Both the position numbers and the translations under genes were made by a program. A stretch of 64,000 bases of DNA from Stappia sp. TSB10P1A (GTDB lineage Bacteria > Pseudomonadota > Alphaproteobacteria > Rhizobiales > Stappiaceae): positions 55,129 to 119,128 of the forward strand of contig NZ_FYAU01000005.1 of assembly GCF_900185725.1 (NCBI RefSeq), read 5' to 3'. The notes below the pieces were generated by a model. That model did not search any database. It saw nothing but the letters and a program-made list of their open reading frames with translations, and had not been told where the DNA came from. Positions 1 through 64,000 of this stretch are shown here, piece by piece. The stretch's first letter is position 1; each line of letters begins with the position of its first letter.

Positions 1-119
1 TGCAGACGTTCCCCGTTCTCATAGCCGTGGTCGGCATCGGTGGCGCCCTCTTTGCCAACTGGCTCAGGAGCAACCGTCCCGTGCTCTATGCGAGATTGGG
101 CAGGGCGCTCGAGCAGTAG
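1..119 (+). CDS. 3' end of a membrane protein (partial)
   Basis: The first 119 bases read open in frame 3 and end at TAG (117-119). The 38 visible residues are one hydrophobic segment (PVLIAVVGIGGALFANWL) followed by a basic, arginine-rich tail ending in ALEQ. That fits the last transmembrane helix and cytoplasmic tail of a transporter or permease. The family cannot be named from so little sequence. A strong intrinsic terminator follows at 206-243, so this is the last gene of its transcript. Confidence 0.55.
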   Translation, partial: QTFPVLIAVVGIGGALFANWLRSNRPVLYARLGRALEQ

Positions 120-446
120 TCCGGCAGGATCCTCCGCGTTCCCGCGGAGCGGCGCGGTCCACGGCCCTTCTCCCCTAGCCGGGCGTGGGCCTCCTCCCTG
201 ACGGCAGCCCGGCGTGACCCCTCACGCCGGGCTGTTCTTTTTGCCAATGGCGCTTGGCCGAAACGGCATAGTTCACGGTCGAAACCGAAATGGACCCGCC
301 GTTGGGCGATGACCTAGTCTTCCTCGATAACAGGAAGGGGAACGAAGAGTGTCTGTGATTGCCTTGCCGGATGCGGCAGCCCTCGCCGAATGTCCGCCGA
401 TCCTGCGCGTTTCGCCGTGCGGCGACCTGTCCGGGAGCGCTGCTCG
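120..446. other. Intergenic region containing one terminator
   Basis: Apart from the hairpin terminator at 206-243 I see no gene or clear operator here. An upstream in-frame ATG at 390 would extend the aldehyde dehydrogenase, but it has no ribosome-binding site and adds an arginine-rich extension foreign to the family. Confidence 0.5.
206..243 (+). terminator. Rho-independent terminator
   Basis: A perfect 12-bp stem (206-217 with 222-233, arm AGCCCGGCGTGA) closes a CCCC loop and is followed by GTTCTTTTT. It lies 86 bp after the partial gene at the window start and ends that transcript. Confidence 0.93.
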
Positions 447-1943
447 ATGACTGCCGCCGCGCGCGCCGAGGGGCTCTTGGCGAAGATCCCTTGCGGGAAA
501 CTGTTCATCGGCGGACAGTGGCGCGAAGCCGGCGACCGGACACAGCTCCCCGTCATCGATCCGGCCAGCGAACGTGTCATCGCCCATATTCCGGCGGCCA
601 CCGCGCAGGACGTCGATGAGGCCGTCGAGGCCGCCCATGCCGTCTTCACCGATCGCAGATGGCGGCACATGCGACCGCTCGACAGAGGACGGCTGCTCGA
701 GCGCCTTGCCATGCTGATCGAACGAGAGGCCGACGAACTCGCTGCCCTGGAGACGCTCGACAATGGCAAGCCGCTCTGGATCTCGCGCAACATTGACATG
801 CGCTTTGCCGTCGACGCGCTTCGCTACTATGCGGGCTGGGCGTCGAAGATCACCGGCGAGGTCATCACGCCGTCGCCGTTGGTCGACGACGGCGGCATCT
901 ATCGCACCTATACCGAGCGCGTGCCGGTCGGCGTGGTGGCCGGGATCACGCCCTGGAACTTTCCGCTCGGCCAGGCCATCCAGAAGCTGGCCCCCGCGAT
1001 CGCCTTCGGCTGCACGGTGGTGCTCAAGCCTTCGGAAATGACCTCGCTGACAAGCCTCCGCCTCGCACAGCTTATCGAGGAGGCGGAGTTTCCGGCCGGC
1101 TCGGTGAGCATCGTCACGGGCTTCGGTCACGAAGCGGGCGCCGCCCTGGTGCGTCATCCGAGGGTCCGCAAGATCGCCTTCACGGGGTCGACCACAACTG
1201 GTCAGGCCATTCTTCTGGAGGCGACACGCAGCCTCAAGCGGGTCACCCTGGAGCTTGGTGGCAAGTCGCCGACGATCGTCCTCGCCGACGCCGACCTTGA
1301 GGGCGCGATCGAGGGCGCGGCGAATGCGATCTTCGCCAATTCCGGCCAGGTCTGTACGGCCGGGTCCCGGCTGCTGATTGCGGCACCGGTGTTCGAAGAG
1401 GTGGTGAAAGGGGTGGCGGAGCGCGCCGGGCGGCTCCGGCTCGGCAGCGGGTTCGATGCCTCGACGGACCTCGGGCCGCTCGTCTCGGCAGCCCAATGCG
1501 AGAAGGTCTCGGCCATCGTTTCAGCCGCGATCGACGGCGGTGCCGAGGTCAGGGCCGGCGGTCACTGCCCTGCGGGCGCCGGCTATTTCTTTCGCCCGAC
1601 CGTCCTGACCCGGCCGGATCCGGCTTGTGCAGCGGCGACCGAGGAGATTTTCGGGCCGGTCGTCGTCGCCATGCCGTTCTCCGACCGCGGCGAGGCCGTT
1701 GCTCTTGCCAATGCCACGCCATTCGGCCTCGGAGCATCGATCTGGACGCGCGACCTCGACGCCGCGCATCTGCTGGCCGAGGATATCGAAGCCGGCACGG
1801 TCTGGCTCAACACGCATAACGTGCTGGATGTCGCGGTTCCTTTTGGCGGCATGAAGATGTCGGGCCTCGGCCGGGAGTTCGGCAGCGAAGTCGTGCACGC
1901 CTACACCGAAGTCAAATCCGTATCGATGCGATTGCGGCCCTGA
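447..1943 (+). CDS. NAD(P)-dependent aldehyde dehydrogenase
   Basis: A full-length (498 aa) member of the ALDH superfamily, closest in appearance to betaine/aminoaldehyde-type enzymes, which oxidise an aldehyde to its acid with NAD(P)+. Visible landmarks are the cofactor-fold segment GITPWNFPLGQ, the general-base motif LELGGKSP (Glu269) and the nucleophile motif NSGQVCTAGSR (Cys303). I chose ATG 447 because it gives the usual family length; the frame stays open to 390 but that extension is arginine-rich. The gene lies 33 bp before the ABC transporter genes and is probably co-transcribed with them. The aldehyde could come from the amine or amino-acid oxidation suggested by the facing genes at 7.4-10.5 kb, but the substrate is not readable from sequence. 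Confidence 0.9.
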   Translation: MTAAARAEGLLAKIPCGKLFIGGQWREAGDRTQLPVIDPASERVIAHIPAATAQDVDEAVEAAHAVFTDRRWRHMRPLDRGRLLERLAMLIEREADELAALETLDNGKPLWISRNIDMRFAVDALRYYAGWASKITGEVITPSPLVDDGGIYRTYTERVPVGVVAGITPWNFPLGQAIQKLAPAIAFGCTVVLKPSEMTSLTSLRLAQLIEEAEFPAGSVSIVTGFGHEAGAALVRHPRVRKIAFTGSTTTGQAILLEATRSLKRVTLELGGKSPTIVLADADLEGAIEGAANAIFANSGQVCTAGSRLLIAAPVFEEVVKGVAERAGRLRLGSGFDASTDLGPLVSAAQCEKVSAIVSAAIDGGAEVRAGGHCPAGAGYFFRPTVLTRPDPACAAATEEIFGPVVVAMPFSDRGEAVALANATPFGLGASIWTRDLDAAHLLAEDIEAGTVWLNTHNVLDVAVPFGGMKMSGLGREFGSEVVHAYTEVKSVSMRLRP

Positions 1944-1976
1944 CCGCCGGACACTGCCAGCCAGAGGAGAGCGACA

Positions 1977-3503
1977 ATGAAGGACATCGACAGACGCTTG
2001 TTCATGAAACTGGCCGGGGTTGCCGGCGGCGCGTTGCTCGTGCGACCGGATTTCGCGCTTGCCGGCGACATCGATACGGTCTCCATCGCCTGGATGACCG
2101 ATCCGGTGACCTGGGACCCGAACCAGCGGCTGGCGCCAGATCCGCAGACCGTTCTCAAGATGCTGTTCGACCAGCCGCTGAACCAGACGGCCGACCTTGA
2201 ACTGGTACCCAACGTGGTCACGCAGTGGAAGCTTGCGGACGATGCGCGCAGCCTTCATGTCGTGCTTCGGGACGACGTCACCTTCTCGGACGGGACCCCG
2301 CTGACGGCCGAGGACTTCCGCTTCACCTTCTTCGAGCGCCTTCAGCGCGGCGACGGGATCGACCTTATTGTCGGCTTCGGTGTCGTGTCGGACATCGAAG
2401 TGGTCTCGCCGGTGGAGGCCATCATGCGGTTCAAGGATCCGTTTCCGACGGCGCCGCAATGGCTCGGTTTCAGCGCGAGCTACATCGTCTCCAAGGCATA
2501 TGCCGAAAAGGTGGGGGTCGAGGGCATGCAGACGGCACCGATGGGATCGGGGCCCTATGTGCTCAAGGAATATCGGCGCGACAGCCGCATCGTGTTTGTC
2601 CGTCGGGATGATTACTGGGGAGACCTGCCCTCGGTCCGGCAGATCACCTTCGAGATCATCCCCGATCCCACCGCGCGCCTGGCGGCGCTGGAGTCCGGGA
2701 CGGTCGACATGGCGCTGGAACTGTCGATCCGCGATGTGAAGCGGCTGCAGCAGGGCACCGCGTTCAACGCCATCGCGAACCCGATCGCGCGGATCATCTA
2801 TGTCACCGTGCGGGCGGACGGCGCCTTCGCCGACCACAATGTCCGTCTGGCGGCGCATAAGGCGATCGACAAGGCGACGCTCAGCCGGGCCTTCTTCGGC
2901 GGCGACGCCGTGACCATCGACGTTCCGACGATCCCCGGCATGCCGGGCAACCCACAGGACTTCGCCTTCGCCTACGATCCGGAAGGGGCGGTGGAACTGC
3001 TGGCGACCTCCGGTCATGGCCCCGACAAGCCGGTCAAGCTCGGGTTTGCGACGACGAACGGCCAGTTTCCGGGCGACTACGATCTGGCTCGCGCCATCGT
3101 GACGATGTGGAGGAAGGTCGGTATCGAGGCCAGCCTGACCGTGATCACCGAGGCGCAATGGTACGAGCTCAACGCCACCGGCAAACTGCCCGACGCCTCG
3201 CTGTTCGTCTGGGAAAACGGGACCGGTGATCCGGAGCTGTTCGCCGGCCATATGTTCAATCAGGATCTGCCCTTCTCCACCTATCGGACCGAGGAGGTGA
3301 CGGCCCGGGTCCAACCCCTGTTCTCGGAGCCGGACTACGAGACGCGCATCCGGGGCTATGAGGACCTGAACGCGTATCTGGTCGAGGAAGGAGCCATCAT
3401 CCCGCTTCTTCAGGCCATTCAGACCATCGGCTTCCGGAAGGGCCTCAACTTCAAGCCATGGTCGAACGGCCTGGTGTTGCCGGGGGCCATCACGCCGGCC
3501 TAG
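1977..3503 (+). CDS. ABC transporter substrate-binding protein, family 5 (Dpp/Opp type)
   Basis: This periplasmic solute-binding protein of 508 aa has the SBP_bac_5 architecture used for dipeptides, oligopeptides, nickel and opine-like solutes. The N-terminus is a twin-arginine-type signal (DRRLFMKLAG followed by a hydrophobic stretch and an Ala-rich cleavage region near residue 30). Family features include the early segment LFDQPLNQ, the TFSDGTPLTAEDFRFTF block and the GSGPYVLKEY block. It heads a complete import system: two permeases and a double ATPase follow. A mature domain ligand cannot be assigned; the neighbouring dehydrogenase and oxidoreductase suggest an organic nitrogen compound. 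Confidence 0.9.
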   Translation: MKDIDRRLFMKLAGVAGGALLVRPDFALAGDIDTVSIAWMTDPVTWDPNQRLAPDPQTVLKMLFDQPLNQTADLELVPNVVTQWKLADDARSLHVVLRDDVTFSDGTPLTAEDFRFTFFERLQRGDGIDLIVGFGVVSDIEVVSPVEAIMRFKDPFPTAPQWLGFSASYIVSKAYAEKVGVEGMQTAPMGSGPYVLKEYRRDSRIVFVRRDDYWGDLPSVRQITFEIIPDPTARLAALESGTVDMALELSIRDVKRLQQGTAFNAIANPIARIIYVTVRADGAFADHNVRLAAHKAIDKATLSRAFFGGDAVTIDVPTIPGMPGNPQDFAFAYDPEGAVELLATSGHGPDKPVKLGFATTNGQFPGDYDLARAIVTMWRKVGIEASLTVITEAQWYELNATGKLPDASLFVWENGTGDPELFAGHMFNQDLPFSTYRTEEVTARVQPLFSEPDYETRIRGYEDLNAYLVEEGAIIPLLQAIQTIGFRKGLNFKPWSNGLVLPGAITPA

Positions 3504-3668
3504 GTCGCCATGCGTTTATCAAGACGCACAAAAGGCCATCCGGCTGTTTGACTCTCCGTATCGTGCTTTCCGAAAACCGAGTTCGGTTTTCGGGCCGATG
3601 CTGTGGCAGCTTCAGAGGGATCCGCGCAGGGAACGGTCCCGCGCATCACGCCGGAGGGGGGCGTCGAG

Positions 3669-4682
3669 GTGTTCAGGGCACTGCTATGGGTGGTCGCAAG
3701 GCGGTTGGCGGCGATCATGCCGGTATTCGCCGTCGTTTCGATGCTCGTCTTCCTGGCGCTCAGGGTGCTGCCGGTGGATCCGGCGCAGATGTCGCTGCCG
3801 CCATCGGCGACGATCGAACAGGTCGAGGCCAAGCGGATCGAGATGGGTCTGACCAAACCGGTCTGGGAGCAATACGCGGTCTGGCTCGGCAGCGCGGTAC
3901 GCGGCGATTTCGGCGAGTCCGCCCAATATCGCATGCCGACCTCGACGCTCGTTCTCCAGCGCCTTCCGGCCACCATCGAGCTTGCGACATGTGCTCTGGC
4001 CTTCGCCATCGTCTTCGGCGTTGCCATGGGGCTGCTGATCTTCGCCGCGCGCGGGACGGTTCTTGCATCGGCCGGCATGGTCGTCACCTCGGTGATCATG
4101 GCCCTGCCGGACTTCCTGCTGGCACTGTTGTTCATCCTGTTGCTGGGCGTGTTGATGCCGCTGTTCCCGGTGAACGGCAGGCTCGCTCCGGGACTGTCGG
4201 TTCCCGACCTCACCGGCTTCCTGCTCGTCGACACTCTGGCCGCGGGGGAGCCGCGGCTGTTCCTCAACGCCCTGTCCCACATGGCGCTCCCCGTGCTGGC
4301 GCTGGGGCTGGCCTTTTCGCCGGCCATCATCCGCGTCCTGCATTCCAGCCTCGTCGCCACCTATCAGCAGAGCTACATCCGGCAGGCGCGGCTACGCGGA
4401 CTCAGCGACCGCAGCATCCTGTTCGGGCAGGCGCTGAAGAATGCCATCCTGCCGGTCGTCGTGCTGGTCGGCACGCAGTTCGGCGGCCTGTTTGGCGGCA
4501 CGTTGCTGGTCGAACTGATCTTCTCCTATCCCGGCCTCGGCAACCTGATGCTGAGAGCCATGCAGACGGTCGACCTCAACGTCATCATGGCGGTTGCCCT
4601 CATCTATTGCGCGACCACCCTGATCTTCAATTCGCTTGCCGATGCCGGCGTCTATCTCCTCAATCCCAGGCTGAGAAGCTGA
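3669..4682 (+). CDS. ABC transporter permease, DppB-like
   Basis: First inner-membrane permease of the importer, 337 aa from GTG 3669. I prefer this GTG because GGAGGGGG stands eight bases upstream; an ATG at 3603 would add a non-hydrophobic leader not seen in the family. A first transmembrane helix (IMPVFAVVSMLVFLALRVLP) is followed by the typical periplasmic loop with a GDFGES motif, then a five-helix BPD_transp_1 domain. The cytoplasmic EAA-like loop (YIRQARLRGLSDRSILF) contacts the ATPase. The next permease starts three bases after the stop. Confidence 0.9.
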   Translation: MFRALLWVVARRLAAIMPVFAVVSMLVFLALRVLPVDPAQMSLPPSATIEQVEAKRIEMGLTKPVWEQYAVWLGSAVRGDFGESAQYRMPTSTLVLQRLPATIELATCALAFAIVFGVAMGLLIFAARGTVLASAGMVVTSVIMALPDFLLALLFILLLGVLMPLFPVNGRLAPGLSVPDLTGFLLVDTLAAGEPRLFLNALSHMALPVLALGLAFSPAIIRVLHSSLVATYQQSYIRQARLRGLSDRSILFGQALKNAILPVVVLVGTQFGGLFGGTLLVELIFSYPGLGNLMLRAMQTVDLNVIMAVALIYCATTLIFNSLADAGVYLLNPRLRS

Positions 4683-4685
4683 GCG

Positions 4686-5537
4686 ATGCATGGTTTCGCC
4701 CGATATGCGGACATCCGGCTGATCCTGAGCGGAGGGGCGGTCTCGGCCATCCTTCTGATGGCGCTGCTTGCGCCATGGATCGCACCCCATGAGCCGAACG
4801 ACCAGGATCTGCTGAGCATCCTGATGCCGCCGGTTTTCGCCGGCGGGTCGGCGGAGCATCTGCTGGGGACCGACAGCCTCGGCCGCGATATCCTGTCGCG
4901 ACTGATCCATGGCGCGCGCACCGCCATGACCGTCGCGATCTTCGCGTCCTGCGGCGCCATGCTCCTTGGCAGTGTCCTTGCCTGCATCGCAGGCTATTTC
5001 GGCGGCAGGATCGACTGGGCAATCTCGCGGATGGTCGAGATCTGGTTGTCCTTCCCGCCGGTCGTTCTGTCGATGCTGCTGATCGTCGGGCTCGGCATCG
5101 GCACGGACAAGGTCATCCTCGCGATCATCCTCGTCGACTGGACCCGCTTCTGCCGGGTCCTGCGCACCGAAGTTCAGGTGACGCGGCGACAGGACTATGT
5201 CGCCTATGCGCGCCTTGCCGGCTTCTCCCACGGACGCATCATCCTCCGGGAAGTGCTGCCCGGCGTGCTGCCGATGATCGTCACGCTGTTCAGCCTGCAG
5301 ATGGGGATCTCGGTCGTCGTGGAAGCGATCCTGTCCTTCGTCAGCATGGGCGTTCCCGCCGACGTGCCCGCCTGGGGTCAGATGATCGCGGATGCACGCA
5401 TCGATATCTACTCGGCGCCCTGGGGGCTCGCTTTGCCGATCCTGATGATCTTCGTCACGGTCCTGAGCTTCAACGCGCTGGGCGACAGCCTCAATCGTGT
5501 CCTTGATCCCCGCTCCTCAGCCAGACGGCCGGTTTAA
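4686..5537 (+). CDS. ABC transporter permease, DppC-like
   Basis: Second permease of the importer (283 aa), partner of the DppB-like protein. It has the N-terminal helix of the OppBC_N region, the GTDSLGRDILSRLIHGAR block characteristic of DppC/OppC, and the coupling loop DYVAYARLAGFSHGRII. It is packed between the DppB-like gene (3-bp gap) and the ATPase gene (start codon within four bases of this stop), so the four transport genes form one operon. Confidence 0.92.
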   Translation: MHGFARYADIRLILSGGAVSAILLMALLAPWIAPHEPNDQDLLSILMPPVFAGGSAEHLLGTDSLGRDILSRLIHGARTAMTVAIFASCGAMLLGSVLACIAGYFGGRIDWAISRMVEIWLSFPPVVLSMLLIVGLGIGTDKVILAIILVDWTRFCRVLRTEVQVTRRQDYVAYARLAGFSHGRIILREVLPGVLPMIVTLFSLQMGISVVVEAILSFVSMGVPADVPAWGQMIADARIDIYSAPWGLALPILMIFVTVLSFNALGDSLNRVLDPRSSARRPV

Positions 5538-5540
5538 GTG

Positions 5541-7379
5541 ATGAAACAGCAGAATGTGCTTGAGATCAGCGGGCTCGACGTCTCGCTTCCCACCGGCGAT
5601 CGGATCCTGAGCGGGGTCGACCTGGCGATCGGCGGGGGCAGGATCCTTGGTGTTATCGGCGAGTCCGGAGCGGGCAAGTCGATGATCGGCGCCTGCATTG
5701 CCGACACGCTGCCGGACGCACTCGCTGTGTCCGCCGGATCGATCGAGTTCGACGGCCTTCCGCTGGGCAGCATGACGCGGGCGACGCGGCGCGACCTGCT
5801 GGGACGCGACATCGGGTTCATTCCCCAGGAGCCCATGACGGCGCTCAATCCCGCTCTGACGATCGGGCAGCAGTTCGGCAGTCATCTTGCCCGGATCGGC
5901 TTCAGATGGCCGAAGGAGCGCAAGGAGCGGACCATCCAGCTTCTGGAGGACGTACATCTTCCCCGGTCGAGGGAGTTGCTTTCGCACTACCCGCACCAGC
6001 TCTCCGGCGGCATGCTGCAACGTGTCCTCATCGCCATGGCATTCGCGTCCAATCCGAAGCTGGTCGTGGCCGACGAGCCGACGACCGCGCTCGATGTCAC
6101 GATCCAGGCGCGGGTGGCCGAGCTCATCGCGAGAATGGTCGAGACCCATGGGGCCTCGGTTCTCTTCATAACCCACGATCTGTGTTTGGCGGCCGATCTT
6201 TGCGACGAGGTCGCGGTGCTTTACGCCGGCCGTATCGTGGAAAGCGGTGCGGCGGAAACCATCATCGGCAGTCCTGCGCACCCCTATTCGCGCTGCCTCA
6301 GTCTCGCAACCCCCACCCTCTCGGGGCCGCCGAGGCCGTTGCTGACCCTGCCGGGAACCATGCCGAGCGCGTTGGAGCGAAGCGTCATGGCGGGCTGCGA
6401 ACTCGCCCCGCGCTGCCCGGTCGCCGAGATGAGATGCCACACGGACAAGCCGTTGCTTGCCAGCACCACCACCGGCCATCGCAGCGCCTGTCACTTTCCC
6501 GAGCGCGTCTCCGCCATCCAGGCTCCGGCCGAAGAGCCTCAGGCCGCGGCACGGGAGCCCGGGCCCGACGTCGTACTGCGTGCCGAAGGATTGGCGAAAA
6601 CCTATATTGCGCGCGACTGGATTGGGCGCATGCGCCGGGTCGAGGCGCTTCGGGGCCTCGACTTCGAGGTGCGCGAAGGCGAGTTCGTCGGCGTGGTCGG
6701 GGAGAGTGGATCGGGCAAGAGCACGCTGACCAAGCTGATCCTCGGTCTCGAGGACGTGACGACCGGGCGGCTCGATGCGGCCGGGTTTGCAGGATCGGAC
6801 CGCTCTGCCGCCACCTTGCGGGCGCTGCGCGCCCAGGTGCAGCTCGTGTTCCAGGACCCGCAGTCGGCGCTCAATCCGCGGCGCAGCATCGGCAGCCTTG
6901 TCACGCAAAGCCTCGAGGTGCGCGCGGAGCGGCCGTCGCGGGCGGCCCGCAGCGCCATCGCCAGGGACCTGCTCGCCAAGGTGCTGTTGCCGCCGGACGT
7001 CATCGATCGCTTTCCCGACCAGCTTTCCGGTGGCCAGAAGCAGCGGGTCAATATCGCCCGAGCGCTGTGTTCCAACCCGCGGCTGCTGGTCGCCGACGAG
7101 ATCGTGTCCGGCCTCGATGTGTCGGTTCAGGCGCAGATCCTCGAACTGCTGAAGGCGCTTCGCGAAGAGGCCGCGATTTCGTTGCTGCTGATTTCCCACG
7201 ACCTTGCGGTCGTTCGGCACATCTGTGACCGGACGGTGGTGATGTTCAGGGGAGAGATCGTCGAGCAGGGGCCGGTCGAGGAGGTGTTCGGCAACCCAAG
7301 GCACGACTATACCCGTGCGCTTGTCGCCGCCGCGCAAGGGGGGACCTCCCTGCGCAAGACCATGTCCCAAAGCCAGTGA
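5541..7379 (+). CDS. Fused double ATPase of a Dpp/Opp-type importer
   Basis: Two complete ABC ATPase domains in one chain (612 aa), equivalent to DppD plus DppF. Domain 1 shows Walker A GESGAGKS near residue 40, signature LSGGMLQRV and Walker B VVADEPTTALD. It ends with the oligopeptide-family C-terminal segment containing CELAPRCPVAEMRCH, where Cys residues in some relatives bind an Fe-S cluster. Domain 2 has Walker A GESGSGKST near residue 387, signature LSGGQKQRV and Walker B LLVADEIVSGLD. A GTG directly before the ATG (5538) is an alternative start. Fused DD-type ATPases are common in alphaproteobacteria. The gene ends 46 bp from the convergent oxidoreductase. Confidence 0.93.
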   Translation: MKQQNVLEISGLDVSLPTGDRILSGVDLAIGGGRILGVIGESGAGKSMIGACIADTLPDALAVSAGSIEFDGLPLGSMTRATRRDLLGRDIGFIPQEPMTALNPALTIGQQFGSHLARIGFRWPKERKERTIQLLEDVHLPRSRELLSHYPHQLSGGMLQRVLIAMAFASNPKLVVADEPTTALDVTIQARVAELIARMVETHGASVLFITHDLCLAADLCDEVAVLYAGRIVESGAAETIIGSPAHPYSRCLSLATPTLSGPPRPLLTLPGTMPSALERSVMAGCELAPRCPVAEMRCHTDKPLLASTTTGHRSACHFPERVSAIQAPAEEPQAAAREPGPDVVLRAEGLAKTYIARDWIGRMRRVEALRGLDFEVREGEFVGVVGESGSGKSTLTKLILGLEDVTTGRLDAAGFAGSDRSAATLRALRAQVQLVFQDPQSALNPRRSIGSLVTQSLEVRAERPSRAARSAIARDLLAKVLLPPDVIDRFPDQLSGGQKQRVNIARALCSNPRLLVADEIVSGLDVSVQAQILELLKALREEAAISLLLISHDLAVVRHICDRTVVMFRGEIVEQGPVEEVFGNPRHDYTRALVAAAQGGTSLRKTMSQSQ

Positions 7380-7424
7380 AGGCTGGTCGCGAGTGGCTTT
7401 CCGCGGCTCCGGCCCGATCCGCGC

Positions 7425-8717
7425 TCAGAACCGGTCGAACCGATAGGGGTCTGGGTCGACGATCGGCGATGCGCCGGTGACGAGGTCGGCGGCAAGCTGG
7501 CCGGCTGCCGGAGATGTGCCGAAGCCGTGGCCGGAGAAGCCGGAGGCTATGGTCAGGCCGGGAAGGGCGGCGACCGGCGAGATCACCGGCAGCGAGTCCG
7601 GAGTGACATCGATCATGCCGGCCCAGGCTTGGCGGATGACGACATCCTTGAAGACCGGCCAGGCCAGCGCAAGGTTGCGCAGCGCCTCGGCATTGAGCGC
7701 GTCGTTCACGGGCGGATCGAGTGTTCGCACCAACTCGAAGGGCGAGGCCCGGTCGCCACTCCAGCGGCGGGCGAGCGACAGATCGCGCAGCAGGTCTCGG
7801 CCGAACGATATCCGCACATTCTTCCATTGCGCTCGCAAGGTCGACAGGTAGCGATGGCCGATCAGCAGGTGGTCGAGCATCAGCGGGGCGACCAGCGCGC
7901 CGCGCTGGGTGATCGTGTAGCCGCCGTCATGGCGCTTGCGGAACGAGAAGTCCGGGGCGCCGACGGCGATCTCCGTCGGCCCGTCCATGGGGGCTGTGCG
8001 CGCGACCGAGGCGACCAGCGGCAGAGCCGGCAGCGACAGGCCGAGGTTGCCGAGAAAACGGCGCGACCACACCCCGCCCGCCAGCAGCACCTGGTCGCAG
8101 CCGATCTCTCCCCGTTCCGTGATGACGCCGCATACCCGCCCGGCCGCTGTGGAAAGCGTGCGCACGGCGCAGTCTTCGACGATGACGGCGCCCTTTGTCA
8201 GGGCCGCGCGGGCGACCGCGCTGGAGGCGAGCGTGGGTTCGGCGCGCCCGTCGGAGGGGGTATGAATGCCGCTGACCCAGCGACCCGCGCCACCGGGGAC
8301 AAGCCGATCGATCTCCGCCGGGGCGAGCAGGCGGGAATCGAGGTCGAGGTCCCGGACTGACGCCAGCCAGTTGCGGTGCCCCGCCATTTCGGCTTCGGTT
8401 CGGGCGAGATACATGATGCCAGCCCGCCGGTAGCCGATATCGGCGCCGAGCCGCTCGGGCATCGTCGCCCAAAGCCGGTCCGATTCGAGAGAGAGCGGGA
8501 TGTCGGCCCTGTCGCGGCCCATCTTCCGGATCCAGCCGAGGTTTCGCGAGGATTGCTCCCCGGCGATGCGGCCCTTTTCCAGCACCGTCACCGGCACCCC
8601 GCGCTCGGCGAGCGTCAAGGCGGCGGTCAGGCCGACAATGCCGCCGCCGATGATGGCGACGGTCGTTGCGGCAGGGAGTTCGGCAGAGGTGTGGACGGGG
8701 AGGATGACGGGAGCCAC
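7425..8717 (-). CDS. FAD-dependent amine/amino-acid oxidoreductase (DAO family)
   Basis: A 430-aa flavoprotein of the D-amino-acid-oxidase/glycine-oxidase family. The dinucleotide-binding motif GGGIVG is at residues 24-29 and is followed by the acidic end of the second strand (LEKG). The SSRNLGWIRK region after it and the C-terminal GFSGHGFGTSPAAGQLAADL block belong to the DAO fold. It probably oxidises an amine or N-substituted amino acid to an imine. The neighbouring RidA-family gene is consistent, since Rid proteins hydrolyse reactive enamine/imine products. It is the third gene of a - strand unit (OCD-like, RidA-like, DAO) that meets the transporter operon head-on. Confidence 0.87.
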   Translation of the reverse strand: MAPVILPVHTSAELPAATTVAIIGGGIVGLTAALTLAERGVPVTVLEKGRIAGEQSSRNLGWIRKMGRDRADIPLSLESDRLWATMPERLGADIGYRRAGIMYLARTEAEMAGHRNWLASVRDLDLDSRLLAPAEIDRLVPGGAGRWVSGIHTPSDGRAEPTLASSAVARAALTKGAVIVEDCAVRTLSTAAGRVCGVITERGEIGCDQVLLAGGVWSRRFLGNLGLSLPALPLVASVARTAPMDGPTEIAVGAPDFSFRKRHDGGYTITQRGALVAPLMLDHLLIGHRYLSTLRAQWKNVRISFGRDLLRDLSLARRWSGDRASPFELVRTLDPPVNDALNAEALRNLALAWPVFKDVVIRQAWAGMIDVTPDSLPVISPVAALPGLTIASGFSGHGFGTSPAAGQLAADLVTGASPIVDPDPYRFDRF

Positions 8718-8791
8718 GGCTCTTTTCCTTGGTTTCGGGGCGCCGGGTCAGCGCGGGCAGGACGCGGTGCGGCAGCGGTCGGCAAGCCGGC

Positions 8792-9214
8792 TCACAGCGA
8801 GATCTTCATCATCCTGGCGTTGGCGGTGGCTGCGCCGCGATAGGCCGTTACCTCGATCTCGACCCGATATTCGGGCGCGCCGAGTGCCGGGCAGGTCATG
8901 GTGAGGGTCGGATCGATCCCGCGCATCTTCTCGCCATAGGCGGTCATGACGGTTTCGACATCCTGTGGAAACTGGACGAAGACGCGCGCCGCCACGACGT
9001 CGGCAAGGCTTGCGTCGACCGCCGCAAGGGCCGTCTCGATATTGGCCAGAACCTGGAGCGTCTGCGCGGTGAGGTCCTCCGGGATCGTCTTGGTGCGGGG
9101 ATTGCGGCCGGCAGTGTTGGAAACGAAGATCAGATTGTCGACGGCAACGAGGCGCGAATAGCTGCCGTGTTCCTCGAACTTCGAGCCGGTTTTGACTTTG
9201 ACGATGTCTGGCAT
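8792..9214 (-). CDS. RidA-family (YjgF/YER057c/UK114) enamine/imine deaminase-like protein
   Basis: The 140-aa protein has the trimeric chorismate-mutase-like Rid fold signature: an N-terminal YSRLVAVDNLIFVSNTAG strand, the QTLQVLANIETAL helix and a C-terminal MTCPALGAPEYRVEIEVTAY block. Rid proteins release ammonia from 2-aminoacrylate-type intermediates made by PLP or flavin enzymes. Placement between the OCD-like and FAD oxidase genes suggests it processes the oxidase product. Substrate specificity is unknown; this could be one of the Rid2-7 subfamilies rather than RidA proper. Confidence 0.88.
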   Translation of the reverse strand: MPDIVKVKTGSKFEEHGSYSRLVAVDNLIFVSNTAGRNPRTKTIPEDLTAQTLQVLANIETALAAVDASLADVVAARVFVQFPQDVETVMTAYGEKMRGIDPTLTMTCPALGAPEYRVEIEVTAYRGAATANARMMKISL

Positions 9215-9313
9215 GACGGGATCCCGGTGAGGGTGACGATGACGGCCAGTCCACGGGCCGGCGGGGAAGGGAGGCGGTGAAAGGGCAGCGCCGCGGGTTG
9301 CGACGGCGAGGGG

Positions 9314-10465
9314 TCAGCGCAGGGCCGGCTCGTCCCACAGGGTAAGCCGGGTGCCGATGCCCAGTTCCAGCGCCTTGCGGTAGACGACGGTGCCCCAGGC
9401 GACGTCCTCGACCGGCATGCCGCCGACCGACATGATGATGATCTCGTCGTCATCGCGCCGGCCGGGCGCCTCGCCGGCGACGATCTCGCCGAGGTCCTCG
9501 AGCTGGTCGCGGTCGATCCTGCCTTCGGCGGCAAGGTCGAGGAAGCGGATGCCGACCGCCGGGACCGAGGCATGGACGGGTTTCGGGTTTTCCTCGTACC
9601 AGGCGTCGTATAGGCCGGTATTGTCGAGGACCTTGCGGATCTCCGGGGCTTCCATGCCGGCATCGATGTTGCACAGTGCCGGCATGGACAGGAACGTGCC
9701 GGGGCGCACCCATTCGCGCCGCACCGTCGGATAGGTGGAGGGGTCGCCGGTGGCCCCCGAGCCGCAGAAGGTGACGATGTCGCAGTCCCGCACGACGTCT
9801 TCGATCTCGTCCACCACCTCGACATTGGCGATCTGGGGATAGGTTTTGTCCAGCCAGGCGAGGAAGGCCTCGAGATTGGCGCGGCCGCGGCCCTTGATCT
9901 TGACGGTGTCGATGCCGGGACAGACCGCCATGAAGGCCGACAAAGAAGTCTTTCCCATGACGCCGGGGCCGAGGAGCCCGACCACCCGGGACTCGGGGCG
10001 GGCCAGATGGCGGGCGCCGACGCCGGGAACGGCGCCGGTCCGATAGGCCGACAGAAGATTGGCGGACATGAAGGCGAGCGGCGCCCCCGTGTCCGGATCA
10101 TTGAGCACGAAGGTCAGGATCGAGCGCGGCAATCCCCTCGCCCTGTTCTCGATGTTCGAGCCGTACCACTTCATGCCGGTGGTCCGGAACCGTCCGCCCA
10201 GATAGGCGGGCATGGCCATGAACCGGCGGTCGGCGGTCGCCTTGGGCATGTCCGGAAAGGGAGATGTCTCGGGAAACAGCACGATCGCGCCATGCGAGTT
10301 GTTGTTCGCGCCCGCCATGCGATAGTCGCCATGGTGAAGCAGGCGGAACATCTCCTCCATCGTGTCGACGCAGGCGGCCATGTCGGTGACGCCGGCGCGG
10401 ATCATGTCGGGCTCGGACAGGTAAATGAAGTCAATCCTGGGGGAGGCGGTCATTTTGCTCGGCAT
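9314..10465 (-). CDS. Ornithine cyclodeaminase/mu-crystallin family protein
   Basis: 383 aa with the OCD/mu-crystallin arrangement: an N-terminal dimerisation part, a substrate loop ending in TGMKWYGSNIENRARGLPRS, and a Rossmann domain with VVGLLGPGVMGKTSL. Members bind NAD(P) and act as cyclodeaminases, imine reductases or amino-acid dehydrogenases. Some close relatives carry the database name tyramine oxidase subunit B; I recall that as a label and have no functional proof. An in-frame ATG at 10453 is an alternative start. It is the first gene of the unit with RidA and the DAO enzyme. The 209-bp divergent gap to the AraC gene (10466-10674) probably holds both promoters. Confidence 0.83.
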   Translation of the reverse strand: MPSKMTASPRIDFIYLSEPDMIRAGVTDMAACVDTMEEMFRLLHHGDYRMAGANNNSHGAIVLFPETSPFPDMPKATADRRFMAMPAYLGGRFRTTGMKWYGSNIENRARGLPRSILTFVLNDPDTGAPLAFMSANLLSAYRTGAVPGVGARHLARPESRVVGLLGPGVMGKTSLSAFMAVCPGIDTVKIKGRGRANLEAFLAWLDKTYPQIANVEVVDEIEDVVRDCDIVTFCGSGATGDPSTYPTVRREWVRPGTFLSMPALCNIDAGMEAPEIRKVLDNTGLYDAWYEENPKPVHASVPAVGIRFLDLAAEGRIDRDQLEDLGEIVAGEAPGRRDDDEIIIMSVGGMPVEDVAWGTVVYRKALELGIGTRLTLWDEPALR

Positions 10466-10674
10466 CTTTCGTGACGGGTGAGCGAAAGGTGCCGCTGGTC
10501 CCGTCCAAGGTAAATTGCCGGGACGGTTGAAGCCTTTGCAAAACCGGCCAAGGCCGGGATCCGGGCCGGCCCTTGCGCCGTGCCGTCCGATCGGCGCTGA
10601 AGGGGCGATCGTTATTTTACAAAAACAGTCGAGTTTGCTAAAAAGAAAGACAATCCAGATCCGGGACTATCCCT

Positions 10675-11736
10675 ATGGTTGACGTTTCTCCTCATCGCCC
10701 CACTTCGGCCAAGGATGAGAATGCGACGATCCGTTCTCTGTTTCTGGCAGCGCTGTTCAACGCCCTGCCCGACAGGACGGACGAACTCGGCCCTTTGCTC
10801 GACGCACATGGCGTCTTCGGATCGCAGGTCACTCACCCCTACCAGCAACTGCCGCTGCATCGTTATGTGTCGCTGCTCGAAAGCGCGGCGGCGACGTTCT
10901 CGCAGCCCTTTCTGGGGCTGGAGATGGGGGCTCGCTTCGGCCTGACGGAGTTGGGGCCGTTTCACGCCCTGCTCAGTGCCTCGCGGGATCTGCGTGATGC
11001 GCTGGCCACCTTTGCCCGGTTCCAGAGCCGCTGGCAGACACAGACGCTGCTGTCGGTGGACCGGTGGGCGGATGCGACGAGTTACGGCTACCGCATCGAC
11101 AATCCGGCCATCTGGCCGCGCCGTCAGGACGCCGAGTTCACCATCGCGGGTCTGATGACGCTGGTGAAGCAACTCACGACGGCGACCTGGTCGCCGGTGG
11201 AAGTGCATTTCGAACATTCAGTGGCGAGCCGGGAGAAGCAGCTTCAAGCCTTCTTCCGGGCGCCGGTTCTGGGCAACCAGCCGTCCAATGGGCTCGTCAT
11301 CCTCGACGAGGATCTGGACCGGCCGTTTCCCCGATCTGCGCGTTCTGCCGATGACGGGCTGAAGAGCATTCTGGAAACCCATCTGCTCGACCTGATCCGC
11401 CCAGAGGCAGCCGCGAGCAAGAGCGTCGCCCAGCGGGCGAAGGAGATCATCGCGCGGCGTCTTGGGCAGGCCTCGGTCGACTGCGACGTGATCGCCGCCG
11501 ATCTCAACATGTCGGTGCGCTCCCTGCGCCGCCGGCTGGTGGAGGAGGGCACGTCGTTCCGGCGCGTGTTGCAGGAAACGCGGCAGGCGAGGGCCGAGGC
11601 GCTGCTGGAGGACAGCGGGATGCCGCTCGCTGCCGCGGCGCAGGTGCTCGGTTATGCGGACACGGCGACGTTCTCGCGAGCCTTCAAGCAGTGGACGGGG
11701 GCGGCGCCGCGGCGCTACGGCAAGAAGGCGCCGTGA
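10675..11736 (+). CDS. AraC-family transcriptional regulator
   Basis: 353 aa. The N-terminal ~220 residues match the arabinose-binding-like domain of OruR/ArgR-type AraC regulators (QLPLHRYVSLLESAA, SQPFLGLEMGARFG). The C-terminal ~95 residues hold the two helix-turn-helix units (DLNMSVRSLRRRLVEEGTSF and QVLGYADTATFSRAFKQWTG). It is divergent from the OCD/RidA/DAO operon and is the obvious candidate to control it, with the catabolic substrate as effector. An AT-rich stretch at 10612-10650 lies in the shared promoter region. Confidence 0.88.
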   Translation: MVDVSPHRPTSAKDENATIRSLFLAALFNALPDRTDELGPLLDAHGVFGSQVTHPYQQLPLHRYVSLLESAAATFSQPFLGLEMGARFGLTELGPFHALLSASRDLRDALATFARFQSRWQTQTLLSVDRWADATSYGYRIDNPAIWPRRQDAEFTIAGLMTLVKQLTTATWSPVEVHFEHSVASREKQLQAFFRAPVLGNQPSNGLVILDEDLDRPFPRSARSADDGLKSILETHLLDLIRPEAAASKSVAQRAKEIIARRLGQASVDCDVIAADLNMSVRSLRRRLVEEGTSFRRVLQETRQARAEALLEDSGMPLAAAAQVLGYADTATFSRAFKQWTGAAPRRYGKKAP

Positions 11737-11820
11737 GGCGGGCGTGCCGTCCAGGGTTCCGGACCGGGCCTTCGCTTCCGGCACCTGGAATACGCCCGCA
11801 CCCCGCTCCCGTCCCCGCGC

Positions 11821-13326
11821 TCAGGCCCGTCCGGTTCTGGCGCCATGCCGTGCGACCATCGCGATTGCAATGGAAACGGCAAACATCAGCGCCATTGCGG
11901 CTCCCATTACGGCAAGGAAGGCGCTGTCGAAAGCCGCATGCGCCCGGCTGACGAGCAGGGTGGCGAGACCTTCCGGCAGCGCTTGCGCCGCGAGCAGCGC
12001 CCCGTCGATACCGTTCTGTGCCAGATCCGGAACGGCAACGCTGGCCGGCAGGCGGAACGAGGCCGCATAGACCGCCGACATCAGGCTGCCGAGAATGGCA
12101 ATGCCGAAGGCGCCGCCAAGTTCGTAGGACACTTCCTCGACCGAGGCGACCATGCCCGCCCTGTCGGGGGGCGCGCTGAGCAGCATGGCGCTGGAGGCGG
12201 CGGTCATCGCTGCGCCGATGCCCAGGCCGATCATGATGAAGGCACCGATCCGGATCGAGAGCCCGGACTGGTAGCCGACGAGATAGGCGAGAACGCCGGC
12301 CGCCGCGAGGGCGAGGGACGACCACAGAACGCGTTCGGTGCCCACGCGCGGCAGCACCAGCCCGGCCAGCGGCCCGGCGACGAAGGCTGCGAGCGGGATC
12401 GGCAGGATGGCAAGTCCCGCCTGCAGGGGCGACAGGCCGACCACCAGTTGCAGCCGCTGGCTGACGACCAGCTCCGTCCCCATGAGCGCCGCCGAGGCGA
12501 CGAAGGCGGCGGCGACGGCCGAGGCAAAGGTGCGGTTGCGAAACAGGGCAAAGTCGAGCATCGGCGTGCTGGAGGAGCCCTGACGGCGCACGAAGGCGAC
12601 CGCGAACACCAGCCCGACAGCCACGGCGAGGATGGCCGTCGCAGGGGACGGCTCCGCCTTGCCGGCCTCCTTGATGGCGAGGGTCAACCCAACCAGGGCG
12701 ATCATGATCTGGGCCGAGGCCAGAAGGTCGAACGGACGGTTCGGATTGCCGCGACTTGCCGGAAGCGCAACAAGGGCGAGTCCCAGCGCAAGCAGGACGA
12801 TCGGCACGTTGATGAGAAACACCGAGCCCCACCAGAAATATTCCAGCAGCAGTCCGCCGACCACCGGCCCCAGGGCCGCGCCGCCCGAGGCAATGGCGGC
12901 CCAGACGCCGATGGCGACGGACCGCTCTTGCGGATCCTCGAAGGTGTGGCGGATGATGGCGAGCGTTGCCGGCATCATCATGGCGGCGCCGATGGCGAGG
13001 GCGACGCGCGCCGCGATCAGCATCGTCGGGGTGGAGGAAAACGCGGCGGCCAGGGAGGCGCTGCCGAACACGACGAGGCCCGTGACGAACAGTCTCTTGT
13101 AGCCGAACCGATCCCCCAGCGCGCCCATGCCGGGCAGCAGCCCCGCGACGGTCAGCGCGTAGGCGTTGACGATCCACAGCTTCTCGCTCGGCGATGCGTG
13201 CAGATCGTGGGTGAGGCTCGGCAGGGCGAGATAGAGCACCGTCATGTCGATGACGATGAGCAGAAGGGCACTGGACAGCACGCCAAGGACCAGCCAGCGG
13301 AGATGCGATTGCATGGAATTCACCAT
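11821..13326 (-). CDS. MFS multidrug exporter, DHA2 (EmrB/QacA) family
   Basis: A 14-helix drug:H+ antiporter, about 501 aa from ATG 13326 (ATG 13314 is an alternative). It begins SHLRWLVLGVLSSALLLIVI with the DHA2 motif D1-like sequence IDMTVLYLALPSL, then has the loop motif GALGDRFGYKRLF and motif C (ASGGAALGPVVGGLL). The frame is open upstream to 13563 but that part runs across the TetR promoter and has no MFS character. The divergent TetR gene begins 89 bp away and probably represses it. Confidence 0.9.
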   Translation of the reverse strand: MVNSMQSHLRWLVLGVLSSALLLIVIDMTVLYLALPSLTHDLHASPSEKLWIVNAYALTVAGLLPGMGALGDRFGYKRLFVTGLVVFGSASLAAAFSSTPTMLIAARVALAIGAAMMMPATLAIIRHTFEDPQERSVAIGVWAAIASGGAALGPVVGGLLLEYFWWGSVFLINVPIVLLALGLALVALPASRGNPNRPFDLLASAQIMIALVGLTLAIKEAGKAEPSPATAILAVAVGLVFAVAFVRRQGSSSTPMLDFALFRNRTFASAVAAAFVASAALMGTELVVSQRLQLVVGLSPLQAGLAILPIPLAAFVAGPLAGLVLPRVGTERVLWSSLALAAAGVLAYLVGYQSGLSIRIGAFIMIGLGIGAAMTAASSAMLLSAPPDRAGMVASVEEVSYELGGAFGIAILGSLMSAVYAASFRLPASVAVPDLAQNGIDGALLAAQALPEGLATLLVSRAHAAFDSAFLAVMGAAMALMFAVSIAIAMVARHGARTGRA

Positions 13327-13383
13327 CGGGGTTTGCGCCCGGTCTTTCCAAGCGGCTGGACCGGGATCAGACGTCCTTATATA

Positions 13384-13397
13384 AATACATACGTATT
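13384..13397. promoter_or_regulatory. Candidate TetR operator
   Basis: AATACATACGTATT is a near-perfect 14-bp palindrome (12 of 14 positions symmetric, ATACGTAT core) between the divergent exporter and TetR genes. It lies 17 bp before the TetR start, where binding would block both promoters. The ATACGT core is common in TetR-family operators. Confidence 0.6.
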
Positions 13398-13414
13398 GAA
13401 TGAAAAGGGGTGAC

Positions 13415-13969
13415 ATGGGCCGAAAGAAGACAATCGACCGCGAGGCGCTGCTGGATGTGGCGGAGGAGATCGTGACGACGAAGGGCGCCGCGGCTTTGAC
13501 CATTGATGCCGTCGCCAAGGCAGCCGGCATTACCAAGGGCGGTGTCCAGTACAGTTTCGGCACGAAGGACGCCCTGATCGACGCGATGCTGGACCGCTGG
13601 GCGAAGAGCTACGCCGAGGAGTTCGCCAGGATCGCCGGCTCAGATCCCGACGCGCTGACGGCGATGCGCGCCCATGTCGAGGCGACGCGGCGCTCCGATG
13701 CGGCGTCCAATGCCAAGGCGGCCAGCCTTCTGGCGGCGTTGCAGCAGACGCCGGAGCACCTTGCCTCGACCCGCCGCTGGTATCGCGAGCGGCTCGCCAT
13801 GCTCGATCCCGCGACCGGTGAGGGCCGGCGCGCCAGGCTGGCCTTCCTCGCCACGGAAGGGGCGTTCGCATTGCGGTTCTTCGGCCTGATGGACATGGAC
13901 GAGGGCGAGTGGGAGGACGTCATGAAGGACATTGCGGAAAGCCTCGGCCCCCAAGGCGAGCGGTCATAG
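13415..13969 (+). CDS. TetR-family repressor
   Basis: 184 aa from ATG 13415, which is preceded by AAGGGG at good spacing; an in-frame ATG at 13400 would add five residues. The N-terminal HTH is typical (LLDVAEEIVTTKGAAALTID, then AKAAGITKGGVQYSFGTKDALIDAML). The C-terminal ligand domain ends with the YfiR/TetR_C-like segment FLATEGAFALRFFGLMDMDE. It is the likely repressor of the divergent DHA2 exporter, released by the exporter's substrate. Confidence 0.9.
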   Translation: MGRKKTIDREALLDVAEEIVTTKGAAALTIDAVAKAAGITKGGVQYSFGTKDALIDAMLDRWAKSYAEEFARIAGSDPDALTAMRAHVEATRRSDAASNAKAASLLAALQQTPEHLASTRRWYRERLAMLDPATGEGRRARLAFLATEGAFALRFFGLMDMDEGEWEDVMKDIAESLGPQGERS

Positions 13970-13999
13970 GCCCGCAGTCGCCCGTTGCGCTTGCGCAGC

Positions 14000-15283
14000 T
14001 CATCTGAAGGCGGAGGTCAGGACAGGCGCCAGGATGGTGCACAGCGTGACGAAGAATGCGATCCCGAGAAAGGGCAGGATTTCACGTACCAGGGCACCGA
14101 GCTTCACATTCGCCGCGGCTGAGGCGATGAACAGTCCGGCCCCGACGGGAGGGGTCAACAGGCCGATCGACAAGGTGAGACACACCATGACGCCGAACTG
14201 GATCGGGTCGATGCCATAGACGGTGACCGCGATGGGCAACAGGATGGGCACCAGGACGATCAGCGCCGCCACACCGTCGAGGAAGAAGCCGATGATCGTC
14301 AGGAACAGGAACGTCAGCAACAGGAAGGCGATCGGATCCGAGGTGATCCCCTGAAGCAGCAGCGCGATGGTCTGCGGCACCATGTTGAAGGTCAGGACCC
14401 ATCCAAACACCTTGGCGGCGGCGACCAGGAACAGCACCATGGCGGTGTTCCCGGCCGTTCGCACCAGGGCTTGCCGGAGGCTCGCGAAGGTCAGCTTGCG
14501 AAAGTAGAGCGAGCCGACCAGCAGCGTGAAGACCACCGCGATGGCGGCGGATTCCGTCGGCGTGAACACGCCGAAGGCGATGCCCCCGACGATGATGCCG
14601 GGAATCGAGAGGGTAACGAGCAGATCGAGGACGACGCGCCCGCGAGCGGGCTCCCCGGCTTGGTTCCCGATGGCCGTATCCGGCCTGGCCGGACTGCCAC
14701 CGTCCCGGCGCGGCACGCGGATCGAGATCCACAGGCACAGCAGGAAGAACATCAGCAGGCCTGGCAGGATTCCGGCCATGAACATGTCGGCGACGGAAAC
14801 CTGGGCCACCACGCCATAGATGATGAAGATCATCGAGGGGGGAATGAGAGGGGCGATCAGACCGGCCGAGGCCGTCAAGGCGGCGGCGAAACCGCGCTTG
14901 TATCCGTCATCCTCCATCGCCGGCACCATCACGCGGCTCATCACCGCGATCTGCGCCGTCGCCGAGCCCATGATCGAAGCGAGCATCAGGTTGGCGATGA
15001 GCGAGACATAGGCCAGGGAGTTGGGCAGTCGCCGCAGCGATGTCCGGGCGGCGGAAATCAGGCGCTGCGTCAGCCCGCCCTCGTTCATCACCTCTCCCAG
15101 CAGGATGAACAGCGGAATGGCGAGCAGGTCGAAGATCTCCAGCGAGGAGAACAGCACCTGGGGCAGGGCGTTCAGCAACCGCCAATTGCCTTCGGCGGCC
15201 ATGAAGATGAACGCCGAGCCGATCAGCACGAAGGCGATCGGCAGTCCGATCAGCAGGAACAGGGCAAAGGAAATCGCGGTCAT
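14000..15283 (-). CDS. dctM: TRAP transporter large permease, DctM subunit
   Basis: A 427-aa, roughly 12-helix protein of the DctM family, the ion-coupled translocation subunit of TRAP importers. It begins MTAISFALFLLIGLPIAFVL and contains FILLGEVMNEGG, ANLMLASIMGSATAQIA and the C-terminal LLTPPVGAGLFIASAAANV. The start is set by the ATGA overlap with the small permease stop (15280-15283). Together with the DctQ- and DctP-like genes it is a full TRAP system for an organic acid, most plausibly the aromatic acid used by the 18-22 kb operon. Confidence 0.93.
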   Translation of the reverse strand: MTAISFALFLLIGLPIAFVLIGSAFIFMAAEGNWRLLNALPQVLFSSLEIFDLLAIPLFILLGEVMNEGGLTQRLISAARTSLRRLPNSLAYVSLIANLMLASIMGSATAQIAVMSRVMVPAMEDDGYKRGFAAALTASAGLIAPLIPPSMIFIIYGVVAQVSVADMFMAGILPGLLMFFLLCLWISIRVPRRDGGSPARPDTAIGNQAGEPARGRVVLDLLVTLSIPGIIVGGIAFGVFTPTESAAIAVVFTLLVGSLYFRKLTFASLRQALVRTAGNTAMVLFLVAAAKVFGWVLTFNMVPQTIALLLQGITSDPIAFLLLTFLFLTIIGFFLDGVAALIVLVPILLPIAVTVYGIDPIQFGVMVCLTLSIGLLTPPVGAGLFIASAAANVKLGALVREILPFLGIAFFVTLCTILAPVLTSAFR

Positions 15284-15789
15284 CTGGCGGTGCCCCTGGC
15301 GGTGTCGAGGACGAGAATCTCGACGATGTGGGACAGGGTGTGCAGCAGCGAGAGCCCGCAGAACAGCGGGATGATGGCGAGGAACGGCCGTTTCGGCATG
15401 TTCAGCGTCAGGGCCTGCTCGAAGGCGACAGCCGGTCCGTTGAACCATTTCCAGGCCGCGTAGAGCATCCCGGCCAGCATGGCGAAGACCAGGATCTCCA
15501 CGACGAGGCGGATCGCGCGGACAAGTCGCGGCGGCAGCGCGTCGACCAGCGACACCCGGACCAGGTCGCCCCGGCCGATCGACGCCGCAGCCGCCAGAAA
15601 AGCCATCCAGATGAGGATGTAGACCGCCAGTTCCTCGGCGAAGAACAGCGGCGCGTTCAGGACATACCGTCCGAACACGTTGACCGACAGGATGAGCGTG
15701 AACGCCACGATCAGGACGCAGGCCGCGAAGGTTTCCACGGACTGCAGCAAAAGGCTTGTTCTTCGGAGCGTGATGGCGAAGCGATGCAT
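15280..15789 (-). CDS. dctQ: TRAP transporter small permease, DctQ subunit
   Basis: 169 aa with four membrane helices (for example ACVLIVAFTLILSVNVFGRY and EELAVYILIWMAFLAAAASI) and the DctQ hallmark RGDLVRVSLVDALPPR after the second helix. It partners the DctM subunit, whose start codon overlaps this stop. The binding-protein gene ends its reading 100 bp upstream, giving the order P-Q-M. Confidence 0.92.
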   Translation of the reverse strand: MHRFAITLRRTSLLLQSVETFAACVLIVAFTLILSVNVFGRYVLNAPLFFAEELAVYILIWMAFLAAAASIGRGDLVRVSLVDALPPRLVRAIRLVVEILVFAMLAGMLYAAWKWFNGPAVAFEQALTLNMPKRPFLAIIPLFCGLSLLHTLSHIVEILVLDTARGTAR

Positions 15790-15888
15790 CTTGCTGGCGC
15801 GGTCCTGCTCTTGGATCGGTAGGGGCTGGCCCGGCTCGGACCGCTCGATGGGCGCCTGTCTCGCGTCAGGCGCCCATGAGGCGCACGG

Positions 15889-16881
15889 TTACTGCGCCCG
15901 CAATCCCCGCACCTGCTCCTGGAACCGCTTGACCACGTCGATGTCGCCGAACTCCTTCTGGAAGGCGGCGTTGGCCTCGGAGAAGGTCTCTTCCAGGCCC
16001 TCCGGCTCCGACACGTCGATGGCGGCAAGCAGACGCTCGCGGTTCTGCACCTCGCGGGCGACCTGCTCCTGCTTGGCCCATTCGAGGACCTCGTCGAGGA
16101 CGCGCGAAAAGGCTGCCTGGTGCTCCGCCGACAGATCTTCCCAGGCTTCCTGGCCCATCAGCACAGCCAGCGGCCACGCCATATGGTTGGTCAGGGTGAG
16201 CTGCTTGCCCACGTCCTGCAGGCTGAAGCCGGTGAGCGCGTCGAGATCGATGTCAACCCCGTCGAGAAGCCCGGACTGGAGCGACTGATAGACGTCGGTG
16301 AGGCTGACAGGGGTGGGGATCGCCCCGAGCGCCTGATACCAGATCTGCGTCGCCCGGAACGGCGTGATGCGGATCTTCTGGTTGCGCAGGTCGGAGACGG
16401 CGGTGATGGGCTGGCTGCGCATCAGGATATGCCGCTGGCCGGCAAAGACATAGCCCTTGCCGAGGATCCCCAGTTCGCCGAGGCTCTCCAACATCTCCTT
16501 CGCGGCCTCGGTGTCCGCCGCCTGTACGGCCATCTCCACGTTATCGATGAGGAACGGGGTGAACCAGGCGTTGAACGTTGGCTGCCGGGCGGTGACGGCC
16601 GCGACCGACGGCCAGGTCATGTCGAGCAGCCCGCTCTGCATCTGCTGCAGCATGTCCGCCTCGGAGCCGAGCTGGCCGCTGGGGAACACGCTGACCGTGA
16701 GCTGGCCGCCGGTTTCCTCGGCGATCTTCTCGGCAAAGCGATTGGCGGCCAGGGTCACCACGTGGCTCGGCGGCGTGATCAGCCCGAGACGCAGGTCCCG
16801 CGCTTCGGCGGCGCCATTGGAAAACGAGGCTACGGCAAGGGCGATGCCCGCCAGTGCCGACGACAAGACGCGACAGTTCAT
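15889..16881 (-). CDS. dctP: TRAP transporter substrate-binding protein, DctP family
   Basis: A 330-aa periplasmic binding protein with a Sec signal (VLSSALAGIALAVASFSNGAAEA). The DctP fold features are LAANRFAEKIAEETGGQLTVSVFPSGQLG, the conserved Arg region IRITPFRATQIWYQALGAIPTPV for binding a carboxylate, and LLDGVDIDLDALTGFSLQDV. The carboxylate-binding arginine suggests an organic-acid ligand. GAGGGG precedes the ATG. Its promoter should lie in the 324-bp gap upstream. Confidence 0.92.
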   Translation of the reverse strand: MNCRVLSSALAGIALAVASFSNGAAEARDLRLGLITPPSHVVTLAANRFAEKIAEETGGQLTVSVFPSGQLGSEADMLQQMQSGLLDMTWPSVAAVTARQPTFNAWFTPFLIDNVEMAVQAADTEAAKEMLESLGELGILGKGYVFAGQRHILMRSQPITAVSDLRNQKIRITPFRATQIWYQALGAIPTPVSLTDVYQSLQSGLLDGVDIDLDALTGFSLQDVGKQLTLTNHMAWPLAVLMGQEAWEDLSAEHQAAFSRVLDEVLEWAKQEQVAREVQNRERLLAAIDVSEPEGLEETFSEANAAFQKEFGDIDVVKRFQEQVRGLRAQ

Positions 16882-17205
16882 GATGCTTCCCCTCTGTGTG
16901 TGGACGCGGGCCTGCCGGATCTGGCTGCAGACGGCCGCGACGCCTTTCTTTCGAAAAAGAGAGCACCTTTACAATTATCGGTCAAGACGGAAGATGATGG
17001 ACTGTGATCGAAATTTTTACAATCTTACGATCTGAATTTGCCGGGCGCGGCCCCGCGAAAAGGACGCAATTCGAGGCGCGTCGCGCCGTCAACGGTTTCG
17101 GCGTGGCGGGGGTCTCAATCCGGGAGAGAGGCGTCGGCCAGGGCGCCCCCGATGGTTCTCGAGCATCGGGGGCGTGCCTGCGTCTGCTGCCGGCCGGTCG
17201 GATGG
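16882..17205. other. Gap with the TRAP operon promoter
   Basis: No gene here. This stretch separates the GntR stop from the dctP start and must carry the dctP promoter. Its AT-rich part (16965-17040) holds a direct repeat TTTACAAT (16968-16975 and 17016-17023) and a loose inverted repeat GATCG/CGATC (17006-17010, 17028-17032). Either could be a regulator site, but neither is convincing alone. Confidence 0.35.
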
Positions 17206-17955
17206 TCAGGCGACGGCGGCGCCACTGCGGGACATGGACGCTTCGATCAGTTCCGATGTCTTGCGATAGTGCGCGGCCAGCAATCCGGCGGCCTCGTCGG
17301 CGCGCCGCGCCAGCGAGGCATCCATGATCTCACGATGTTCCCTGGGAATGTTGCGGCTGGTGGCTGGATTCTTGCCACTCAAGGCCGGAAGCCGGTAGCG
17401 CTGGGTTTCCGTGTAGAGCTGGTCGGCAAGGGCAATCAGCCGACGCGAGCGGCAGGAGGCGATGAGCGCGCGGTGGAAATCCTTGTGGCGGCTTTCCAGG
17501 GCAGAGATATCGTCGTCGCCGCCGTCTCCGGCGCGTTGCTCCATCCTGCGCACCTGAAGGTCGAGCGCGTGAAAGGTGGACACGACCGTGGCTTCCCAGT
17601 CGTCGTCGCCGTGCTGGATCGAGCGCCTGAGAGCCTCGCACTCGATCAGGATGCGCGTTTCGGTGGCGTCCCACATCTCCTCGACCGAAACCGGGGCAAC
17701 GGAAAAGCCGCGCAGTGCTGCGGTGACGACAAGGCGCTCGGTCTGGAGGCGGTTGAGCGCCTCACGCAAGGGCGAGAAACTCAGGCCGTAGCGCTGCTTG
17801 AGCAGTTCCAGGCGCAAGGGCTGGCCCGGCGAAAAGACATTTTGCACGATGTCGTCCCGCAGCCGACGATAGGCCACCTCGGCGAGCGTCTCCGCTCCGC
17901 CCTGGGCCGCCGCGGCTGCACCGCTCTTCGCTTTGGTCACATCTTCCGTGCGCAC
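17206..17955 (-). CDS. GntR-family regulator, FCD (FadR) subgroup
   Basis: 249 aa from GTG 17955, which has GAGGAG eight bases upstream. The winged helix lies at residues ~20-90 (AYRRLRDDIVQNVFSPGQPL, RYGLSFSPLREALNRLQTERLV) and the FCD all-helical effector domain follows (MWDATETRILIECEALRRSI, then HRALIASCRSRRL). FCD regulators bind organic acids through a metal held by His/Asp residues. It sits between the TRAP transporter and the divergent dioxygenase operon, so it probably controls both, with the aromatic acid or a ring-cleavage product as signal. Confidence 0.9.
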   Translation of the reverse strand: MRTEDVTKAKSGAAAAAQGGAETLAEVAYRRLRDDIVQNVFSPGQPLRLELLKQRYGLSFSPLREALNRLQTERLVVTAALRGFSVAPVSVEEMWDATETRILIECEALRRSIQHGDDDWEATVVSTFHALDLQVRRMEQRAGDGGDDDISALESRHKDFHRALIASCRSRRLIALADQLYTETQRYRLPALSGKNPATSRNIPREHREIMDASLARRADEAAGLLAAHYRKTSELIEASMSRSGAAVA

Positions 17956-18075
17956 CTTGGCTGTCTCCTCATGATTTGTCCTTCTGATTTACATCAGTTC
18001 GCCGGAAATCGCAAAGGCCTATTGATTTCGAAAATCCGGCATGTCATGTAATATCCAGCACAACAGGAGGCCTTT

Positions 18076-19200
18076 ATGACCAAGGCAAGGGAGAACTATC
18101 GCGAGGATGTTGCCGGGCGCGCCAATGTGGAGGACACGCCCGAACTCCTGGCCTATTACAACGATCTGGAGCGTCTCGATGCCGGCGCCCTGTGGACCGT
18201 TGCCAACAAGATCGAGCCCTGGCAGCCGAAATCCGCGTCGGTTCCCGTCCTGTGGCGCTACCGCGACCTGCGCGACCACGTGCTGCGCTCCGTCGACCTG
18301 GTCACGCCCGAGAAGGCCGGCCGCCGGGTGATCTATCTGAACAATCCGGGCCGCCAGGATGTCGCCGCCGCCGTCGGCTGGCTCTATTCCGGCCTGCAGG
18401 TCATGCATCCGGGCGAGACTGCCTCGGCGCATGCGCATTCCGCCTCCGCGCTGCGTTTCATCATGGAAGGGGCGGGCGCCTACACGATCGTCGACGGTCA
18501 CAAGATGACGCTTGGCGCCAACGACTTCGTGCTCACCCCCAACGGCACCTGGCACGAGCATGGCGTTGCCGAGGACGGTGCCCCCTGCATCTGGCAGGAC
18601 GGGCTCGACATCCCGCTCGTCAATGCGCTGGAAGCGAATTTCTACGCCGTTCATGAGGATCTGCGGCAGGTCGTCGGCTATCCGGTCAACGATTCCACGG
18701 CGATCTGGGCCAATCCCGGCCTCCAGCCGGTCGGCACCGACTGGGGCAAGCCCTATTCGCCGCTGTTGAAGTTCGAGTGGGGCCCGACCTACGAGGCGCT
18801 GCAGCGCTATTCCAGGGTGACGGACGGATCGCCCTATGACGGCGTCCTGATGAACTATGTCAATCCGCTGACCGGCGGTCCGGTGATGCAGACCATCGGC
18901 GCCTCGATGCAGTTGCTGCGGCCGGGCGAGCGCACGAAGGCGCACCGCCACACCGGCAGCTTCATCTACCAGGTCGCCAAGGGGAAGGGCTATTCGATCA
19001 TCGATGGGAAGCGTTTCGACTGGCAGGAGCGGGATATCTTCTGCGTTCCGTCCTGGGCCTGGCATGAGCATGGCAACGCTTCGGAGAGCGAGGACGCCTG
19101 CCTCTTCACCTTCAACGACCTGCCGGTGATGCAGTCGCTCGGCCTCTATCGCGAAGAGGCCTTTGGCGACAATGACGGCCAGCAGCCGCTTGTAGCCTGA
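18076..19200 (+). CDS. Gentisate 1,2-dioxygenase-like bicupin ring-cleavage enzyme
   Basis: 374 aa with two cupin domains. The first has the metal-binding motif region HPGETASAHAHSASALRFIM near residues 116-135; the second has LRPGERTKAHRHTGSFIYQV near residue 279. This is the type III extradiol bicupin family of gentisate, salicylate and 1-hydroxy-2-naphthoate 1,2-dioxygenases, which use Fe(II) and O2 to open a hydroxylated aromatic ring. AGGAGG lies just before the ATG. The exact substrate within the family cannot be set from sequence, but maleylpyruvate-type products fit the next genes. Confidence 0.87.
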   Translation: MTKARENYREDVAGRANVEDTPELLAYYNDLERLDAGALWTVANKIEPWQPKSASVPVLWRYRDLRDHVLRSVDLVTPEKAGRRVIYLNNPGRQDVAAAVGWLYSGLQVMHPGETASAHAHSASALRFIMEGAGAYTIVDGHKMTLGANDFVLTPNGTWHEHGVAEDGAPCIWQDGLDIPLVNALEANFYAVHEDLRQVVGYPVNDSTAIWANPGLQPVGTDWGKPYSPLLKFEWGPTYEALQRYSRVTDGSPYDGVLMNYVNPLTGGPVMQTIGASMQLLRPGERTKAHRHTGSFIYQVAKGKGYSIIDGKRFDWQERDIFCVPSWAWHEHGNASESEDACLFTFNDLPVMQSLGLYREEAFGDNDGQQPLVA

Positions 19201-19214
19201 GGAGCGCCGATCCC

Positions 19215-20126
19215 ATGCGTCTTGTCACGTATCGCAGCAGCATCGAGGCGGAGGCCCGCCTCGGTGTCCTTGACGGAGATCTGGTGATCGATGTCGAGAG
19301 GATCGGCCTGCGGGCCGGTTTGCCTCTGCCGTCGAAAATGCTCGACTTCATCGACCTTGGCCCGGTGGCGGTTTCGGACCTGCGGTCAATCATCGAGGAC
19401 AGCCGGACAGGGTTCCGAACCGGCGTCACGCTGCCGCTGGGCAATGTCAGGCTGCTGGCGCCGATCCCGCGACCCCGCAAGAACGTCTTCGGAATCGGGC
19501 TCAACTATGTCGAGCATGTCGCCGAATCGGCGCGCACGCTCGACACCTCGAAGGACCTGCCGAAGCAGCCGATCCTCTTCTCCAAGCCGCCGACGACGGT
19601 TATCGGGCCCGGTGAGGCGGTGCAGCACGACGCCAGGATCACCCAGCAACTGGACTGGGAGGTGGAACTGGCGGTGGTGATGGGGCGGACGGCCAGCCGT
19701 GTGTCCGAGGCCGAGGCGCTCGCCCATGTCTTCGGCTACAGCGTGATGATCGACATCAGCGCTCGCGACAATCGCCGGGCAGGCCAATGGATCTACTCCA
19801 AGGGCCAGGACACATATGCCCCCTTCGGCCCGTGCATCGTCACGGCCGACGAGATCGGCGATCCCCATGCGCTGGATCTGTGGCTGACGGTTAACGGCGA
19901 GACGAAGCAGAAGTCCAACACGCGCCACATGCTGTTCAAGGTGCCGGCATTGATCGCCGACATCAGCGCGGCGATTGCGCTGGAACCCGGCGACATCATC
20001 GCGTCGGGAACGCCGGATGGCGTGGGCGCCGGCCGGGACCCGCAGGAATGGCTATGGCCCGGCGATGTCATCGAGGCCGGCGTCGAGGGTATCGGCACGC
20101 TGCGCCACCCGGTCGTCGCGATCTGA
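19215..20126 (+). CDS. Fumarylacetoacetate hydrolase family protein (acylpyruvate hydrolase)
   Basis: 303 aa. The C-terminal FAH domain shows metal-binding carboxylates (LDWEVELAVVMGR), the DISARDNRR segment and the closing motif GDIIASGTPDGVGAG. Members hydrolyse acylpyruvates such as maleylpyruvate or fumarylpyruvate, or act as ring-fission decarboxylase/isomerase enzymes. It starts 14 bp after the dioxygenase, so it should cleave the dioxygenase product. With a maleate isomerase in the same operon, direct hydrolysis of maleylpyruvate to pyruvate plus maleate is the likeliest role. Confidence 0.88.
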   Translation: MRLVTYRSSIEAEARLGVLDGDLVIDVERIGLRAGLPLPSKMLDFIDLGPVAVSDLRSIIEDSRTGFRTGVTLPLGNVRLLAPIPRPRKNVFGIGLNYVEHVAESARTLDTSKDLPKQPILFSKPPTTVIGPGEAVQHDARITQQLDWEVELAVVMGRTASRVSEAEALAHVFGYSVMIDISARDNRRAGQWIYSKGQDTYAPFGPCIVTADEIGDPHALDLWLTVNGETKQKSNTRHMLFKVPALIADISAAIALEPGDIIASGTPDGVGAGRDPQEWLWPGDVIEAGVEGIGTLRHPVVAI

Positions 20127-20313
20127 TCCGAACAGGACGGGCAAGTCGTCAAAACGGTACGGCTTGCCGCCGCGGGCCGCGCTTCCATGGTCCGTGACAC
20201 GTCAATGCCGGCGGGGTGTCGTCGACGACGGCGTCCTGCCGGCGGCAAGTGCGCGCGGCCCCGCTAGACCCGTCGCGGCCTGACGCGACCCCATCTCACC
20301 CGGAGGGAGTGGC

Positions 20314-21345
20314 ATGCTCGATCTGCCCAAATTCAAGGCTGCCGCAGTCCAGGCGGCTCCCGTCTTCCTCGATACCGAAGCGACCGTGGCGAAGGTCTGC
20401 GGCCTGATCCGGGAGGCGGCCGAGGCCGGCGCCCGGCTCGTCGCCTTCCCCGAGGTCTTCATCGCCGGCTATCCCTACTGGAACTGGATTATGAACCCGG
20501 TGGAGGGAAGCCCCTGGTTCGAGCGGCTGGTACGCTCGGCCATCGAGATCCCGGGGCCGGAAATCGCCGAGATCGCGCAGGCGGCCGCCCGCCACCGGAT
20601 CAATGTGGTGGTCGGCGCGAACGAGCGCAGCCGGCACGGCATCGGTACGATCTACAATACCGTCATTACCATTTCGGACGAAGGCCTTGTGCTCGGGCGC
20701 CATCGCAAGCTGGTGCCGACATGGGCCGAGAAGCTGACATGGGCTCCGGGCGATGCATCGGCCCTGCGCGTGCATGACACCAGCGTCGGTCCGCTCGGTT
20801 GCCTTGCCTGCGGCGAGAACACCAACACGCTGGCGCGCTTCGCGCTGCTTGCCCAGGGCGAGCTGGTGCATGTCGCCAATTACATCTCCCTGCCGGTTGC
20901 GCCTCCCGACTACGACATGGCCGAGGCGATCAAGGTGCGCGCGGCCGCGCACAGCTTCGAGGGCAAGGTGTTCACCGTTGTCTCGTGCTCGACCGTCTCG
21001 CAGGAGATCATCGATGCGATGGCGGCCTCGCATCCGCAGGCGCGCGACCTGCTTGCGCGGAAGAACAGCGCCTTTTCCGGTGTTCTGGGGCCGGATGGCC
21101 GGGTGGTCGGCGAGCCGCTGATCGACGAGGAAGGCATCGTCTATGCCGAGATCGACCTGTCCCGCTGCATCCAGCCCCGGCAGATGCACGACATCACCGG
21201 TCACTACAACCGGTTCGACATTTTCGACCTGCGGGTGAATCGGCGGCCGCTCCAGCCGGCGCGCTTCGACGACTTTGCAGCGGCGGCGGCCGAGGCATCC
21301 CTCGCGGATCCCGCCACAGATACAGGACCGGAGACCGAGAAATGA
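20314..21345 (+). CDS. Nitrilase-superfamily C-N hydrolase
   Basis: 343 aa with the full catalytic triad of the family: Glu47 (AFPEVF), Lys132 (HRKLVPT) and Cys166 (CLACGEN). The C-A-C-G-E-N context and the YPYWNWIM segment resemble true nitrilases (branch 1) more than amidases. It would convert a nitrile to an acid plus ammonia, possibly feeding a hydroxybenzoate-type acid to the dioxygenase. GGAGGGA precedes ATG 20314. The next gene overlaps its stop by four bases. The 187-bp gap before it leaves room for its own promoter. Confidence 0.88.
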   Translation: MLDLPKFKAAAVQAAPVFLDTEATVAKVCGLIREAAEAGARLVAFPEVFIAGYPYWNWIMNPVEGSPWFERLVRSAIEIPGPEIAEIAQAAARHRINVVVGANERSRHGIGTIYNTVITISDEGLVLGRHRKLVPTWAEKLTWAPGDASALRVHDTSVGPLGCLACGENTNTLARFALLAQGELVHVANYISLPVAPPDYDMAEAIKVRAAAHSFEGKVFTVVSCSTVSQEIIDAMAASHPQARDLLARKNSAFSGVLGPDGRVVGEPLIDEEGIVYAEIDLSRCIQPRQMHDITGHYNRFDIFDLRVNRRPLQPARFDDFAAAAAEASLADPATDTGPETEK

Positions 21346-22100
21346 GTGCCAACCGGATCGTGCGTGTGGGGCAGATCGTCCCCTCCTCGAACACGACGAT
21401 GGAAACCGAAATCCCGGCGATCTTGCGCGCCCGCGAGGCAAGCCATCCCGAGCGGTTCACCTTTCATTCGAGCCGCATGCGCATGAAGAAGGTGACCAAG
21501 GAAGAGCTTGCGGCGATGGACGGCGACAGCGAACGCTGTGCGCTGGAGCTGTCGGACGCGCGCGTCGACGTCCTTGGCTATGCCTGTCTTGTCGCCATCA
21601 TGAGCATGGGGTTGGGCTATCACCGGGTCTCGGAGGAGCGGCTGCACCGCCGGACCGAGGAGAACGGCGCGCCGGCGCCCGTCGTCACCAGCGCCGGTGC
21701 CCTGGTCGACGGGCTGCATGCCATCGGCGCGAAGAAGGTCTCGATCCTGGCGCCCTATATGAAGCCTCTGACCAAGCTGGTCATCGACTATATCGAGAAT
21801 GAGGGGATCGAGGTCGTCGACAGCATCTCGCTGGAGATCCCGGACAATCTCGAGGTCGGGCGGCAGGACCCGCTGGCGCCGGTGGAGATCACCAAGCGAC
21901 TGAAAACCGACAGCGTCGATGCCGTCATTGCGTCGGCCTGCGTGCAGATGCCGTCGCTGGCTGCGATCCAGATCATCGAGGATCGCGTCGGCATGCCGGT
22001 CATCTCCTCGTCGGTGGCGACCACCTACATGATGCTGAAGCGGCTCGGCCTGAGCACCCGGGTCCCCGGTTATGGCGCGCTGCTGTCGGGGGCCTACTGA
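21342..22100 (+). CDS. Maleate cis-trans isomerase (Asp/Glu racemase superfamily)
   Basis: 252 aa. It contains VGQIVPSSNTTMETEIP at the N-terminus and the two catalytic cysteines expected of maleate isomerases, Cys82 (GYACLVAIM) and Cys200 (IASACVQMPSL). The enzyme turns maleate into fumarate by transient thiol addition, with no external cofactor. The start overlaps the nitrilase stop (ATGA), so the two are translationally coupled. In this operon it completes the route from maleylpyruvate hydrolysis to the TCA cycle. An arylmalonate-decarboxylase-like role is possible but less consistent with the neighbours. Confidence 0.88.
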   Translation: MSANRIVRVGQIVPSSNTTMETEIPAILRAREASHPERFTFHSSRMRMKKVTKEELAAMDGDSERCALELSDARVDVLGYACLVAIMSMGLGYHRVSEERLHRRTEENGAPAPVVTSAGALVDGLHAIGAKKVSILAPYMKPLTKLVIDYIENEGIEVVDSISLEIPDNLEVGRQDPLAPVEITKRLKTDSVDAVIASACVQMPSLAAIQIIEDRVGMPVISSSVATTYMMLKRLGLSTRVPGYGALLSGAY

Positions 22101-22234
22101 GTGACACGTCTGACACAACTGTCCCTCCCAACGAGAGGGCGGGAAAGTCGGCAGCTCGCAAAACGGCTCGGATGCAATGCCGCGCGTTTCTGCGTTCAGG
22201 AGAAACCCTCAGCGAAGGCGTCGGTCGGTCCGCG

Positions 22235-22660
22235 TCACGGCGATGGCTTGGCAGCCTTGCGATCGACCGCTTCAAGCAGGGCATCGGCGCCGTTGCGTAG
22301 CAGAGCCTCCTCAAGGGTCTTCTCATAGTCCGCCCGAGCGGCCTTGAGACGATCGGCGCCTGGCTTGGTGAGGACTGCGTAGACGCCTCGCTTGTCGTCC
22401 GGACACAGATCCCGCACAGCCAAGTCAGCACGGCTCAAGCGTTCGAGCATGCGAGAAACCGAGCTTTGATTGAGGCCCAAATGCGCGGCCAATTCCTGCA
22501 TCCGGAGCTCGCTGTTCGCGGCTTTCGACAGAGCATCCAGTGCTCGGAACTCCGACAATCCGAGACTGTGCTTTGCCTGCAGGACTCTGCTCAGGTCTGC
22601 CTCGACGCTGTCCACGATATCGAGCAACTTGTGCCAGGAGATGGATTTCGAATGGGGCAT
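22235..22660 (-). CDS. MarR-family transcriptional regulator
   Basis: A winged-helix regulator of about 141 aa from ATG 22660. The recognition region is QELAAHLGLNQSSVSRMLERLSRADLAVR and the wing follows in PDDKRGVYAVLTKPG. An in-frame ATG at 22699 would add 13 residues, but an operator-like site at 22698-22718 sits there, which favours the later start. It is the last gene of a - strand run (DsbA-like, SMR, SMR, deaminase, MarR) and probably autoregulates and controls the run through the related sites at 24658-24721. Confidence 0.87.
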   Translation of the reverse strand: MPHSKSISWHKLLDIVDSVEADLSRVLQAKHSLGLSEFRALDALSKAANSELRMQELAAHLGLNQSSVSRMLERLSRADLAVRDLCPDDKRGVYAVLTKPGADRLKAARADYEKTLEEALLRNGADALLEAVDRKAAKPSP

Positions 22661-22697
22661 CGCTGCATCTGCATCCTTGGACGGCGAACAGGCGGGC

Positions 22698-22718
22698 ACC
22701 TACATGTATGGCCATGCA
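22698..22718. promoter_or_regulatory. Third MarR-type operator-like site
   Basis: This 21-bp stretch before the MarR gene matches the reverse complement of the two repeats at 24658-24721 at 17 of 21 positions, sharing the CTACATG and CATGCA blocks. Its placement in front of the MarR start suggests autoregulation. Confidence 0.5.
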
Positions 22719-22738
22719 GATGCCCGCGCAAGGCTCAC

Positions 22739-23233
22739 CTATCTGCCGGCCGCTCGGCGGGAGCCGCGCTGATAGGCCTCGAACGGCGCCAGCCTGTCAG
22801 GTACCGCCAGTTCGCGGGCACGAGGTGACGCCCACGTTCGAGGATCGGTTTCCAGCAGACGGTATGATCCACGGTAGTCAAACCCATGGTCAGCCGCCGC
22901 GTGTCTGTCGACAGCGTAGTAAATATGCGAGATCCCGGCATAGAGGGCACTGAGATAGCACATAGCGCATGGTTCTCCGGAAGCCAAAAGCGTGGCGCCC
23001 TGCAGATGCGGCGTTCTTCCAGATCGGCAGGCATTGCGGATAGCCTCGACTTCAGCGTGGGCTGTTGGATCGTGACACTCGATGACGCGATTGACGCCAC
23101 GACCGAGTATCTCGCCAGTCTCGCCGACAATCAGGGCGGTGAACGGGATGCCGCCGCTGGCTACGTGCTTGAGGGAGAAAGCCACTGTTTCGGCCATCAG
23201 CGGAAGCATGCGAGCGGAGGGGGGCTGGACCAT
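22739..23233 (-). CDS. Nucleoside/guanine deaminase-like zinc enzyme (CDA fold)
   Basis: 164 aa with the zinc signature of the cytidine/deoxycytidylate deaminase superfamily: HAE (His59, Glu61) and PCAMC (Cys89, Cys92). It has the length and ATLLASGEPCAMCYLSALYAG block of guanine-deaminase/TadA-like branches. It should hydrolyse an exocyclic amino group of a base or related heterocycle. Lying between SMR efflux genes and a MarR regulator is unusual, so it may act on the compound sensed and exported by the operon. True substrate unknown. Confidence 0.83.
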   Translation of the reverse strand: MVQPPSARMLPLMAETVAFSLKHVASGGIPFTALIVGETGEILGRGVNRVIECHDPTAHAEVEAIRNACRSGRTPHLQGATLLASGEPCAMCYLSALYAGISHIYYAVDRHAAADHGFDYRGSYRLLETDPRTWASPRARELAVPDRLAPFEAYQRGSRRAAGR

Positions 23234-23252
23234 ATCGATGTTCTCCTGCCGT

Positions 23253-23627
23253 TCACGAGCCTGGAGCTTGAAGTTTGGGACTGTCGGCCAGCTTCAACCA
23301 AACGACCCCTGCGATGATGACCGCGAGCCAGAGGCCCTGAAACCAGGTGAGAGTCTGGTCGAACACGACGCTGCCGAAAAGGACGGCTCCAATCGAGCCG
23401 ATCCCTGCCCAGACGGCATAGCCAATGCCCACATCGATCTCTCGCAGGGCCGCACTCAAAAAATACAGGGTAAGAAGAAAGAACACGATGGCGGCCGCGG
23501 ACCAGCCCAGCCTCGTGAAAGCTGTACTGCCTCCGACGCTTATCGCATAGCCGACCTCGAACAGGCTGGCCAGGAGCAGCATCACCCAGGCGCTTGTGGA
23601 TTTGCGGGCTTCTTGGACGATTGTCAT
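23253..23627 (-). CDS. SMR-family efflux protein (subunit 2)
   Basis: 124 aa and four predicted helices. The essential SMR glutamate is in helix 1 (LLLASLFEVGYAISV) and the helix-3/4 signature is GIGYAVWAGIGSIGAVLFG. SMR proteins export cationic or guanidinium compounds as antiparallel dimers. It follows a second SMR gene by 54 bp; paired SMR genes usually encode heterodimers. Confidence 0.9.
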   Translation of the reverse strand: MTIVQEARKSTSAWVMLLLASLFEVGYAISVGGSTAFTRLGWSAAAIVFFLLTLYFLSAALREIDVGIGYAVWAGIGSIGAVLFGSVVFDQTLTWFQGLWLAVIIAGVVWLKLADSPKLQAPGS

Positions 23628-23681
23628 AGCGTTTGGTTTCCTTTGTGAAGCAAGCCGGTTTCGTTGTTTCAGGTGCAGCGC

Positions 23682-24002
23682 CTACGCTGCGCCGCTCAAG
23701 CGCAGGCCAACAACCCCGCCGATGACCAGCGCGATGCCGAGAGCTTTTTTCCAGCTCAGGGTTTGGCCGAAGAACAACGCGCCCAGAACGACGATCCCGA
23801 CGCCCGAGATTGAGGTCCACATGGCGTAGCCCACGCCGACGTCGAATGTCAGAAGCGCAAGACTGAGAAAGAGGGTCGCCAAAGCACCGCTCGCAAGCGT
23901 AGCTGCGGTCCAGCCGGGGTGGGTGAAGCCTTTCGCGTTTCCGGCCGAAATTGCGACAGCGATCTCGAAAATGACGGCGATCCCGAGATACAACCAGGGC
24001 AT
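23682..24002 (-). CDS. SMR-family efflux protein (subunit 1)
   Basis: 106 aa and four helices, with the conserved glutamate in helix 1 (YLGIAVIFEIAVAISAG) and the signature GVGYAMWTSISGVGIVVLG. It differs clearly from the downstream SMR protein, as expected of a heterodimeric pair (YkkCD- or MdtIJ-like arrangement). The ATG is two bases from the DsbA-like stop, so translation is probably coupled. Confidence 0.9.
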   Translation of the reverse strand: MPWLYLGIAVIFEIAVAISAGNAKGFTHPGWTAATLASGALATLFLSLALLTFDVGVGYAMWTSISGVGIVVLGALFFGQTLSWKKALGIALVIGGVVGLRLSGAA

Positions 24003-24004
24003 GC

Positions 24005-24646
24005 TTACTCTCCAATGCTGATGAGGGGATGGGACTGTTTGGGGCCGGCGGCGGCTTCGAACTGATCGAGCGCCGCCTCAAGTTGCGCCATGGGCGGAGT
24101 CCCTCGGAAGATCTGATCGCCGACGACAATGGTGGGAACCGAGCGGATCCCCATGTCTTCCTTGGCATGGCGCAGCGCTTCGCGGTGACGTGCTCTGTAC
24201 GTACCGTCCTTCAGCGCAAGACGAGCCGCTTCCGCGTCGATTCCGACGTCCGCAGCCAGCCCCACCAGGACTTGCGGATCACCGATATTGCGGTCTTCCT
24301 GGAAAAAGGCCTGCAGAACACGCAAGGAATAGGCGTGATCACGCCCTTGATCCTGCGCCATCGCCAGCAACTCGAATGCCTTGGCTGTCCTCGGCTGCGG
24401 GGAGATCGAGGGCAGCTTGATTGGCACCCCAAGCTGCTCAGCGAGCGGATATACCGACCGGGCCCAGATTGAAGGCAGGTAAGGGTCTTCTGGCTTCAGG
24501 GTTGGCACTGGCGCCGGCCTCAGTTCGAAGGCGTGCCAGCTCAGGCCAATGTTGCGGCCCGCTGTTGCCCGTGACACGACTTTCTCGGCCAGCAGGCAGA
24601 ACGGGCACACATAGTCCGAATAGACGACAACGGATTTCATATGCAC
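24005..24646 (-). CDS. DsbA-family (FrnE-like) thioredoxin-fold oxidoreductase
   Basis: 213 aa, cytoplasmic (no signal), with an N-terminal redox motif CPFC (Cys14, Cys17), an inserted helical domain and a C-terminal cis-Pro segment (RSVPTIVVGDQIFRG). This is the FrnE/2-hydroxychromene-2-carboxylate isomerase-like branch of the DsbA superfamily, often linked to oxidative or electrophile stress. It is the first gene of the MarR-associated operon; two 21-bp operator-like repeats lie just upstream. Confidence 0.87.
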   Translation of the reverse strand: MHMKSVVVYSDYVCPFCLLAEKVVSRATAGRNIGLSWHAFELRPAPVPTLKPEDPYLPSIWARSVYPLAEQLGVPIKLPSISPQPRTAKAFELLAMAQDQGRDHAYSLRVLQAFFQEDRNIGDPQVLVGLAADVGIDAEAARLALKDGTYRARHREALRHAKEDMGIRSVPTIVVGDQIFRGTPPMAQLEAALDQFEAAAGPKQSHPLISIGE

Positions 24647-25226
24647 CTCACTTATCTTGCATGCACATGCATGTAGATTGGAGTGAGGCGCTCGTCAAGG
24701 TGCATGTGCATGCATGTAGATGTGTAAAGGCCGTGATTTGCTCGATTACGCCGGCGCCGTCGGGGTATCGCCCAGCGATGAGTCGCGTTCGAAACGAGGC
24801 GCGCAGATGGAAGGGTGACTCCGCCGCGGCTAGATCACGTTGGAAAAGCGGGCAGCGTGAAGCGCCCGCGCTCCGGGGGCAGGGGCGCCGAGATTCTGGT
24901 CACCCGGGTCTGAAGTTAGTCACCTTTGGCGGCCTGCTCTATGCGACCTCCAGATTTAAAAGGAAAACGACTAAGTCAATGGTTCTATTGTTATTTTGGA
25001 CTTTGAAAGACGCTCTGACGGTCGCTGCCAAAGCGAGGCATGATTCAAATTCGCCACACCAGAGGTTGGGCTGTGCGAAAGCGCGCGAAGCGGCGACGGC
25101 ATCTCCGGCTCCGCACCCTGGGTCGTCACGCCCGGACCTGTGGCGATCTGGGGGTGATCTGGGGTCGATCTGGGTCCGACCGGTCTCGCCTCCGATCAGG
25201 CGAGCCAGCGCGGACCTCGCCCCCGG
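24647..25226. other. Intergenic region with operator repeats, otherwise empty
   Basis: Besides the two 21-bp repeats at 24658-24721, I see no gene. The section 24940-25010 is notably AT-rich compared with its surroundings. Reading frames through 24730-25220 have no recognisable domain and look like non-coding GC-rich sequence or old insertion debris. Confidence 0.4.
24658..24721. promoter_or_regulatory. Two direct 21-bp operator-like repeats
   Basis: Copies at 24658-24678 and 24701-24721 agree at 19 of 21 positions (TGCATG, two variable bases, CATGCATGTAGAT) and are spaced 43 bp apart, about four helical turns. They lie 12 bp upstream of the DsbA-like start. A related site precedes the MarR gene, so MarR is the likely binder. 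Confidence 0.6.
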
Positions 25227-26483
25227 TCAAGGGCAGAGCAGCATCACGGGCAAGGGCATGCCGGGGTGGACGGCGTCGACGTCGGGCGGGATCACGGCGA
25301 TCCCCATCGCCCGGGCCATGGGCGACAAGGCGGCTGACGCGCCCGGGCCCAACCGATCGAGGATCGGGCGTCCCATCGGGTCGCGCTCGGTCCAGACGAC
25401 CGGCACATATTCCCGTCGCCCTGTCGAGCGGCGATACCGGAACCCTGCGATGGCCGGCAGCCAGTTGTCCGGCTCCTCCAGCAGTCCGGCGACCCGGCGC
25501 AGGGCCGGTTGGGCGATCTGGCTGAAGGTGATCGCGGCCGCATAGGGGTTGCCGGGAAGCCCGACATACAGCGCCGCGCCCAGCCGGCCCACGGTCAGCG
25601 GCTTGCCGGGGCGGATGGCAACCTTGAGCACGTCCAGTTCCGCCGCTTCGGCGCGCAGCGCGTCGAGGATGTGATCCTCCTCGCCGGCCGACACGCCGCC
25701 GGAGGAGATCACGACGTCATGCCCCTGCGCGGCGTCGCGGATCGCGGCGCGGATACAGGCGGGATCGTCCGGCAGAATGCCGAGATCGGACAGCGCGACC
25801 CAGGATAGCCCGGCCAGGGTGGCGCGCAGAAGCACGCGGTTGGAATTGTAGATCTGTCCCGGCCCAAGCGCCCGGCCCGGCTCGGCCAGTTCGTTGCCGG
25901 TCGACAGAATGGCCACGCGCACCTTGGGCCGAACAGCGACCTCCGCCACGCCGCTGCCTGCCAGAAGGGCAAGGCGGGGCGGGCTCAGGGCTAATCCTGC
26001 GTCAAGCGCGGGCGCCCCATGTGCCATATCCTCGCCCTGGCGGCGGATGTTCTGCCCGGCCCGGGGACGCTGCGTCAGCGTCACGCTGTCGCCCACGCGC
26101 GAGACCTGTTCCTGGATCACGACGGCATCGGCTTCCAGCGGGATCGGCGCACCGGTGAAGATGCGTGCCGCCGAACCTTGCGGCAGGATCAGCCGGCGGC
26201 CGTCGCCGGCGGCAATGCGCGCGGAGACCGGCAGGTGCCAGGGACCATCGCCCGTCAGGTCGGAAAGGCGGATGGCATAGCCGTCCATGGCCGAGTTGTC
26301 GAAGGGCGGCAAGGCCGAGACGGCCAGGACCGGCGCCGCCAGCACGCGGCCTGCGGCCTGGTCGAGGTGAAGCGTTTCGGCGCCCGCCACAGGCGTTGCG
26401 ACCGCAACGGCACGCAGCCGCGCAGCATCGACCGAGAGCGCCGACCCGGGCCTGCCGGCCGAACAGGAAGCTGCCGTTCCCAT
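25227..26483 (-). CDS. moeA: Molybdopterin molybdenumtransferase (MoeA)
   Basis: 418 aa from ATG 26483, which follows a strong AGGAGG. The MoeA domains are visible: PPFDNSAMDGYAIR near the N-terminus, the IFTGAPIP segment, the MPT-binding core (VAILSTGNEL and SSGGVSAGEEDHI) and the C-terminal domain. MoeA inserts molybdate into adenylylated molybdopterin. It lies 56 bp after aioA on the same strand. A MoeA copy linked to aioBA is common in Rhizobiales and probably supplies cofactor for the arsenite oxidase on induction. Confidence 0.92.
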   Translation of the reverse strand: MGTAASCSAGRPGSALSVDAARLRAVAVATPVAGAETLHLDQAAGRVLAAPVLAVSALPPFDNSAMDGYAIRLSDLTGDGPWHLPVSARIAAGDGRRLILPQGSAARIFTGAPIPLEADAVVIQEQVSRVGDSVTLTQRPRAGQNIRRQGEDMAHGAPALDAGLALSPPRLALLAGSGVAEVAVRPKVRVAILSTGNELAEPGRALGPGQIYNSNRVLLRATLAGLSWVALSDLGILPDDPACIRAAIRDAAQGHDVVISSGGVSAGEEDHILDALRAEAAELDVLKVAIRPGKPLTVGRLGAALYVGLPGNPYAAAITFSQIAQPALRRVAGLLEEPDNWLPAIAGFRYRRSTGRREYVPVVWTERDPMGRPILDRLGPGASAALSPMARAMGIAVIPPDVDAVHPGMPLPVMLLCP

Positions 26484-26539
26484 CTGCACCTCCTGCGCAG
26501 GGACCCGCCCCGGCGGCGGGGCGGGTCCGTTGGCTTGAA

Positions 26540-29005
26540 TCAAAGCATGATCTCGTGAGACTTGAACGAGATGTTGCGGGTCTGCGCCGTGGCGTCCGCG
26601 ATCTTGCGGATCGTGCCCCAACAGTGCTTGTAGTCCGGCAACACCAGTTCGTTGACCCCCGGATTGACCACGTTGCCCTGGCTTCCCGCCGGCGAGCCGA
26701 AGACCATCGCCACCGTGTTCCGCTTGAGCGTCGGCATCGGATAGGCCATGCCCTGCGTCACCCCGTTGTCGTTGACGATTTCCAGAAGATCGCCGGGATT
26801 AAGGCCCAAGTCCACCATGTCTTCGGGATGCATCTCGACGAAAGGATGTGGGTAGCGGTCCTGGACGAAGTCGTTCTCCTGATCGAGGAACTGGTTCTGC
26901 CAGAAGATGTTGGCGCGAACGTTGTTGATCCAGAAGCGATGCGCGGCCTGTTCGCGCGCCTTGCCGGGCGCCTGCCAGCCGCGCCAGCCGGCGGCGCAGA
27001 ACAGCGCCTTTCCGTCCTCGCGCCCGTGACGGGTGAAACGGCCATCGGTGTATAGGCGCGTGGTGCCGATCAGTTGGCCATCTTCATAGCCTATGACCGG
27101 CTCCTGCACGCCGTTGTTGCCCATGGCCCGCAGGCGCTCATAGGTCACCTCCGGATTGCCCTGGTGGTAGCCGTCCATGAAGGCGTCTTCTTCGGTTGCC
27201 CAGTCGAAACCCTTGAACTGGTCGGCATAGGCCGCGTGTCCCATCTCGCGCAGCACCCGTTCCATGGCTTGCGCGATGCCGGCGGCGATCAGGCAGTCGG
27301 GTCTCGAATTGCCGTAGGGGTCCATATATTTCTCGGACAGCCGCAGGCGCCGCTCGCCGTTCATCGAGGTGAGGTTCATCTCGTTGGCTTCGCAGGCCGG
27401 CAGGATCACATGAGCATTCTGGCCGATCTGGCTGTGGATGATGTCCACGTCCACCACGAAGAGCCCGCCGGCGTTCAGCGCCGAGACGATCGCGTCGACC
27501 ACCTGTTCGCGCGTGCCTCCGGCGGCGGCGTCGATGGCATCCTTCACCATGTCGGATCGGCGCTTGTGCACCCGCTTGAATTCCGAAGCGTTCAGCGTGG
27601 TCTTGTAATGGTCGCAGGCCCAGATGTGGTGCACTTTGCCGAGGCCGCGGATGAGGAACTGGTCGACATACTCGGCCGGGCGGCCCACATGTGCGTCGCC
27701 GGGACGGTAATAGCCTTCCTGGTGACCGCCCAGACGGCAGACACCGCCGCCCTCGCGGCCGACATTGCCGGTTGCGAGCGCGATGTTCACCAGCGCACCG
27801 ATGGTGCGATAGTTGTCGTTGCCCCAGATGATGCCCTTCTCGTAGGCCGTCACGCAATTGCGGCGGCTGCCGTCGTCATGCGGCTTGGCGATCCACTCGG
27901 CGGCCTTGGCGATGTCGGCGGCCGGAACGCCGCAGATCTCGGCGGCCTGATCGAGCGAGGTGCGACAGGTCAGCATCGCCGTTTCGAGGCTGCCGAGCGC
28001 GGCGGGGTGCGCCGGATCCTCGGGCACCGCCACCCCGTCCTGGAAGGTCGAATTGGCGATGAACTCCTTGTCGGTCCAGCCGTTGTCGACGATATGGGTC
28101 AGGATGGCGTTGAACAGCGCCATGTCCGTGCCTTCCCTGATCGCCAGGTGCAGCACGTTCTCGGGGCCTGCGAACTGCTCGGACGAGGCAATCGTCAGAG
28201 TGCGGCGCGGATCGACGACGACCATCTTCGCACCGTTCTGCAGACCCTTGACCATGTGGTTGAGGTAGAGGTTGGTCTGCGTTTCCATCGAGTTGGCACC
28301 GACGATGAAGATCGTGTCGGTCACCTGATAGTCCTCGTAGGCGTAGTTCAGCTCGTCCACGCCCATGTCGCGGCTGGAATGGACCTCGGAATTGTAGGCC
28401 GGCCGGTTGTGGATGCGACAGTTCTTCACCTTCATGCTCTGGAAGTAGAGCTTTCCGGTGCCCCAGGTGTTCTCGTAGCCGCCGGCACTGCCGCCGTGGT
28501 CGAACATCGAGACGACCAGATCGTCCTCGGACCCTTGCGCCACCACCCGCGCCGTGACCCGTGCCACCAGGTCGAGCGCATCGTTCCAGCTTGTCGGCTG
28601 CCAGGTGCCGTTGCGCCAGACCATCGGGTCGGACAGGCGCTGCTGCTGTGTGCCCATGACCTTCGACGGCCGGTTCTCCGCCATCCGTGCGCCGCGGATC
28701 GACCCCAGGCCCGAATTGACCACACAGCCGCTGTCGGGCTTGACCACCAGATGCACGTCGCGACCGTTCTGGCGCACCACGTTGTACATCGACGGCGCGA
28801 ACCAGGCCTCGGTTTCCATGTGCTGCTGTTCGCTCAGGTCGACGCCGAACTTGTTTTCGCCAGGCGCCGTTCCGCCCTGACGGTTCATCGGCCAGGTGTA
28901 GGCCTTGTAGCCGCAGCCGACGATGCAGTAGTGGCAGGTGACGTTGAATTCCTGCGCATCTGCGGGGATGATCGGCAGGCGGTCGATCTGTCTCTTGTAA
29001 GCCAT
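26540..29005 (-). CDS. aioA: Arsenite oxidase large (molybdopterin) subunit AioA
   Basis: 821 aa, matching the usual AioA length (~825). The N-terminal 3Fe-4S motif is C24-x2-C27-x3-C31 (TCHYCIVGCGYKAYTWP). The GSIRGARMAENRPSKVMGTQ region and other AioA-specific stretches are present (VKNCRIHNRPAYNSEVHSSR, ACEANEMNLTSMNGERRLRL). It oxidises As(III) to As(V) in the periplasm with a bis-MGD molybdenum centre and passes electrons to the AioB Rieske centre. ATG 29005 lies 14 bp after aioB; the open frame upstream of it is not coding in this frame. The small subunit carries the Tat signal for export of the dimer. Confidence 0.96.
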   Translation of the reverse strand: MAYKRQIDRLPIIPADAQEFNVTCHYCIVGCGYKAYTWPMNRQGGTAPGENKFGVDLSEQQHMETEAWFAPSMYNVVRQNGRDVHLVVKPDSGCVVNSGLGSIRGARMAENRPSKVMGTQQQRLSDPMVWRNGTWQPTSWNDALDLVARVTARVVAQGSEDDLVVSMFDHGGSAGGYENTWGTGKLYFQSMKVKNCRIHNRPAYNSEVHSSRDMGVDELNYAYEDYQVTDTIFIVGANSMETQTNLYLNHMVKGLQNGAKMVVVDPRRTLTIASSEQFAGPENVLHLAIREGTDMALFNAILTHIVDNGWTDKEFIANSTFQDGVAVPEDPAHPAALGSLETAMLTCRTSLDQAAEICGVPAADIAKAAEWIAKPHDDGSRRNCVTAYEKGIIWGNDNYRTIGALVNIALATGNVGREGGGVCRLGGHQEGYYRPGDAHVGRPAEYVDQFLIRGLGKVHHIWACDHYKTTLNASEFKRVHKRRSDMVKDAIDAAAGGTREQVVDAIVSALNAGGLFVVDVDIIHSQIGQNAHVILPACEANEMNLTSMNGERRLRLSEKYMDPYGNSRPDCLIAAGIAQAMERVLREMGHAAYADQFKGFDWATEEDAFMDGYHQGNPEVTYERLRAMGNNGVQEPVIGYEDGQLIGTTRLYTDGRFTRHGREDGKALFCAAGWRGWQAPGKAREQAAHRFWINNVRANIFWQNQFLDQENDFVQDRYPHPFVEMHPEDMVDLGLNPGDLLEIVNDNGVTQGMAYPMPTLKRNTVAMVFGSPAGSQGNVVNPGVNELVLPDYKHCWGTIRKIADATAQTRNISFKSHEIML

Positions 29006-29019
29006 CGTTTTCCCTCCCC

Positions 29020-29538
29020 CTACAGCACGTTCGACAGGCGGCCGTAGATCAGGTCGTCCACGCCGTCGGCATAGATGTCTCCCTTGTCGTCGACGCGCAG
29101 CAGGAATTGCGGCAGGTTCTGCGTGGCATGACCCCAGATCTGCTGTCCGCCCGCCTCGCAGTCGAAGCGCGAGTGATGGCCGGGGCAGTTGAGCGTCTTG
29201 TCCGTGGCCGAATAGCTCAGCAGCCAGCCCTTGTGCGGACACAGCACCGAGAAGGCCACGATGTCGCCATCCGGTCCGACGCCGCCGTCCACGGCCTGGC
29301 CCAGCTTGAGCAGAACGCCAGGGCTGTCCGGATCGGGATAGGCGACATCCAGCGGCGTGTTCACCGCCAGATCGGCGATATTGGCGAGACGGTTTGCCGG
29401 GTAATCGACGCGGGCAAGGGCGCGTGCCCTGGCCTGTTCCGGCGTTGCTACCACCGCGGCCACCGCGCCCGCCGTCGCTAGCGCGCCCCCTTTCAGAAAC
29501 TGTCGACGCCCAACGTCGACCAATCGGTTGCACTTCAT
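29020..29538 (-). CDS. aioB: Arsenite oxidase small (Rieske) subunit AioB
   Basis: 172 aa from ATG 29538 (GGGAGGAG upstream). A Tat signal (VGRRQFLKGGALATAGAVAA) exports the folded AioAB complex. Rieske ligands are Cys100, His102 (CPHKGW) and Cys118, His121 (CPGHH). The cysteine pair that forms a disulfide in many Rieske proteins is absent (Trp105 and Gly120 stand there). From memory, the same loss is described for alphaproteobacterial AioB such as that of Rhizobium NT-26. It transfers electrons from AioA to a cytochrome; no cytochrome gene is seen here. Confidence 0.95.
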   Translation of the reverse strand: MKCNRLVDVGRRQFLKGGALATAGAVAAVVATPEQARARALARVDYPANRLANIADLAVNTPLDVAYPDPDSPGVLLKLGQAVDGGVGPDGDIVAFSVLCPHKGWLLSYSATDKTLNCPGHHSRFDCEAGGQQIWGHATQNLPQFLLRVDDKGDIYADGVDDLIYGRLSNVL

Positions 29539-29700
29539 TGGCTGGCTCCTCCCAAGCTCTCCAAAGTCGAAATACGGCAACATGCTATTTCGCGGGTCCA
29601 GGGCGGACAACGGCGCGCAAGGTCCTGCTGCAGTGCAGCTAAGGACTGAATTTCAAAGAGAAAATTTCGTGTTCGGAAATCCGGACATGCCGCAGTGGGA
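29539..29700 (-). promoter_or_regulatory. aioBA promoter region without a -24/-12 element
   Basis: This 162-bp gap between aioR and aioB must contain the aioBA promoter if it is separate from the aioXSR transcript. I checked each GG on the coding strand: none is followed by GC after ten bases, so a sigma-54 promoter is not evident. A short palindrome CTGCA-x-TGCAG lies at 29628-29638, and TTGAAA (29650s) could be a weak -35. Confidence 0.5.
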
Positions 29701-30948
29701 TCACAGGCCGGACAGGCCCAACCTCTGCATCTTTTCCCACAAGGTTGTGCGGGAGATGCGCAACAGCCGCGCCGCCTCGCCGATCTGACCGCCGGTACGG
29801 TCGAGGGCGGTGATGATCTGCACCCGCTCGGCAGCCTCGCGCGCCTGCGCAAGCGACAGGAACTCCCCCGGCCCGGCCTGATGCTCCGGGAACAGGTCGG
29901 AGGGCTGCAGCAGCGACCCTGTCGCCATGGCCAGCCCTCGCAGCAATCTGGTGCGAAGCTCGCGCCCGCCCCCCGGCCAATCGTGGGTCCGCACGGCCTC
30001 TTCGCACAGGGTGCTGATTCCTTCGACCTGGGGTGCCTGGCGAGGGCCGAGCTTGCGGAACAACTGATGCAGAAGCCAGATCGCATCCTGCGGCCGTGTG
30101 CCGAGGGGCGGTATCGGAATTTCGTTCTGCGCCAGCCGCAGGAACAGCTCGGCACTGAAGCGACCGTCCTGAATAAGAGCCTCCAGATCGGTGCCGCAGG
30201 CCGCGATCAGCCGCGCCTCGCCTCCCTGGTCGAGCCGGTCGAGCAGCCGGGACTGGACCTCGGCGCCCATCCTGCCGACGGCCTGCAGGAACAATGTGCC
30301 GTCTCGTACGGTGCCGAAGCCGCTCGCCGATCCGAACAGCGCCGCATCCGCATCGGCCTCGCGGACGAGATCGACGGTGACGAACGGCGTGACGCGGCGG
30401 TCCGACAGGTCGTGAATGCGCCGCGCGACAAGGTCCTTACCCGTTCCCGGACCGCCGCGGATCAGGACGGGCTGGCCGTTCGCCGCGGCTTTGTCGATCA
30501 AAGCCTCGATCTGCCGCGCCGCCGAAGACACCCCCAGCAAGGGTGGGAAGTCGTCGGTCGGCGACGGGCTCTTCCGATTGCCGACAAGCAGCCCAAGCCG
30601 CTCGAGGAACACCGACATGTCGAACGGTTTGGTCACGTAGTCCGCGGCACCCGCCTTCATCAGACGAACCGCCTGGCTGATGCCGCCCTGGCCGGTGATG
30701 AAGAGAAACGGCGGCGGCGTGCTGGTGCGGGCCAGCGTGGCGAACAGTTCCTCGCCCGACCCGTCCGGCAGGGCGATGTCGCAGATCACCGCGTCGATCG
30801 GCGCGTTAGGGGTCCGGATGGCTCCCAGCGCCCGCACCATCTGCTTGAGCCAGAGCACTCTTGCGCCTTCGAGCTCCAGACGCTGCACCAAAGAGCCACC
30901 CATGATGGAATCGTCCTCGACGAGAACGATCCGTCTATTCCGCAGCAT
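29701..30948 (-). CDS. aioR: NtrC-like response regulator AioR with a degenerate AAA+ domain
   Basis: 415 aa from ATG 30948. The receiver domain has phospho-acceptor Asp57 and Lys107 (VTKPFD). The central AAA+ domain keeps Walker A (GGPGTGKD, 165-172) but lacks the GAFTGA loop entirely: ALFGSASGFGTVRDGTLFL runs straight through where it belongs. Its Walker B reads GTLFLQAV instead of GTLFLDEI. The C-terminal Fis-type HTH (GEAARLLRISRTTLWEKMQR) is intact. It should receive phosphate from AioS and switch aioBA. Missing GAFTGA and Walker B acids argue against classical sigma-54 activation. It overlaps the aioS stop by 14 bases. Confidence 0.9.
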   Translation of the reverse strand: MLRNRRIVLVEDDSIMGGSLVQRLELEGARVLWLKQMVRALGAIRTPNAPIDAVICDIALPDGSGEELFATLARTSTPPPFLFITGQGGISQAVRLMKAGAADYVTKPFDMSVFLERLGLLVGNRKSPSPTDDFPPLLGVSSAARQIEALIDKAAANGQPVLIRGGPGTGKDLVARRIHDLSDRRVTPFVTVDLVREADADAALFGSASGFGTVRDGTLFLQAVGRMGAEVQSRLLDRLDQGGEARLIAACGTDLEALIQDGRFSAELFLRLAQNEIPIPPLGTRPQDAIWLLHQLFRKLGPRQAPQVEGISTLCEEAVRTHDWPGGGRELRTRLLRGLAMATGSLLQPSDLFPEHQAGPGEFLSLAQAREAAERVQIITALDRTGGQIGEAARLLRISRTTLWEKMQRLGLSGL

Positions 30949-32365
30949 CGCCAGCCTCCGTCGCGAAGGGCAGTGCGACCGTGATGCAGGTGACGCCCTC
31001 GACCCGCGCAAGATCGATCCTGCCGTTCAGTTGCCTGGTGAGGTCGCGCAAGAGGCGCAGGCCCACGCCGCCACCTTGAGGCACCGGGCCGTCGGCAAGC
31101 AGCCGCTCGCGCGCGGCCTGGGACAGTTCGGGCCCGGTGTTGGTGATCTGCAGGACGAGCTCCCGGTCGACTGGCAACACGGCCAGCCCGACGCGTCCCG
31201 CGGTTCCTGCGGCCGTGCAGGCGTTCAGCAGCAGGTTGAGCACGATCTGCCGAACCGGCACCGCGCAAAGGCCGTGCGCCGTGGGCGCGGGCATGTCCAC
31301 GGACCAGTCGAGCGTAAGCCCCATGCGTGACACTTCGGGCTGGATCAGGAGCTTGAGATCCTCGAAGTCCTCGCGGGTCAACGGCAGGTCCTGACGATTG
31401 AGGCGGTTCTGGTCGAGCGTCGCGCGCGTCACATCGCGCAGATGGCGCAGGCCTCGGTCCAGCAGGTCGGCAGCCTTGCGGACCACCTCGGGCCGGTCGG
31501 GATAGTTGCGGATCGTATCGGTGGCGTTCAGCAGGCCGCCGAGCGGGTTGTTGATCTCATGCGCAAGCGAAGAGGACAGGCGACCAAGGGCCACGAACCG
31601 CTCCCGCTCGGCAAGCCGCCGTTCGGTTTCGGCCTTGGCGGCGACGGCGGCCACCATGGCATTGTAGGTGCGGGCCAGCCGCGCCGTTTCGCCGTCGCCA
31701 CGTGGGATCTGCGAGACCGGAATGGGGTGGGGCTCGCCCGGCGTCTCGGTCATCTGATAGGCGAGTGTCGTCACCGGGCGCAGCATCCGTCGCAGGACGA
31801 CAAAGCCTGCCAGCGTCAGCAGGCTGACGATAAGAGCGTTGCCGAGGATCAGGAAGACGAGCGCCTGCCGCCGTTCCGCCTGAAGGTCGGAGACGTCCAG
31901 CTCGGTTGCGATCTGGCCGACCATGCGCCCTTGGTAGACCAGCGGTGCCAGCAGGTTGAGAACGGGGGCGGTATCGTCTATCGACAGATGGTCGAGGGCC
32001 ACCGCATTTCGGACCAGATCTGCGATATCGCTGTCGATGGGCACGCGCCGAGGGTCGGTCGCCGCCAGAACGCGGCCGCGCTCGTCCGCCACGGCGGTCA
32101 GAATCATCCTGCGTCCCTCGGCCCCCTTCGAGGCCCGGTCCAGCGTGTCATAGACCTCCCGGACATCCTTCCGCAGAACATGCGACCCCAACGCCACCGT
32201 CAGCCCCTCGACATGCATCTGCGCCAGTTCCTGGATCCGTGCGTCCTGCACCCGGGCCAGCGACCGCAGGACCACTTGCGAGGCCAGTGTCCCGGCAAGG
32301 ATCATCATCGCCGCCGCCAGCAGCGGCAGCTTTATCGACATCGGCAGGGAGGCGAGCTGCTTCAT
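30935..32365 (-). CDS. aioS: Sensor histidine kinase AioS
   Basis: 476 aa. Two transmembrane helices (residues ~12-34 and ~168-192) enclose a periplasmic sensor of about 135 residues. A HAMP-like linker, the H-box with His269 (LSSSLAHEINNPLGG), and a HATPase_c domain (GGGVGLRLLRDLTRQLNG) follow. AioS is expected to sense arsenite through AioX and phosphorylate AioR. Its stop overlaps the aioR start, and aioX lies three bases upstream, so aioXSR is one transcript. Confidence 0.93.
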   Translation of the reverse strand: MKQLASLPMSIKLPLLAAAMMILAGTLASQVVLRSLARVQDARIQELAQMHVEGLTVALGSHVLRKDVREVYDTLDRASKGAEGRRMILTAVADERGRVLAATDPRRVPIDSDIADLVRNAVALDHLSIDDTAPVLNLLAPLVYQGRMVGQIATELDVSDLQAERRQALVFLILGNALIVSLLTLAGFVVLRRMLRPVTTLAYQMTETPGEPHPIPVSQIPRGDGETARLARTYNAMVAAVAAKAETERRLAERERFVALGRLSSSLAHEINNPLGGLLNATDTIRNYPDRPEVVRKAADLLDRGLRHLRDVTRATLDQNRLNRQDLPLTREDFEDLKLLIQPEVSRMGLTLDWSVDMPAPTAHGLCAVPVRQIVLNLLLNACTAAGTAGRVGLAVLPVDRELVLQITNTGPELSQAARERLLADGPVPQGGGVGLRLLRDLTRQLNGRIDLARVEGVTCITVALPFATEAGDAAE

Positions 32366-32368
32366 TCG

Positions 32369-33217
32369 TCACGGTCCCAGATCGCGCATGCGATCGGCAA
32401 TTCCGTCATAGAGATCGTCGGTCGCCCGCTGAAAACCGTCGAGATGCAGCGCGGCGAGCGCCTGACGGCCGTCGGCCCGCTCGACCAGGCCCAGCAAGGC
32501 ATCTTGCAGTGCGCGAACCGGCTCGGAGGCCAGATTGTCGCGCCTCGCGCAGACCGGAGGGAAGCCCAGCCATTCCGACCGCGCAACCACCCGCGTTCGT
32601 TCGGTCAGCGCCGGTTCGATGACGGCCAGAGCCTCCCAGACATAGCCATCGACGCTCCCCGACCTGACAAGTCCGTCCGCCACGGCCCGCACCACGTTGC
32701 GATGACCGAACGTGAAGACCGACCTGCTGAAGAAGGTCTCCACCCGGTCCCCGAGGCGCCGCAGATCGGTTGCGGTGACGAGATAGCCCGAGTTTGAATC
32801 CGGATCGGAGAAGGCGTGCAAGCCGCCGCGCAGCTCGCTCAGGCCCGTCGCCGGATCGTCGGCCCCGACGATCAGGTAGGATTGGTATCTCGGGCCGCCG
32901 CGCCACGCCGGCACGGCGACAAGTTCCAGCGCATCGGCATGTTGCAGATAGGGATAGCCGCAAAGCCAGGCCGCATCGATCGTCCGGTCCAGAAGCAGGC
33001 CGGTGACTTCCTGGTAGGTGCGCCGCTGAAACAGTTCGATCTCGCGGTTCATGCCGCTTGCAAGGGCGCGGCGCAGGCCCTCAATCACGACTGCATCGTT
33101 ATCCAGAAAGACCGGCGTCAATCCCAGACGCAAAACCGGCTGTGCCCGTGCCGGCCTCGCAATCAAGGCAGCCGTTCCTGCGCCGATCAGGAAGCGGCGT
33201 GTCATTGGATGGGTCAT
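32369..33217 (-). CDS. aioX: Periplasmic arsenite-binding sensor AioX (PhnD-like)
   Basis: 282 aa, PhnD/ABC-type phosphonate-binding fold, with an RR-containing export signal (MTRRFLIGAGTAALIARPARA). Cys86 in the segment DAAWLCGYPY is the candidate arsenite ligand; a conserved cysteine does this in characterised AioX proteins. AioX presents As(III) to the kinase AioS. ATG 33217 is used; ATG 33205 also fits. Gene order aioX-aioS-aioR-aioB-aioA is as in Rhizobiales. Confidence 0.93.
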   Translation of the reverse strand: MTHPMTRRFLIGAGTAALIARPARAQPVLRLGLTPVFLDNDAVVIEGLRRALASGMNREIELFQRRTYQEVTGLLLDRTIDAAWLCGYPYLQHADALELVAVPAWRGGPRYQSYLIVGADDPATGLSELRGGLHAFSDPDSNSGYLVTATDLRRLGDRVETFFSRSVFTFGHRNVVRAVADGLVRSGSVDGYVWEALAVIEPALTERTRVVARSEWLGFPPVCARRDNLASEPVRALQDALLGLVERADGRQALAALHLDGFQRATDDLYDGIADRMRDLGP

Positions 33218-33543
33218 GATCCCGGCCCCTCCCTTTGGCCAAGATACATAGCGCGCGACCGGATCGGGTACCTCTACGCTTGTATCGTATTCTTTTTCGC
33301 TGTTCCAAAGGCAAAGCAGCGGGAAGCCGTGCCGTGGTTCGCGTGTCCCCCAAAGCGGTCCGCCGAAATGGTGTGCCGAGGACGCCGGCGGTAGGGACGT
33401 CTCCTCCCGCGCCAGAGAGGCACGAACTGCCGAAAGCCATGCGACATCCGGATGGATCGGAAAGCGCCTCGCCGACATGAGGTTGATCGGGGTCAAGCCA
33501 TCCGGTCTTGCATCTGCTATCGTTGGTCGAACGGGAGGCGGGG
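33218..33543. other. Divergent promoter region of aioX and the nitroreductase-like gene
   Basis: No gene. The AT-rich part at 33240-33305 is the likely aioX promoter. A GGTACC at 33267-33272 lacks the flanking TT/AA of the cluster elements further right, and I do not group it with them. Confidence 0.4.
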
Positions 33544-34683
33544 ATGCGCAGAAGGGGCTTTCTTGTCGGGGCGGGTGCGGCGCTTCTCCTTGGTGGCCTG
33601 GGGGCCTATGGGTGGCGGTCGGCCGTCGGTTCGCTCTCAGACTATGCCCGTCATGTCGGCGGCCTGCGTGCGCCGCTGCCGGCCGATCCGACCGACAGGG
33701 ATCTCGTCCGCTACGCGGCGCTTGCCGCCAATGGCCACAACACGCAGCCTTGGCGGTTCCGTCTTGCGGAGGGCGCCATGGATATCCTGCCGGATTTTTC
33801 GCGCACCACCCACATCGTCGATCCCGACGACCATCATCTTTTCGTCAGTCTCGGCTGCGCGACCGAAAACCTCGCCATCGCGGCGGCGGCGGCGGGGCGG
33901 CCGGGCGAGGCGCGGATTGATCCCGAAGGTTTCGTCCACTTTGCCTATTCGGCGGGTCCGTCGCGATCCGACCCCTTGTTTGCCGCCATCCCTCGGCGGC
34001 AGTCGACCCGCAGCGAATATGACGGCCGCGCCATTGCCGCCGCCGATCTCGAGACGCTGCGCAAGGCTGCCGAGGAGCCTGGAGTCCGCCTCGTGCTGCT
34101 GACCGAGCGGGCCCGGATTGACCAGGTGCGGGACCTCGTCATCGCCGGCAACACGGCCCAGATGCAGGATCCGGCGTTCATGGCGGAGTTGAAACAGTGG
34201 CTGCGCTTCAATCCCCGGAGCGCAATCGAAGCGGGCGACGGTCTGTTTGCGGCCGCGAGCGGCAATCCCGTGCTGCCCGACAGCCTCGGGCGACTTGCCT
34301 TCGACACGGTCTTCACCGCAGCGGGTGAGGGCGACAAATATGCCCGGCAGATCGACAGTTCGGCCGGCATCGCCGTCTTCCTTGGCGAGCGCGAGGACAA
34401 GGCGCACTGGATCGCCGTCGGGCGCGCCTGCCAGCGGTTCGCCCTGGCGGCAACGGCGCTGGGCCTCAAGCACGCTTTCGTCAATCAGCCGGTCGAAGTG
34501 GCGCCGCTGCGCTCCGACCTCGCGGCATTGGTGGGGGAGCCGGGGGTGAGGCCCGACATCGTGATGCGGTTCGGCTACGGACGGGACCTGCCGTTCTCGC
34601 CCCGCCGTCCGGTGGATGATGTCCTGGTTGCGGCGTCCGACGCCCAGGCTCCCGACGGGACTGCTCCTCGGCGAACCGCGTAG
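33544..34683 (+). CDS. Tat-exported nitroreductase-fold protein (Acg-like)
   Basis: 379 aa from ATG 33544 (GGGAGG upstream). The N-terminus MRRRGFLVGAGAALLLGG is a Tat or membrane-anchor signal. The rest resembles the Acg/TM1586-like branch of the nitroreductase family, with AANGHNTQPWRFRL near residue 65 and a C-terminal FMN region (GRACQRFALAATALGLKHAF). Such proteins bind FMN and are often stress-induced; substrates are unknown. It stands alone between the divergent aio operon and the peptide cluster. Whether it belongs to either is unclear. Confidence 0.8.
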   Translation: MRRRGFLVGAGAALLLGGLGAYGWRSAVGSLSDYARHVGGLRAPLPADPTDRDLVRYAALAANGHNTQPWRFRLAEGAMDILPDFSRTTHIVDPDDHHLFVSLGCATENLAIAAAAAGRPGEARIDPEGFVHFAYSAGPSRSDPLFAAIPRRQSTRSEYDGRAIAAADLETLRKAAEEPGVRLVLLTERARIDQVRDLVIAGNTAQMQDPAFMAELKQWLRFNPRSAIEAGDGLFAAASGNPVLPDSLGRLAFDTVFTAAGEGDKYARQIDSSAGIAVFLGEREDKAHWIAVGRACQRFALAATALGLKHAFVNQPVEVAPLRSDLAALVGEPGVRPDIVMRFGYGRDLPFSPRRPVDDVLVAASDAQAPDGTAPRRTA

Positions 34684-34814
34684 ATCCGACCGAAAGCGTC
34701 GCCGCTCGCGGCCGATGAGGCACCGCGCTGTCCGGCCCGTTTTCCCGCAAATCGCCCTGCCCTCCCGCAACCCGTTGCCGGCCGAGCGCTTTCCGCTCGG
34801 GATCGGTCAAGTGA

Positions 34815-34826
34815 CTTGGTACCAAG
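34815..34826. promoter_or_regulatory. TTGGTACCAA element before the precursor operon
   Basis: The palindrome CTTGGTACCAAG lies 95 bp upstream of the candidate precursor gene, followed by a second GTACC 11 bases further on. The ten-base core recurs exactly at 50121-50130 and with one mismatch at 50339-50348, in front of the other genes of this cluster. Confidence 0.65.
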
Positions 34827-34920
34827 ATATCAATGTACCTCAATACAACTTTAAGGTATCCTTCCCTGGGTCCCGGCAACCCGGCCGCGACCGGATTTCA
34901 AGGAGGAAAAGGAGACCATT

Positions 34921-35124
34921 ATGTCTGCCAAGGTTTCGTCGGCTACCCATGACAAGCTCAAGGCGCATGTCGGCCCGATCCATGACGAGATCGGCAAGCT
35001 GACGCTTGAGATCGACCGCATCCGCAGCGAGCGTGCGATCCTTCAGGCCATGGCCGTCACCGAACTGGACGGCATGGGCCTGTCCAGGGACGCGGTCGGC
35101 AGCCTCGCCGCCGCCTGCTGGTAA
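34921..35124 (+). CDS. Candidate RiPP precursor / scaffold peptide ending in Ala-Cys-Trp
   Basis: 67 aa with an excellent ribosome-binding site (AAGGAGGAAAAGGAG). Residues 5-42 look like an amphipathic helical leader rich in Lys, Glu, Ile and Leu (EIGKLTLEIDRIRSERAIL). Residues 43-67 are a Gly/Ala/Leu-rich tail ending SLAAACW, with the only Cys and the only Trp of the peptide as its last two residues. It has no signal peptide. It is first in an operon with an ATP-grasp ligase and a protease-like protein, and faces three radical SAM genes. These traits fit a ribosomally made peptide modified at its C-terminus. The family is unknown to me, and no product can be predicted. Confidence 0.75.
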   Translation: MSAKVSSATHDKLKAHVGPIHDEIGKLTLEIDRIRSERAILQAMAVTELDGMGLSRDAVGSLAAACW

Positions 35125-35129
35125 GCTCC

Positions 35130-35156
35130 GGCGCAGGGCAGCCGCTGCCCTGCGCC
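35130..35156 (+). other. Perfect hairpin between precursor and ligase genes
   Basis: A perfect 12-bp GC-rich stem (35130-35141 with 35145-35156) with a CCG loop begins five bases after the precursor stop. There is no T-run, so it is not a standard terminator. It is placed to stabilise the precursor mRNA 3' end or limit read-through into the ligase gene, as expected when a peptide is needed in excess over its enzymes. Confidence 0.7.
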
Positions 35157-35176
35157 CCCGCTGCCCTGCGCCCCCG
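35145..35176 (+). repeat. Tandem 16-bp duplication
   Basis: The unit CTGCCCTGCGCCCCCG occurs twice in perfect tandem (35145-35160, 35161-35176). Each copy can pair with the same upstream arm (35130-35141), so two alternative hairpins are possible. Confidence 0.9.
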
Positions 35177-35192
35177 ACAGCGAGCCTTCTCG

Positions 35193-36467
35193 ATGACCAG
35201 ACATTTCTCAGAAGCGGGTCAGCGTCATATCGTCATTGTCGACCCGGTCGCCCACTTCTTCAACTACATCCCCGCCGCGCGCGACCTGGGCTACGGCGCC
35301 ATCGTTCTCAGTTCCAATCCTGATGTCTGCCGGGCCGAGGAGGCGGGTCACCGCCGCATGGACGACGCCTATGCCGCGAACAGCGCCCTCACGGCCTTTG
35401 TCCCTTACACCGCCGACGATCTCGACTCGGCCCTGTCCGCGCTGGCTCCCTGGCGCGGCGCCATCGCCGGTGTCATCGCCGGCGACGAGGTCACCGTGCC
35501 CGCCGCCGCCGCGCTGGGGCGTAGGCTCGGCTTCGACTATGCCCCTGCCGAGGATGCCGCCTGCCAGCAGATCAAGTCTCGCATGAAGCAGCGTCTCGTC
35601 GCCCGCGGGGTGCCCACGCCCCGCTTCGTCGTGGTCGAAACGCGCGAGGACGCCATCGCCGCCTGGCACGCCTTCGGCGGCGACTGCATGATGAAGATGG
35701 TCGACTACGCCATGAGTTACGGCATTTCCCGGGTCCGCTCGCCGGATGAGCTGAGCGAGGCCTGGGACCGCATCGCCGCCCGCCGCGCGGCGCTCGATCA
35801 TGACTTCGCCACGCAGAGCAGCGTGGTGATGGAGGAATTCGTCTCCGGCCGCGAATTCTCGGTCGAGGGCTACGAGCAGGATGGCCGTATCGAGGTGCTG
35901 AACTTCTGCGAGAAGCTCTCGCATGAGAATTTCATGGTGATCGGCCATTACGTCCCGGCCCGCACCAGCGCCGGCGAGGCCGAGGCGCTGCGCCGCATCG
36001 CCGCCGACTGCGTCCGCGCTCTCGGCATCCGCAACAGCGTCTTTCATGCCGAGGTGCACATGCGGGGCGATCAGCCCTTCCTGATCGAATGCGCTGCCCG
36101 GCCGCCGGGGCAATATTCGGTCGGGGTGATGAAACGGGTCTACGGATTCGAACTGATGCGCATCGCCCTGCAATTGGCCTGCGGTGAAAAGGTCACCGTG
36201 CGCGCCTGCCCGCCGCGCAAATGGAGCGCGATCATGGCGCTTTACTCCGACGAGACCGGCATCGTGCGCAGCACCCGGTCGCTGGACGAGTTGCGCGCGC
36301 GTCCCGAATGCTACGCGCTGAAATGCAGCGTCAAGGCAGGCGACGCCGTTCTCCGGCTGGAAACCTTCCGCGATGTGCTGGGCCTGGCGCTGCTGGAAGC
36401 GCCCGACCCCCAGGCGATCCGGGAGGTCTATGACTGGGCCCGCGCCTCGGTGCGCTTTCCGGTCTGA
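35193..36467 (+). CDS. ATP-grasp ligase of the peptide cluster
   Basis: 424 aa. The ATP-grasp fold is visible: QIKSRMKQRLVARGVPTPRF opens the ATP domain near residue 127, VVMEEFVSGREFSVEGY is the hinge/lid region, and FHAEVHMRGDQPFLIECAAR (near residue 285) supplies the Mg-ATP acidic residues. Such enzymes activate a carboxylate as acyl phosphate and join it to an amine or thiol. Here the substrate may be the C-terminus of the preceding peptide, as in peptide-elongating ATP-grasp ligases, or a free amino acid. The start has only a weak ribosome-binding site, consistent with lower expression than the precursor. The next gene follows after 13 bp. Confidence 0.87.
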   Translation: MTRHFSEAGQRHIVIVDPVAHFFNYIPAARDLGYGAIVLSSNPDVCRAEEAGHRRMDDAYAANSALTAFVPYTADDLDSALSALAPWRGAIAGVIAGDEVTVPAAAALGRRLGFDYAPAEDAACQQIKSRMKQRLVARGVPTPRFVVVETREDAIAAWHAFGGDCMMKMVDYAMSYGISRVRSPDELSEAWDRIAARRAALDHDFATQSSVVMEEFVSGREFSVEGYEQDGRIEVLNFCEKLSHENFMVIGHYVPARTSAGEAEALRRIAADCVRALGIRNSVFHAEVHMRGDQPFLIECAARPPGQYSVGVMKRVYGFELMRIALQLACGEKVTVRACPPRKWSAIMALYSDETGIVRSTRSLDELRARPECYALKCSVKAGDAVLRLETFRDVLGLALLEAPDPQAIREVYDWARASVRFPV

Positions 36468-36480
36468 TGGGGGAGGGACC

Positions 36481-38643
36481 ATGGACGCACTGACCCTGCT
36501 GCCCTGTCCGGATGGGCCTCGTTTCGCTGCCGCGGTGCGCGCCGCCGCGCTCGCCGGCGATCTGCACAGCATCCCGATCTCGGGCACGGCCCGCGACGCC
36601 CGGGCGCTGGCTGCGCTCTATCCCGACCTGCCGATCCGCATCGCGCCCGCCCCCCCGCCGTCCGCCCCTCCATTCGACAGCGCGTCTGGTCTGGCGGTCG
36701 ATCTGCTGAGCGACCTCTGGCAGATGGGCACGGCCGGAACCCTGGCGGTCGCCGATCCGGGGCCGGACAGCCTGCCCGCGCTGGCCTATGCGGTGCTGAC
36801 CGGCCGCCGGGTCGTCGCCCTGCCCGCGCCGCTGGACCCCTTCGCCGCCCTTTGCGGGTCGGGCACGGCCTTGATCGCAACCCCGGCCGAGGCACTGGAC
36901 AAGGCCTTCATCGCCCGCCTGCTCGACTGGCAAACCACCGACCCCGAGGCTCCCGACCGCCTTGGCCTGCTGACCGGACGCGACGCAGCGCAAACCGCAC
37001 GGATCGTCGCCCGTCTTCTGATCCTGCGCGCCTGCCACGCCGTCGGTCACGTGCTGCCCGCTCCCGCCGACAAGGGACCGTCCGAGTTCCTGCTGATCGG
37101 CGCGCATGGCAACGAGATGCATCTCGGCTACGGCGAGGAGGACGTGCTGTGCGGGCGCCGGCACGCCCTGCCGCCGCAGCCGGAGGGGCGTTTCGATTGC
37201 GGCCGCGCCTGCCAGATCGAGAACCGCCGCGCCGCGCAGTCGCTCGACGCCAACACCGTCCTGCTCATGAGCTGCGACGGCTTCACCCCCAGCCAGGGGC
37301 TTGCCCCGCGGGATTTCTCGGTCCTTTTCGGCCTGCTCGACGGGCGTCCGGCGGCGGTGCTGGCGCCGTTCAAGCACGTGCAGGCCAATGCGCCGCTGCT
37401 CACCCTCATCGAGGCGCTGGCGCGCAGCGCCGCGCCGCTGGGCGAAATCGCCCACACGCTCAACCGCATCGGCAACACGGGCATGCTGCCTGATCCGGCC
37501 TTCCTGGTGCTGGGCGATCCCGACCTGTGCACCGTGCCGCCGCTGGCGCGGGACACACAAGGGGCCGAGACCACCTCCACCCCGCGCGGCACCGTCCTGC
37601 GGATCACCCCCGCGCCGCAGGCGCATGCGGTGACGCTCCCGCTGCCCCGGCCTGCGGGCGACACGCCGCTGGCCGTGCTGCCGATGACCCCGGCCCTGCG
37701 CGCGTCCGGCCATTTCTTCGCCCTTGCGCCCACCCCCGGCGAGGGGATCGAGGTGACGGTCTTTCGCGACGGCGCGCTCGACCCCGGTCCGCTGGAGGTC
37801 GCCCTGGTGCCGGCCGCGCCGCTCGACAGCCGGGTGCTGGAAACCGGGCGCGGCGCCCTCTCGCGCCTGCGCCTCATTGCCCATGTCTTCGGGTCGTCCC
37901 CGGCGATGGACACGGCCGGCAAGGACATCGCCGACCTGATGCACCGGATCGCCGCCTTTCCCCGCCCGATCGAGCAGTTGGACGCACTGCCCCTGGCGCT
38001 GGCCGCGCCGGCGCTGATGCAGGCCCGCCTCGACGCGCTGCGCCGCGCCGCGGCGCTGCGGATTGCCGACCATCTGGGCGAGGCACGGGTGTGGATGTCG
38101 CAGGACCATGCCGCGCTCTACCCGGATCTGCGCCGGGCCGGGCCCGAGGGCGACGGCCCCTGCCCGCATTGCGGCACGCAGGCCTTTGCCTGGCGCTACC
38201 GCGACCTGGTGGCCGAGCATCCCGCGCGTGACGTGACGATCTGCCATCGCTGCGGCATCACCGCGGACCTGCCGCTCGCCGCCGCCTTGCGCGTCTCCAT
38301 GTCGACCCTGCCGGAAGTACGCGGGTCCGCTCTGGAGGTCTCCGTTCGCATCGACAACACCGGCCCGGAGGCCGCGGCGCTCTCGCTGTTCCTGCAGCTC
38401 AACGAATGGCGCAAACTGGGCGTCGGCGGCCTGACGGAGCCGGTCGAACTGTCGGTTTTGCCGGGCGAAACGCTGCAGCATGGCGTTGCGCTGACCCTGC
38501 CGCCGCAGATGCAGGACGATATCGTCTCATTGCAACTGTTCATGGTGGACGCAGGTCTCGGACTGCATTTCCTCAGTCAGAAGACCCTGCTGAACCTGAC
38601 CGCGCAGCCTGCCCGTCGCCGCGCGGTGGAAGCTGCGGAATGA
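36481..38643 (+). CDS. Caspase/gingipain-fold protease-like protein with zinc ribbon
   Basis: 720 aa, no named family recognised. Start ATG 36481 follows GGGAGGG. Residues ~170-350 have the pattern of the caspase-like clan CD: a strand ending in IGAHGNEMH (His209), a strand ending in LLMSCDG (Cys265) and a closing FLVLGDPDL near 342-349 reminiscent of gingipain (C25) and CHAT proteins. Residues 561-591 form a four-Cys zinc ribbon (CPHC, then CHRC). The C-terminal ~110 residues look like a beta-sandwich (LEVSVRIDNTGPEAAALSLF). In context a protease that cuts the leader from the peptide is the simplest role. This is inference from motifs; activity could be absent. Confidence 0.65.
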   Translation: MDALTLLPCPDGPRFAAAVRAAALAGDLHSIPISGTARDARALAALYPDLPIRIAPAPPPSAPPFDSASGLAVDLLSDLWQMGTAGTLAVADPGPDSLPALAYAVLTGRRVVALPAPLDPFAALCGSGTALIATPAEALDKAFIARLLDWQTTDPEAPDRLGLLTGRDAAQTARIVARLLILRACHAVGHVLPAPADKGPSEFLLIGAHGNEMHLGYGEEDVLCGRRHALPPQPEGRFDCGRACQIENRRAAQSLDANTVLLMSCDGFTPSQGLAPRDFSVLFGLLDGRPAAVLAPFKHVQANAPLLTLIEALARSAAPLGEIAHTLNRIGNTGMLPDPAFLVLGDPDLCTVPPLARDTQGAETTSTPRGTVLRITPAPQAHAVTLPLPRPAGDTPLAVLPMTPALRASGHFFALAPTPGEGIEVTVFRDGALDPGPLEVALVPAAPLDSRVLETGRGALSRLRLIAHVFGSSPAMDTAGKDIADLMHRIAAFPRPIEQLDALPLALAAPALMQARLDALRRAAALRIADHLGEARVWMSQDHAALYPDLRRAGPEGDGPCPHCGTQAFAWRYRDLVAEHPARDVTICHRCGITADLPLAAALRVSMSTLPEVRGSALEVSVRIDNTGPEAAALSLFLQLNEWRKLGVGGLTEPVELSVLPGETLQHGVALTLPPQMQDDIVSLQLFMVDAGLGLHFLSQKTLLNLTAQPARRRAVEAAE

Positions 38644-38654
38644 GGGGTAGGGCC

Positions 38655-38909
38655 TCATTCCTCCATGGTGTGGGCGTCGTCGGCATTCAGATCCAGATGG
38701 TAGACCTCGCGCATGGTGCGGATGAACTGCAAGGTCTCCTCGTTGAAGGCGGGCCGGTTCTCCAGGCTGTGCAGGATCATTCCCTCCAGCAGGTCGCTCA
38801 GACTGATCTCCTTGTGATAGGCAAGGGATTTCAGGACCTTGAGGATCCGCTTCTCGATGCGAACGCCCGTCTGAACTCTTTCCACGTGTTTACCCGACCT
38901 GGCCGCCAT
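38655..38909 (-). CDS. Small ribbon-helix-helix-like protein
   Basis: 84 aa from ATG 38909, which has AGAGGTG upstream; ATG 38933 has none. Residues ~12-50 (VQTGVRIEKRILKVLKSLAY, then SLSDLLEGMILHSL) fit a ribbon-helix-helix DNA-binding domain, and the acidic C-terminal tail is of unknown function. It lies 12 bp from the stop of the protease-like gene, between the two halves of the cluster. It is the only DNA-binding candidate inside it, so it may regulate the cluster. Its own promoter does not carry TTGGTACCAA. Confidence 0.6.
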   Translation of the reverse strand: MAARSGKHVERVQTGVRIEKRILKVLKSLAYHKEISLSDLLEGMILHSLENRPAFNEETLQFIRTMREVYHLDLNADDAHTMEE

Positions 38910-39179
38910 CTCGCACCTCTCTTCCGACAGCATGGTTCTACTGGGTAAAAGAGCACCGGGGCAACGTCAAATCGGGAAAGGCGCAGGCGGGACAACCGCT
39001 TGATGGAGGGGGAGCTTCCGGCGTGTACGCCGCCGTGTCCCATGATGGGTCCTGGATGATCCGAGAGGCATGGCGACCGTCCATACGCACGGGCTGGCGT
39101 CGCCTGTCATCGTCCGCGACGATCTCATCTGAGGAGCAGGGAGCCGTCGGGTGATCTCCCTGAAGGTCGGCAGCGGTCC

Positions 39180-40094
39180 TCAGCCGGGAGCCAGTGTCAG
39201 GAAGCGTCGGAACAGGCTGGCGACACGGTCGGGAAACTCCTCATGCGGCAGGTGGCCCGCCTCGGGCAGGATCACCGACCAGCAGTCGCCGAGCCGCGCC
39301 TGGATGCCCAGGGACTTGTTCACCGGCAGCACCTTGTCGCCGGCGCCCCAGACCGACAGCACCGGCTTGCGCAACTCCGGCAGCCGTGCCTGCAGATCCT
39401 TCTCGTGGAACTGTTTCAGCGTCTGCAGAAACGCATCTGCCGCCCCGGGCTCCAGCAATTGGCGATAATAGAAGTCCACCATCGCCTCATCGGGCATATG
39501 TGCCGTGTAGGAGGCGCGCATCTTCGACCGGAAGATGCGCGGCCCGATGCCCTCGCGCAGGATGGCGCTGCGCATGGCATGCCGCACCAGGCCGATCCGC
39601 GCCGCCCGTTCCACCGAATGGGTGCCCCCGGCGATGCCGACGCTGTTGATCAGCAGCAGCCGGTCCACCAGTTCAGGCGCGTTCAGCGCCAGCACCGTCG
39701 CCACCGCCGCGCCAAAGGAACTGCCCGCCACATGCAGCCGCGCCAGACCCAGGGCGGCGCAGAGCTCTGCCACCCTGGCGCTGGTCGCATCCAGGCTGTA
39801 GTCGCCGAACGCCTTGCCCGAGTGCCCGAACCCCGGCATGTCGATCGCCAGCACCCGGTGATCCCGCGCCAGGTCAAAGAACAGGTCCTGCCAGGTGGTC
39901 ATCGATAGCGGAATGCCGTGCAGGAACAGGATCGTCTGCGGTCCATCGCCCGCCAGCGCATAGCGGATCGGCCCGCCCGCCACCGTCTGCAGGCGGGCAA
40001 GGGGGCTCATGCGGTCTTCGAAGTCCAGCATGGTGAGGGGAACGGGCCGCGGCTCGTGGCCGGCAAGGGCGCGCGGTTTCATGGTCGTGGTCAT
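39180..40094 (-). CDS. Alpha/beta hydrolase
   Basis: 304 aa, last gene of the nine-gene - strand operon. Classical features: oxyanion loop LFLHGIPLS, nucleophile elbow HVAGSSFGAAVA (GxSxG), acid in SVWGAGDKVLPVN, and His in LPEAGHLPHEEF. It has no signal peptide. The start overlaps the upstream stop (ATGA at 40091-40094). It may hydrolyse an ester, thioester or amide formed on the peptide or an intermediate. It resembles the hydrolase half of the upstream fusion protein, but with an intact nucleophile. Confidence 0.85.
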   Translation of the reverse strand: MTTTMKPRALAGHEPRPVPLTMLDFEDRMSPLARLQTVAGGPIRYALAGDGPQTILFLHGIPLSMTTWQDLFFDLARDHRVLAIDMPGFGHSGKAFGDYSLDATSARVAELCAALGLARLHVAGSSFGAAVATVLALNAPELVDRLLLINSVGIAGGTHSVERAARIGLVRHAMRSAILREGIGPRIFRSKMRASYTAHMPDEAMVDFYYRQLLEPGAADAFLQTLKQFHEKDLQARLPELRKPVLSVWGAGDKVLPVNKSLGIQARLGDCWSVILPEAGHLPHEEFPDRVASLFRRFLTLAPG

Positions 40095-41833
40095 GCGCCC
40101 GCCCCCGCCAGCGCCGTCCGGGCGAAGACCGCCAGCAAGGCATTGTAGTCGTCTGCCCGCTCCCAGGTCAGGAAATGCCCGGCCTCGGGCAGAATGACCG
40201 GAGTGACGCCGCCGAGGGCCGCTGCCAGCGCCCGCGCGTGCTCCGGTCCGACCAGCCGGTCCTCGCCGCCATGGATGATCTGCACCGGGCAGGCGATCCC
40301 CGCCGGGTCGGCCAGCGGGACGAAGCGGTTCGCCACCAGCGTCTGGCGGCAGAATGCATCCGCATGCTGCTCGTTCACCCGGTAGAAGGTCTTCAGCTTG
40401 TACAGTTCGTCGGCGTTGCGGCTGCGATAGCCCGCGCCGAACAGCCAGTCGATGCTGTCGTCGAACACCGCCGCCATGCCCGACTGCCGCGCCAGCCGCC
40501 GCCAGCCCTCGGTCGTGTCGAGAATGACCTCGTCCGCCGCCAGATAGGCGGAACACAGGCTGATGCCGGCCACCCGCTCCGGCGCCATCAGCGCTGCCTG
40601 CAGGGCGATCAGCCCGCCCAGGGCGCAGCCCGCCAGCACCACGCGGTCGAGGTCCAGATGCGCCACCAGTTCCAGCACATCGGCGGCCATCGTCGCGCAG
40701 TCAGCACTCTCCGGCAGCGGGGAACTGCGCCCGATGCCGCGATTGTCCAGCGTGATCACCCGGAACTCTTCCGCCAGACGCGACGCCTGCCGGGCCCAGA
40801 AGCTGGTGTCGCCCCCCACCGGCCCGATCAGCAGCACGGGTGGCCCCTTGCCCTGGCTGCGGTAGCAGAGCGTGCCGCCGTCGCGCAGTTCCAGCGTCGC
40901 GGCGCGCACCTTGCGATAGAAATGGTCGAAGATGTTCACCACCAGCGAACTTTTGTCGTCGATTCCCTCGATCACGTCGGTCGGGTCATAGGCGGGCATG
41001 CCGCCATCGAGATAGACCGCTTCGTGCCGCCAGGTGCAGGGGTCGTATTGCAGCGTGTGAGGAATGACGCGCGGCTTGTGCCGCCCCAGTAGGATCAGCA
41101 CGATCTCGCTCGCCACCAGCGAGGCCGCGAGCACGCAGGCCGAGGCCAGCGACGGTCCCGATCCTTGCATGAAATCCGTGTTCGAGTTCTGCTTCGAGAC
41201 GTCGTAGTAGCTGATATGCGCCAGCTTCGGCACGAGGCCGCAGGCATAGCGCAACTGCTTCTCCATCGGCGGCTGCGCGTCGGAAATGCCGCAATAGGCC
41301 TCCATCGTCATGCCCGCCGGATCGAAGATCTGCAGGCAGGCGCTGAACCCCACGGGCGAGCCCATCAGGACGTAGAGCCCGCGCGCGCGGGCCGCACGGT
41401 GAAAGGTCAGGTGATCGTCGATCCGGTAGAAGTCGATGGCATCGATACAGATATCCACCCCGGCGAACGCCGCCTCGGCGATCTCCTCGGTGAAATAGTC
41501 GCGGAACAGCGTGACCCGCGCGTCCGGGTTGATGTCGAGGATCGCCTCGCGCAGCACTTCCACCTTGTCGCGTCCGTCGTTCGAGACGGTGGCGCCGAAC
41601 TGCCGGTTGATATTGGCAAGCTCGAACCTGTCGGGATCGACGATGTGGAACCCGCCCACGCCCATCCGTGCCAGCGTCGACAGGCAGTTGGAGCCGATCC
41701 CGCCCGCGCCGACCACCAGCACCGTCGCCCGCGCCAGCGCCGCCTGTTCCGCCTCCGTCAGGATGCCGATGTTGCGCTTGAAGGAGTCGGCATAGACCGA
41801 TCCGGCGCCCTGAAGTGGATTGCCGTCATGCAT
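40091..41833 (-). CDS. ThiF/MoeB-type E1 adenylyltransferase fused to an alpha/beta hydrolase
   Basis: 580 aa from ATG 41833 (AAGGAGG upstream). Residues ~15-280 are an E1-like domain: ATP loop VVGAGGIGSN (41-50), then DPDRFELANINRQ (66-78) with the acidic and Arg residues of ThiF/MoeB. It should adenylate a C-terminal carboxylate. Residues ~330-580 are an alpha/beta hydrolase, with oxyanion region LLIGPVGGD, acid IHGGEDRL and His EAGHFLTWE. The nucleophile elbow reads AGCALGG, with Ala where Ser should be, so this half may bind rather than cleave. E1 fused to a hydrolase is unusual. It sits in a chain of overlapping genes. Confidence 0.88.
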   Translation of the reverse strand: MHDGNPLQGAGSVYADSFKRNIGILTEAEQAALARATVLVVGAGGIGSNCLSTLARMGVGGFHIVDPDRFELANINRQFGATVSNDGRDKVEVLREAILDINPDARVTLFRDYFTEEIAEAAFAGVDICIDAIDFYRIDDHLTFHRAARARGLYVLMGSPVGFSACLQIFDPAGMTMEAYCGISDAQPPMEKQLRYACGLVPKLAHISYYDVSKQNSNTDFMQGSGPSLASACVLAASLVASEIVLILLGRHKPRVIPHTLQYDPCTWRHEAVYLDGGMPAYDPTDVIEGIDDKSSLVVNIFDHFYRKVRAATLELRDGGTLCYRSQGKGPPVLLIGPVGGDTSFWARQASRLAEEFRVITLDNRGIGRSSPLPESADCATMAADVLELVAHLDLDRVVLAGCALGGLIALQAALMAPERVAGISLCSAYLAADEVILDTTEGWRRLARQSGMAAVFDDSIDWLFGAGYRSRNADELYKLKTFYRVNEQHADAFCRQTLVANRFVPLADPAGIACPVQIIHGGEDRLVGPEHARALAAALGGVTPVILPEAGHFLTWERADDYNALLAVFARTALAGAGA

Positions 41834-42605
41834 TGGCCGCCTCCTTGAGCAGGTGCGAAAACCGCTTGCGGTATCTGCCGACCCGCCCCAGCGCCCCGGC
41901 CACCGTCGTGCCCGCCACGTTGACGAAGACATCGCCGGCCGGAACATTGAGGATCGTGTCGAACAGCGTGTTGATGCGCGCGTCGGCCACATAGGGCAGG
42001 CTGCGATAGAAGAAGTCGCACTCGCCGCGCAGCGTCAGCGTTCTCGCCTCGAGCGGCAGGTGCGGGTCGTATTTTGCCACCACCTGCCGGGCGATCCGCA
42101 CCACCTCCTCGGGCGGTTGGCCGACGCCGTCCGGATGCACCGGAGCGAGGTGCGACATCAGGCTGTAGACCAGCGGGCTTTGCGAGATCGAGGTGAAATA
42201 GACCGCGTCCCGCGCCGGCCGTCCCACCAGCGCGTGATCCGCCAGAAGCACGAGGAGCAGCGCCATCAGCCCGGAATTGCGCAGTTCCGGCATGACGTTG
42301 ACGCTGCACAGGTGCAGCACGTGCACGCCCGCCCGCCCCGATGGCACGGTCGTATCCACCCCGGCGGTGCCGATCAGCATGCCGTTTCGGAAGATCAGCA
42401 CCATGGCGGAGGCGTTGTAGAACGGCTCGATCTTGAAATGCCGCCGCATGTGGTCGAGGTGGGTCTCGTCCCAGCCCCGCGCGAAGGTTGCCAGCCTGAG
42501 CAGGTCCGGCTCCAGTGCCGCCAGTTCCCCCCGATGGCGGTCGGTGCGGTCGAGGATGACCAGCTCATGCTCGAGAAACGTCATGCGGCGTGCGGTCTCA
42601 AACAT
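41826..42605 (-). CDS. GNAT-like acyltransferase
   Basis: 259 aa. The central part has a GNAT core: LHLCSVNVMPELRNSGLMAL contains the acyl-CoA-binding beta-4/alpha-3 segment (V-x-P-x-x-R-x-x-G). Flanking parts (LDHMRRHFKIEPFYNASAMV and DPHLPLEARTLTLRGECDF) are not ones I recognise. It resembles the autoinducer-synthase/N-acyl-amino-acid-synthase side of the GNAT superfamily. It could acylate an amino group of the product or of an intermediate. It overlaps both neighbours by a few bases. ATG 42584 is an alternative start. Confidence 0.6.
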   Translation of the reverse strand: MFETARRMTFLEHELVILDRTDRHRGELAALEPDLLRLATFARGWDETHLDHMRRHFKIEPFYNASAMVLIFRNGMLIGTAGVDTTVPSGRAGVHVLHLCSVNVMPELRNSGLMALLLVLLADHALVGRPARDAVYFTSISQSPLVYSLMSHLAPVHPDGVGQPPEEVVRIARQVVAKYDPHLPLEARTLTLRGECDFFYRSLPYVADARINTLFDTILNVPAGDVFVNVAGTTVAGALGRVGRYRKRFSHLLKEAANA

Positions 42606-43698
42606 CGGCGTCGGCCCTTGTGGTGAGGAAATGCAGCGCCCGCGCGATCAAGGTCCCGGCCTCGCGCACATAGGTGCCGCGCCACGCAGCGTCCTGCGGA
42701 CAGAAGGCGCGCAGCATCTGCGCCCGCGCCCTTGCGACGCAACGCGCATCATCCGGGAAGTGCACCAGCGCACTGTTGGCCGCGCGCAGCGCCAGCAGCG
42801 TCCGCGCCGCCGGGCCGGTGCCCAGTTCGAAGGTGACGCCGCAGGCGCCTTCCAGCCCGAAGGCCGTCTTCAGCCCCCGGATCACATCGCCGCGCGCCGG
42901 ATAGACCGCCTGCTCGCCGGCATGTCCGTCGCTGACCGGCATGCCGAAGATCTCCCGCATGGGCAGCAGCGACGGACCGTTGGCGAGCAGGCTCGGCACC
43001 TTGTAGCCGCCGATGCCCGAATGCAGGTCGAACAGGATCGTCCGGTCGGGCCGTGCGCCCTCCAGAAGCGGTCCCAACGCCGCGTTCAGCGCCTGCAGTT
43101 CCGGCGCCAGCGCCGCCCCGCCATAGAACACCGCCTGCGGGTCGAAGTACTGCCCGCCCGCCAGCGTCTCCTTGACCTGGCGCATTCCGCCTCGCGCGAT
43201 CACGCTGGCGACAAAGACCGCGAACCACGCCGCATCGGGCAGGCGCGACAGGGCGCGGCTGCTGAACAGCCGCCCGATGGCGCGGGCCTGCGGCCCGACA
43301 TCGGCCAGTGCGGCATGGTCCGAAAGGTAATTGCGGTTCAGATCGACATTGTCGGCATTGGTGCGCCGAAACGCGCGGATGCCGCCGGGGTTGATGCCAT
43401 GCACCAGGATCACCCGCACCGGCCCGTCATGGTCCGCCAGCCGCCGGACCAGCGCCACCTGCGCGGCGCTGCCGCAATGCCCCTCGATCCCGTGCAGCCC
43501 GCTCAGCACCACCAGCGTGCAGGCCGCGTCCCCGGGGCCGCACAGCGCCACCCGCAGGCTGTCGCCGCTATCGCCGATCAGGTGATCATGGAGCTCCAGC
43601 CCACAGGCGCTGCAGGCCGCGTCGAACATCGCCCGCGCGCCCTCGACATCTCCGGCATAGAGCCGCGACGCCTCGCCGTCATCGATGTCGGCGGCCAT
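42598..43698 (-). CDS. DUF2817 / M14-like zinc carboxypeptidase
   Basis: 366 aa from ATG 43698, two bases after the HgcAB-like stop. The zinc motif HGIEGHCGS (H-x-x-E), the segment HGINPGGIRAFRRTNADNVD and a distal ILFDLHSGIGGYK are those of DUF2817, a branch of the M14 carboxypeptidase/aminoacylase clan. It would remove a C-terminal residue or an acyl group. With a precursor whose key residues are at the C-terminus, a trimming or product-release role is plausible. No signal peptide, so the step would be cytoplasmic. Confidence 0.8.
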   Translation of the reverse strand: MAADIDDGEASRLYAGDVEGARAMFDAACSACGLELHDHLIGDSGDSLRVALCGPGDAACTLVVLSGLHGIEGHCGSAAQVALVRRLADHDGPVRVILVHGINPGGIRAFRRTNADNVDLNRNYLSDHAALADVGPQARAIGRLFSSRALSRLPDAAWFAVFVASVIARGGMRQVKETLAGGQYFDPQAVFYGGAALAPELQALNAALGPLLEGARPDRTILFDLHSGIGGYKVPSLLANGPSLLPMREIFGMPVSDGHAGEQAVYPARGDVIRGLKTAFGLEGACGVTFELGTGPAARTLLALRAANSALVHFPDDARCVARARAQMLRAFCPQDAAWRGTYVREAGTLIARALHFLTTRADADV

Positions 43699-43699
43699 G

Positions 43700-44986
43700 T
43701 CAGTAGGAGGCCTCGGCACGGTTTGCATCGTCGATCTTGGGCTCGGGGTTGCGAAGGGCAGGGCGGCGCTGCACGGTGCGCACCGGCCGCACGCCGTCCG
43801 CCGCCAGGGCCTGCTCGTCGACCACCAGCGTCTGCCCCTGGAATTTCAGCGGCGCGCCGATCCAGCGCGTTTCCGCCTCCAGATGCTGCCAGTCGCGGGT
43901 CATGATGGTTTCCAGCCCGGCGATGCTCTTCACGTCGCCTTTCCACTCCTGCGAGGTGTTGTAGAAGGCGTCGTCATGGCAGGCCTTCACGCAGGCAAGA
44001 CACTCGATGCACTGGTCGGGGCGCACCGACACCGCCGGCCCTTTCGCCAGCCGCGCCAGCACGCCCTTCGGACAGACATAGATGCAGTCGTAGCAGGAGG
44101 TGCATTTCACCGGATCGATGATCGGCTCGAAATGGCTGCGATAGTCGCCCTTCTTCAGCCAGCGCTTCGGCGTGGTCTTGTAGATCGTCGAACTGCCGCA
44201 GCCGTCGAGCGAGATCAGCAGCACGATGGCCGTGAGCGTCGCGGCCCACAGTCCGACCTCTTCCGCCGGCATCCGCGTGTACCATGCCACGCCCGCCAGC
44301 CCGGCCAGCGACACACCCAGATGCGTCAGCGTCTTCGCCCAGCGGCGCTCTTCGGGGAGAATGTCCCAGAAGGCGAACCAGGTCAGGTGCAGCAGGAAGA
44401 TCAACCCCATCGAGATCAGCGCATACTGCGGATAGAAGAAGGCCACCGGGAACAGCGTCATGCAGTAGACCAGCGCCGTCGACAGCGCCTGTTCCATCCG
44501 GTCGAGAAAGCCGAACTGCGCCAGCGTCATCGGCTCGGAGCGGCGGTAGTTGGCGCGGATATAGGCGGGAAGGTCGTCGAGATGCGTCGGCCCCCAGGCC
44601 AGCTTGAACCCCGTCTGCCGCGTCACTTCCTCCGCGTCGATGCCGGGCGCGGCATAGGGCGGCGCGATGATCCGCCGCCCGGCCACCACGTCCTTCAGCC
44701 CGGTGACGTTGATCGCGTCGATCACGTCATATTCGTTGTATTCGTTCATTCCGGCGGCGCACCAGACGTTCGAGCCCTTGGAATTCGCCACCAGCAGGTA
44801 GCAGTCGAAGGGGGCGAGCACCTTCATCAGCCGGTGCACCGTCAGCGTGTAGTTGCCGCTCAGGAACACCGGGCTGTTGGCATCGGGATTGCCGATGCGG
44901 CGCAGTCCCAGCGCGCAGGGAAAGTTGAAATGCCGGAAGAAGACGTGGAACGTCTCGTAGAGCTTGGTCGTGATCCACTCAAACAT
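43700..44986 (-). CDS. HgcA-HgcB-like fusion: corrinoid domain, four TM helices, two 4Fe-4S clusters
   Basis: 428 aa. Residues ~35-150 match the corrinoid-binding domain of HgcA, including the cap-helix motif NVWCAAGM (73-80; HgcA has NVWCAAGK, where Cys ligates cobalt), the GNYTLTVHRL strand and GFKLAWGPTHLDDLPAYI. Residues ~165-262 form four transmembrane helices. Residues 295-336 hold two HgcB-like ferredoxin motifs: C295, C298, C301, C305 and C326, C329, C332, C336. HgcA methylates Hg(II) with methylcobalamin and HgcB reduces the cobalt; here both parts are in one chain. Neighbouring genes point to methyl transfer onto a metal(loid) or organic acceptor rather than proven mercury methylation. 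It overlaps the methyltransferase gene by eight bases. Confidence 0.85.
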   Translation of the reverse strand: MFEWITTKLYETFHVFFRHFNFPCALGLRRIGNPDANSPVFLSGNYTLTVHRLMKVLAPFDCYLLVANSKGSNVWCAAGMNEYNEYDVIDAINVTGLKDVVAGRRIIAPPYAAPGIDAEEVTRQTGFKLAWGPTHLDDLPAYIRANYRRSEPMTLAQFGFLDRMEQALSTALVYCMTLFPVAFFYPQYALISMGLIFLLHLTWFAFWDILPEERRWAKTLTHLGVSLAGLAGVAWYTRMPAEEVGLWAATLTAIVLLISLDGCGSSTIYKTTPKRWLKKGDYRSHFEPIIDPVKCTSCYDCIYVCPKGVLARLAKGPAVSVRPDQCIECLACVKACHDDAFYNTSQEWKGDVKSIAGLETIMTRDWQHLEAETRWIGAPLKFQGQTLVVDEQALAADGVRPVRTVQRRPALRNPEPKIDDANRAEASY

Positions 44987-45641
44987 GGCGCTTCACACCT
45001 TCTATCAACTGGAAGGTGGACATGGGCCAGGTCTTCTTCTCGGTGATCTCGAAGCCCGCCGCCTCGATGACGCCCTTGAGGTCCTTCACCGGAAAGAACG
45101 CCCGCCGCAGGATGGCGAATTGCGGTACCCACATCAGCGTCATGACCACCCGGAACAGCACCCGCGAGACCCTGCCCTCGGGCCAGACCTCGTCGGCGAT
45201 CAGCATCTTGCCGCCCGGTTTCAGGATCTCGTGGCATTCGCGGAAGATGTGTTCGAGGTAGGGCTTCGACAGTTCCCCCACCACCATGGTGGAGACGATC
45301 ACATCCAGGCTGCTCGGCGCGAAATGCTTCTTCAGGTTGGTGACGCTGTCCTTGATGATGGTGAAGCGGTCCTCGCGCCCTGCCTTGGCGATGTTGCGGC
45401 GGCACTCCTTCAGCATGCTTTCGGAAATGTCCATGCCGGTCACGGTCGCGCCGTGCTCGATACATTTCAGCCCCAGCGAGCCGGTGCCGCAGCCGATGTC
45501 CAGCACCTGGTCGCCCTGCTTCATGCGGCTGGCGATGGTGTTCTTGATCCGGTCGATCTTGCCGCCGGTCAGCAGCTTGACCGAGACGTCGTAGCGCTCC
45601 GGTGCGTATTCGACCCACACCATCCAACTGTACATCAGCAT
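44979..45641 (-). CDS. Class I SAM-dependent methyltransferase
   Basis: 220 aa with an excellent AAGGAGG before ATG 45641. Motif I is VLDIGCGTGSLGLKCIEHG (near residue 46), followed by acidic motif II (GMDISESML) and motif IV (LDVIVSTMVVGELS). It resembles UbiE/Coq5-type or arsenite-methyltransferase-like enzymes in fold only; the AS3MT cysteine pattern is not apparent. Overlap with the HgcAB-like gene suggests the two act together, for example by methylating the corrinoid or the same substrate. Confidence 0.87.
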   Translation of the reverse strand: MLMYSWMVWVEYAPERYDVSVKLLTGGKIDRIKNTIASRMKQGDQVLDIGCGTGSLGLKCIEHGATVTGMDISESMLKECRRNIAKAGREDRFTIIKDSVTNLKKHFAPSSLDVIVSTMVVGELSKPYLEHIFRECHEILKPGGKMLIADEVWPEGRVSRVLFRVVMTLMWVPQFAILRRAFFPVKDLKGVIEAAGFEITEKKTWPMSTFQLIEGVKRHV

Positions 45642-45712
45642 CGTGACCTCCTTCCGTCGCGTGCCGGAACGTCGGCCCGCCGCCTGTGCAGGCGATGGGC
45701 CAGGGGTCGGGA

Positions 45713-47149
45713 TCAGGCGCGCGCCATCGCGTCCGTGCGCTCCTCGCGATAGCCCGCGATCTCGCGTTCCAGGTTCTCGGATGTCGGGAAATGCGCCCGG
45801 TCCAGCACCGGGTAGAAGTGCAGGACGGCCCCTTTCGGCAGCGTCACCCGCACGCCGGTCTCCTCGTCGGTCTGCCGCGAGGCGATGATCCGCCGCAGCA
45901 CGCCGCCGGTGGCAAAGCTCTGCACCGGCACCGCGTCCGTGCCGATCCGCTCCAGTTGCAGCGCGCAGACGGTCTGCGCGTCATGCGTCACCTCGATATG
46001 GACGGAGTTCGCCTCCGCGTTCCACAGGAAGTCCCTGCTGTAATGCGTGTCGGGCGAGGTGGGCAGCGCGATCTCCGCAGCGCGCCCCTTGAGCGCCTGC
46101 CGCACGTCGTTCGGCGTGCCGCACTGGGTGCAGCATCCGGCCTCGTCCAGCGCCACCGCTTCGGCTTTCAGCCCGTAGCGGCGCACGGTGCGCGTGCCGC
46201 AGCCCGGACAATGGGTGTCCGACACGCCATCGCGGAACATGTTGCCGCAATAGACGTAGCGAATGCCCGCCTCCATCGCCATCTCCCGCGCCTTCAGCAC
46301 GATCGCCTCCGGCGTGCGTGTCACGCTGGTGTAGAGATAGGCCGGGTGGAAGGCGACGTAGTGCAACGGCACCCGGTCGCCCACATGTTCCAGCACCCAG
46401 GTATTGGTCTTGGCGATCTCCTCCTCGGTGTCGTTGCGCCCGGTGATCAGCAACTGGCTCAGTTCCAGATGCCGCCCCGAGCGATGCACCTTGCGGATCA
46501 TGTCGAGCACCGGCTGCAGATGCGTGCCGCCGGTGAACTTGCGATAGAACTTCTCATCCATCGACTTCAGCGAGATGCTGAAGATGTCGATACAGTCGAT
46601 CAGCTCGTCCACCGCGCCGGATTCGATGTAGAACGCCGACTTGTAGAGGGTGACGATCCCCGCCGACTGGGCAAGCCGCGACGTTTCCACCACGAATTCG
46701 TGCCAGACCACCGGATCGTTGTAGGTCCAGGAAATGACCTCGATCCCCAGCATCTCGCAGGTGGCGACGATCTGTTCGGGCGTGTAGCGGCGCACATCCG
46801 CCTGATCGAGGTGGCGCACCTGGGATGTTCGCCAGTTCTGGCAGAAATCGCAGGACATCATGCAGCCGATATTCCCGAGCGACAGGATCTTCGCTCCGGG
46901 GCGGAAGTGGTTCACCGCCTCGGTCTCGATGTATTCCATCGTCGCCTCGACCGACTTGCCGTAGTTGAAGGTGTACAGCTCGCCGCCGATATTGCCGCGC
47001 ACGCCGCAGCGCCCCATCTGCCCGTCCGCGATCTTGCAGTGGCGCGGGCTGAGGTTGCACACCACCATCGAACTGCCGTTGCCGGCCTTCTCCCAATGGG
47101 TGGCGGGATAGGCGTCCCGCATCCAGGACACGTCTTGATCGATTTTCAT
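45713..47149 (-). CDS. AmrS-like radical SAM protein (AmmeMemoRadiSam family)
   Basis: 478 aa from ATG 47149 (GGAGG upstream; the frame is open beyond but not coding). The radical SAM cluster is C96-x3-C100-x2-C103 (GCMMSCDFCQNW). The N-terminal Cys set (C31, C38, C48 in CNLSPRHCKIADGQMGRCGV) is typical of AmrS/PflA-like proteins. A zinc-ribbon-like part (CPGCG and CCTQCG) and a C-terminal domain of about 110 aa are extras. The usual AMMECR1 and Memo partners are absent here. Its reaction is unknown; it may modify the peptide or activate another enzyme by glycyl-radical or methyl chemistry. Confidence 0.87.
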   Translation of the reverse strand: MKIDQDVSWMRDAYPATHWEKAGNGSSMVVCNLSPRHCKIADGQMGRCGVRGNIGGELYTFNYGKSVEATMEYIETEAVNHFRPGAKILSLGNIGCMMSCDFCQNWRTSQVRHLDQADVRRYTPEQIVATCEMLGIEVISWTYNDPVVWHEFVVETSRLAQSAGIVTLYKSAFYIESGAVDELIDCIDIFSISLKSMDEKFYRKFTGGTHLQPVLDMIRKVHRSGRHLELSQLLITGRNDTEEEIAKTNTWVLEHVGDRVPLHYVAFHPAYLYTSVTRTPEAIVLKAREMAMEAGIRYVYCGNMFRDGVSDTHCPGCGTRTVRRYGLKAEAVALDEAGCCTQCGTPNDVRQALKGRAAEIALPTSPDTHYSRDFLWNAEANSVHIEVTHDAQTVCALQLERIGTDAVPVQSFATGGVLRRIIASRQTDEETGVRVTLPKGAVLHFYPVLDRAHFPTSENLEREIAGYREERTDAMARA

Positions 47150-47187
47150 GGCGGCCTCCGAAGCGAAGCGATGGAAAAGCGAAAGGA

Positions 47188-48495
47188 TCAGTCGAGGATC
47201 AGTTCCGACAGGCCGAACTTGACCTCTCCCGGCTTGGCGGGGGCGAGGTCCTCCTCGACATAGAAGCGTTCCCAGACAGCGTTCGAATACAGTTGCCCCT
47301 TGCGGGTCAGCCGCACCTCCTCGCCGTCGTCGGTCAGGTAGCCCTCGGCCTGGAGCGCCCGCAGCACGTCGCCATAGACCAGGTCCATGGGCACGCCGAA
47401 CCGCGCCTGGAAATCGGTCTTGAAGACGTTGCCCACCTTCAGCCCGCGGATCATCACCCGGCGCATCTCCTGCTCCTTGCTCAGATGCGTCGAGAAGTCG
47501 AGGATCGGCTCTCCGGCGTTGATCCGGTCGATATACTGTCGGATGTTGGTGATGTTTGTGTACATGAACTGATGGATTGCCGATTTCGACGATACGCCGA
47601 AGCCGATCATCGGCCATGTTCGCCAGTAATAATCAAGGAAGCGGCAGTAATGATCCGCCCGCGCCGGGTGGTAATAGCCCGAGGTGCTGCCGGTGACGTA
47701 GCCCGCCTGCTCCAGCAGGTCGAAGGCCCGCACCGCCATTGCCTTCTCTTCCTCGATCAGCGGCAGCTTCTGCCCCTTCTTGAGGATCCAGTTGTGGTAG
47801 GCGGTGTTCTCCCAGACCTCCAGCGGATAAACCGTGATGCAGGACATCTCCAGGTCGATGGCGCGGGTGACGGAGTCTTCCCAGATCTCGGGCGTCAGTC
47901 CGATCAGGGGATAGATCAGGTCGACATTGACATGGGTGAAGCCCGACTTGCGGATCGCCGTCACCGCGCGGTCGATATCGTGCAGGTCGTGCGGCCGGTT
48001 GGTCTGCCGCAGGATGCCCTCGTCGAAGCTCTGGATCCCGATCGAGAACCGGTTGAAGCCAGCATCGAACAGCGCGTCGATCTTGTCCTGGTCGACGCTG
48101 CGCGGATCGAATTCCACCGCGACCTCGGCGCCGGCGGCCACCTCGAACGTGTCGCGACAGGCCTGAAGGATGCGGATCAACTGGTCCGCCGTCAGCAGTC
48201 CCGGCGTGCCGCCGCCGAAATAGATCGCCTCGATGCGGAACCTCGGGAACACCGGGTTGGCCGGAAACGCCTCGATCTCCTTGATCAGCGCCTCGACATA
48301 GGCCTCGCGCAGATCGTCCTTCGAGTTCACCATCACGGTGTAGTCGCAGAAGTGGCATTTCGTCGAACAGAACGGGATATGGATGTAGATCGACGCGTCC
48401 TGCTTGCGAAAGAAATTGCCGAAATCCGTGTAGGTGTAGTTGAACGGATAGGTGTGGATGTTGCGGCGGATGTATTTGTCCTGCTGGATGTTCAT
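47188..48495 (-). CDS. HemN/HemW-like radical SAM protein
   Basis: 435 aa. Radical SAM motif C43-x3-C47-x2-C50 (CSTKCHFCDY), then YFGGGTPGLL and the SIGIQSFDEGILRQTNRPHD segment of the HemN superfamily, with a C-terminal HemN_C-like domain. In secondary-metabolite clusters HemN-like proteins are usually class C methylases or cyclopropanases (two SAM molecules), or HemW-like heme chaperones, rather than coproporphyrinogen oxidase. The genes around it favour a tailoring role. It is 61 bp after the SPASM gene on the same strand. Confidence 0.88.
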   Translation of the reverse strand: MNIQQDKYIRRNIHTYPFNYTYTDFGNFFRKQDASIYIHIPFCSTKCHFCDYTVMVNSKDDLREAYVEALIKEIEAFPANPVFPRFRIEAIYFGGGTPGLLTADQLIRILQACRDTFEVAAGAEVAVEFDPRSVDQDKIDALFDAGFNRFSIGIQSFDEGILRQTNRPHDLHDIDRAVTAIRKSGFTHVNVDLIYPLIGLTPEIWEDSVTRAIDLEMSCITVYPLEVWENTAYHNWILKKGQKLPLIEEEKAMAVRAFDLLEQAGYVTGSTSGYYHPARADHYCRFLDYYWRTWPMIGFGVSSKSAIHQFMYTNITNIRQYIDRINAGEPILDFSTHLSKEQEMRRVMIRGLKVGNVFKTDFQARFGVPMDLVYGDVLRALQAEGYLTDDGEEVRLTRKGQLYSNAVWERFYVEEDLAPAKPGEVKFGLSELILD

Positions 48496-48556
48496 GTGAA
48501 TTTTCCTGTCAGGCTGTTCCGGGTCTGGATGAGCGGGGCGTGCCAGGTCGGCGGCG

Positions 48557-50068
48557 TCAGGTCAGCGGTGTCAGGCACTGCAGGCCGGGGGGCGCGGGTC
48601 GATGCGCCGCGCGTCCGGTCTTCAGCGTCGGGCGTCCGCAGGAAACGAAAAGGTCGCTGAGCACGGACCTGTCTCGCCCGCGCAACTCCGGCCCGGCGCG
48701 CCCGATGGTCTCGATGGCGGCGTCGACCAGGCGGAACTGGAAGCGGCAACTGCGCGGATCCGGGCGGTTCATGTCGCCGCTGCGGACGAAATTCTCCTGC
48801 TTGCAGCCGCCGCTGCACAGGTAGCGGATCGCGCAGTCCGCACACACCGGCGTGTCGTTGATCGAGGTCCGCCACCGCTCGGTCGTCGCCGCGTCGACGC
48901 CTTCGGAGAAGCTGCCGCTGCGAAAATCGACCTCGCCCACCAGCCGGTGACAGGGCATCACGGACTGGTCCGGCGAAAAGGTGAAATACTTGCGTCCGCC
49001 GGAGCAATGTCCGTTCGCCACCTCTCCCAGCAGGATCATGCGGATGATCGTCTCGATCTCCAGCACGCCCTTGAAGCGGTTGTCGTCCGAGAACAGCGTC
49101 AGATAGGCCTGCGCGAGGTCGCGGTATTCCGCGTCGATCTTGTCGTCGCACAGCGCGTCGATCTCGTCCCGGCCGCGGCCGGCGAACGTGTCCGCGAACA
49201 CCGGCTTGAGAAAGCTGTCGCCGACCACGGCGGGCAGGATCTGGAACCAGTCGAAGACGTTCTCGCCGTGCAGTTCCCGTACATCCGCGACGAGCGAGGA
49301 ACCGGGGAACGGCACATAGGTCATGCGTGCCACCAGCGTGATGGCCTCGGACCGCTGGCGCACGCGGCGACAGTTGGCGATGATCTGCTCGAAGGAGCCA
49401 CGCCCGGCCAGGTTCGGACGGTTGCGGTCATGCGTCGCCGCGCCGCCGTCGATGGACACCGACACGGTGAAGCCGAAGCGCTCGAACAGGCTCAGTTCCC
49501 GCTCGCTCAGCCGTGTCGTCAGATTGGTCGAGATGCGGTAGTGAAAGCGGATGCCGCTGTCTGCGGCCAGCGCGAGTGAGCGCTCGCACAGCGTCTCGAT
49601 GGCGTCGAAGTTCATCATCGGCTCGCCGCCGAAGAACTCCAGCCGCACCGCGTCCCCGGCGCCGGCATTCTCCGCGATGAAGCTCAGGATCGCATCCAGA
49701 TCCGTGTCGGTATTCAGCTTTCCCTTGATCCGCCCGTAGTCGCCCCCTTCCGCGAAGCAGTATGTGCACCCCAGATTGCAGACCGACGTCAGGTTGATGT
49801 TCAGAGCCAGGTTCGCGCCATCCAGCGGCGAGGCGCGCTCCAACCGATCCCGGTTGAGCGACGTCAGATGGCCCGCCGTCCGCAACTGCTCCAGATCCCT
49901 GGCGACCCGCTCCGCCAGCCCGGGGGAAAGCACCTCGGGGTCCCTGCGGTCTTCCGGGGGCGTCCCTTTTATTTCATAGAGTTGGTGCGTTTCCGCATGC
50001 AGGATCCAGGCTTTTGCCGCCGCCTGGACGATGTGGAAATCCGGTGTGTCTGGGCGTTGGTCACGCAT
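48557..50068 (-). CDS. Radical SAM/SPASM peptide maturase
   Basis: 503 aa, first gene of the - strand operon. The N-terminal ~85 residues (FHIVQAAAKAWILHAETHQL) resemble the leader-recognition or tg-x-x-h region found before many peptide maturases. The radical SAM cluster is C97-x3-C101-x2-C104 (VCNLGCTYCFAEGG). The C-terminal SPASM domain for auxiliary clusters is Cys-rich (MPCHRLVG, then CADCAIRYLCSGGCKQENF). SPASM maturases install thioether, carbon-carbon or epimer modifications on ribosomal peptides. The nearby 67-aa peptide with terminal Cys-Trp is the obvious substrate. The C-terminal ~60 residues are a poorly conserved tail. Confidence 0.9.
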   Translation of the reverse strand: MRDQRPDTPDFHIVQAAAKAWILHAETHQLYEIKGTPPEDRRDPEVLSPGLAERVARDLEQLRTAGHLTSLNRDRLERASPLDGANLALNINLTSVCNLGCTYCFAEGGDYGRIKGKLNTDTDLDAILSFIAENAGAGDAVRLEFFGGEPMMNFDAIETLCERSLALAADSGIRFHYRISTNLTTRLSERELSLFERFGFTVSVSIDGGAATHDRNRPNLAGRGSFEQIIANCRRVRQRSEAITLVARMTYVPFPGSSLVADVRELHGENVFDWFQILPAVVGDSFLKPVFADTFAGRGRDEIDALCDDKIDAEYRDLAQAYLTLFSDDNRFKGVLEIETIIRMILLGEVANGHCSGGRKYFTFSPDQSVMPCHRLVGEVDFRSGSFSEGVDAATTERWRTSINDTPVCADCAIRYLCSGGCKQENFVRSGDMNRPDPRSCRFQFRLVDAAIETIGRAGPELRGRDRSVLSDLFVSCGRPTLKTGRAAHRPAPPGLQCLTPLT

Positions 50069-50120
50069 CCGTTTCTCGCTCCGCGTCGAACTACGGTTAA
50101 CACCTCTTAATATCGGTACT

Positions 50121-50130
50121 TTGGTACCAA
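50121..50130. promoter_or_regulatory. TTGGTACCAA element before the maturase operon
   Basis: Exact copy of the ten-base palindrome found at 34816-34825, lying 53 bp upstream of the SPASM maturase start, with a further GTAC at 50117 (read on the - strand as GGTACCAAAGTACC). Confidence 0.65.
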
Positions 50131-50338
50131 GCTCAGTGCAAGCACAATCTTTGGGCGAGTTAACCTATGGTAAAACAATCTTAGCGAGTTTTTACGAGGC
50201 GGCGGGAGGGCCTGCCCCGACTGGGAATTTCGGCTGCTGACGGCAAGTGCAGGGCCGGCCACGCCAAATCGCGAAACCCGGCACAGCGTCGACGCGTGGC
50301 GACATGCAATTCGGCTTGAAGTTTGAATATCTCGGAGT

Positions 50339-50348
50339 TAGGTACCAA
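50339..50348. promoter_or_regulatory. TTGGTACCAA-like element before the EamA gene
   Basis: TAGGTACCAA differs at one position from the two exact copies and is followed by ATACC and CTACC half sites. It lies 34 bp before GTG 50382 and supports that codon as the real start, because an earlier start would place the element inside the gene. Confidence 0.55.
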
Positions 50349-50381
50349 TATACCAAACTACCAAAAGCCGAAAGAAGCTCC

Positions 50382-51251
50382 GTGTCGATCCGCGCTCTCT
50401 CCTCCTCCGGCGTCTCCTGGGCGCTGCTTGCCGCCCTGCTCTACACTCTTGCCGCCGCTGCGGCGAAGGTGCTGGTGGGTGACTTCCACGTTCTCGAGAT
50501 CCTGTTCTTCCGGCAGATCGTCGTGCTGCTGTCGACCCTGCCCGAGATGCGGCGCAGCTTTCCGCAAGCGCTTTACACCAGTCGTCCCGGCCTGCATGCC
50601 ATCCGCCTGGTCGGCGCCTTTCTCGCGCTGTCCTGCGGCATCTGGGCCGTGGCCGTGCTGCCGCTCGCCACGGCGACGACCCTCGGCTTCTCGCAGGTCT
50701 TCTTCGTCGCGCTGCTGGCCCGGTTTTTTCTCGGCGAAACTGTCGGGCCGAAAACGTTTGCCGCCATCGCGCTGGGCTTTGCCGGCGTGCTGGTCGTCAT
50801 GCGTCCCGGCGGGGAGGGCCTGTCGCTGCTCCATGCCGCGATCCCGCTCCTCGGCGGCGTCGGCGGTGCCATGGCGGTGATCAGCGTGCGCCGGCTGGCG
50901 CAGACCGAGAGCACCGCCACACTGCTGCTCTACCAGTCGCTGTTTGTCGGGCTGCTCAGCGGCCTGCCGCTGGTCGTCCTCTGGGTGACGCCCGACCTGC
51001 CGCAACTGCTTCTGCTGTTCGGCATCGGCATTCTCGCGACGCTTGGCCAGTGGTGCGGCGTTCAGGCGCTGCGTCTCGCCGAGGCCAGCGTCGTCGGCAC
51101 CCTGGACTATATCAAGCTCGTCTATGCCGAACTGCTGGGCATGCTGGCCTTCGACGAGCGCTCCGATCGGCAGACGGTCTTCGGCGCGGCGCTGATCGTG
51201 CTCGCGGCCTATGCCACGGTGCGCCTGCGCCCGCGCCCGCGCGGTCGCTGA
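50382..51251 (+). CDS. EamA/DMT-family transporter, candidate product exporter
   Basis: 289 aa from GTG 50382 (GAAAGAAG upstream), the usual size for a ten-helix DMT transporter. Two EamA repeats are visible: the first ends GFAGVLVVMRPGGEGL, the second ends LGMLAFDERSDRQTVFGAAL. The frame is open back to 50247, but that part crosses the regulatory element. By position and shared element it probably exports the product of the peptide cluster, though EamA proteins carry many small metabolites. Confidence 0.85.
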   Translation: MSIRALSSSGVSWALLAALLYTLAAAAAKVLVGDFHVLEILFFRQIVVLLSTLPEMRRSFPQALYTSRPGLHAIRLVGAFLALSCGIWAVAVLPLATATTLGFSQVFFVALLARFFLGETVGPKTFAAIALGFAGVLVVMRPGGEGLSLLHAAIPLLGGVGGAMAVISVRRLAQTESTATLLLYQSLFVGLLSGLPLVVLWVTPDLPQLLLLFGIGILATLGQWCGVQALRLAEASVVGTLDYIKLVYAELLGMLAFDERSDRQTVFGAALIVLAAYATVRLRPRPRGR

Positions 51252-51285
51252 GGGCAGGCCCGGATCACGGTGACCTCGCGGGTGC

Positions 51286-52248
51286 TTAGGCGGAGCCCGG
51301 CGGCGGAGGCGCGTTTGCGGCAGTCGGCCGCCGCCTCTGCGTGACGAGGCGAACGAGATCGTCGACCAGTTCGTAAAGCACGGGGATCACCAGCAGGCTC
51401 AGGAAGGTCGAGGTGATCAGGCCGCCGATCACGACGATGGCCATGGGGGTGCGGAAGCTGGGATCGGCGCCGAAGCCCAGCGCGATGGGCATCATCCCGG
51501 CGCCCATCATGGGCGTCAGCATCCGCGCCACGGCCAGCGAGAAGAACACGGCGACCGATGAGGTCCAGCCGAACTGGACGAAGAACTTTCCCGCAAGTCC
51601 CGGCATGAAGGCCGTCGACAGGAAGACCGCGATGAGGGTGAAGGTGGTGGCGATGACGGGCAGGCCGATCTCGTCGGCTGCCTCGCGCGCGGCGACCAGC
51701 GGCTCCTTGCCCTGTGCCATATGGCGCACGATGTTCTCGATCTCGACGATGGCGTCGTCCACCAGGACGCCCACGACCAGCGACAGCGACAACAGGGTGA
51801 CGATGTTCAGCGTGAAGCCCATCCACTGCATGAACAGGAAGGTGGGCAGGATCGACAGCGGCAGCGCCACCGCGCTGATAAGGGTGGCGCGCAGGTCGCG
51901 CAGGAACAACCCCAGCACCACGACCGCCAGCACGGCGCCCTCGACCAGCAGTTGCGACAGGCGCAGCCCGCCGATCTCCGCCCCGATGACGACCTCCTGC
52001 CAGGCGGCGATGCTGCCGACAGCGGGCAGGGTCTGGGGCTACCGTTCGCGCGCGGCGGAGGTCAAGCTGACCGATAGGGCCGAGGGGGCGGCGGGAGGAG
52101 GCTCGGAAGAGGTCGCGCCGCGCACGAGCGATGGCCATGGCGGCCCGATGGTCAACAGGACGGCCACCAGGACGGCCAACAGGGCGGTCAGCCCGATGGC
52201 CGGCCCGAGGAGCAGTGTCAGGGAAGACCGGCGACGGCTCATGCGCAC
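51286..52248 (-). pseudogene. Decayed adaptor (HlyD/MFP)-RND efflux remnant
   Basis: One reading frame holds pieces of two genes. The 5' part (from ATG 52248) is the N-terminus of an RND membrane-fusion protein: a signal-anchor helix, then SLTSAARER, a TAG at 52039-52041 where Trp is expected, then PQTLPAVGSIAAWQEVVIGA. It jumps in frame to an RND pump at EGAVLAVVVLGLFLRD, which includes LVVGVLVDDAIVEIENI with the RND loop Asp pair. It jumps again near 51500 to the last two helices (RTPMAIVVIGGLITSTFLSL). Two large in-frame deletions and one nonsense codon mean no functional pump. Confidence 0.88.
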
Positions 52249-52327
52249 CTCTTTCGGCTGAGCCCCGTCCGGCCGCAGCCGAAGCGAAGGGGCGAGGCGG
52301 TGAGGTTTCCCTCCTCCCGGCGGCCGG

Positions 52328-53290
52328 TCACGGGGTGAAGACGATGCGGGTGTTGCCCGGATCGGGGCGCGACCAGGTTCGTTCGACCTGGTTGAGCGGG
52401 ACGGCCCGCGCGTCCACGCGGAAGGTGCCGCGGGCGATCTCCCTCGCCAGCCTTGGCAGCTCGCGCAGGATGGCGCGGCCCGACACGGCCCCGTGTCCGC
52501 TGCCGAGGATGCGAAGATCCGCCCGGCGCAGGAGGGTGCCCGGGATCGGCGCGATCTCGCCGGCCATCGAGCCGACGTGAATCCAGGTCAGCGGCAGGCT
52601 GTGGCTTTCCCGTTGCGCCAGCATGGACTCCATGCAGCGCACGGCGCTCTCGCCCCAGATGAAGTCCAGCACCACATCCGTCTCGCAGGCGGCGGCACCC
52701 AGCCGCTCGTCGCCCAGCAGGATGGTTCCGGTGGCGCCCAGCGCCGGCAACTCCGCCAGCCTGGCCGCGTTGCGGCCTACGGCGAAAACCTGCGAGGCGC
52801 CCAGATGCCGGGCGATCTGCACCGCCAGCCGCCCCGAGCTTCCAGTCGCGCCCAGGATCAGCACCCGCCTGCCGCGTTGGAACGGCAGGCGCCAGCGAAA
52901 GCCCGGCGCCCGGCAGCGCAGCGCGATCCACGACGCCATGGCCGGGTTCATCGCCGCCGCGATGGCGACCGGATCGCAGCCATCCGGCAGTTCGATGCTG
53001 TGGCTGCGCTCGATCACGGTCCGCTCGGCCATCGTTCCGGTTCGGCCGGGCTCTTGCACGAAATAGCGCAGCTTGCCGTCGGGACCGCGCCCGACCCCAT
53101 CGATGCCGGGGACCTGAGGCAGTTCGGCGGTGCTGGAGTAATGCAGTCCGGCGGCGCGGCCCCGCGTCACATGGTGCAGGCCGGCCGCCAGCACGTCGAT
53201 CGGCATGTCTGTCGGCGCGCGGGCCTCCGGATCGGCGAAGTCGCCATATCGCGGCGGTTGATCGAAAGCGGTGATGACGGCAGCTTTCAC
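52328..53290 (-). CDS. MDR-superfamily quinone oxidoreductase / zinc-free alcohol dehydrogenase-like protein
   Basis: 320 aa from GTG 53290, which has AAGGAAGG upstream and begins KAAVITAFDQPPRYGDF. The Rossmann motif is ILGATGSSGRLAVQIARHLG near residue 148. The catalytic-zinc ligands of alcohol dehydrogenases are not evident, so an NADPH quinone or enone reductase is likely. It is divergent from a MarR gene with palindromic sites between, which fits a detoxification enzyme induced by its electrophilic substrate. Confidence 0.85.
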   Translation of the reverse strand: MKAAVITAFDQPPRYGDFADPEARAPTDMPIDVLAAGLHHVTRGRAAGLHYSSTAELPQVPGIDGVGRGPDGKLRYFVQEPGRTGTMAERTVIERSHSIELPDGCDPVAIAAAMNPAMASWIALRCRAPGFRWRLPFQRGRRVLILGATGSSGRLAVQIARHLGASQVFAVGRNAARLAELPALGATGTILLGDERLGAAACETDVVLDFIWGESAVRCMESMLAQRESHSLPLTWIHVGSMAGEIAPIPGTLLRRADLRILGSGHGAVSGRAILRELPRLAREIARGTFRVDARAVPLNQVERTWSRPDPGNTRIVFTP

Positions 53291-53322
53291 GGGGTCCTTC
53301 CTTTCGGGCGCAAACGTGATTA

Positions 53323-53360
53323 AATTCGCATTACGAATTAATATGGTTCGCAATGCGAAC
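53323..53360. promoter_or_regulatory. Two palindromic MarR-type operators
   Basis: AATTCG and CGAATT arms (53323-53328, 53334-53339) form one site. GTTCGCA-x-TGCGAAC (53346-53360) is a second with perfect seven-base arms. Both lie between the divergent reductase and MarR starts and share TTCGCA, so the MarR protein probably represses both genes. Confidence 0.7.
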
Positions 53361-53380
53361 AATGTCAAGATGGAGCTGCG

Positions 53381-53824
53381 ATGCAGACGCAAGACGAGAC
53401 GCCCCCCGCATCCGGCGACGGGCTGGCTGATGCCCTGATGACGACCGCCTTCGTGATAATGGCCGTCGTCAACCGGATCGCCGCCGAGCACGACCTTTCT
53501 CAGTCGCTGCTTCGGGTTCTGGGCATCCTGCGGGACCGCCGTCCGCGGATGGCCGAGCTCGCCGACTATCTCGGGCTGGAGAAACAGACGATGTCGGGCC
53601 TGGTCTCTCGGGCGGAGAAGCGCGGACTGGTCGCCCGCGCGCCGAATGCCGAGGACGGACGGGCGACCGATGTCTTCCTGACGCGCGAGGGGGCTGAACT
53701 GGTCGACCGACTGCATGACGAGGGGCAAGCCGCCCTGGCCCCGATCCTCGACAGGCTCGAGGCGCCCGATCGGCAGCACCTCGAGGAGCTTCTCCGCCGT
53801 CTGGTCGGCGGCCGGCAAGGCTGA
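53381..53824 (+). CDS. MarR-family repressor
   Basis: 147 aa. Winged helix with AELADYLGLEKQTMSGLVSRAEKRGLVAR and the wing PNAEDGRATDVFLTREG; the first and last helices form the dimer interface. It is divergent from the MDR reductase, with palindromes in the shared promoter. Effector unknown. Confidence 0.9.
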   Translation: MQTQDETPPASGDGLADALMTTAFVIMAVVNRIAAEHDLSQSLLRVLGILRDRRPRMAELADYLGLEKQTMSGLVSRAEKRGLVARAPNAEDGRATDVFLTREGAELVDRLHDEGQAALAPILDRLEAPDRQHLEELLRRLVGGRQG

Positions 53825-53839
53825 CGGGTTGCGGCGCGG

Positions 53840-54781
53840 TCAGGAGAGGCCCGTCGGCGGCGCGCCGTCCGGGGTCTCCCATGCCAGCCGGTCGAGGACG
53901 CCCTTCAGCCGAGGCGCCGCGAAATCGAGAAACGCCCGGATCTTGGGAGCAACGAGCCGCACATGCGGATAGACCAGGTGAACCGGTTGCGGCGGCAAGG
54001 TGAAAGCCTGCAGTATCGGGACCAGCGTGCCGTCGCGGATCTGCTCGCACACCATGTAGGACAGGGCTATCGTGATGCCATGCCCCATCGCGGCGGCCTG
54101 TATCGCCGGGGTCGCGTCGTTGATTTCGAACGTCGGTTGCACAGACACGCTCCCGGTTTTCTGCCCATTCCGGAAGCGCCATTCGCGGTTCGGCATCAGG
54201 CCCGTGAAGGCGATCACCGAGTGGTGCCGCAGGTCCGCCGGCGATGCGGGGACCCCGCGCCTTGCAAGATAATCCGGGCTCGCGACCAGGATCCGATGGA
54301 CCGAACCGATCCGCTTGGCGATCAGGGTCGAGTCCGGCAGGTGTCCGATCCGCACCGCGATGTCGACCCCTTCCTCGACGAGGTTCACGACACGATCGAG
54401 CAGGAGAACGGACGCCGTCACCCGCGGGTACTGTCCGAGGAAGCCGCAGACGACCGGCGCCAAGGCGGATCGGCCGAAGGTCACCGACGCCGTGATGTTG
54501 AGGTGACCCCGCGGCAGGGCGGTTTCGCCCACCGCCTCCTTCTCGGCAGTGTCGAGATCGGCGAGGACGCGCCGTGCGCTCTCGAGGAAGCGCTGGCCGA
54601 CGTCGGTGATGGTCAGGCTGCGCGTGGTGCGGTTGAAGACGCGCGCGCCGAGCCGCTCTTCCAGCGCGGAGATGGCGCGCGTCACCGCCGGCGGCGACAG
54701 GCGCAGCCGCGCTCCGGCCTTGACGAAGCTGCCCGCGTCGGCCACCGCGATGAACACCTCGAGCTCATGCAGCCGGTCCAC
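53840..54781 (-). CDS. LysR-family regulator
   Basis: 313 aa. The N-terminal HTH is typical (LHELEVFIAVADAGSFVKAG, LRLSPPAVTRAISALEERLG) and the C-terminal substrate-binding domain follows (RVTASVLLLDRVVNLVEEGV, DIAVRIGHLPDSTLIAKRIG), of the CrgA/DhcR-like type. It is divergent from the AhpD-like gene with 127 bp between and probably activates the 54.9-56.7 kb genes. Confidence 0.9.
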   Translation of the reverse strand: MDRLHELEVFIAVADAGSFVKAGARLRLSPPAVTRAISALEERLGARVFNRTTRSLTITDVGQRFLESARRVLADLDTAEKEAVGETALPRGHLNITASVTFGRSALAPVVCGFLGQYPRVTASVLLLDRVVNLVEEGVDIAVRIGHLPDSTLIAKRIGSVHRILVASPDYLARRGVPASPADLRHHSVIAFTGLMPNREWRFRNGQKTGSVSVQPTFEINDATPAIQAAAMGHGITIALSYMVCEQIRDGTLVPILQAFTLPPQPVHLVYPHVRLVAPKIRAFLDFAAPRLKGVLDRLAWETPDGAPPTGLS

Positions 54782-54908
54782 TTATTATTCCTCCTTGAGG
54801 AATAAAATATTTCATAAGGCGAGCATTCTTTCAATCGATGCCATGAACCAGATTGGGCGGACGCAGTGCCCGGAGCACCGCATCCTCAACCGCACAAGGA
54901 CTGACTTC

Positions 54909-55454
54909 ATGGCTCGTGTTGCCGTTATCGATCCCCAAACCGCCACCGGCGAGGCCAAGCAGCTTCTGGACGCCGTCCAGTCCGGTCTTGGCATGGTTCC
55001 GAACTTCATCCGCGTGCTGGCGAACTCGCCGGTCGCTCTCAACGCCTTCCTGGGTCTCCATGGAATCGCCGGCGCCGGCGTGCTCGACGAACGGACGCGC
55101 GAACGCATCGCGCTGGCTGTCGCCGAGCAGAATGCCTGCCAGTACTGCGTTTCGGCGCATACCGCGATCGGCCGCAAGGTCGGCCTCGACAATGACGAGA
55201 TGCTCGCCAACCGGAGGGGCCGGTCCTTGGATGCCAAGGCGGAGGCCGCGCTGATCTTCGCGCACGCCCTTGTCGAGCACACCGGTCAGGTCAGCAAAGC
55301 CGAGTTCGAGGCCGTGCGCGCGGCGGGTCATTCCGACGCCGAGATCATCGAGATCATCACGCATGTGGCGATGAACATCTTCACCAACCTGCTCGGCAAG
55401 GCGACTGAGGTCGAAATCGACTTTCCGAAGGTCGAACTGAACACGGCCGCCTAA
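54909..55454 (+). CDS. AhpD-like carboxymuconolactone decarboxylase family protein
   Basis: 181 aa, all-helical AhpD fold with the redox motif CQYC and downstream His (Cys77, Cys80, His84 in NACQYCVSAH). Members reduce peroxiredoxins or peroxides through the Cys pair. It is first of a three-gene + strand unit controlled by the divergent LysR. An earlier in-frame ATG (54843) lies upstream, but the family N-terminus begins at MARVAVIDP. Confidence 0.88.
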   Translation: MARVAVIDPQTATGEAKQLLDAVQSGLGMVPNFIRVLANSPVALNAFLGLHGIAGAGVLDERTRERIALAVAEQNACQYCVSAHTAIGRKVGLDNDEMLANRRGRSLDAKAEAALIFAHALVEHTGQVSKAEFEAVRAAGHSDAEIIEIITHVAMNIFTNLLGKATEVEIDFPKVELNTAA

Positions 55455-55520
55455 CGGCGCGAAGGCATCCGGGCGCAGCTTCGGCTGCGCCTCTTCCCTC
55501 TGAACCGAAGGAGACACCCC

Positions 55521-56006
55521 ATGACCGAGACGACGCAACCGGGCGTCCGCCCCCCGCTGCCGCCCTTCACGCGCGAGACCGCAATCCGCAAAGTGCGGAT
55601 GGCCGAGGACGCCTGGAACACCCGCGACCCGGAGCGGGTGTCGCTCGCCTACACGCAGGACAGCCGCTGGCGCAACCGTGCCGAGTTCCCGGCCGGCCGC
55701 GCCGAGATCGTCGCCTTCCTGCAGCGCAAATGGGCGCGGGAACTGGACTATCGCCTGATCAAGGAGCTCTGGGCCTTCGCCGAGAACCGGATCGCGGTGC
55801 GGTTCGCCTACGAATGGCGGGACGATGCCGGAAACTGGTTTCGCAGCCACGGCAACGAGAACTGGGAGTTCGACGAGCACGGCCTGATGCGGCTGCGCTT
55901 CGCCAGCATCAACGATCAGCCGATCCGCGACGCCGACCGCAAGTTCCACTGGCCGCAGGGGCCTCGCCCCGCGGATCATCCGGGCCTTTCGGACCTCGGC
56001 CTGTGA
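55521..56006 (+). CDS. DUF1348 protein (NTF2/SnoaL-like fold)
   Basis: 161 aa. The sequence [20 protein letters not shown] followed by [20 protein letters not shown] is the DUF1348 pattern, a cone-shaped NTF2-like fold that may bind a small ligand. No catalytic residues can be assigned. It starts 66 bp after the AhpD-like gene with GAAGGAG upstream and belongs to the same unit. Confidence 0.87.
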
Positions 56007-56034
56007 CGCCGGCGCGAGACCGCAGGAGGACATT

Positions 56035-56679
56035 ATGCCCCATCATTTCGCGGAGATTGCCTTCACGCCGACGGTGAAGAAGGTGCAGGAGGCGTTGGGA
56101 AGCCGGTCCTCCTATGCCCGCATGGAAAGCGCGCCGGAGGCCGTCAACCAGCGGCTCACCCCGGCGGAGGCCGGCTTCATCGCGGCGCGCGATTCGCTCT
56201 ACATGGCCACCGTCGGCGAGACGGGCTGGCCCTATATCCAGCATCGCGGCGGGCCGACCGGCTTCGTCCGCGTGCTCGACGAACGCACGATCGGCTTCGC
56301 GGATTTCCGCGGCAACCGCCAGTATGTCAGCGTCGGCAACCTGACGGGCGACGACCGGGTGTCGCTGTTTTTCATGGACTACCCGAACAGGACGCGACTG
56401 AAGCTCTTCGGGCGCGCCACGCTCGTTGGCCTCGACGACGAGGCGACCCTGTCGCGCCTCGAAATGCCGGACTATCGGGCCCGTGTCGAACGGGGGCTCC
56501 TCGTCACGGTGGAGGGGTTCGACTGGAATTGTCCTCAACATATCACCGAGCGCCATACGCTCGAGGACATGCGCGCGATGACCGCGCCGCTGGTGGCCCG
56601 GATCGCCGAACTCGAGGCGGCATTGGCACGGCACTCGGACGCAGGGCATTCGGATGGGCGCGCGCCGGCGGACCGCTGA
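56035..56679 (+). CDS. Pyridoxamine-5'-phosphate-oxidase-like flavin-binding protein
   Basis: 214 aa with the split-barrel FMN-binding fold of the PNPOx superfamily: SLYMATVGETGWPYIQHRGG, FADFRGNRQYVSVGNLTGDD and VSLFFMDYPNRTRLKLFGRA. This group typically binds FMN or F420 and reduces small molecules, and is not the vitamin B6 enzyme proper. It is the last gene of the LysR-linked unit; a large hairpin follows 19 bp after its stop. Confidence 0.86.
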   Translation: MPHHFAEIAFTPTVKKVQEALGSRSSYARMESAPEAVNQRLTPAEAGFIAARDSLYMATVGETGWPYIQHRGGPTGFVRVLDERTIGFADFRGNRQYVSVGNLTGDDRVSLFFMDYPNRTRLKLFGRATLVGLDDEATLSRLEMPDYRARVERGLLVTVEGFDWNCPQHITERHTLEDMRAMTAPLVARIAELEAALARHSDAGHSDGRAPADR

Positions 56680-56698
56680 CGCGCCGGGGCCTTTGCGA

Positions 56699-56735
56699 AT
56701 TTCGAGACGGATTTTGCAAAATTCCGTCTCGAAAT
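56699..56735. repeat. 37-bp near-perfect hairpin
   Basis: Arms ATTTCGAGACGGA (56699-56711) and its exact complement (56723-56735) enclose TTTTGCAAAA, which pairs further, leaving only a bulged T. It follows the PNPOx-like gene and may act as a transcription terminator in both directions or be a dispersed palindromic element. Confidence 0.8.
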
Positions 56736-56773
56736 CGCGAAATTTCAGCGCGGGCCTTGCAAACTCCACAAGT

Positions 56774-56872
56774 CGCCATCGGACAGGCAACGGCTCCGCC
56801 AGCGCCCCGCGGCGGGCCTCGGTGAGCGGATTGTCGGACTGGCAGACAAGCCCGCCATCGGACAGGCAACGG
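56774..56872. repeat. 20-bp direct repeat
   Basis: CGCCATCGGACAGGCAACGG occurs at 56774-56793 and again at 56853-56872, with GGCGGGC next to both copies. Spacing is 79 bp. Confidence 0.9.
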
Positions 56873-57131
56873 TTCGCGCGGCGGGCGTTGCCAAGCACCG
56901 CGACCAACCACTCTCCGGCTTCGGCGTGTGCCTTGAGTTTAGCCCGTACCCTCGGAACGGCTGCCTTAAGCGTCGTGCCGTTCCTGAAAGCGGCGCGAGC
57001 TCGGTTGGCTGGTTTAGGGGAGTGGTGAGATTTGCTTTTTTCACCCTTCGGCGGGGGCTGGACTAATCAGCAAAGGCGGAACAAACTATCCGTAAACGGC
57101 TTATCGATTTTCGACACCCTTAGAGTTTAAA

Positions 57132-57680
57132 ATGCCGAAACATTTAATGATTGCGGTCGACTGGTTTGGTCCCTACGACTTAGACAGCGCGTGGGAAGCG
57201 GCAAAGTCCGATTACGGGCATGCTCTTTATATGTGTCTTGGACGTCGACCTTATCAGAGATCAACCACACTTCAGTATGTCGGCATTGGTAATAATGTAC
57301 ATACGCGCCTCAACGAAGACCATCATAAACTTCGGAAGGTGACTCGTGAACGCGAGATATGGCTGGGCGATATTGCGACGGCAGAGCCGTCGGGCAAAAA
57401 GCTGAAGGTCACACGGGCAACTTTGGATTATGCTGAGTGGCTTCACGCTCGGTTCTTGCAACTTCCGTTGAACGAGAAGAAAACAAAGACCCTGCCCTCA
57501 CGCAGTGTTACGGTGTTAAATAGATGGTTTAAAACCGACTACGAGACTCTGCGCAGGAATCGCCCCCATCCAGATTGGCCAGATCTGATAGACTATCCGA
57601 ATTATGAGCTTCCTGCCCGCCTCGTGTGGTTTGGAGGTAAGCAGAAATATTTTATCGCACCAAGTTATGCGAAGCCTTGA
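57132..57680 (+). CDS. GIY-YIG-like nuclease-domain protein
   Basis: 182 aa. The order GHALYMCLG, then LQYVGIGNNVHTRLNEDH (YVG at 49-51, Arg59) and a later helix with Glu102 (DYAEWLHARFLQL) matches the GIY-YIG fold: two strands, an Arg helix and a catalytic Glu. No other domain is present, so it may be a stand-alone nuclease of the kind found in mobile and defence DNA. Its base composition is clearly lower in GC than its neighbours, which points to recent transfer. Confidence 0.6.
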   Translation: MPKHLMIAVDWFGPYDLDSAWEAAKSDYGHALYMCLGRRPYQRSTTLQYVGIGNNVHTRLNEDHHKLRKVTREREIWLGDIATAEPSGKKLKVTRATLDYAEWLHARFLQLPLNEKKTKTLPSRSVTVLNRWFKTDYETLRRNRPHPDWPDLIDYPNYELPARLVWFGGKQKYFIAPSYAKP

Positions 57681-57837
57681 GTATTTAGGTTTTAAAAATA
57701 CAGTACTGACTGTAATTTCTTTCCCCGGTTGTCTCTTGATGCAGTCTCGTTGTGCTATTTGAACCCCGGATTTTTAGGGGTTTGCAAGGCACCGGTTCGA
57801 GACGCGCCACAGGCCGGCTCGGGGCCGGCAGGGCGGG

Positions 57838-58383
57838 TTATTCCCGCAGCCGCTCCGGCTCGTCGGCGCGCAGATAGGCCTCCTGCTCGGGCGTCAGGAC
57901 GATCCGGTCGAAGCCGGTCACCATCGGGCGCACATGGCGCAGGAAGCCATGGCCGATGGTCAGCAGATAGACGTGGATGATCACGAAGGTGAAGATCGCG
58001 AAGCCGGCGAGGATGTGGAGGTTGGCGACGATCGTCATCCAGAAGCCGCCCGGGTCCCAGTGGCCCCACAGCGCGTGCAGCAGATAGATCAGCCCGGTCG
58101 ACCAGATGGCCGGGAACAGCACCACTTTCAGCGCCAGATAGCTGAGCGCCTGCAAGGGGTTGTGCTTGCGCGTGAAGATCTTCCGATAGGGGGGCTCCTC
58201 GCCCCGGAACACTCCCCAGGCATAGAAGCGGGCAACCGTGAGGAGCCCGCCGAAGCTCGGCCAGAACTGTTTCCAGGCGCCGGTGGTGAACAGCCAGAAG
58301 GTCGCGAAGGCCCACAGCAGCAGCAGCGCCGCGCCGATCCGCCGCACCGGCCTCCCCAGCCGTTCGGGCAAGATCATCGCCAT
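57838..58383 (-). CDS. Cytochrome b/b6-like membrane protein, N-terminally truncated
   Basis: 181 aa with three hydrophobic helices (IGAALLLLWAFATFWLFTTG, LALKVVLFPAIWSTGLIYLL and ILAGFAIFTFVIIHVYLLTI) and the loop RKHNPLQALSYLALK typical of di-heme cytochrome b subunits of thiosulfate/formate-type oxidoreductases. The usual first helix with its heme His is missing, and no catalytic partner gene is nearby. It is probably a remnant, though a short functional form cannot be excluded. Confidence 0.6.
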   Translation of the reverse strand: MAMILPERLGRPVRRIGAALLLLWAFATFWLFTTGAWKQFWPSFGGLLTVARFYAWGVFRGEEPPYRKIFTRKHNPLQALSYLALKVVLFPAIWSTGLIYLLHALWGHWDPGGFWMTIVANLHILAGFAIFTFVIIHVYLLTIGHGFLRHVRPMVTGFDRIVLTPEQEAYLRADEPERLRE

Positions 58384-58809
58384 CCTCTCCCCCGCAGATG
58401 GAATGCAGTATATTCAGAAAACAAGATATTATCCGCGCCCCCGCGTCAACGCGCCCGGTGGCCCGGGGCGAAAGGGTCGCACCATGGGCTGGGGGCGGCG
58501 TCTCGGGCCGGGCGGGAGATCGCTTTTGCCGGAGCAAGGGCGGGGAGACGAAGGTCGCCCCCGGCCCACGTCGCCGGGGCCGCGTGGGCGAGGCAAAACG
58601 GCGGAGCAAGACCATGGCGGAGACCTGCGCTTGCGCCGGAGCCCTCCGGATCGTGAGCCGCGAGCGGCGGGAAGGGGGAAGCGGACAGGCGGGTTTGGGG
58701 CGAGGGCGCTGCGAAGGTAGTCCCGTATTCAACACCGCTTTCCACAAGCCGATGACGTCTTCGCTGCCCTCAAGCTTGAACACAACGATTTTGTTGTGTA
58801 AAAGAGAGC
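58384..58809. other. Gap without recognisable genes
   Basis: Upstream of the cytochrome remnant the sequence is GC-rich with no convincing gene. The last ~60 bases (58750-58809) are AT-richer, contain an ACAAAATCGTTGTGT-like stretch, and probably carry the promoter of the XRE-ImmA gene. Confidence 0.4.
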
Positions 58810-60114
58810 ATGATGGAATTTTCGGTGATTCTTAACGAACGGGAAGCCCGTGACGCTCGAGCAATAGCTTCCGAGCTTGATGAACTGTTGTCATCGGCAC
58901 GGGCGTTCGAACCGATAGTCGCCGGCCTTCCTCCTCAGGTGGTAGACGGCTTCCGAAAAGCCGTCAAAGCCGAAAGAGGAGAGCTCGAAGCTCTGATCAA
59001 GGCGTATGAGGCGGCGAAGGCTGGGGACTATGAAGACCTTGAGCGTCGGGCCGAGAACGACCCCGGCCTCACGCTAATAGTAGCTCGGATTGCGCGTGGG
59101 CTGACGCAAAAAGAGTTGGCAAGAAAGCTTGGCCTAAAAGAGCAGCAAATTCAAAGATACGAGGCCGACAGATACAGTTCCATAAGCCTTGCCAATTTTC
59201 GACGCATAGCGAGGTTCTTGGGCGTCGATTGGAAGATGGGCCTATCCAGTTGGTTCGGCGGCGGCTGGAATATCGCACGCGATGTCTCCGCGGCTGAGGT
59301 TAGGAAGGTACTAAAGCACGCTCGCGCCAACGGCTGGTTCGGGGATGATGATTCGGTGGTTCTGGCCGACGAGGAAAGCTTCAACTATCTTCAGCGCTAC
59401 GTGTCGGACCACATATTGAAGTACGGCAGCCCTTCTTTGCTGCGGACTGGCTTAAATGTGCAAGACCACTCTGAGGACCTCCTGCTGTTGGCTTGGAAGG
59501 CGCGGGTAACCCGCCGCGCCGAGCAGATCGTCACCGCCCACGCCGTGGTCTATCGCCCGCTCGATATAACTTGGCTCATGGAACTGGCTAGACTCAGCCA
59601 GCACGGAGACGGACCGGCGCGCGCGCGCGACCTTCTGCTGAGCAAGGGGATCGTGCTGGTGGCCGAGCCGCAGATACCCGGAATGAAGGTCGATGGTGCC
59701 GCATTCTTGTTGGAAGGCGTGCCGGTCATCGGACTGACGCTGCGGCGGGACACGGTGGACAACTTCTGGTTCACGCTGCTGCACGAGGTCGGGCACGTCA
59801 TCCTCCACTACCGGACCGGCCTCCGCGCAGGTTTCTTCGACGATACGGACACAACTGACGTGGACGAGATTGAGCAGGAGGCGAACGAGTTCGCCTCCAA
59901 CGTGCTCATCCCCGAGGAGCGATGGAAGCGGTCGCCGGCCCGCATCACGAAGTCCGCCGGAGTAGTCGAGAAATTCGCGAAGGAACTGGGAATAAATCCC
60001 GCCATCGTCTTCGGCAGGATACAAAAGGAGAGGGGAAACTACGCGATCTTCTCCAATTCGATCGGGAGAGGCGCGGTTAGGAAACACCTGATCGAGGCTT
60101 CGAAAGGAACCTAG
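58810..60114 (+). CDS. XRE-HTH plus ImmA/IrrE metallopeptidase protein
   Basis: 434 aa. An N-terminal ~85 residues is followed by a Cro/CI-type HTH (ARGLTQKELARKLGLKEQQI, QRYEADRYSSISLANFRRIA) near residues 95-140. A C-terminal zinc peptidase of the ImmA/IrrE family follows, with HEVGH at 325-329 and the downstream EQEANEFASNVLIPEERW. In phages, integrative elements and toxin-antitoxin systems such proteins cut or derepress repressors on DNA damage or infection. The Beta-family gene starts four bases after its stop, so the two form one operon. Confidence 0.9.
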   Translation: MMEFSVILNEREARDARAIASELDELLSSARAFEPIVAGLPPQVVDGFRKAVKAERGELEALIKAYEAAKAGDYEDLERRAENDPGLTLIVARIARGLTQKELARKLGLKEQQIQRYEADRYSSISLANFRRIARFLGVDWKMGLSSWFGGGWNIARDVSAAEVRKVLKHARANGWFGDDDSVVLADEESFNYLQRYVSDHILKYGSPSLLRTGLNVQDHSEDLLLLAWKARVTRRAEQIVTAHAVVYRPLDITWLMELARLSQHGDGPARARDLLLSKGIVLVAEPQIPGMKVDGAAFLLEGVPVIGLTLRRDTVDNFWFTLLHEVGHVILHYRTGLRAGFFDDTDTTDVDEIEQEANEFASNVLIPEERWKRSPARITKSAGVVEKFAKELGINPAIVFGRIQKERGNYAIFSNSIGRGAVRKHLIEASKGT

Positions 60115-60118
60115 GCTC

Positions 60119-61255
60119 ATGGCTCGCACTCGCCCCATCTACGTACCGGCGCTTCGCCTGAAGCAGGGCGAGTATCGCGGCCTGCAGCGCCTCGCGCCCG
60201 ACGTGGCGGACAAGATCATCCCGCATCTCGTCGTTCCTCCTCCCAAAGAGCGCGACCCGGAGAAACACCGGTTCCTCACCAAGGACGAGATCGTCTACGA
60301 GACGGGGCGACGGATCGCCGATCACTGGAAAATGCGTGACGCCTTCCTCGATGTGCGCTTCCTCTTTAGTGAGTTCGGAGAAGCGGAGTGCGTTGAGTGG
60401 CTGCCCAGGATGTTCGATGTAGCGCGCAAGGCCCATGCCCAGCCTATCCCCGTCCTGAGGCTGGCTGATGCTCTCGGACCTCGGGCAGCGGCTTTTCGTC
60501 TGGCCTTGGCAACCGAGGCCGCGACAAACGTCGCGATACGGGTGGAATCGGGCGAAGTCGATAGGGAGCTCGGCGGCCGCCTGACTGCGGCTGTGTCTGC
60601 GCTCGGCGTGACCCCAGAGAGGTGCGCGGTTCTGGCGGACTTCTCAGACGCCGACTTCTCTGACGCGCTCGCGGTTGCCGGCATTGCTCAAGCTGCCCTC
60701 GAGGACCTGCAAGGCATTGGCCGCTGGCGTCATGTGGTATTCCAGGGCACAAACTACCCCGAGGTGAACCCTGCGGAGCCGAACGGCCACATGATCATCC
60801 CCCGCAACGAGTGGCTTGCTTGGAAGGAGGCGATCAAGCTCGACGGGACCTCGCCCGAGCACTTGGTGTTCGGTGACTACGGAGCAGACTCTGCAAAATT
60901 TGAGTTCAAGAAAGCCTCCGGTGGCATTCCGATACGGCACTATCGGTACACGACCTTCGACTGTTGGCTCGTCGTCCGGGGCTCAGCTGAGGGACAGGCC
61001 GAGGCTGTCATGCGGGACGTCTGCGAGCGCATCCTGAGAAGCGGCAAGTTCGCCGGGCGGGGCTTTAGCTCAGCCGACGACTACATCTTCAAGACGGCTA
61101 AGGGTTGGGACGGTCCAGGTAATGGCTCGACGTGGCGCGAGATCAACACGACCCACCACATCACGCGCGTAGTCCGAGACATAGGCGGAATCAAGGGGAT
61201 GACCTTCACGGAGGCAACCTTTAGCGACCCTGCCGATCAGCTATCGTTTATCTAG
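60119..61255 (+). CDS. Beta-family protein (phage T4 beta-like)
   Basis: 378 aa. The N-terminus YVPALRLKQGEYRGLQRLAP and the C-terminal WREINTTHHITRVVRDIG are the conserved ends of the Beta protein family (Pfam Beta_protein), whose biochemical role is unknown. It is coupled to the XRE-ImmA/IrrE gene; this pairing recurs in mobile and defence islands as I remember them. Toxin/effector with a regulator-protease is a reasonable hypothesis. Confidence 0.83.
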   Translation: MARTRPIYVPALRLKQGEYRGLQRLAPDVADKIIPHLVVPPPKERDPEKHRFLTKDEIVYETGRRIADHWKMRDAFLDVRFLFSEFGEAECVEWLPRMFDVARKAHAQPIPVLRLADALGPRAAAFRLALATEAATNVAIRVESGEVDRELGGRLTAAVSALGVTPERCAVLADFSDADFSDALAVAGIAQAALEDLQGIGRWRHVVFQGTNYPEVNPAEPNGHMIIPRNEWLAWKEAIKLDGTSPEHLVFGDYGADSAKFEFKKASGGIPIRHYRYTTFDCWLVVRGSAEGQAEAVMRDVCERILRSGKFAGRGFSSADDYIFKTAKGWDGPGNGSTWREINTTHHITRVVRDIGGIKGMTFTEATFSDPADQLSFI

Positions 61256-61404
61256 CGTGGACCTGATCCCGATGTAGCATTGCGCAACAGCGGCTTTTGG
61301 GGGCGCCGATAGTGACCTTCGAACGCCCGCATCGGCGTCGCCTGCTGCCATCGCGCTCCTCCTGGCATGTCATGGCAGATCGGACGCCGTTTCCGGCACA
61401 ATTA

Positions 61405-62586
61405 TCAGTCCACGACCTGGGATTGCCGCGACAGGAGCAAGGCCAAAGCCGCCGAGACTGCGCCGAAGGCGCATGTGCCGGTCCAGCCCCAGGCGGCATA
61501 GGCCGCGCCGCCGATGCCCGCTCCGACCGCGCCTCCGGCGAGCATGGTCGCCATGAACACGGTGTTGAGCCGGCTGCGGGCGGTCGGATCGAGCGCATAG
61601 ACGCGCGCCTGGTTGGCGACCTGCGAGGACTGCACGGCAAGGTCCAGAACCAGAATGCCGACAACGAGGCCAAGGAGGGAGCCCTGCCAAAGCCCGAAGA
61701 TGACGAAGGCGAGCAACACGAAACCCGCGCCGGTCGAGACCACCACGGCCGGCCCGCGCTTGTCCGCAAAGCCCCCGGCGATCGGCGCGGCGAGCGCGCC
61801 GGCAACCCCGACAAGCGCCAGCAGGCCGACCGCCGTTCCGCCAAGCCGATAGGGCGGATCGGACAGCAGCAGCGCCAGCGTCGACCAGAAGCCGATGAAC
61901 GCCGCGAAGATCAGGAACTGCACCGCAACCGCGCGCCGCAGAACGCCATGCGTGCGCACCAGCGTCCATAGGGACCCGAGCAGGCGCGGATAGCTCAAGT
62001 CGGTTGTTGGCGGCACACGGGGCAGCCAGAGCGCCAGCGCCGCGCCGATGGCGATCATCAGCACTGCCGCGAACCAGAACACGACAGGCCAGCCCCAGGC
62101 GTCCGAGATCGTGCCGCTGATCGTACGGGCAAGCAGGATGCCGATCAGGATGCCGCCCGTCACCGTGCCGAGAATGCGCCCGCGCTCCGCAGGCGGAGCC
62201 AGATGCACGGCAAGCGGGACGATCTGTTGCGCCACCGTGGCGAACAGGCCCACGGCGAGGCTGGCCACCGCGAGCCACACAAAGCCGGGCGAGACGGCCG
62301 CGCCGATGAGAGCCGCCACCAGAGCGCCCGTGGTCGCAAGAATAAGCGACTTGCGCTCCAGCCGGTCGCCGAGCGGCGCGAGGAACAGCACGCCGATCGC
62401 GTTGCCCGCCTGTGTCAGCACCGGCACGATGGCGGCGGCCCCGGCCGCCAGCCCGAAATCCGCCGTCAGATGGCCGAGGAAGGCCTGGTTGTAGTAGCTG
62501 TTGGCGACGGCCGCTCCAGCGCCGACCGCCAGAAGGCGGACCAGGGCGGCGGACAGGTGATCGGATCGGGGAAGGTTGGTTTGCAT
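61405..62586 (-). CDS. MFS transporter
   Basis: 393 aa from ATG 62586 (ATG 62622 upstream overlaps the operator region). Twelve helices; AVANSYYNQAFLGHLTADFG at the start and the loop motif APLGDRLERKSLILATTGAL are those of the YnfM/sugar-efflux-like MFS branch. It is divergent from the LysR gene with a palindrome between and is probably LysR-controlled. Substrate unknown. Confidence 0.9.
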   Translation of the reverse strand: MQTNLPRSDHLSAALVRLLAVGAGAAVANSYYNQAFLGHLTADFGLAAGAAAIVPVLTQAGNAIGVLFLAPLGDRLERKSLILATTGALVAALIGAAVSPGFVWLAVASLAVGLFATVAQQIVPLAVHLAPPAERGRILGTVTGGILIGILLARTISGTISDAWGWPVVFWFAAVLMIAIGAALALWLPRVPPTTDLSYPRLLGSLWTLVRTHGVLRRAVAVQFLIFAAFIGFWSTLALLLSDPPYRLGGTAVGLLALVGVAGALAAPIAGGFADKRGPAVVVSTGAGFVLLAFVIFGLWQGSLLGLVVGILVLDLAVQSSQVANQARVYALDPTARSRLNTVFMATMLAGGAVGAGIGGAAYAAWGWTGTCAFGAVSAALALLLSRQSQVVD

Positions 62587-62643
62587 GCGCGGCAGACATA
62601 CATTTCGGCCCTGCCCGCACAAATGATATCTCTTGTCGAACGA

Positions 62644-62658
62644 TTTAGCTCAGCTAAA
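62644..62658. promoter_or_regulatory. Candidate LysR operator
   Basis: TTTAGCT-C-AGCTAAA is a perfect palindrome with seven-base arms, 10 bp before the LysR start and between the divergent MFS and LysR genes. Confidence 0.65.
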
Positions 62659-62667
62659 CTCAAGAGC

Positions 62668-63525
62668 ATGACGTTGCCCGTTTCCCTTGGTGCGCTGCGC
62701 ACCTTCGTCGAGGTCGGCCGGCACGGCAGCATCAAGCGCGCCGCGCAGGAGCTGAACGTGACGCCGGGGGCCGTCAGCCAGCAGGTCAAGGCGCTGGAAG
62801 CGCGCTTCGGTGTCCGGCTTCTCGAGCGCGGCAACCGCGAGGTGAAGCTGTCCGCGCATGGCCTGCGCCTGTTCGGCAAGGTCGCTCCGGGCTTCGAGCA
62901 GATCGACGCCGCCGTGCAACTGTTCGAGGATCGGCGGCCAAGCCCGCGTTCGCTGGTCGTCAGCACCACCCCGTCCTTTGCCGCGTGCTGGCTCACGCCC
63001 CGCCTTGGCCGCTTCGCCGCGCAGCATCCCGAGGTCGAGCTCCGGATCGAGACCTCGGTGCAGCTCGCCGACATGACGACCGGGGGAGTGGACGTCGCGA
63101 TACGGCACGGCTCCGGCGACTATCCCGGTTTGGATGCCGCTTTGCTGTTTGCCCCCCGGCTCATTGCAGTCGGCAGTCCGTCGCTCTTGATCGATGGTCC
63201 TCTGACCGATCCGGCCGACTGCCTTCGCTATCCGCTTCTGCAGGATCGCGACCGCGCGGACTGGCCGGCCTGGTTTGAGGCGCATGGCGTCGGGCCGGCC
63301 CGCAATGCGACGAAGGGGCCGAGCTATGCCGACGACGCCCTGCTGATCCAGGGCGTCATTGCCGGCCAGGGCCTTGCCGTCGTGCGGGATGTTTATGCCG
63401 CCCGCGATCTGGAGGCCGGGAGCATCATGCTGGCGATCGATGCGCCCATTCGGGCGAAGGCGGGATATTTCGCCGTGGTGCAGCCGGCTAGGATGACCGT
63501 GCCGAAGATCGCGGCATTCCTGTAA
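62668..63525 (+). CDS. LysR-family regulator (GcvA-like)
   Basis: 285 aa from ATG 62668. HTH: LRTFVEVGRHGSIKRAAQEL and VTPGAVSQQVKALEARFGVR. The effector domain has the GcvA-type RSLVVSTTPSFAACWLTPRL and VDVAIRHGSGDYPGLDA. Divergent from the MFS gene, with a palindrome 10 bp upstream. Longer in-frame starts (for example 62623) would run across that operator. Confidence 0.9.
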   Translation: MTLPVSLGALRTFVEVGRHGSIKRAAQELNVTPGAVSQQVKALEARFGVRLLERGNREVKLSAHGLRLFGKVAPGFEQIDAAVQLFEDRRPSPRSLVVSTTPSFAACWLTPRLGRFAAQHPEVELRIETSVQLADMTTGGVDVAIRHGSGDYPGLDAALLFAPRLIAVGSPSLLIDGPLTDPADCLRYPLLQDRDRADWPAWFEAHGVGPARNATKGPSYADDALLIQGVIAGQGLAVVRDVYAARDLEAGSIMLAIDAPIRAKAGYFAVVQPARMTVPKIAAFL

Positions 63526-63904
63526 CCCGCAAGAACAGTTGGCAATTGACGGGGAGATCCGGGGAGACCCGAGGAGGGCCGGAAACAGGCAGAGACACCG
63601 TGGGAAATCAAGGATTTGTGCGGGGTTTGACGGGGTTGTGCGGCGGAAAGCCGCGTGCCGTTGATCGGATCGGCCGCGCAAGATCACTTGGCAATTGGAG
63701 CCGAAAAAAGCCGGTTGGCGCCGAGTTTCCCAAGTTAAAAATGGCAGAAATCTGCCAATCGTCGATTTGATGGTGGGAACAGAAATGCCGGATAGGCGGC
63801 TTCGTTCCCACCATGAAAAAACGGCTGATTTCTGCCGAAGTCGGCCTAAATCCGTGTTTTACGACGCGATGATGGTGGGAAATTTCAAATCGCGCCGAAA
63901 GCGC
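63526..63904. other. Repeat-rich gap
   Basis: No gene. It holds TTGGCAATTG twice (63539-63548, 63688-63697), a TGGCAGA-AA-TCTGCCA palindrome (63742-63757) and a larger inverted repeat (63770-63814), plus a third partial GATGGTGGGAA copy near 63869. These may be regulatory sites for the HTH gene at the window edge. Confidence 0.45.
63770..63814. repeat. Inverted repeat with 11-bp arms
   Basis: ATGGTGGGAAC (63770-63780) and GTTCCCACCAT (63804-63814) are exact complements separated by 23 bp. The half site ATGGTGGGAA recurs near 63870, so three related sites lie within 110 bp. Confidence 0.85.
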
Positions 63905-64000
63905 CTATTCGACGGGCTCCAGGCCGGCCAGCAGCGCGGCCAGGGCGAGGCGCAGCTCGCCGGTCTCAGGGATTGGCTTGGTGCCGCGCTCCCATGTGGA
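63905..64000 (-). CDS. 3' end of an HTH-type regulator (partial)
   Basis: The last 31 residues of a - strand gene, with its stop at 63905-63907 and its 5' part beyond the window. STWERGTKPIPETGELRLAL is the end of a Cro/CI-like helix-turn-helix domain (W-E-R-G-x-x-x-I-P) with a short leucine-rich tail. The identification rests on this short stretch only. Confidence 0.55.
   Translation of the reverse strand, partial: STWERGTKPIPETGELRLALAALLAGLEPVE

Follow-up and report, generated by a model that had tools for sequence, protein, structure and literature searches.

A small peptide gene and a convergent operon of radical SAM and corrinoid enzyme genes were found to co-occur across distant bacterial phyla, and we consider it likely (at a probability of about 0.58) that together they build a small sulphur-containing product on the C-terminal Cys-Trp of the peptide, with the methyltransferase CpaM and an HgcAB-like protein as the predicted methyl supply. 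The genes are located in the window, the whole 64,000-nucleotide stretch of Stappia sp. TSB10P1A DNA that was analysed. The best reading of their sequences is that they represent a ribosomal-peptide pathway of a new kind, one that includes a module for corrinoid-based methyl transfer.

Analyses of other genomes indicated a link between the peptide and the enzyme operon. Seven genomes from three phyla had the SPASM, HemN, AmrS, CpaM and HgcAB-like genes, and a peptide homologue was clear in five of these, doubtful in one and not found in one (Telmatospirillum). The peptide was therefore not absent from most operon genomes, an outcome that the earlier note on this DNA had named as refuting its proposal of a peptide-based pathway. 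Among the 20 HgcAB-like loci without the SPASM and HemN pair, eight of which are truncated by contig ends, no peptide homologue was seen. The peptide and the SPASM enzyme were confined to the same two of 87 family genomes, and in 385 class genomes the HgcAB-like gene and the peptide were each found once, both in the window's own genome. Chance-like peptide matches (E 0.05 to 0.92) were left out of these counts. The peptide search covered all 297 Acidobacteriota genomes, and for the 19 Acidobacteriota HgcAB-like matches the neighbourhoods covered were those of seven and of G473, with 11 under the cut-off left out. The pattern sought for a RiPP, linkage of a small peptide gene with maturases in several genomes, was thus observed, and four lines of evidence supported the peptide-based pathway: the co-occurrence, the gene neighbourhood, the invariance of the C-terminal Cys and an element common to the promoters. 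This gene set was not found among the matches listed from the full-text literature (in a collection covering neither preprints nor most subscription papers), and where HgcA and "ribosomally synthesized" occurred within one text, the two stood in separate contexts.

Every gene named in the earlier note was present at the locus. The peptide gene (34921 to 35124, + strand), which has a strong ribosome-binding site and encodes a 67-residue precursor or carrier peptide of a small-peptide family ending in -LAAACW, is preceded at 34815 to 34826 by the palindrome CTTGGTACCAAG (no strand). Its 11-base form, TTGGTACCAAG, has only two sites in the 5.13-Mb genome, this one and a second copy at 50121 to 50131 (no strand), between the SPASM gene and the gene of an EamA-family transporter. 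Each copy lies upstream of one of the two units, the peptide unit and the enzyme operon, and this element common to the two promoter regions was an addition to the earlier gene list. So was a small RHH-like protein, a candidate regulator with weak RHH matches only (38655 to 38933, - strand), whose homologues adjoin the cluster in six of the seven operon genomes. The tight overlap described for the - strand operon was true of its last five junctions (8, 29, 8, 8 and 4 nt), whereas at the first three the genes lie 61, 38 and 71 nt apart. The transporter (50247 to 51251, + strand; EamA 1.2e-21), the true start of which is probably later than 50247, is a candidate exporter with a homologue adjoining the cluster in loci L001 and L002. 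A plasmid origin was considered and rejected, the HgcAB-like protein being without a match in a plasmid collection, as was a genomic island: the GC content of the cluster (0.63-0.69, compared with 0.61-0.69 for the window) was not distinctive and a tRNA gene was absent.

At the C-terminus of the peptide, Cys66 was kept in all 12 peptides of alignment A4 and the terminal Trp in 11. This alignment was made without the window's own peptide (P0001), P0003 (near-identical to the L049 copy), P0004 (which diverges in a frameshift-like manner after about residue 36) and the doubtful Bradyrhizobium homologue, whose end carries neither residue; with the last included, the C-terminal Cys was present in 12/13 and the Trp in 11/13. 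The Chloroflexi copy ends in Cys, not Trp, and its operon includes a protein whose nearest PDB relatives are flavoprotein decarboxylases including EpiD and MrsD, the peptide cysteine decarboxylases; it also resembles CoaBC (NCBIfam 1.4e-27, below the family cut-off). The invariance of Cys66, together with this Cys end beside a relative of the peptide cysteine decarboxylases, makes it likely that the enzymes act at the C-terminal Cys(-Trp). A scan of 15 window proteins gave no member of the Flavoprotein family. A cysteine-decarboxylase motif scan flagged no loci even though L005 holds the flavoprotein and, as it missed this known case, the scan does not show such a relative to be absent elsewhere. 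Conservation of the terminal residues, which do not vary, favours a product resembling a cofactor or metabolite over an antibiotic that diversifies.

Three radical SAM enzymes are encoded at the start of the operon. The SPASM peptide maturase (48557 to 50068, - strand; PDB 5wgg, 6.1e-32) scored best with PapB (175 bits, cut-off 340), followed by Nif11 (169, cut-off 519), QhpD (156, cut-off 453) and SCIFF (142, cut-off 425), and none of the RiPP class models reached its cut-off among the matches listed. By sequence it appears closest to the thioether-forming PapB/SCIFF/QhpD group. The HemN/HutW-like enzyme (47188 to 48495, - strand) had HutW as its best match (224 bits, cut-off 400). The AmrS-like enzyme (45713 to 47149, - strand) exceeded the cut-off of the AmmeMemoRadiSam radical SAM model TIGR04337 (295.8 bits, cut-off 220). 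The AmmeMemoRadiSam system has Memo and AMMECR1 as partner genes; neither appeared in the scan of 15 window proteins. The arrangement resembles that of mycofactocin (MftA-MftF), in which a SPASM enzyme acts on the C-terminal Val-Tyr dipeptide of a small ribosomal peptide and a peptidase effects release (PMC7491314). It differs in the Cys-Trp end, two extra radical SAM enzymes, the corrinoid module, the E1-like protein and the ATP-grasp ligase, and none of the best 25 families listed for each of the 15 window proteins was an Mft family.

The remaining enzymes offered candidates for activation and release. A 720-residue protein of unknown family (36481 to 38643, + strand), a candidate peptidase, tracked the -CW peptides exactly among the genomes tested. 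Its description as protease-like proved weaker than stated: the His/Cys pair H209 and C265, invariant in 4/4 homologues, is the sole support, and sequence searches found no significant relative in Pfam or the PDB. A protease fold was rejected as an assignment: neither those searches nor an AlphaFold model built from four sequences yielded usable evidence, and the model (pLDDT 57) was too poor for any fold to be assigned. Four invariant Cys in the protein possibly form a zinc ribbon. The E1-hydrolase fusion (40091 to 41833, - strand) did have ThiF (1.7e-41) and Abhydrolase_1 (3.2e-26) domains, but its hydrolase half has Ala403 in place of the nucleophile Ser, with Ala at this position in all six loci compared, so that the hydrolase label was also too strong. 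The separate alpha/beta hydrolase (39180 to 40094, - strand; Abhydrolase_1 6.6e-26) kept its Ser, Asp and His in 6/6 loci. Between the fusion and the corrinoid genes are a GNAT acyltransferase (41826 to 42605, - strand; Acetyltransf_1 21.6 bits, cut-off 20.7) and a DUF2817 relative of the AstE/AspA metallo-deacylases (42598 to 43728, - strand; DUF2817 1.7e-56, AstE_AspA 1.4e-5), the His/Glu motif of which was kept in 4/4 proteins compared.

Some of these genes could also fit an unlikely alternative, that the peptide is a reusable, LysW- or pearlin-like carrier to whose C-terminal carboxylate the ATP-grasp enzyme adds an amino acid, which the operon modifies and a metallopeptidase cuts off, the Cys-Trp being a recognition end. 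The ATP-grasp ligase (35193 to 36467, + strand; ATP-grasp_4 2.3e-19, LAL_C2 1.9e-11) is of the L-amino-acid-ligase type, adjoins the peptide gene and was present within the retrieved loci of 5/7 operon genomes. In two other lineages M20 metallopeptidases take the place that DUF2817 has here, and there are described examples both of carrier peptides and of amino-group carrier proteins (PMC9303977). However, the retrieved L002 and L005 loci had no ATP-grasp gene, a peptide aminoacyl-tRNA ligase was absent from the 15 window proteins scanned, and the cysteine-decarboxylase relative beside a Cys-ending peptide points to work on the encoded Cys. The pearlins (3-thiaglutamate, 3-thiahomoleucine and ammosamide) are similar in that a small product is built on the C-terminus of a carrier peptide, with Cys and Trp among the residues used, and then cut off (PMC9303977). 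In that case a PEARL appends the amino acid, whereas the peptide gene here itself encodes Cys and Trp, and the scan of 15 window proteins revealed no PEARL (LanB-like) ligase.

It is less probable still that the peptide stays unmodified and assists the enzymes as a small partner or chaperone, and that the operon makes its product from small molecules. The CpaM/HgcAB-like pair was found mostly without the peptide, and in G472 even the SPASM and HemN operon occurs without a detected one; the peptide also looks mostly helical, as far as can be predicted. A mere partner would be at odds with the conserved C-terminal Cys(-Trp), the membership of the SPASM enzyme in a maturase family and the decarboxylase relative in the Chloroflexi operon.

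The HgcAB-like fusion (43700 to 44986, - strand) comprises a corrinoid domain, membrane helices and two 4Fe-4S motifs, and exceeded the cut-off of NF043039, the model for such fusions (337.4 bits, cut-off 285). It shares with the mercury methylase HgcAB the corrinoid domain with a cap-helix Cys, the membrane domain and the dicluster ferredoxin, with both Fe-S motifs kept, and the nearest structure to its model was the HgcAB model 9a0b. It differs in being one fused chain, in having CpaM as its partner, in lacking the HgcB Cys tail and in having four predicted membrane helices compared with the five reported for HgcA (PMC7305189). Cys76, in the motif N-V-W-C-A, corresponds to the HgcA-type cap-helix cobalt ligand and was invariant in 30/30 aligned proteins; cobalt coordination by this residue is predicted. 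We claim no distance between Cys76 and the D-x-C-G-S motif ahead of the ferredoxin part, as the pLDDT of the model fell below 50 nearby (residues 77-80 and 264-268). Among the paralogues with which HgcAB trees have been rooted are fused HgcAB proteins from Pyrococcus, Kosmotoga and other organisms (PMC7438021).

CpaM (44979 to 45641, - strand), a corrinoid-protein-associated SAM methyltransferase, scored above the cut-off of NF043040 (247.3 bits, cut-off 180) and has a corrinoid-protein neighbour. It was adjacent or fused to the HgcAB-like gene in 24/27 loci, a count that excludes 14 loci with the ferredoxin part only (L014-L027). Because a curated CpaM family is coupled to the HgcAB-like protein in this way, methylation of the product is plausible, although any substrate proposed for the pair here is a guess, as it mostly occurs without the peptide alongside. 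The cobalamin of HgcAB is methylated with SAM as donor (PMC11588087), and the extra cysteines of HgcB are reported as necessary for mercury methylation. The equivalents of HgcB Cys73 and the C-terminal Cys pair were missing, as the window protein has no Cys past residue 336. Based on this absence and on scores below the HgcA (141.1 bits, cut-off 275) and HgcB (34.5, cut-off 99) cut-offs, an acceptor other than mercury is likely, and the metal-linked product suggested in the earlier note was not supported. A role in metal handling, with a metal or metalloid methylated by the HgcAB-like protein and bound or exported by the peptide, is very improbable: the cap-helix Cys and the D-x-C-G-S motif (30/30 in alignment A1) would suit it, but those cut-offs were missed, 26/30 aligned proteins lacked any Cys beyond the final one of the ferredoxin part (the other four having one or two in other places), and metal-resistance families were absent among the 15 proteins scanned.

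For the favoured pathway on the peptide's Cys-Trp end, we infer every chemical step, the step order, the product and indeed the modification of the peptide. The SPASM enzyme would act on Cys66-Trp67 using the helical leader as a handle, and the HemN-like and AmrS-like enzymes may introduce additional C-H changes. With SAM as donor, CpaM would methylate the Co(I) corrinoid of the HgcA-like domain, the cobalt would be held in its reduced state by the fused ferredoxin, and Cys76 beneath the cobalt may, in the fashion of HgcA, render the methyl group transferable to a thiol, radical or other acceptor on the peptide. The ATP-grasp, GNAT and E1-like proteins could serve in activation or group addition, the metallopeptidase (DUF2817 or M20), together with the 720-residue protein in -CW lineages, would free the modified end, and the EamA protein would export the product. 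More tentatively, the cluster may make a ribosomal natural product of a new class: three radical SAM enzymes would convert the encoded Cys-Trp to a small compound, helped by organocobalt methyl transfer in which the donor is an HgcAB-family protein loaded by its own SAM methyltransferase.

A direct test is feasible because CpaM-HgcAB fusions exist and Breoghania sp. L-A4 has a compact cluster in a complete genome. To our knowledge, the natural methyl acceptor of HgcAB-type proteins is unsettled. If our reading is correct, a class of peptide pathway found in three phyla would be added and the HgcAB superfamily would gain a testable non-mercury substrate. On the more tentative reading of a new natural-product class, relatives of the mercury methylase would methylate a biological acceptor, and mercury methylation would be a side branch of the family.

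Reading-frame analysis of the window bore out the gene calls that the earlier note had made for the cluster. The unit on the + strand (the 67-aa peptide at 34921-35124, an ATP-grasp enzyme and a 720-aa protein at 36481-38643) and the operon on the - strand (39180-50068) are convergent, with an RHH-like gene (38655-38933, -) between them. Family scans, which took in 15 window proteins, matched the ATP-grasp enzyme to ATP-grasp_4 and LAL_C2, the E1-like fusion protein to ThiF and abhydrolase, and the GNAT and DUF2817 proteins to the families of those names. The HgcAB-like, CpaM and AmrS proteins exceeded the cut-offs of NF043039 (337.4 bits versus 285), NF043040 (247.3 versus 180) and TIGR04337 (295.8 versus 220), respectively, and the HemN-like and SPASM enzymes fell below the cut-offs of all specific families listed in the scans. 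Immediately 5' of the peptide gene is an Acg-family FMN-binding nitroreductase-like gene (33508-34683; NF047509, above cut-off).

Analyses of the distribution of these genes indicated that the peptide and the operon belong together. GTDB contigs were scanned with two sequence patterns, of limited reach, from the HgcAB-like alignment, which gave 13 real HgcAB-like loci (L001-L013). SPASM, HemN-like, AmrS, CpaM and HgcAB-like genes were found together in seven genomes (those of L001-L005, Breoghania locus L030 and the window), five of which had clear peptide homologues: the window's source genome (5.13 Mb), Breoghania sp. L-A4 of the same family (G002), MedPE-SWcel (G471), the Acidobacteria MAG of L003 (G473), with two tandem copies, and a Chloroflexi genome (G475). 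The operon is present in Telmatospirillum (G472), in which a genome search found no peptide, and the Bradyrhizobium peptide (G474) is doubtful (E 6.8e-7; C-terminal end without Cys or Trp). At 1551-3481 of Bradyrhizobium locus L048, on a different contig from the operon, this doubtful relative lies under an exact CTTGGTACCAAG that starts 84 nt 5' of its ATG; next come genes for an Asp/Glu-racemase-family protein and a methyltransferase. In G473 the peptides and operon are on separate contigs, the peptides adjoining the 720-aa gene, an ATP-grasp gene and two RHH-like genes. A sister assembly probably carries, on one contig, the same two peptides (P0126 and P0128) and an HgcAB-like protein (P0079) with 99% identity to the L003 one, given that all three show a longest contig of 536,506 bases. 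SPASM (E <= 1e-40) and peptide matches were in the same two genomes among the family's 87, and in 385 class genomes (at most 15 peptide candidates per genome being scored) the HgcAB-like protein and the peptide each occurred once, both times in the window's own genome. Among 297 Acidobacteriota genomes, G473 alone had a strong peptide match; a second (E 9.7e-4) was within a 439-aa frame.

The control set comprised 20 HgcAB-like loci without the SPASM and HemN pair (L006-L013, L074-L080, L093-L097), three of which (L009-L011) have a SPASM enzyme and no HemN. The peptide was found at none of the 20, searched genome-wide for 14 (L006-L010, L012, L013, L074-L080) and within the locus for six (L011, L093-L097). 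In eight (L075-L079, L094, L096, L097) a contig end is <=2.2 kb from the HgcAB-like gene and could have concealed the operon. The comparison of five of seven operon genomes with 0/20 controls gave a Fisher p of 2.6e-4, and a stricter control (nine loci with >=4.4 kb on either side and a genome-wide search) gave 0.0048, both values ignoring kinship and using a profile built from these same peptides.

Repeating the protein search with eight peptides as queries gave 13 proteins (E <= 0.1). Across the 12 peptides aligned, C66, H21 and E48 are invariant, and a terminal Trp and a T-H-D close to the N terminus are each present in 11. The sole member without Trp, the Chloroflexi peptide, ends in Cys, and its operon encodes a 400-aa Flavoprotein-domain protein (1.6e-18) between AmrS and SPASM. 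The nearest PDB matches of this protein were 7cfu (1.6e-18) and 6jls (2.3e-18), followed by EpiD (1.6e-16 and 1.2e-15), MrsD (1.6e-13) and CoaBC (4.8e-11); of the NCBIfam families, all below cut-off, CoaBC (1.4e-27) and CoaC ranked first, and the peptide-cysteine decarboxylase CypD scored 5.5e-6. EpiD and MrsD act on the C-terminal Cys of precursor peptides. The presence of this protein beside a Cys-ending peptide is the strongest indication that the reaction takes place at the C-terminal Cys. The 720-aa protein was present in G002, G471 and G473 and not found in G472, G474, G475, G476 and G482; among these eight genomes and the window's, its carriers are exactly those with a -CW peptide. H209 and C265 are invariant in its four sequences, our one basis for considering it a candidate peptidase.

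The DUF2817 metal motif was kept in 4/4 sequences; in L003 and L004 an M20 peptidase frame occupies the DUF2817 position next to GNAT. In the E1 fusion, the nucleotide loop and N-I-N-R-Q motif of the E1 half were kept, and the abhydrolase half has lost its nucleophile (6/6). The DUF2817 or M20 peptidase and the E1 fusion would provide the release and activation steps. A single frame at L003 10686-12203, the first half of an M20 peptidase and then an aquaporin-like (MIP) half, is either a fusion or an assembly artefact.

CpaM adjoins or is fused to the HgcAB-like gene at 24 of 27 loci, the exceptions being L077 (contig end), L080 (another methyltransferase frame alongside) and L097. Both are in a single frame in L005, L095, L096 and, by its Pfam list, protein match P0053. 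The open frames of L095 (9298-10917) and L096 (9400-11028), joining CpaM and an HgcA-like protein, are from two Chloroflexota genomes with no SPASM or HemN nearby; as domain fusions, they link the methyltransferase with the corrinoid protein. Cap-helix Cys76 and both ferredoxin motifs are invariant in 30/30 HgcAB-like proteins, as is a D-x-C-G-S (residues 261-265 of the window protein, 43700-44986) where the last predicted membrane helix ends. This motif may supply a second thiol close to the corrinoid, in a region where the model is unsure. The model (pLDDT 83) best matched HgcAB model 9a0b, then corrinoid iron-sulphur proteins. One study describes methylation of purified HgcAB by SAM (PMC11588087). 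The HgcAB-like protein did not classify as HgcA or HgcB, and we take it to be a methyl-corrinoid donor for an acceptor other than mercury.

The CpaM/HgcAB-like pair, as it was mostly found without the peptide, is a portable module, alone at some loci and with other genes at the following ones. At L010, IorAB-like genes (scanned) are upstream of the pair and a 1301-aa protein with a Nif11/PapB-like SPASM enzyme (11120-15025) comes after it; similar-looking frames were seen in L009 and L011, and a genome-wide search for L010 found no peptide. In a Desulfobacteraceae MAG (L013, 1268-17755), the pair and AmrS adjoin genes for PALP and OCD-family enzymes, a dapdiamide-synthase-like ATP-grasp, an MFS exporter and NRPS condensation/adenylation proteins, possibly a second natural-product context, perhaps with diaminopropionate by SbnA/SbnB logic. 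In the tree, one supported group (99/98) unites the seven operon rows and those of L006 and L013; the operon label taken alone needs two changes.

A genome-wide search located TTGGTACCAAG at two sites only, 34816, 5' of the peptide gene, and 50121, between SPASM and the EamA transporter gene (50247-51251, +). Allowing <=1 mismatch, the window has four matches (both strands of one palindrome counting as two) versus 0.19 expected, a number reached in 0/100 shuffles. Related GGTACC elements are 5' of SPASM in L001 and 5' of the peptide in locus L049, the nearest Breoghania element has three mismatches, and no such element was seen near the peptide in L005. The RHH-like gene, which adjoins the cluster in six of seven operon genomes (the L005 locus is without it), is a candidate regulator.

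Together, these data indicated that the peptide-based gene set is real and recurring, and it was not found described in the full-text literature searches made. The cluster works like the systems for mycofactocin and pearlins, its product likely being formed at the peptide end, but falls outside both by their defining tests, and we file it among ribosomal-peptide pathways. Corrinoid methyl transfer is the least certain step and is what would make the pathway unusual.
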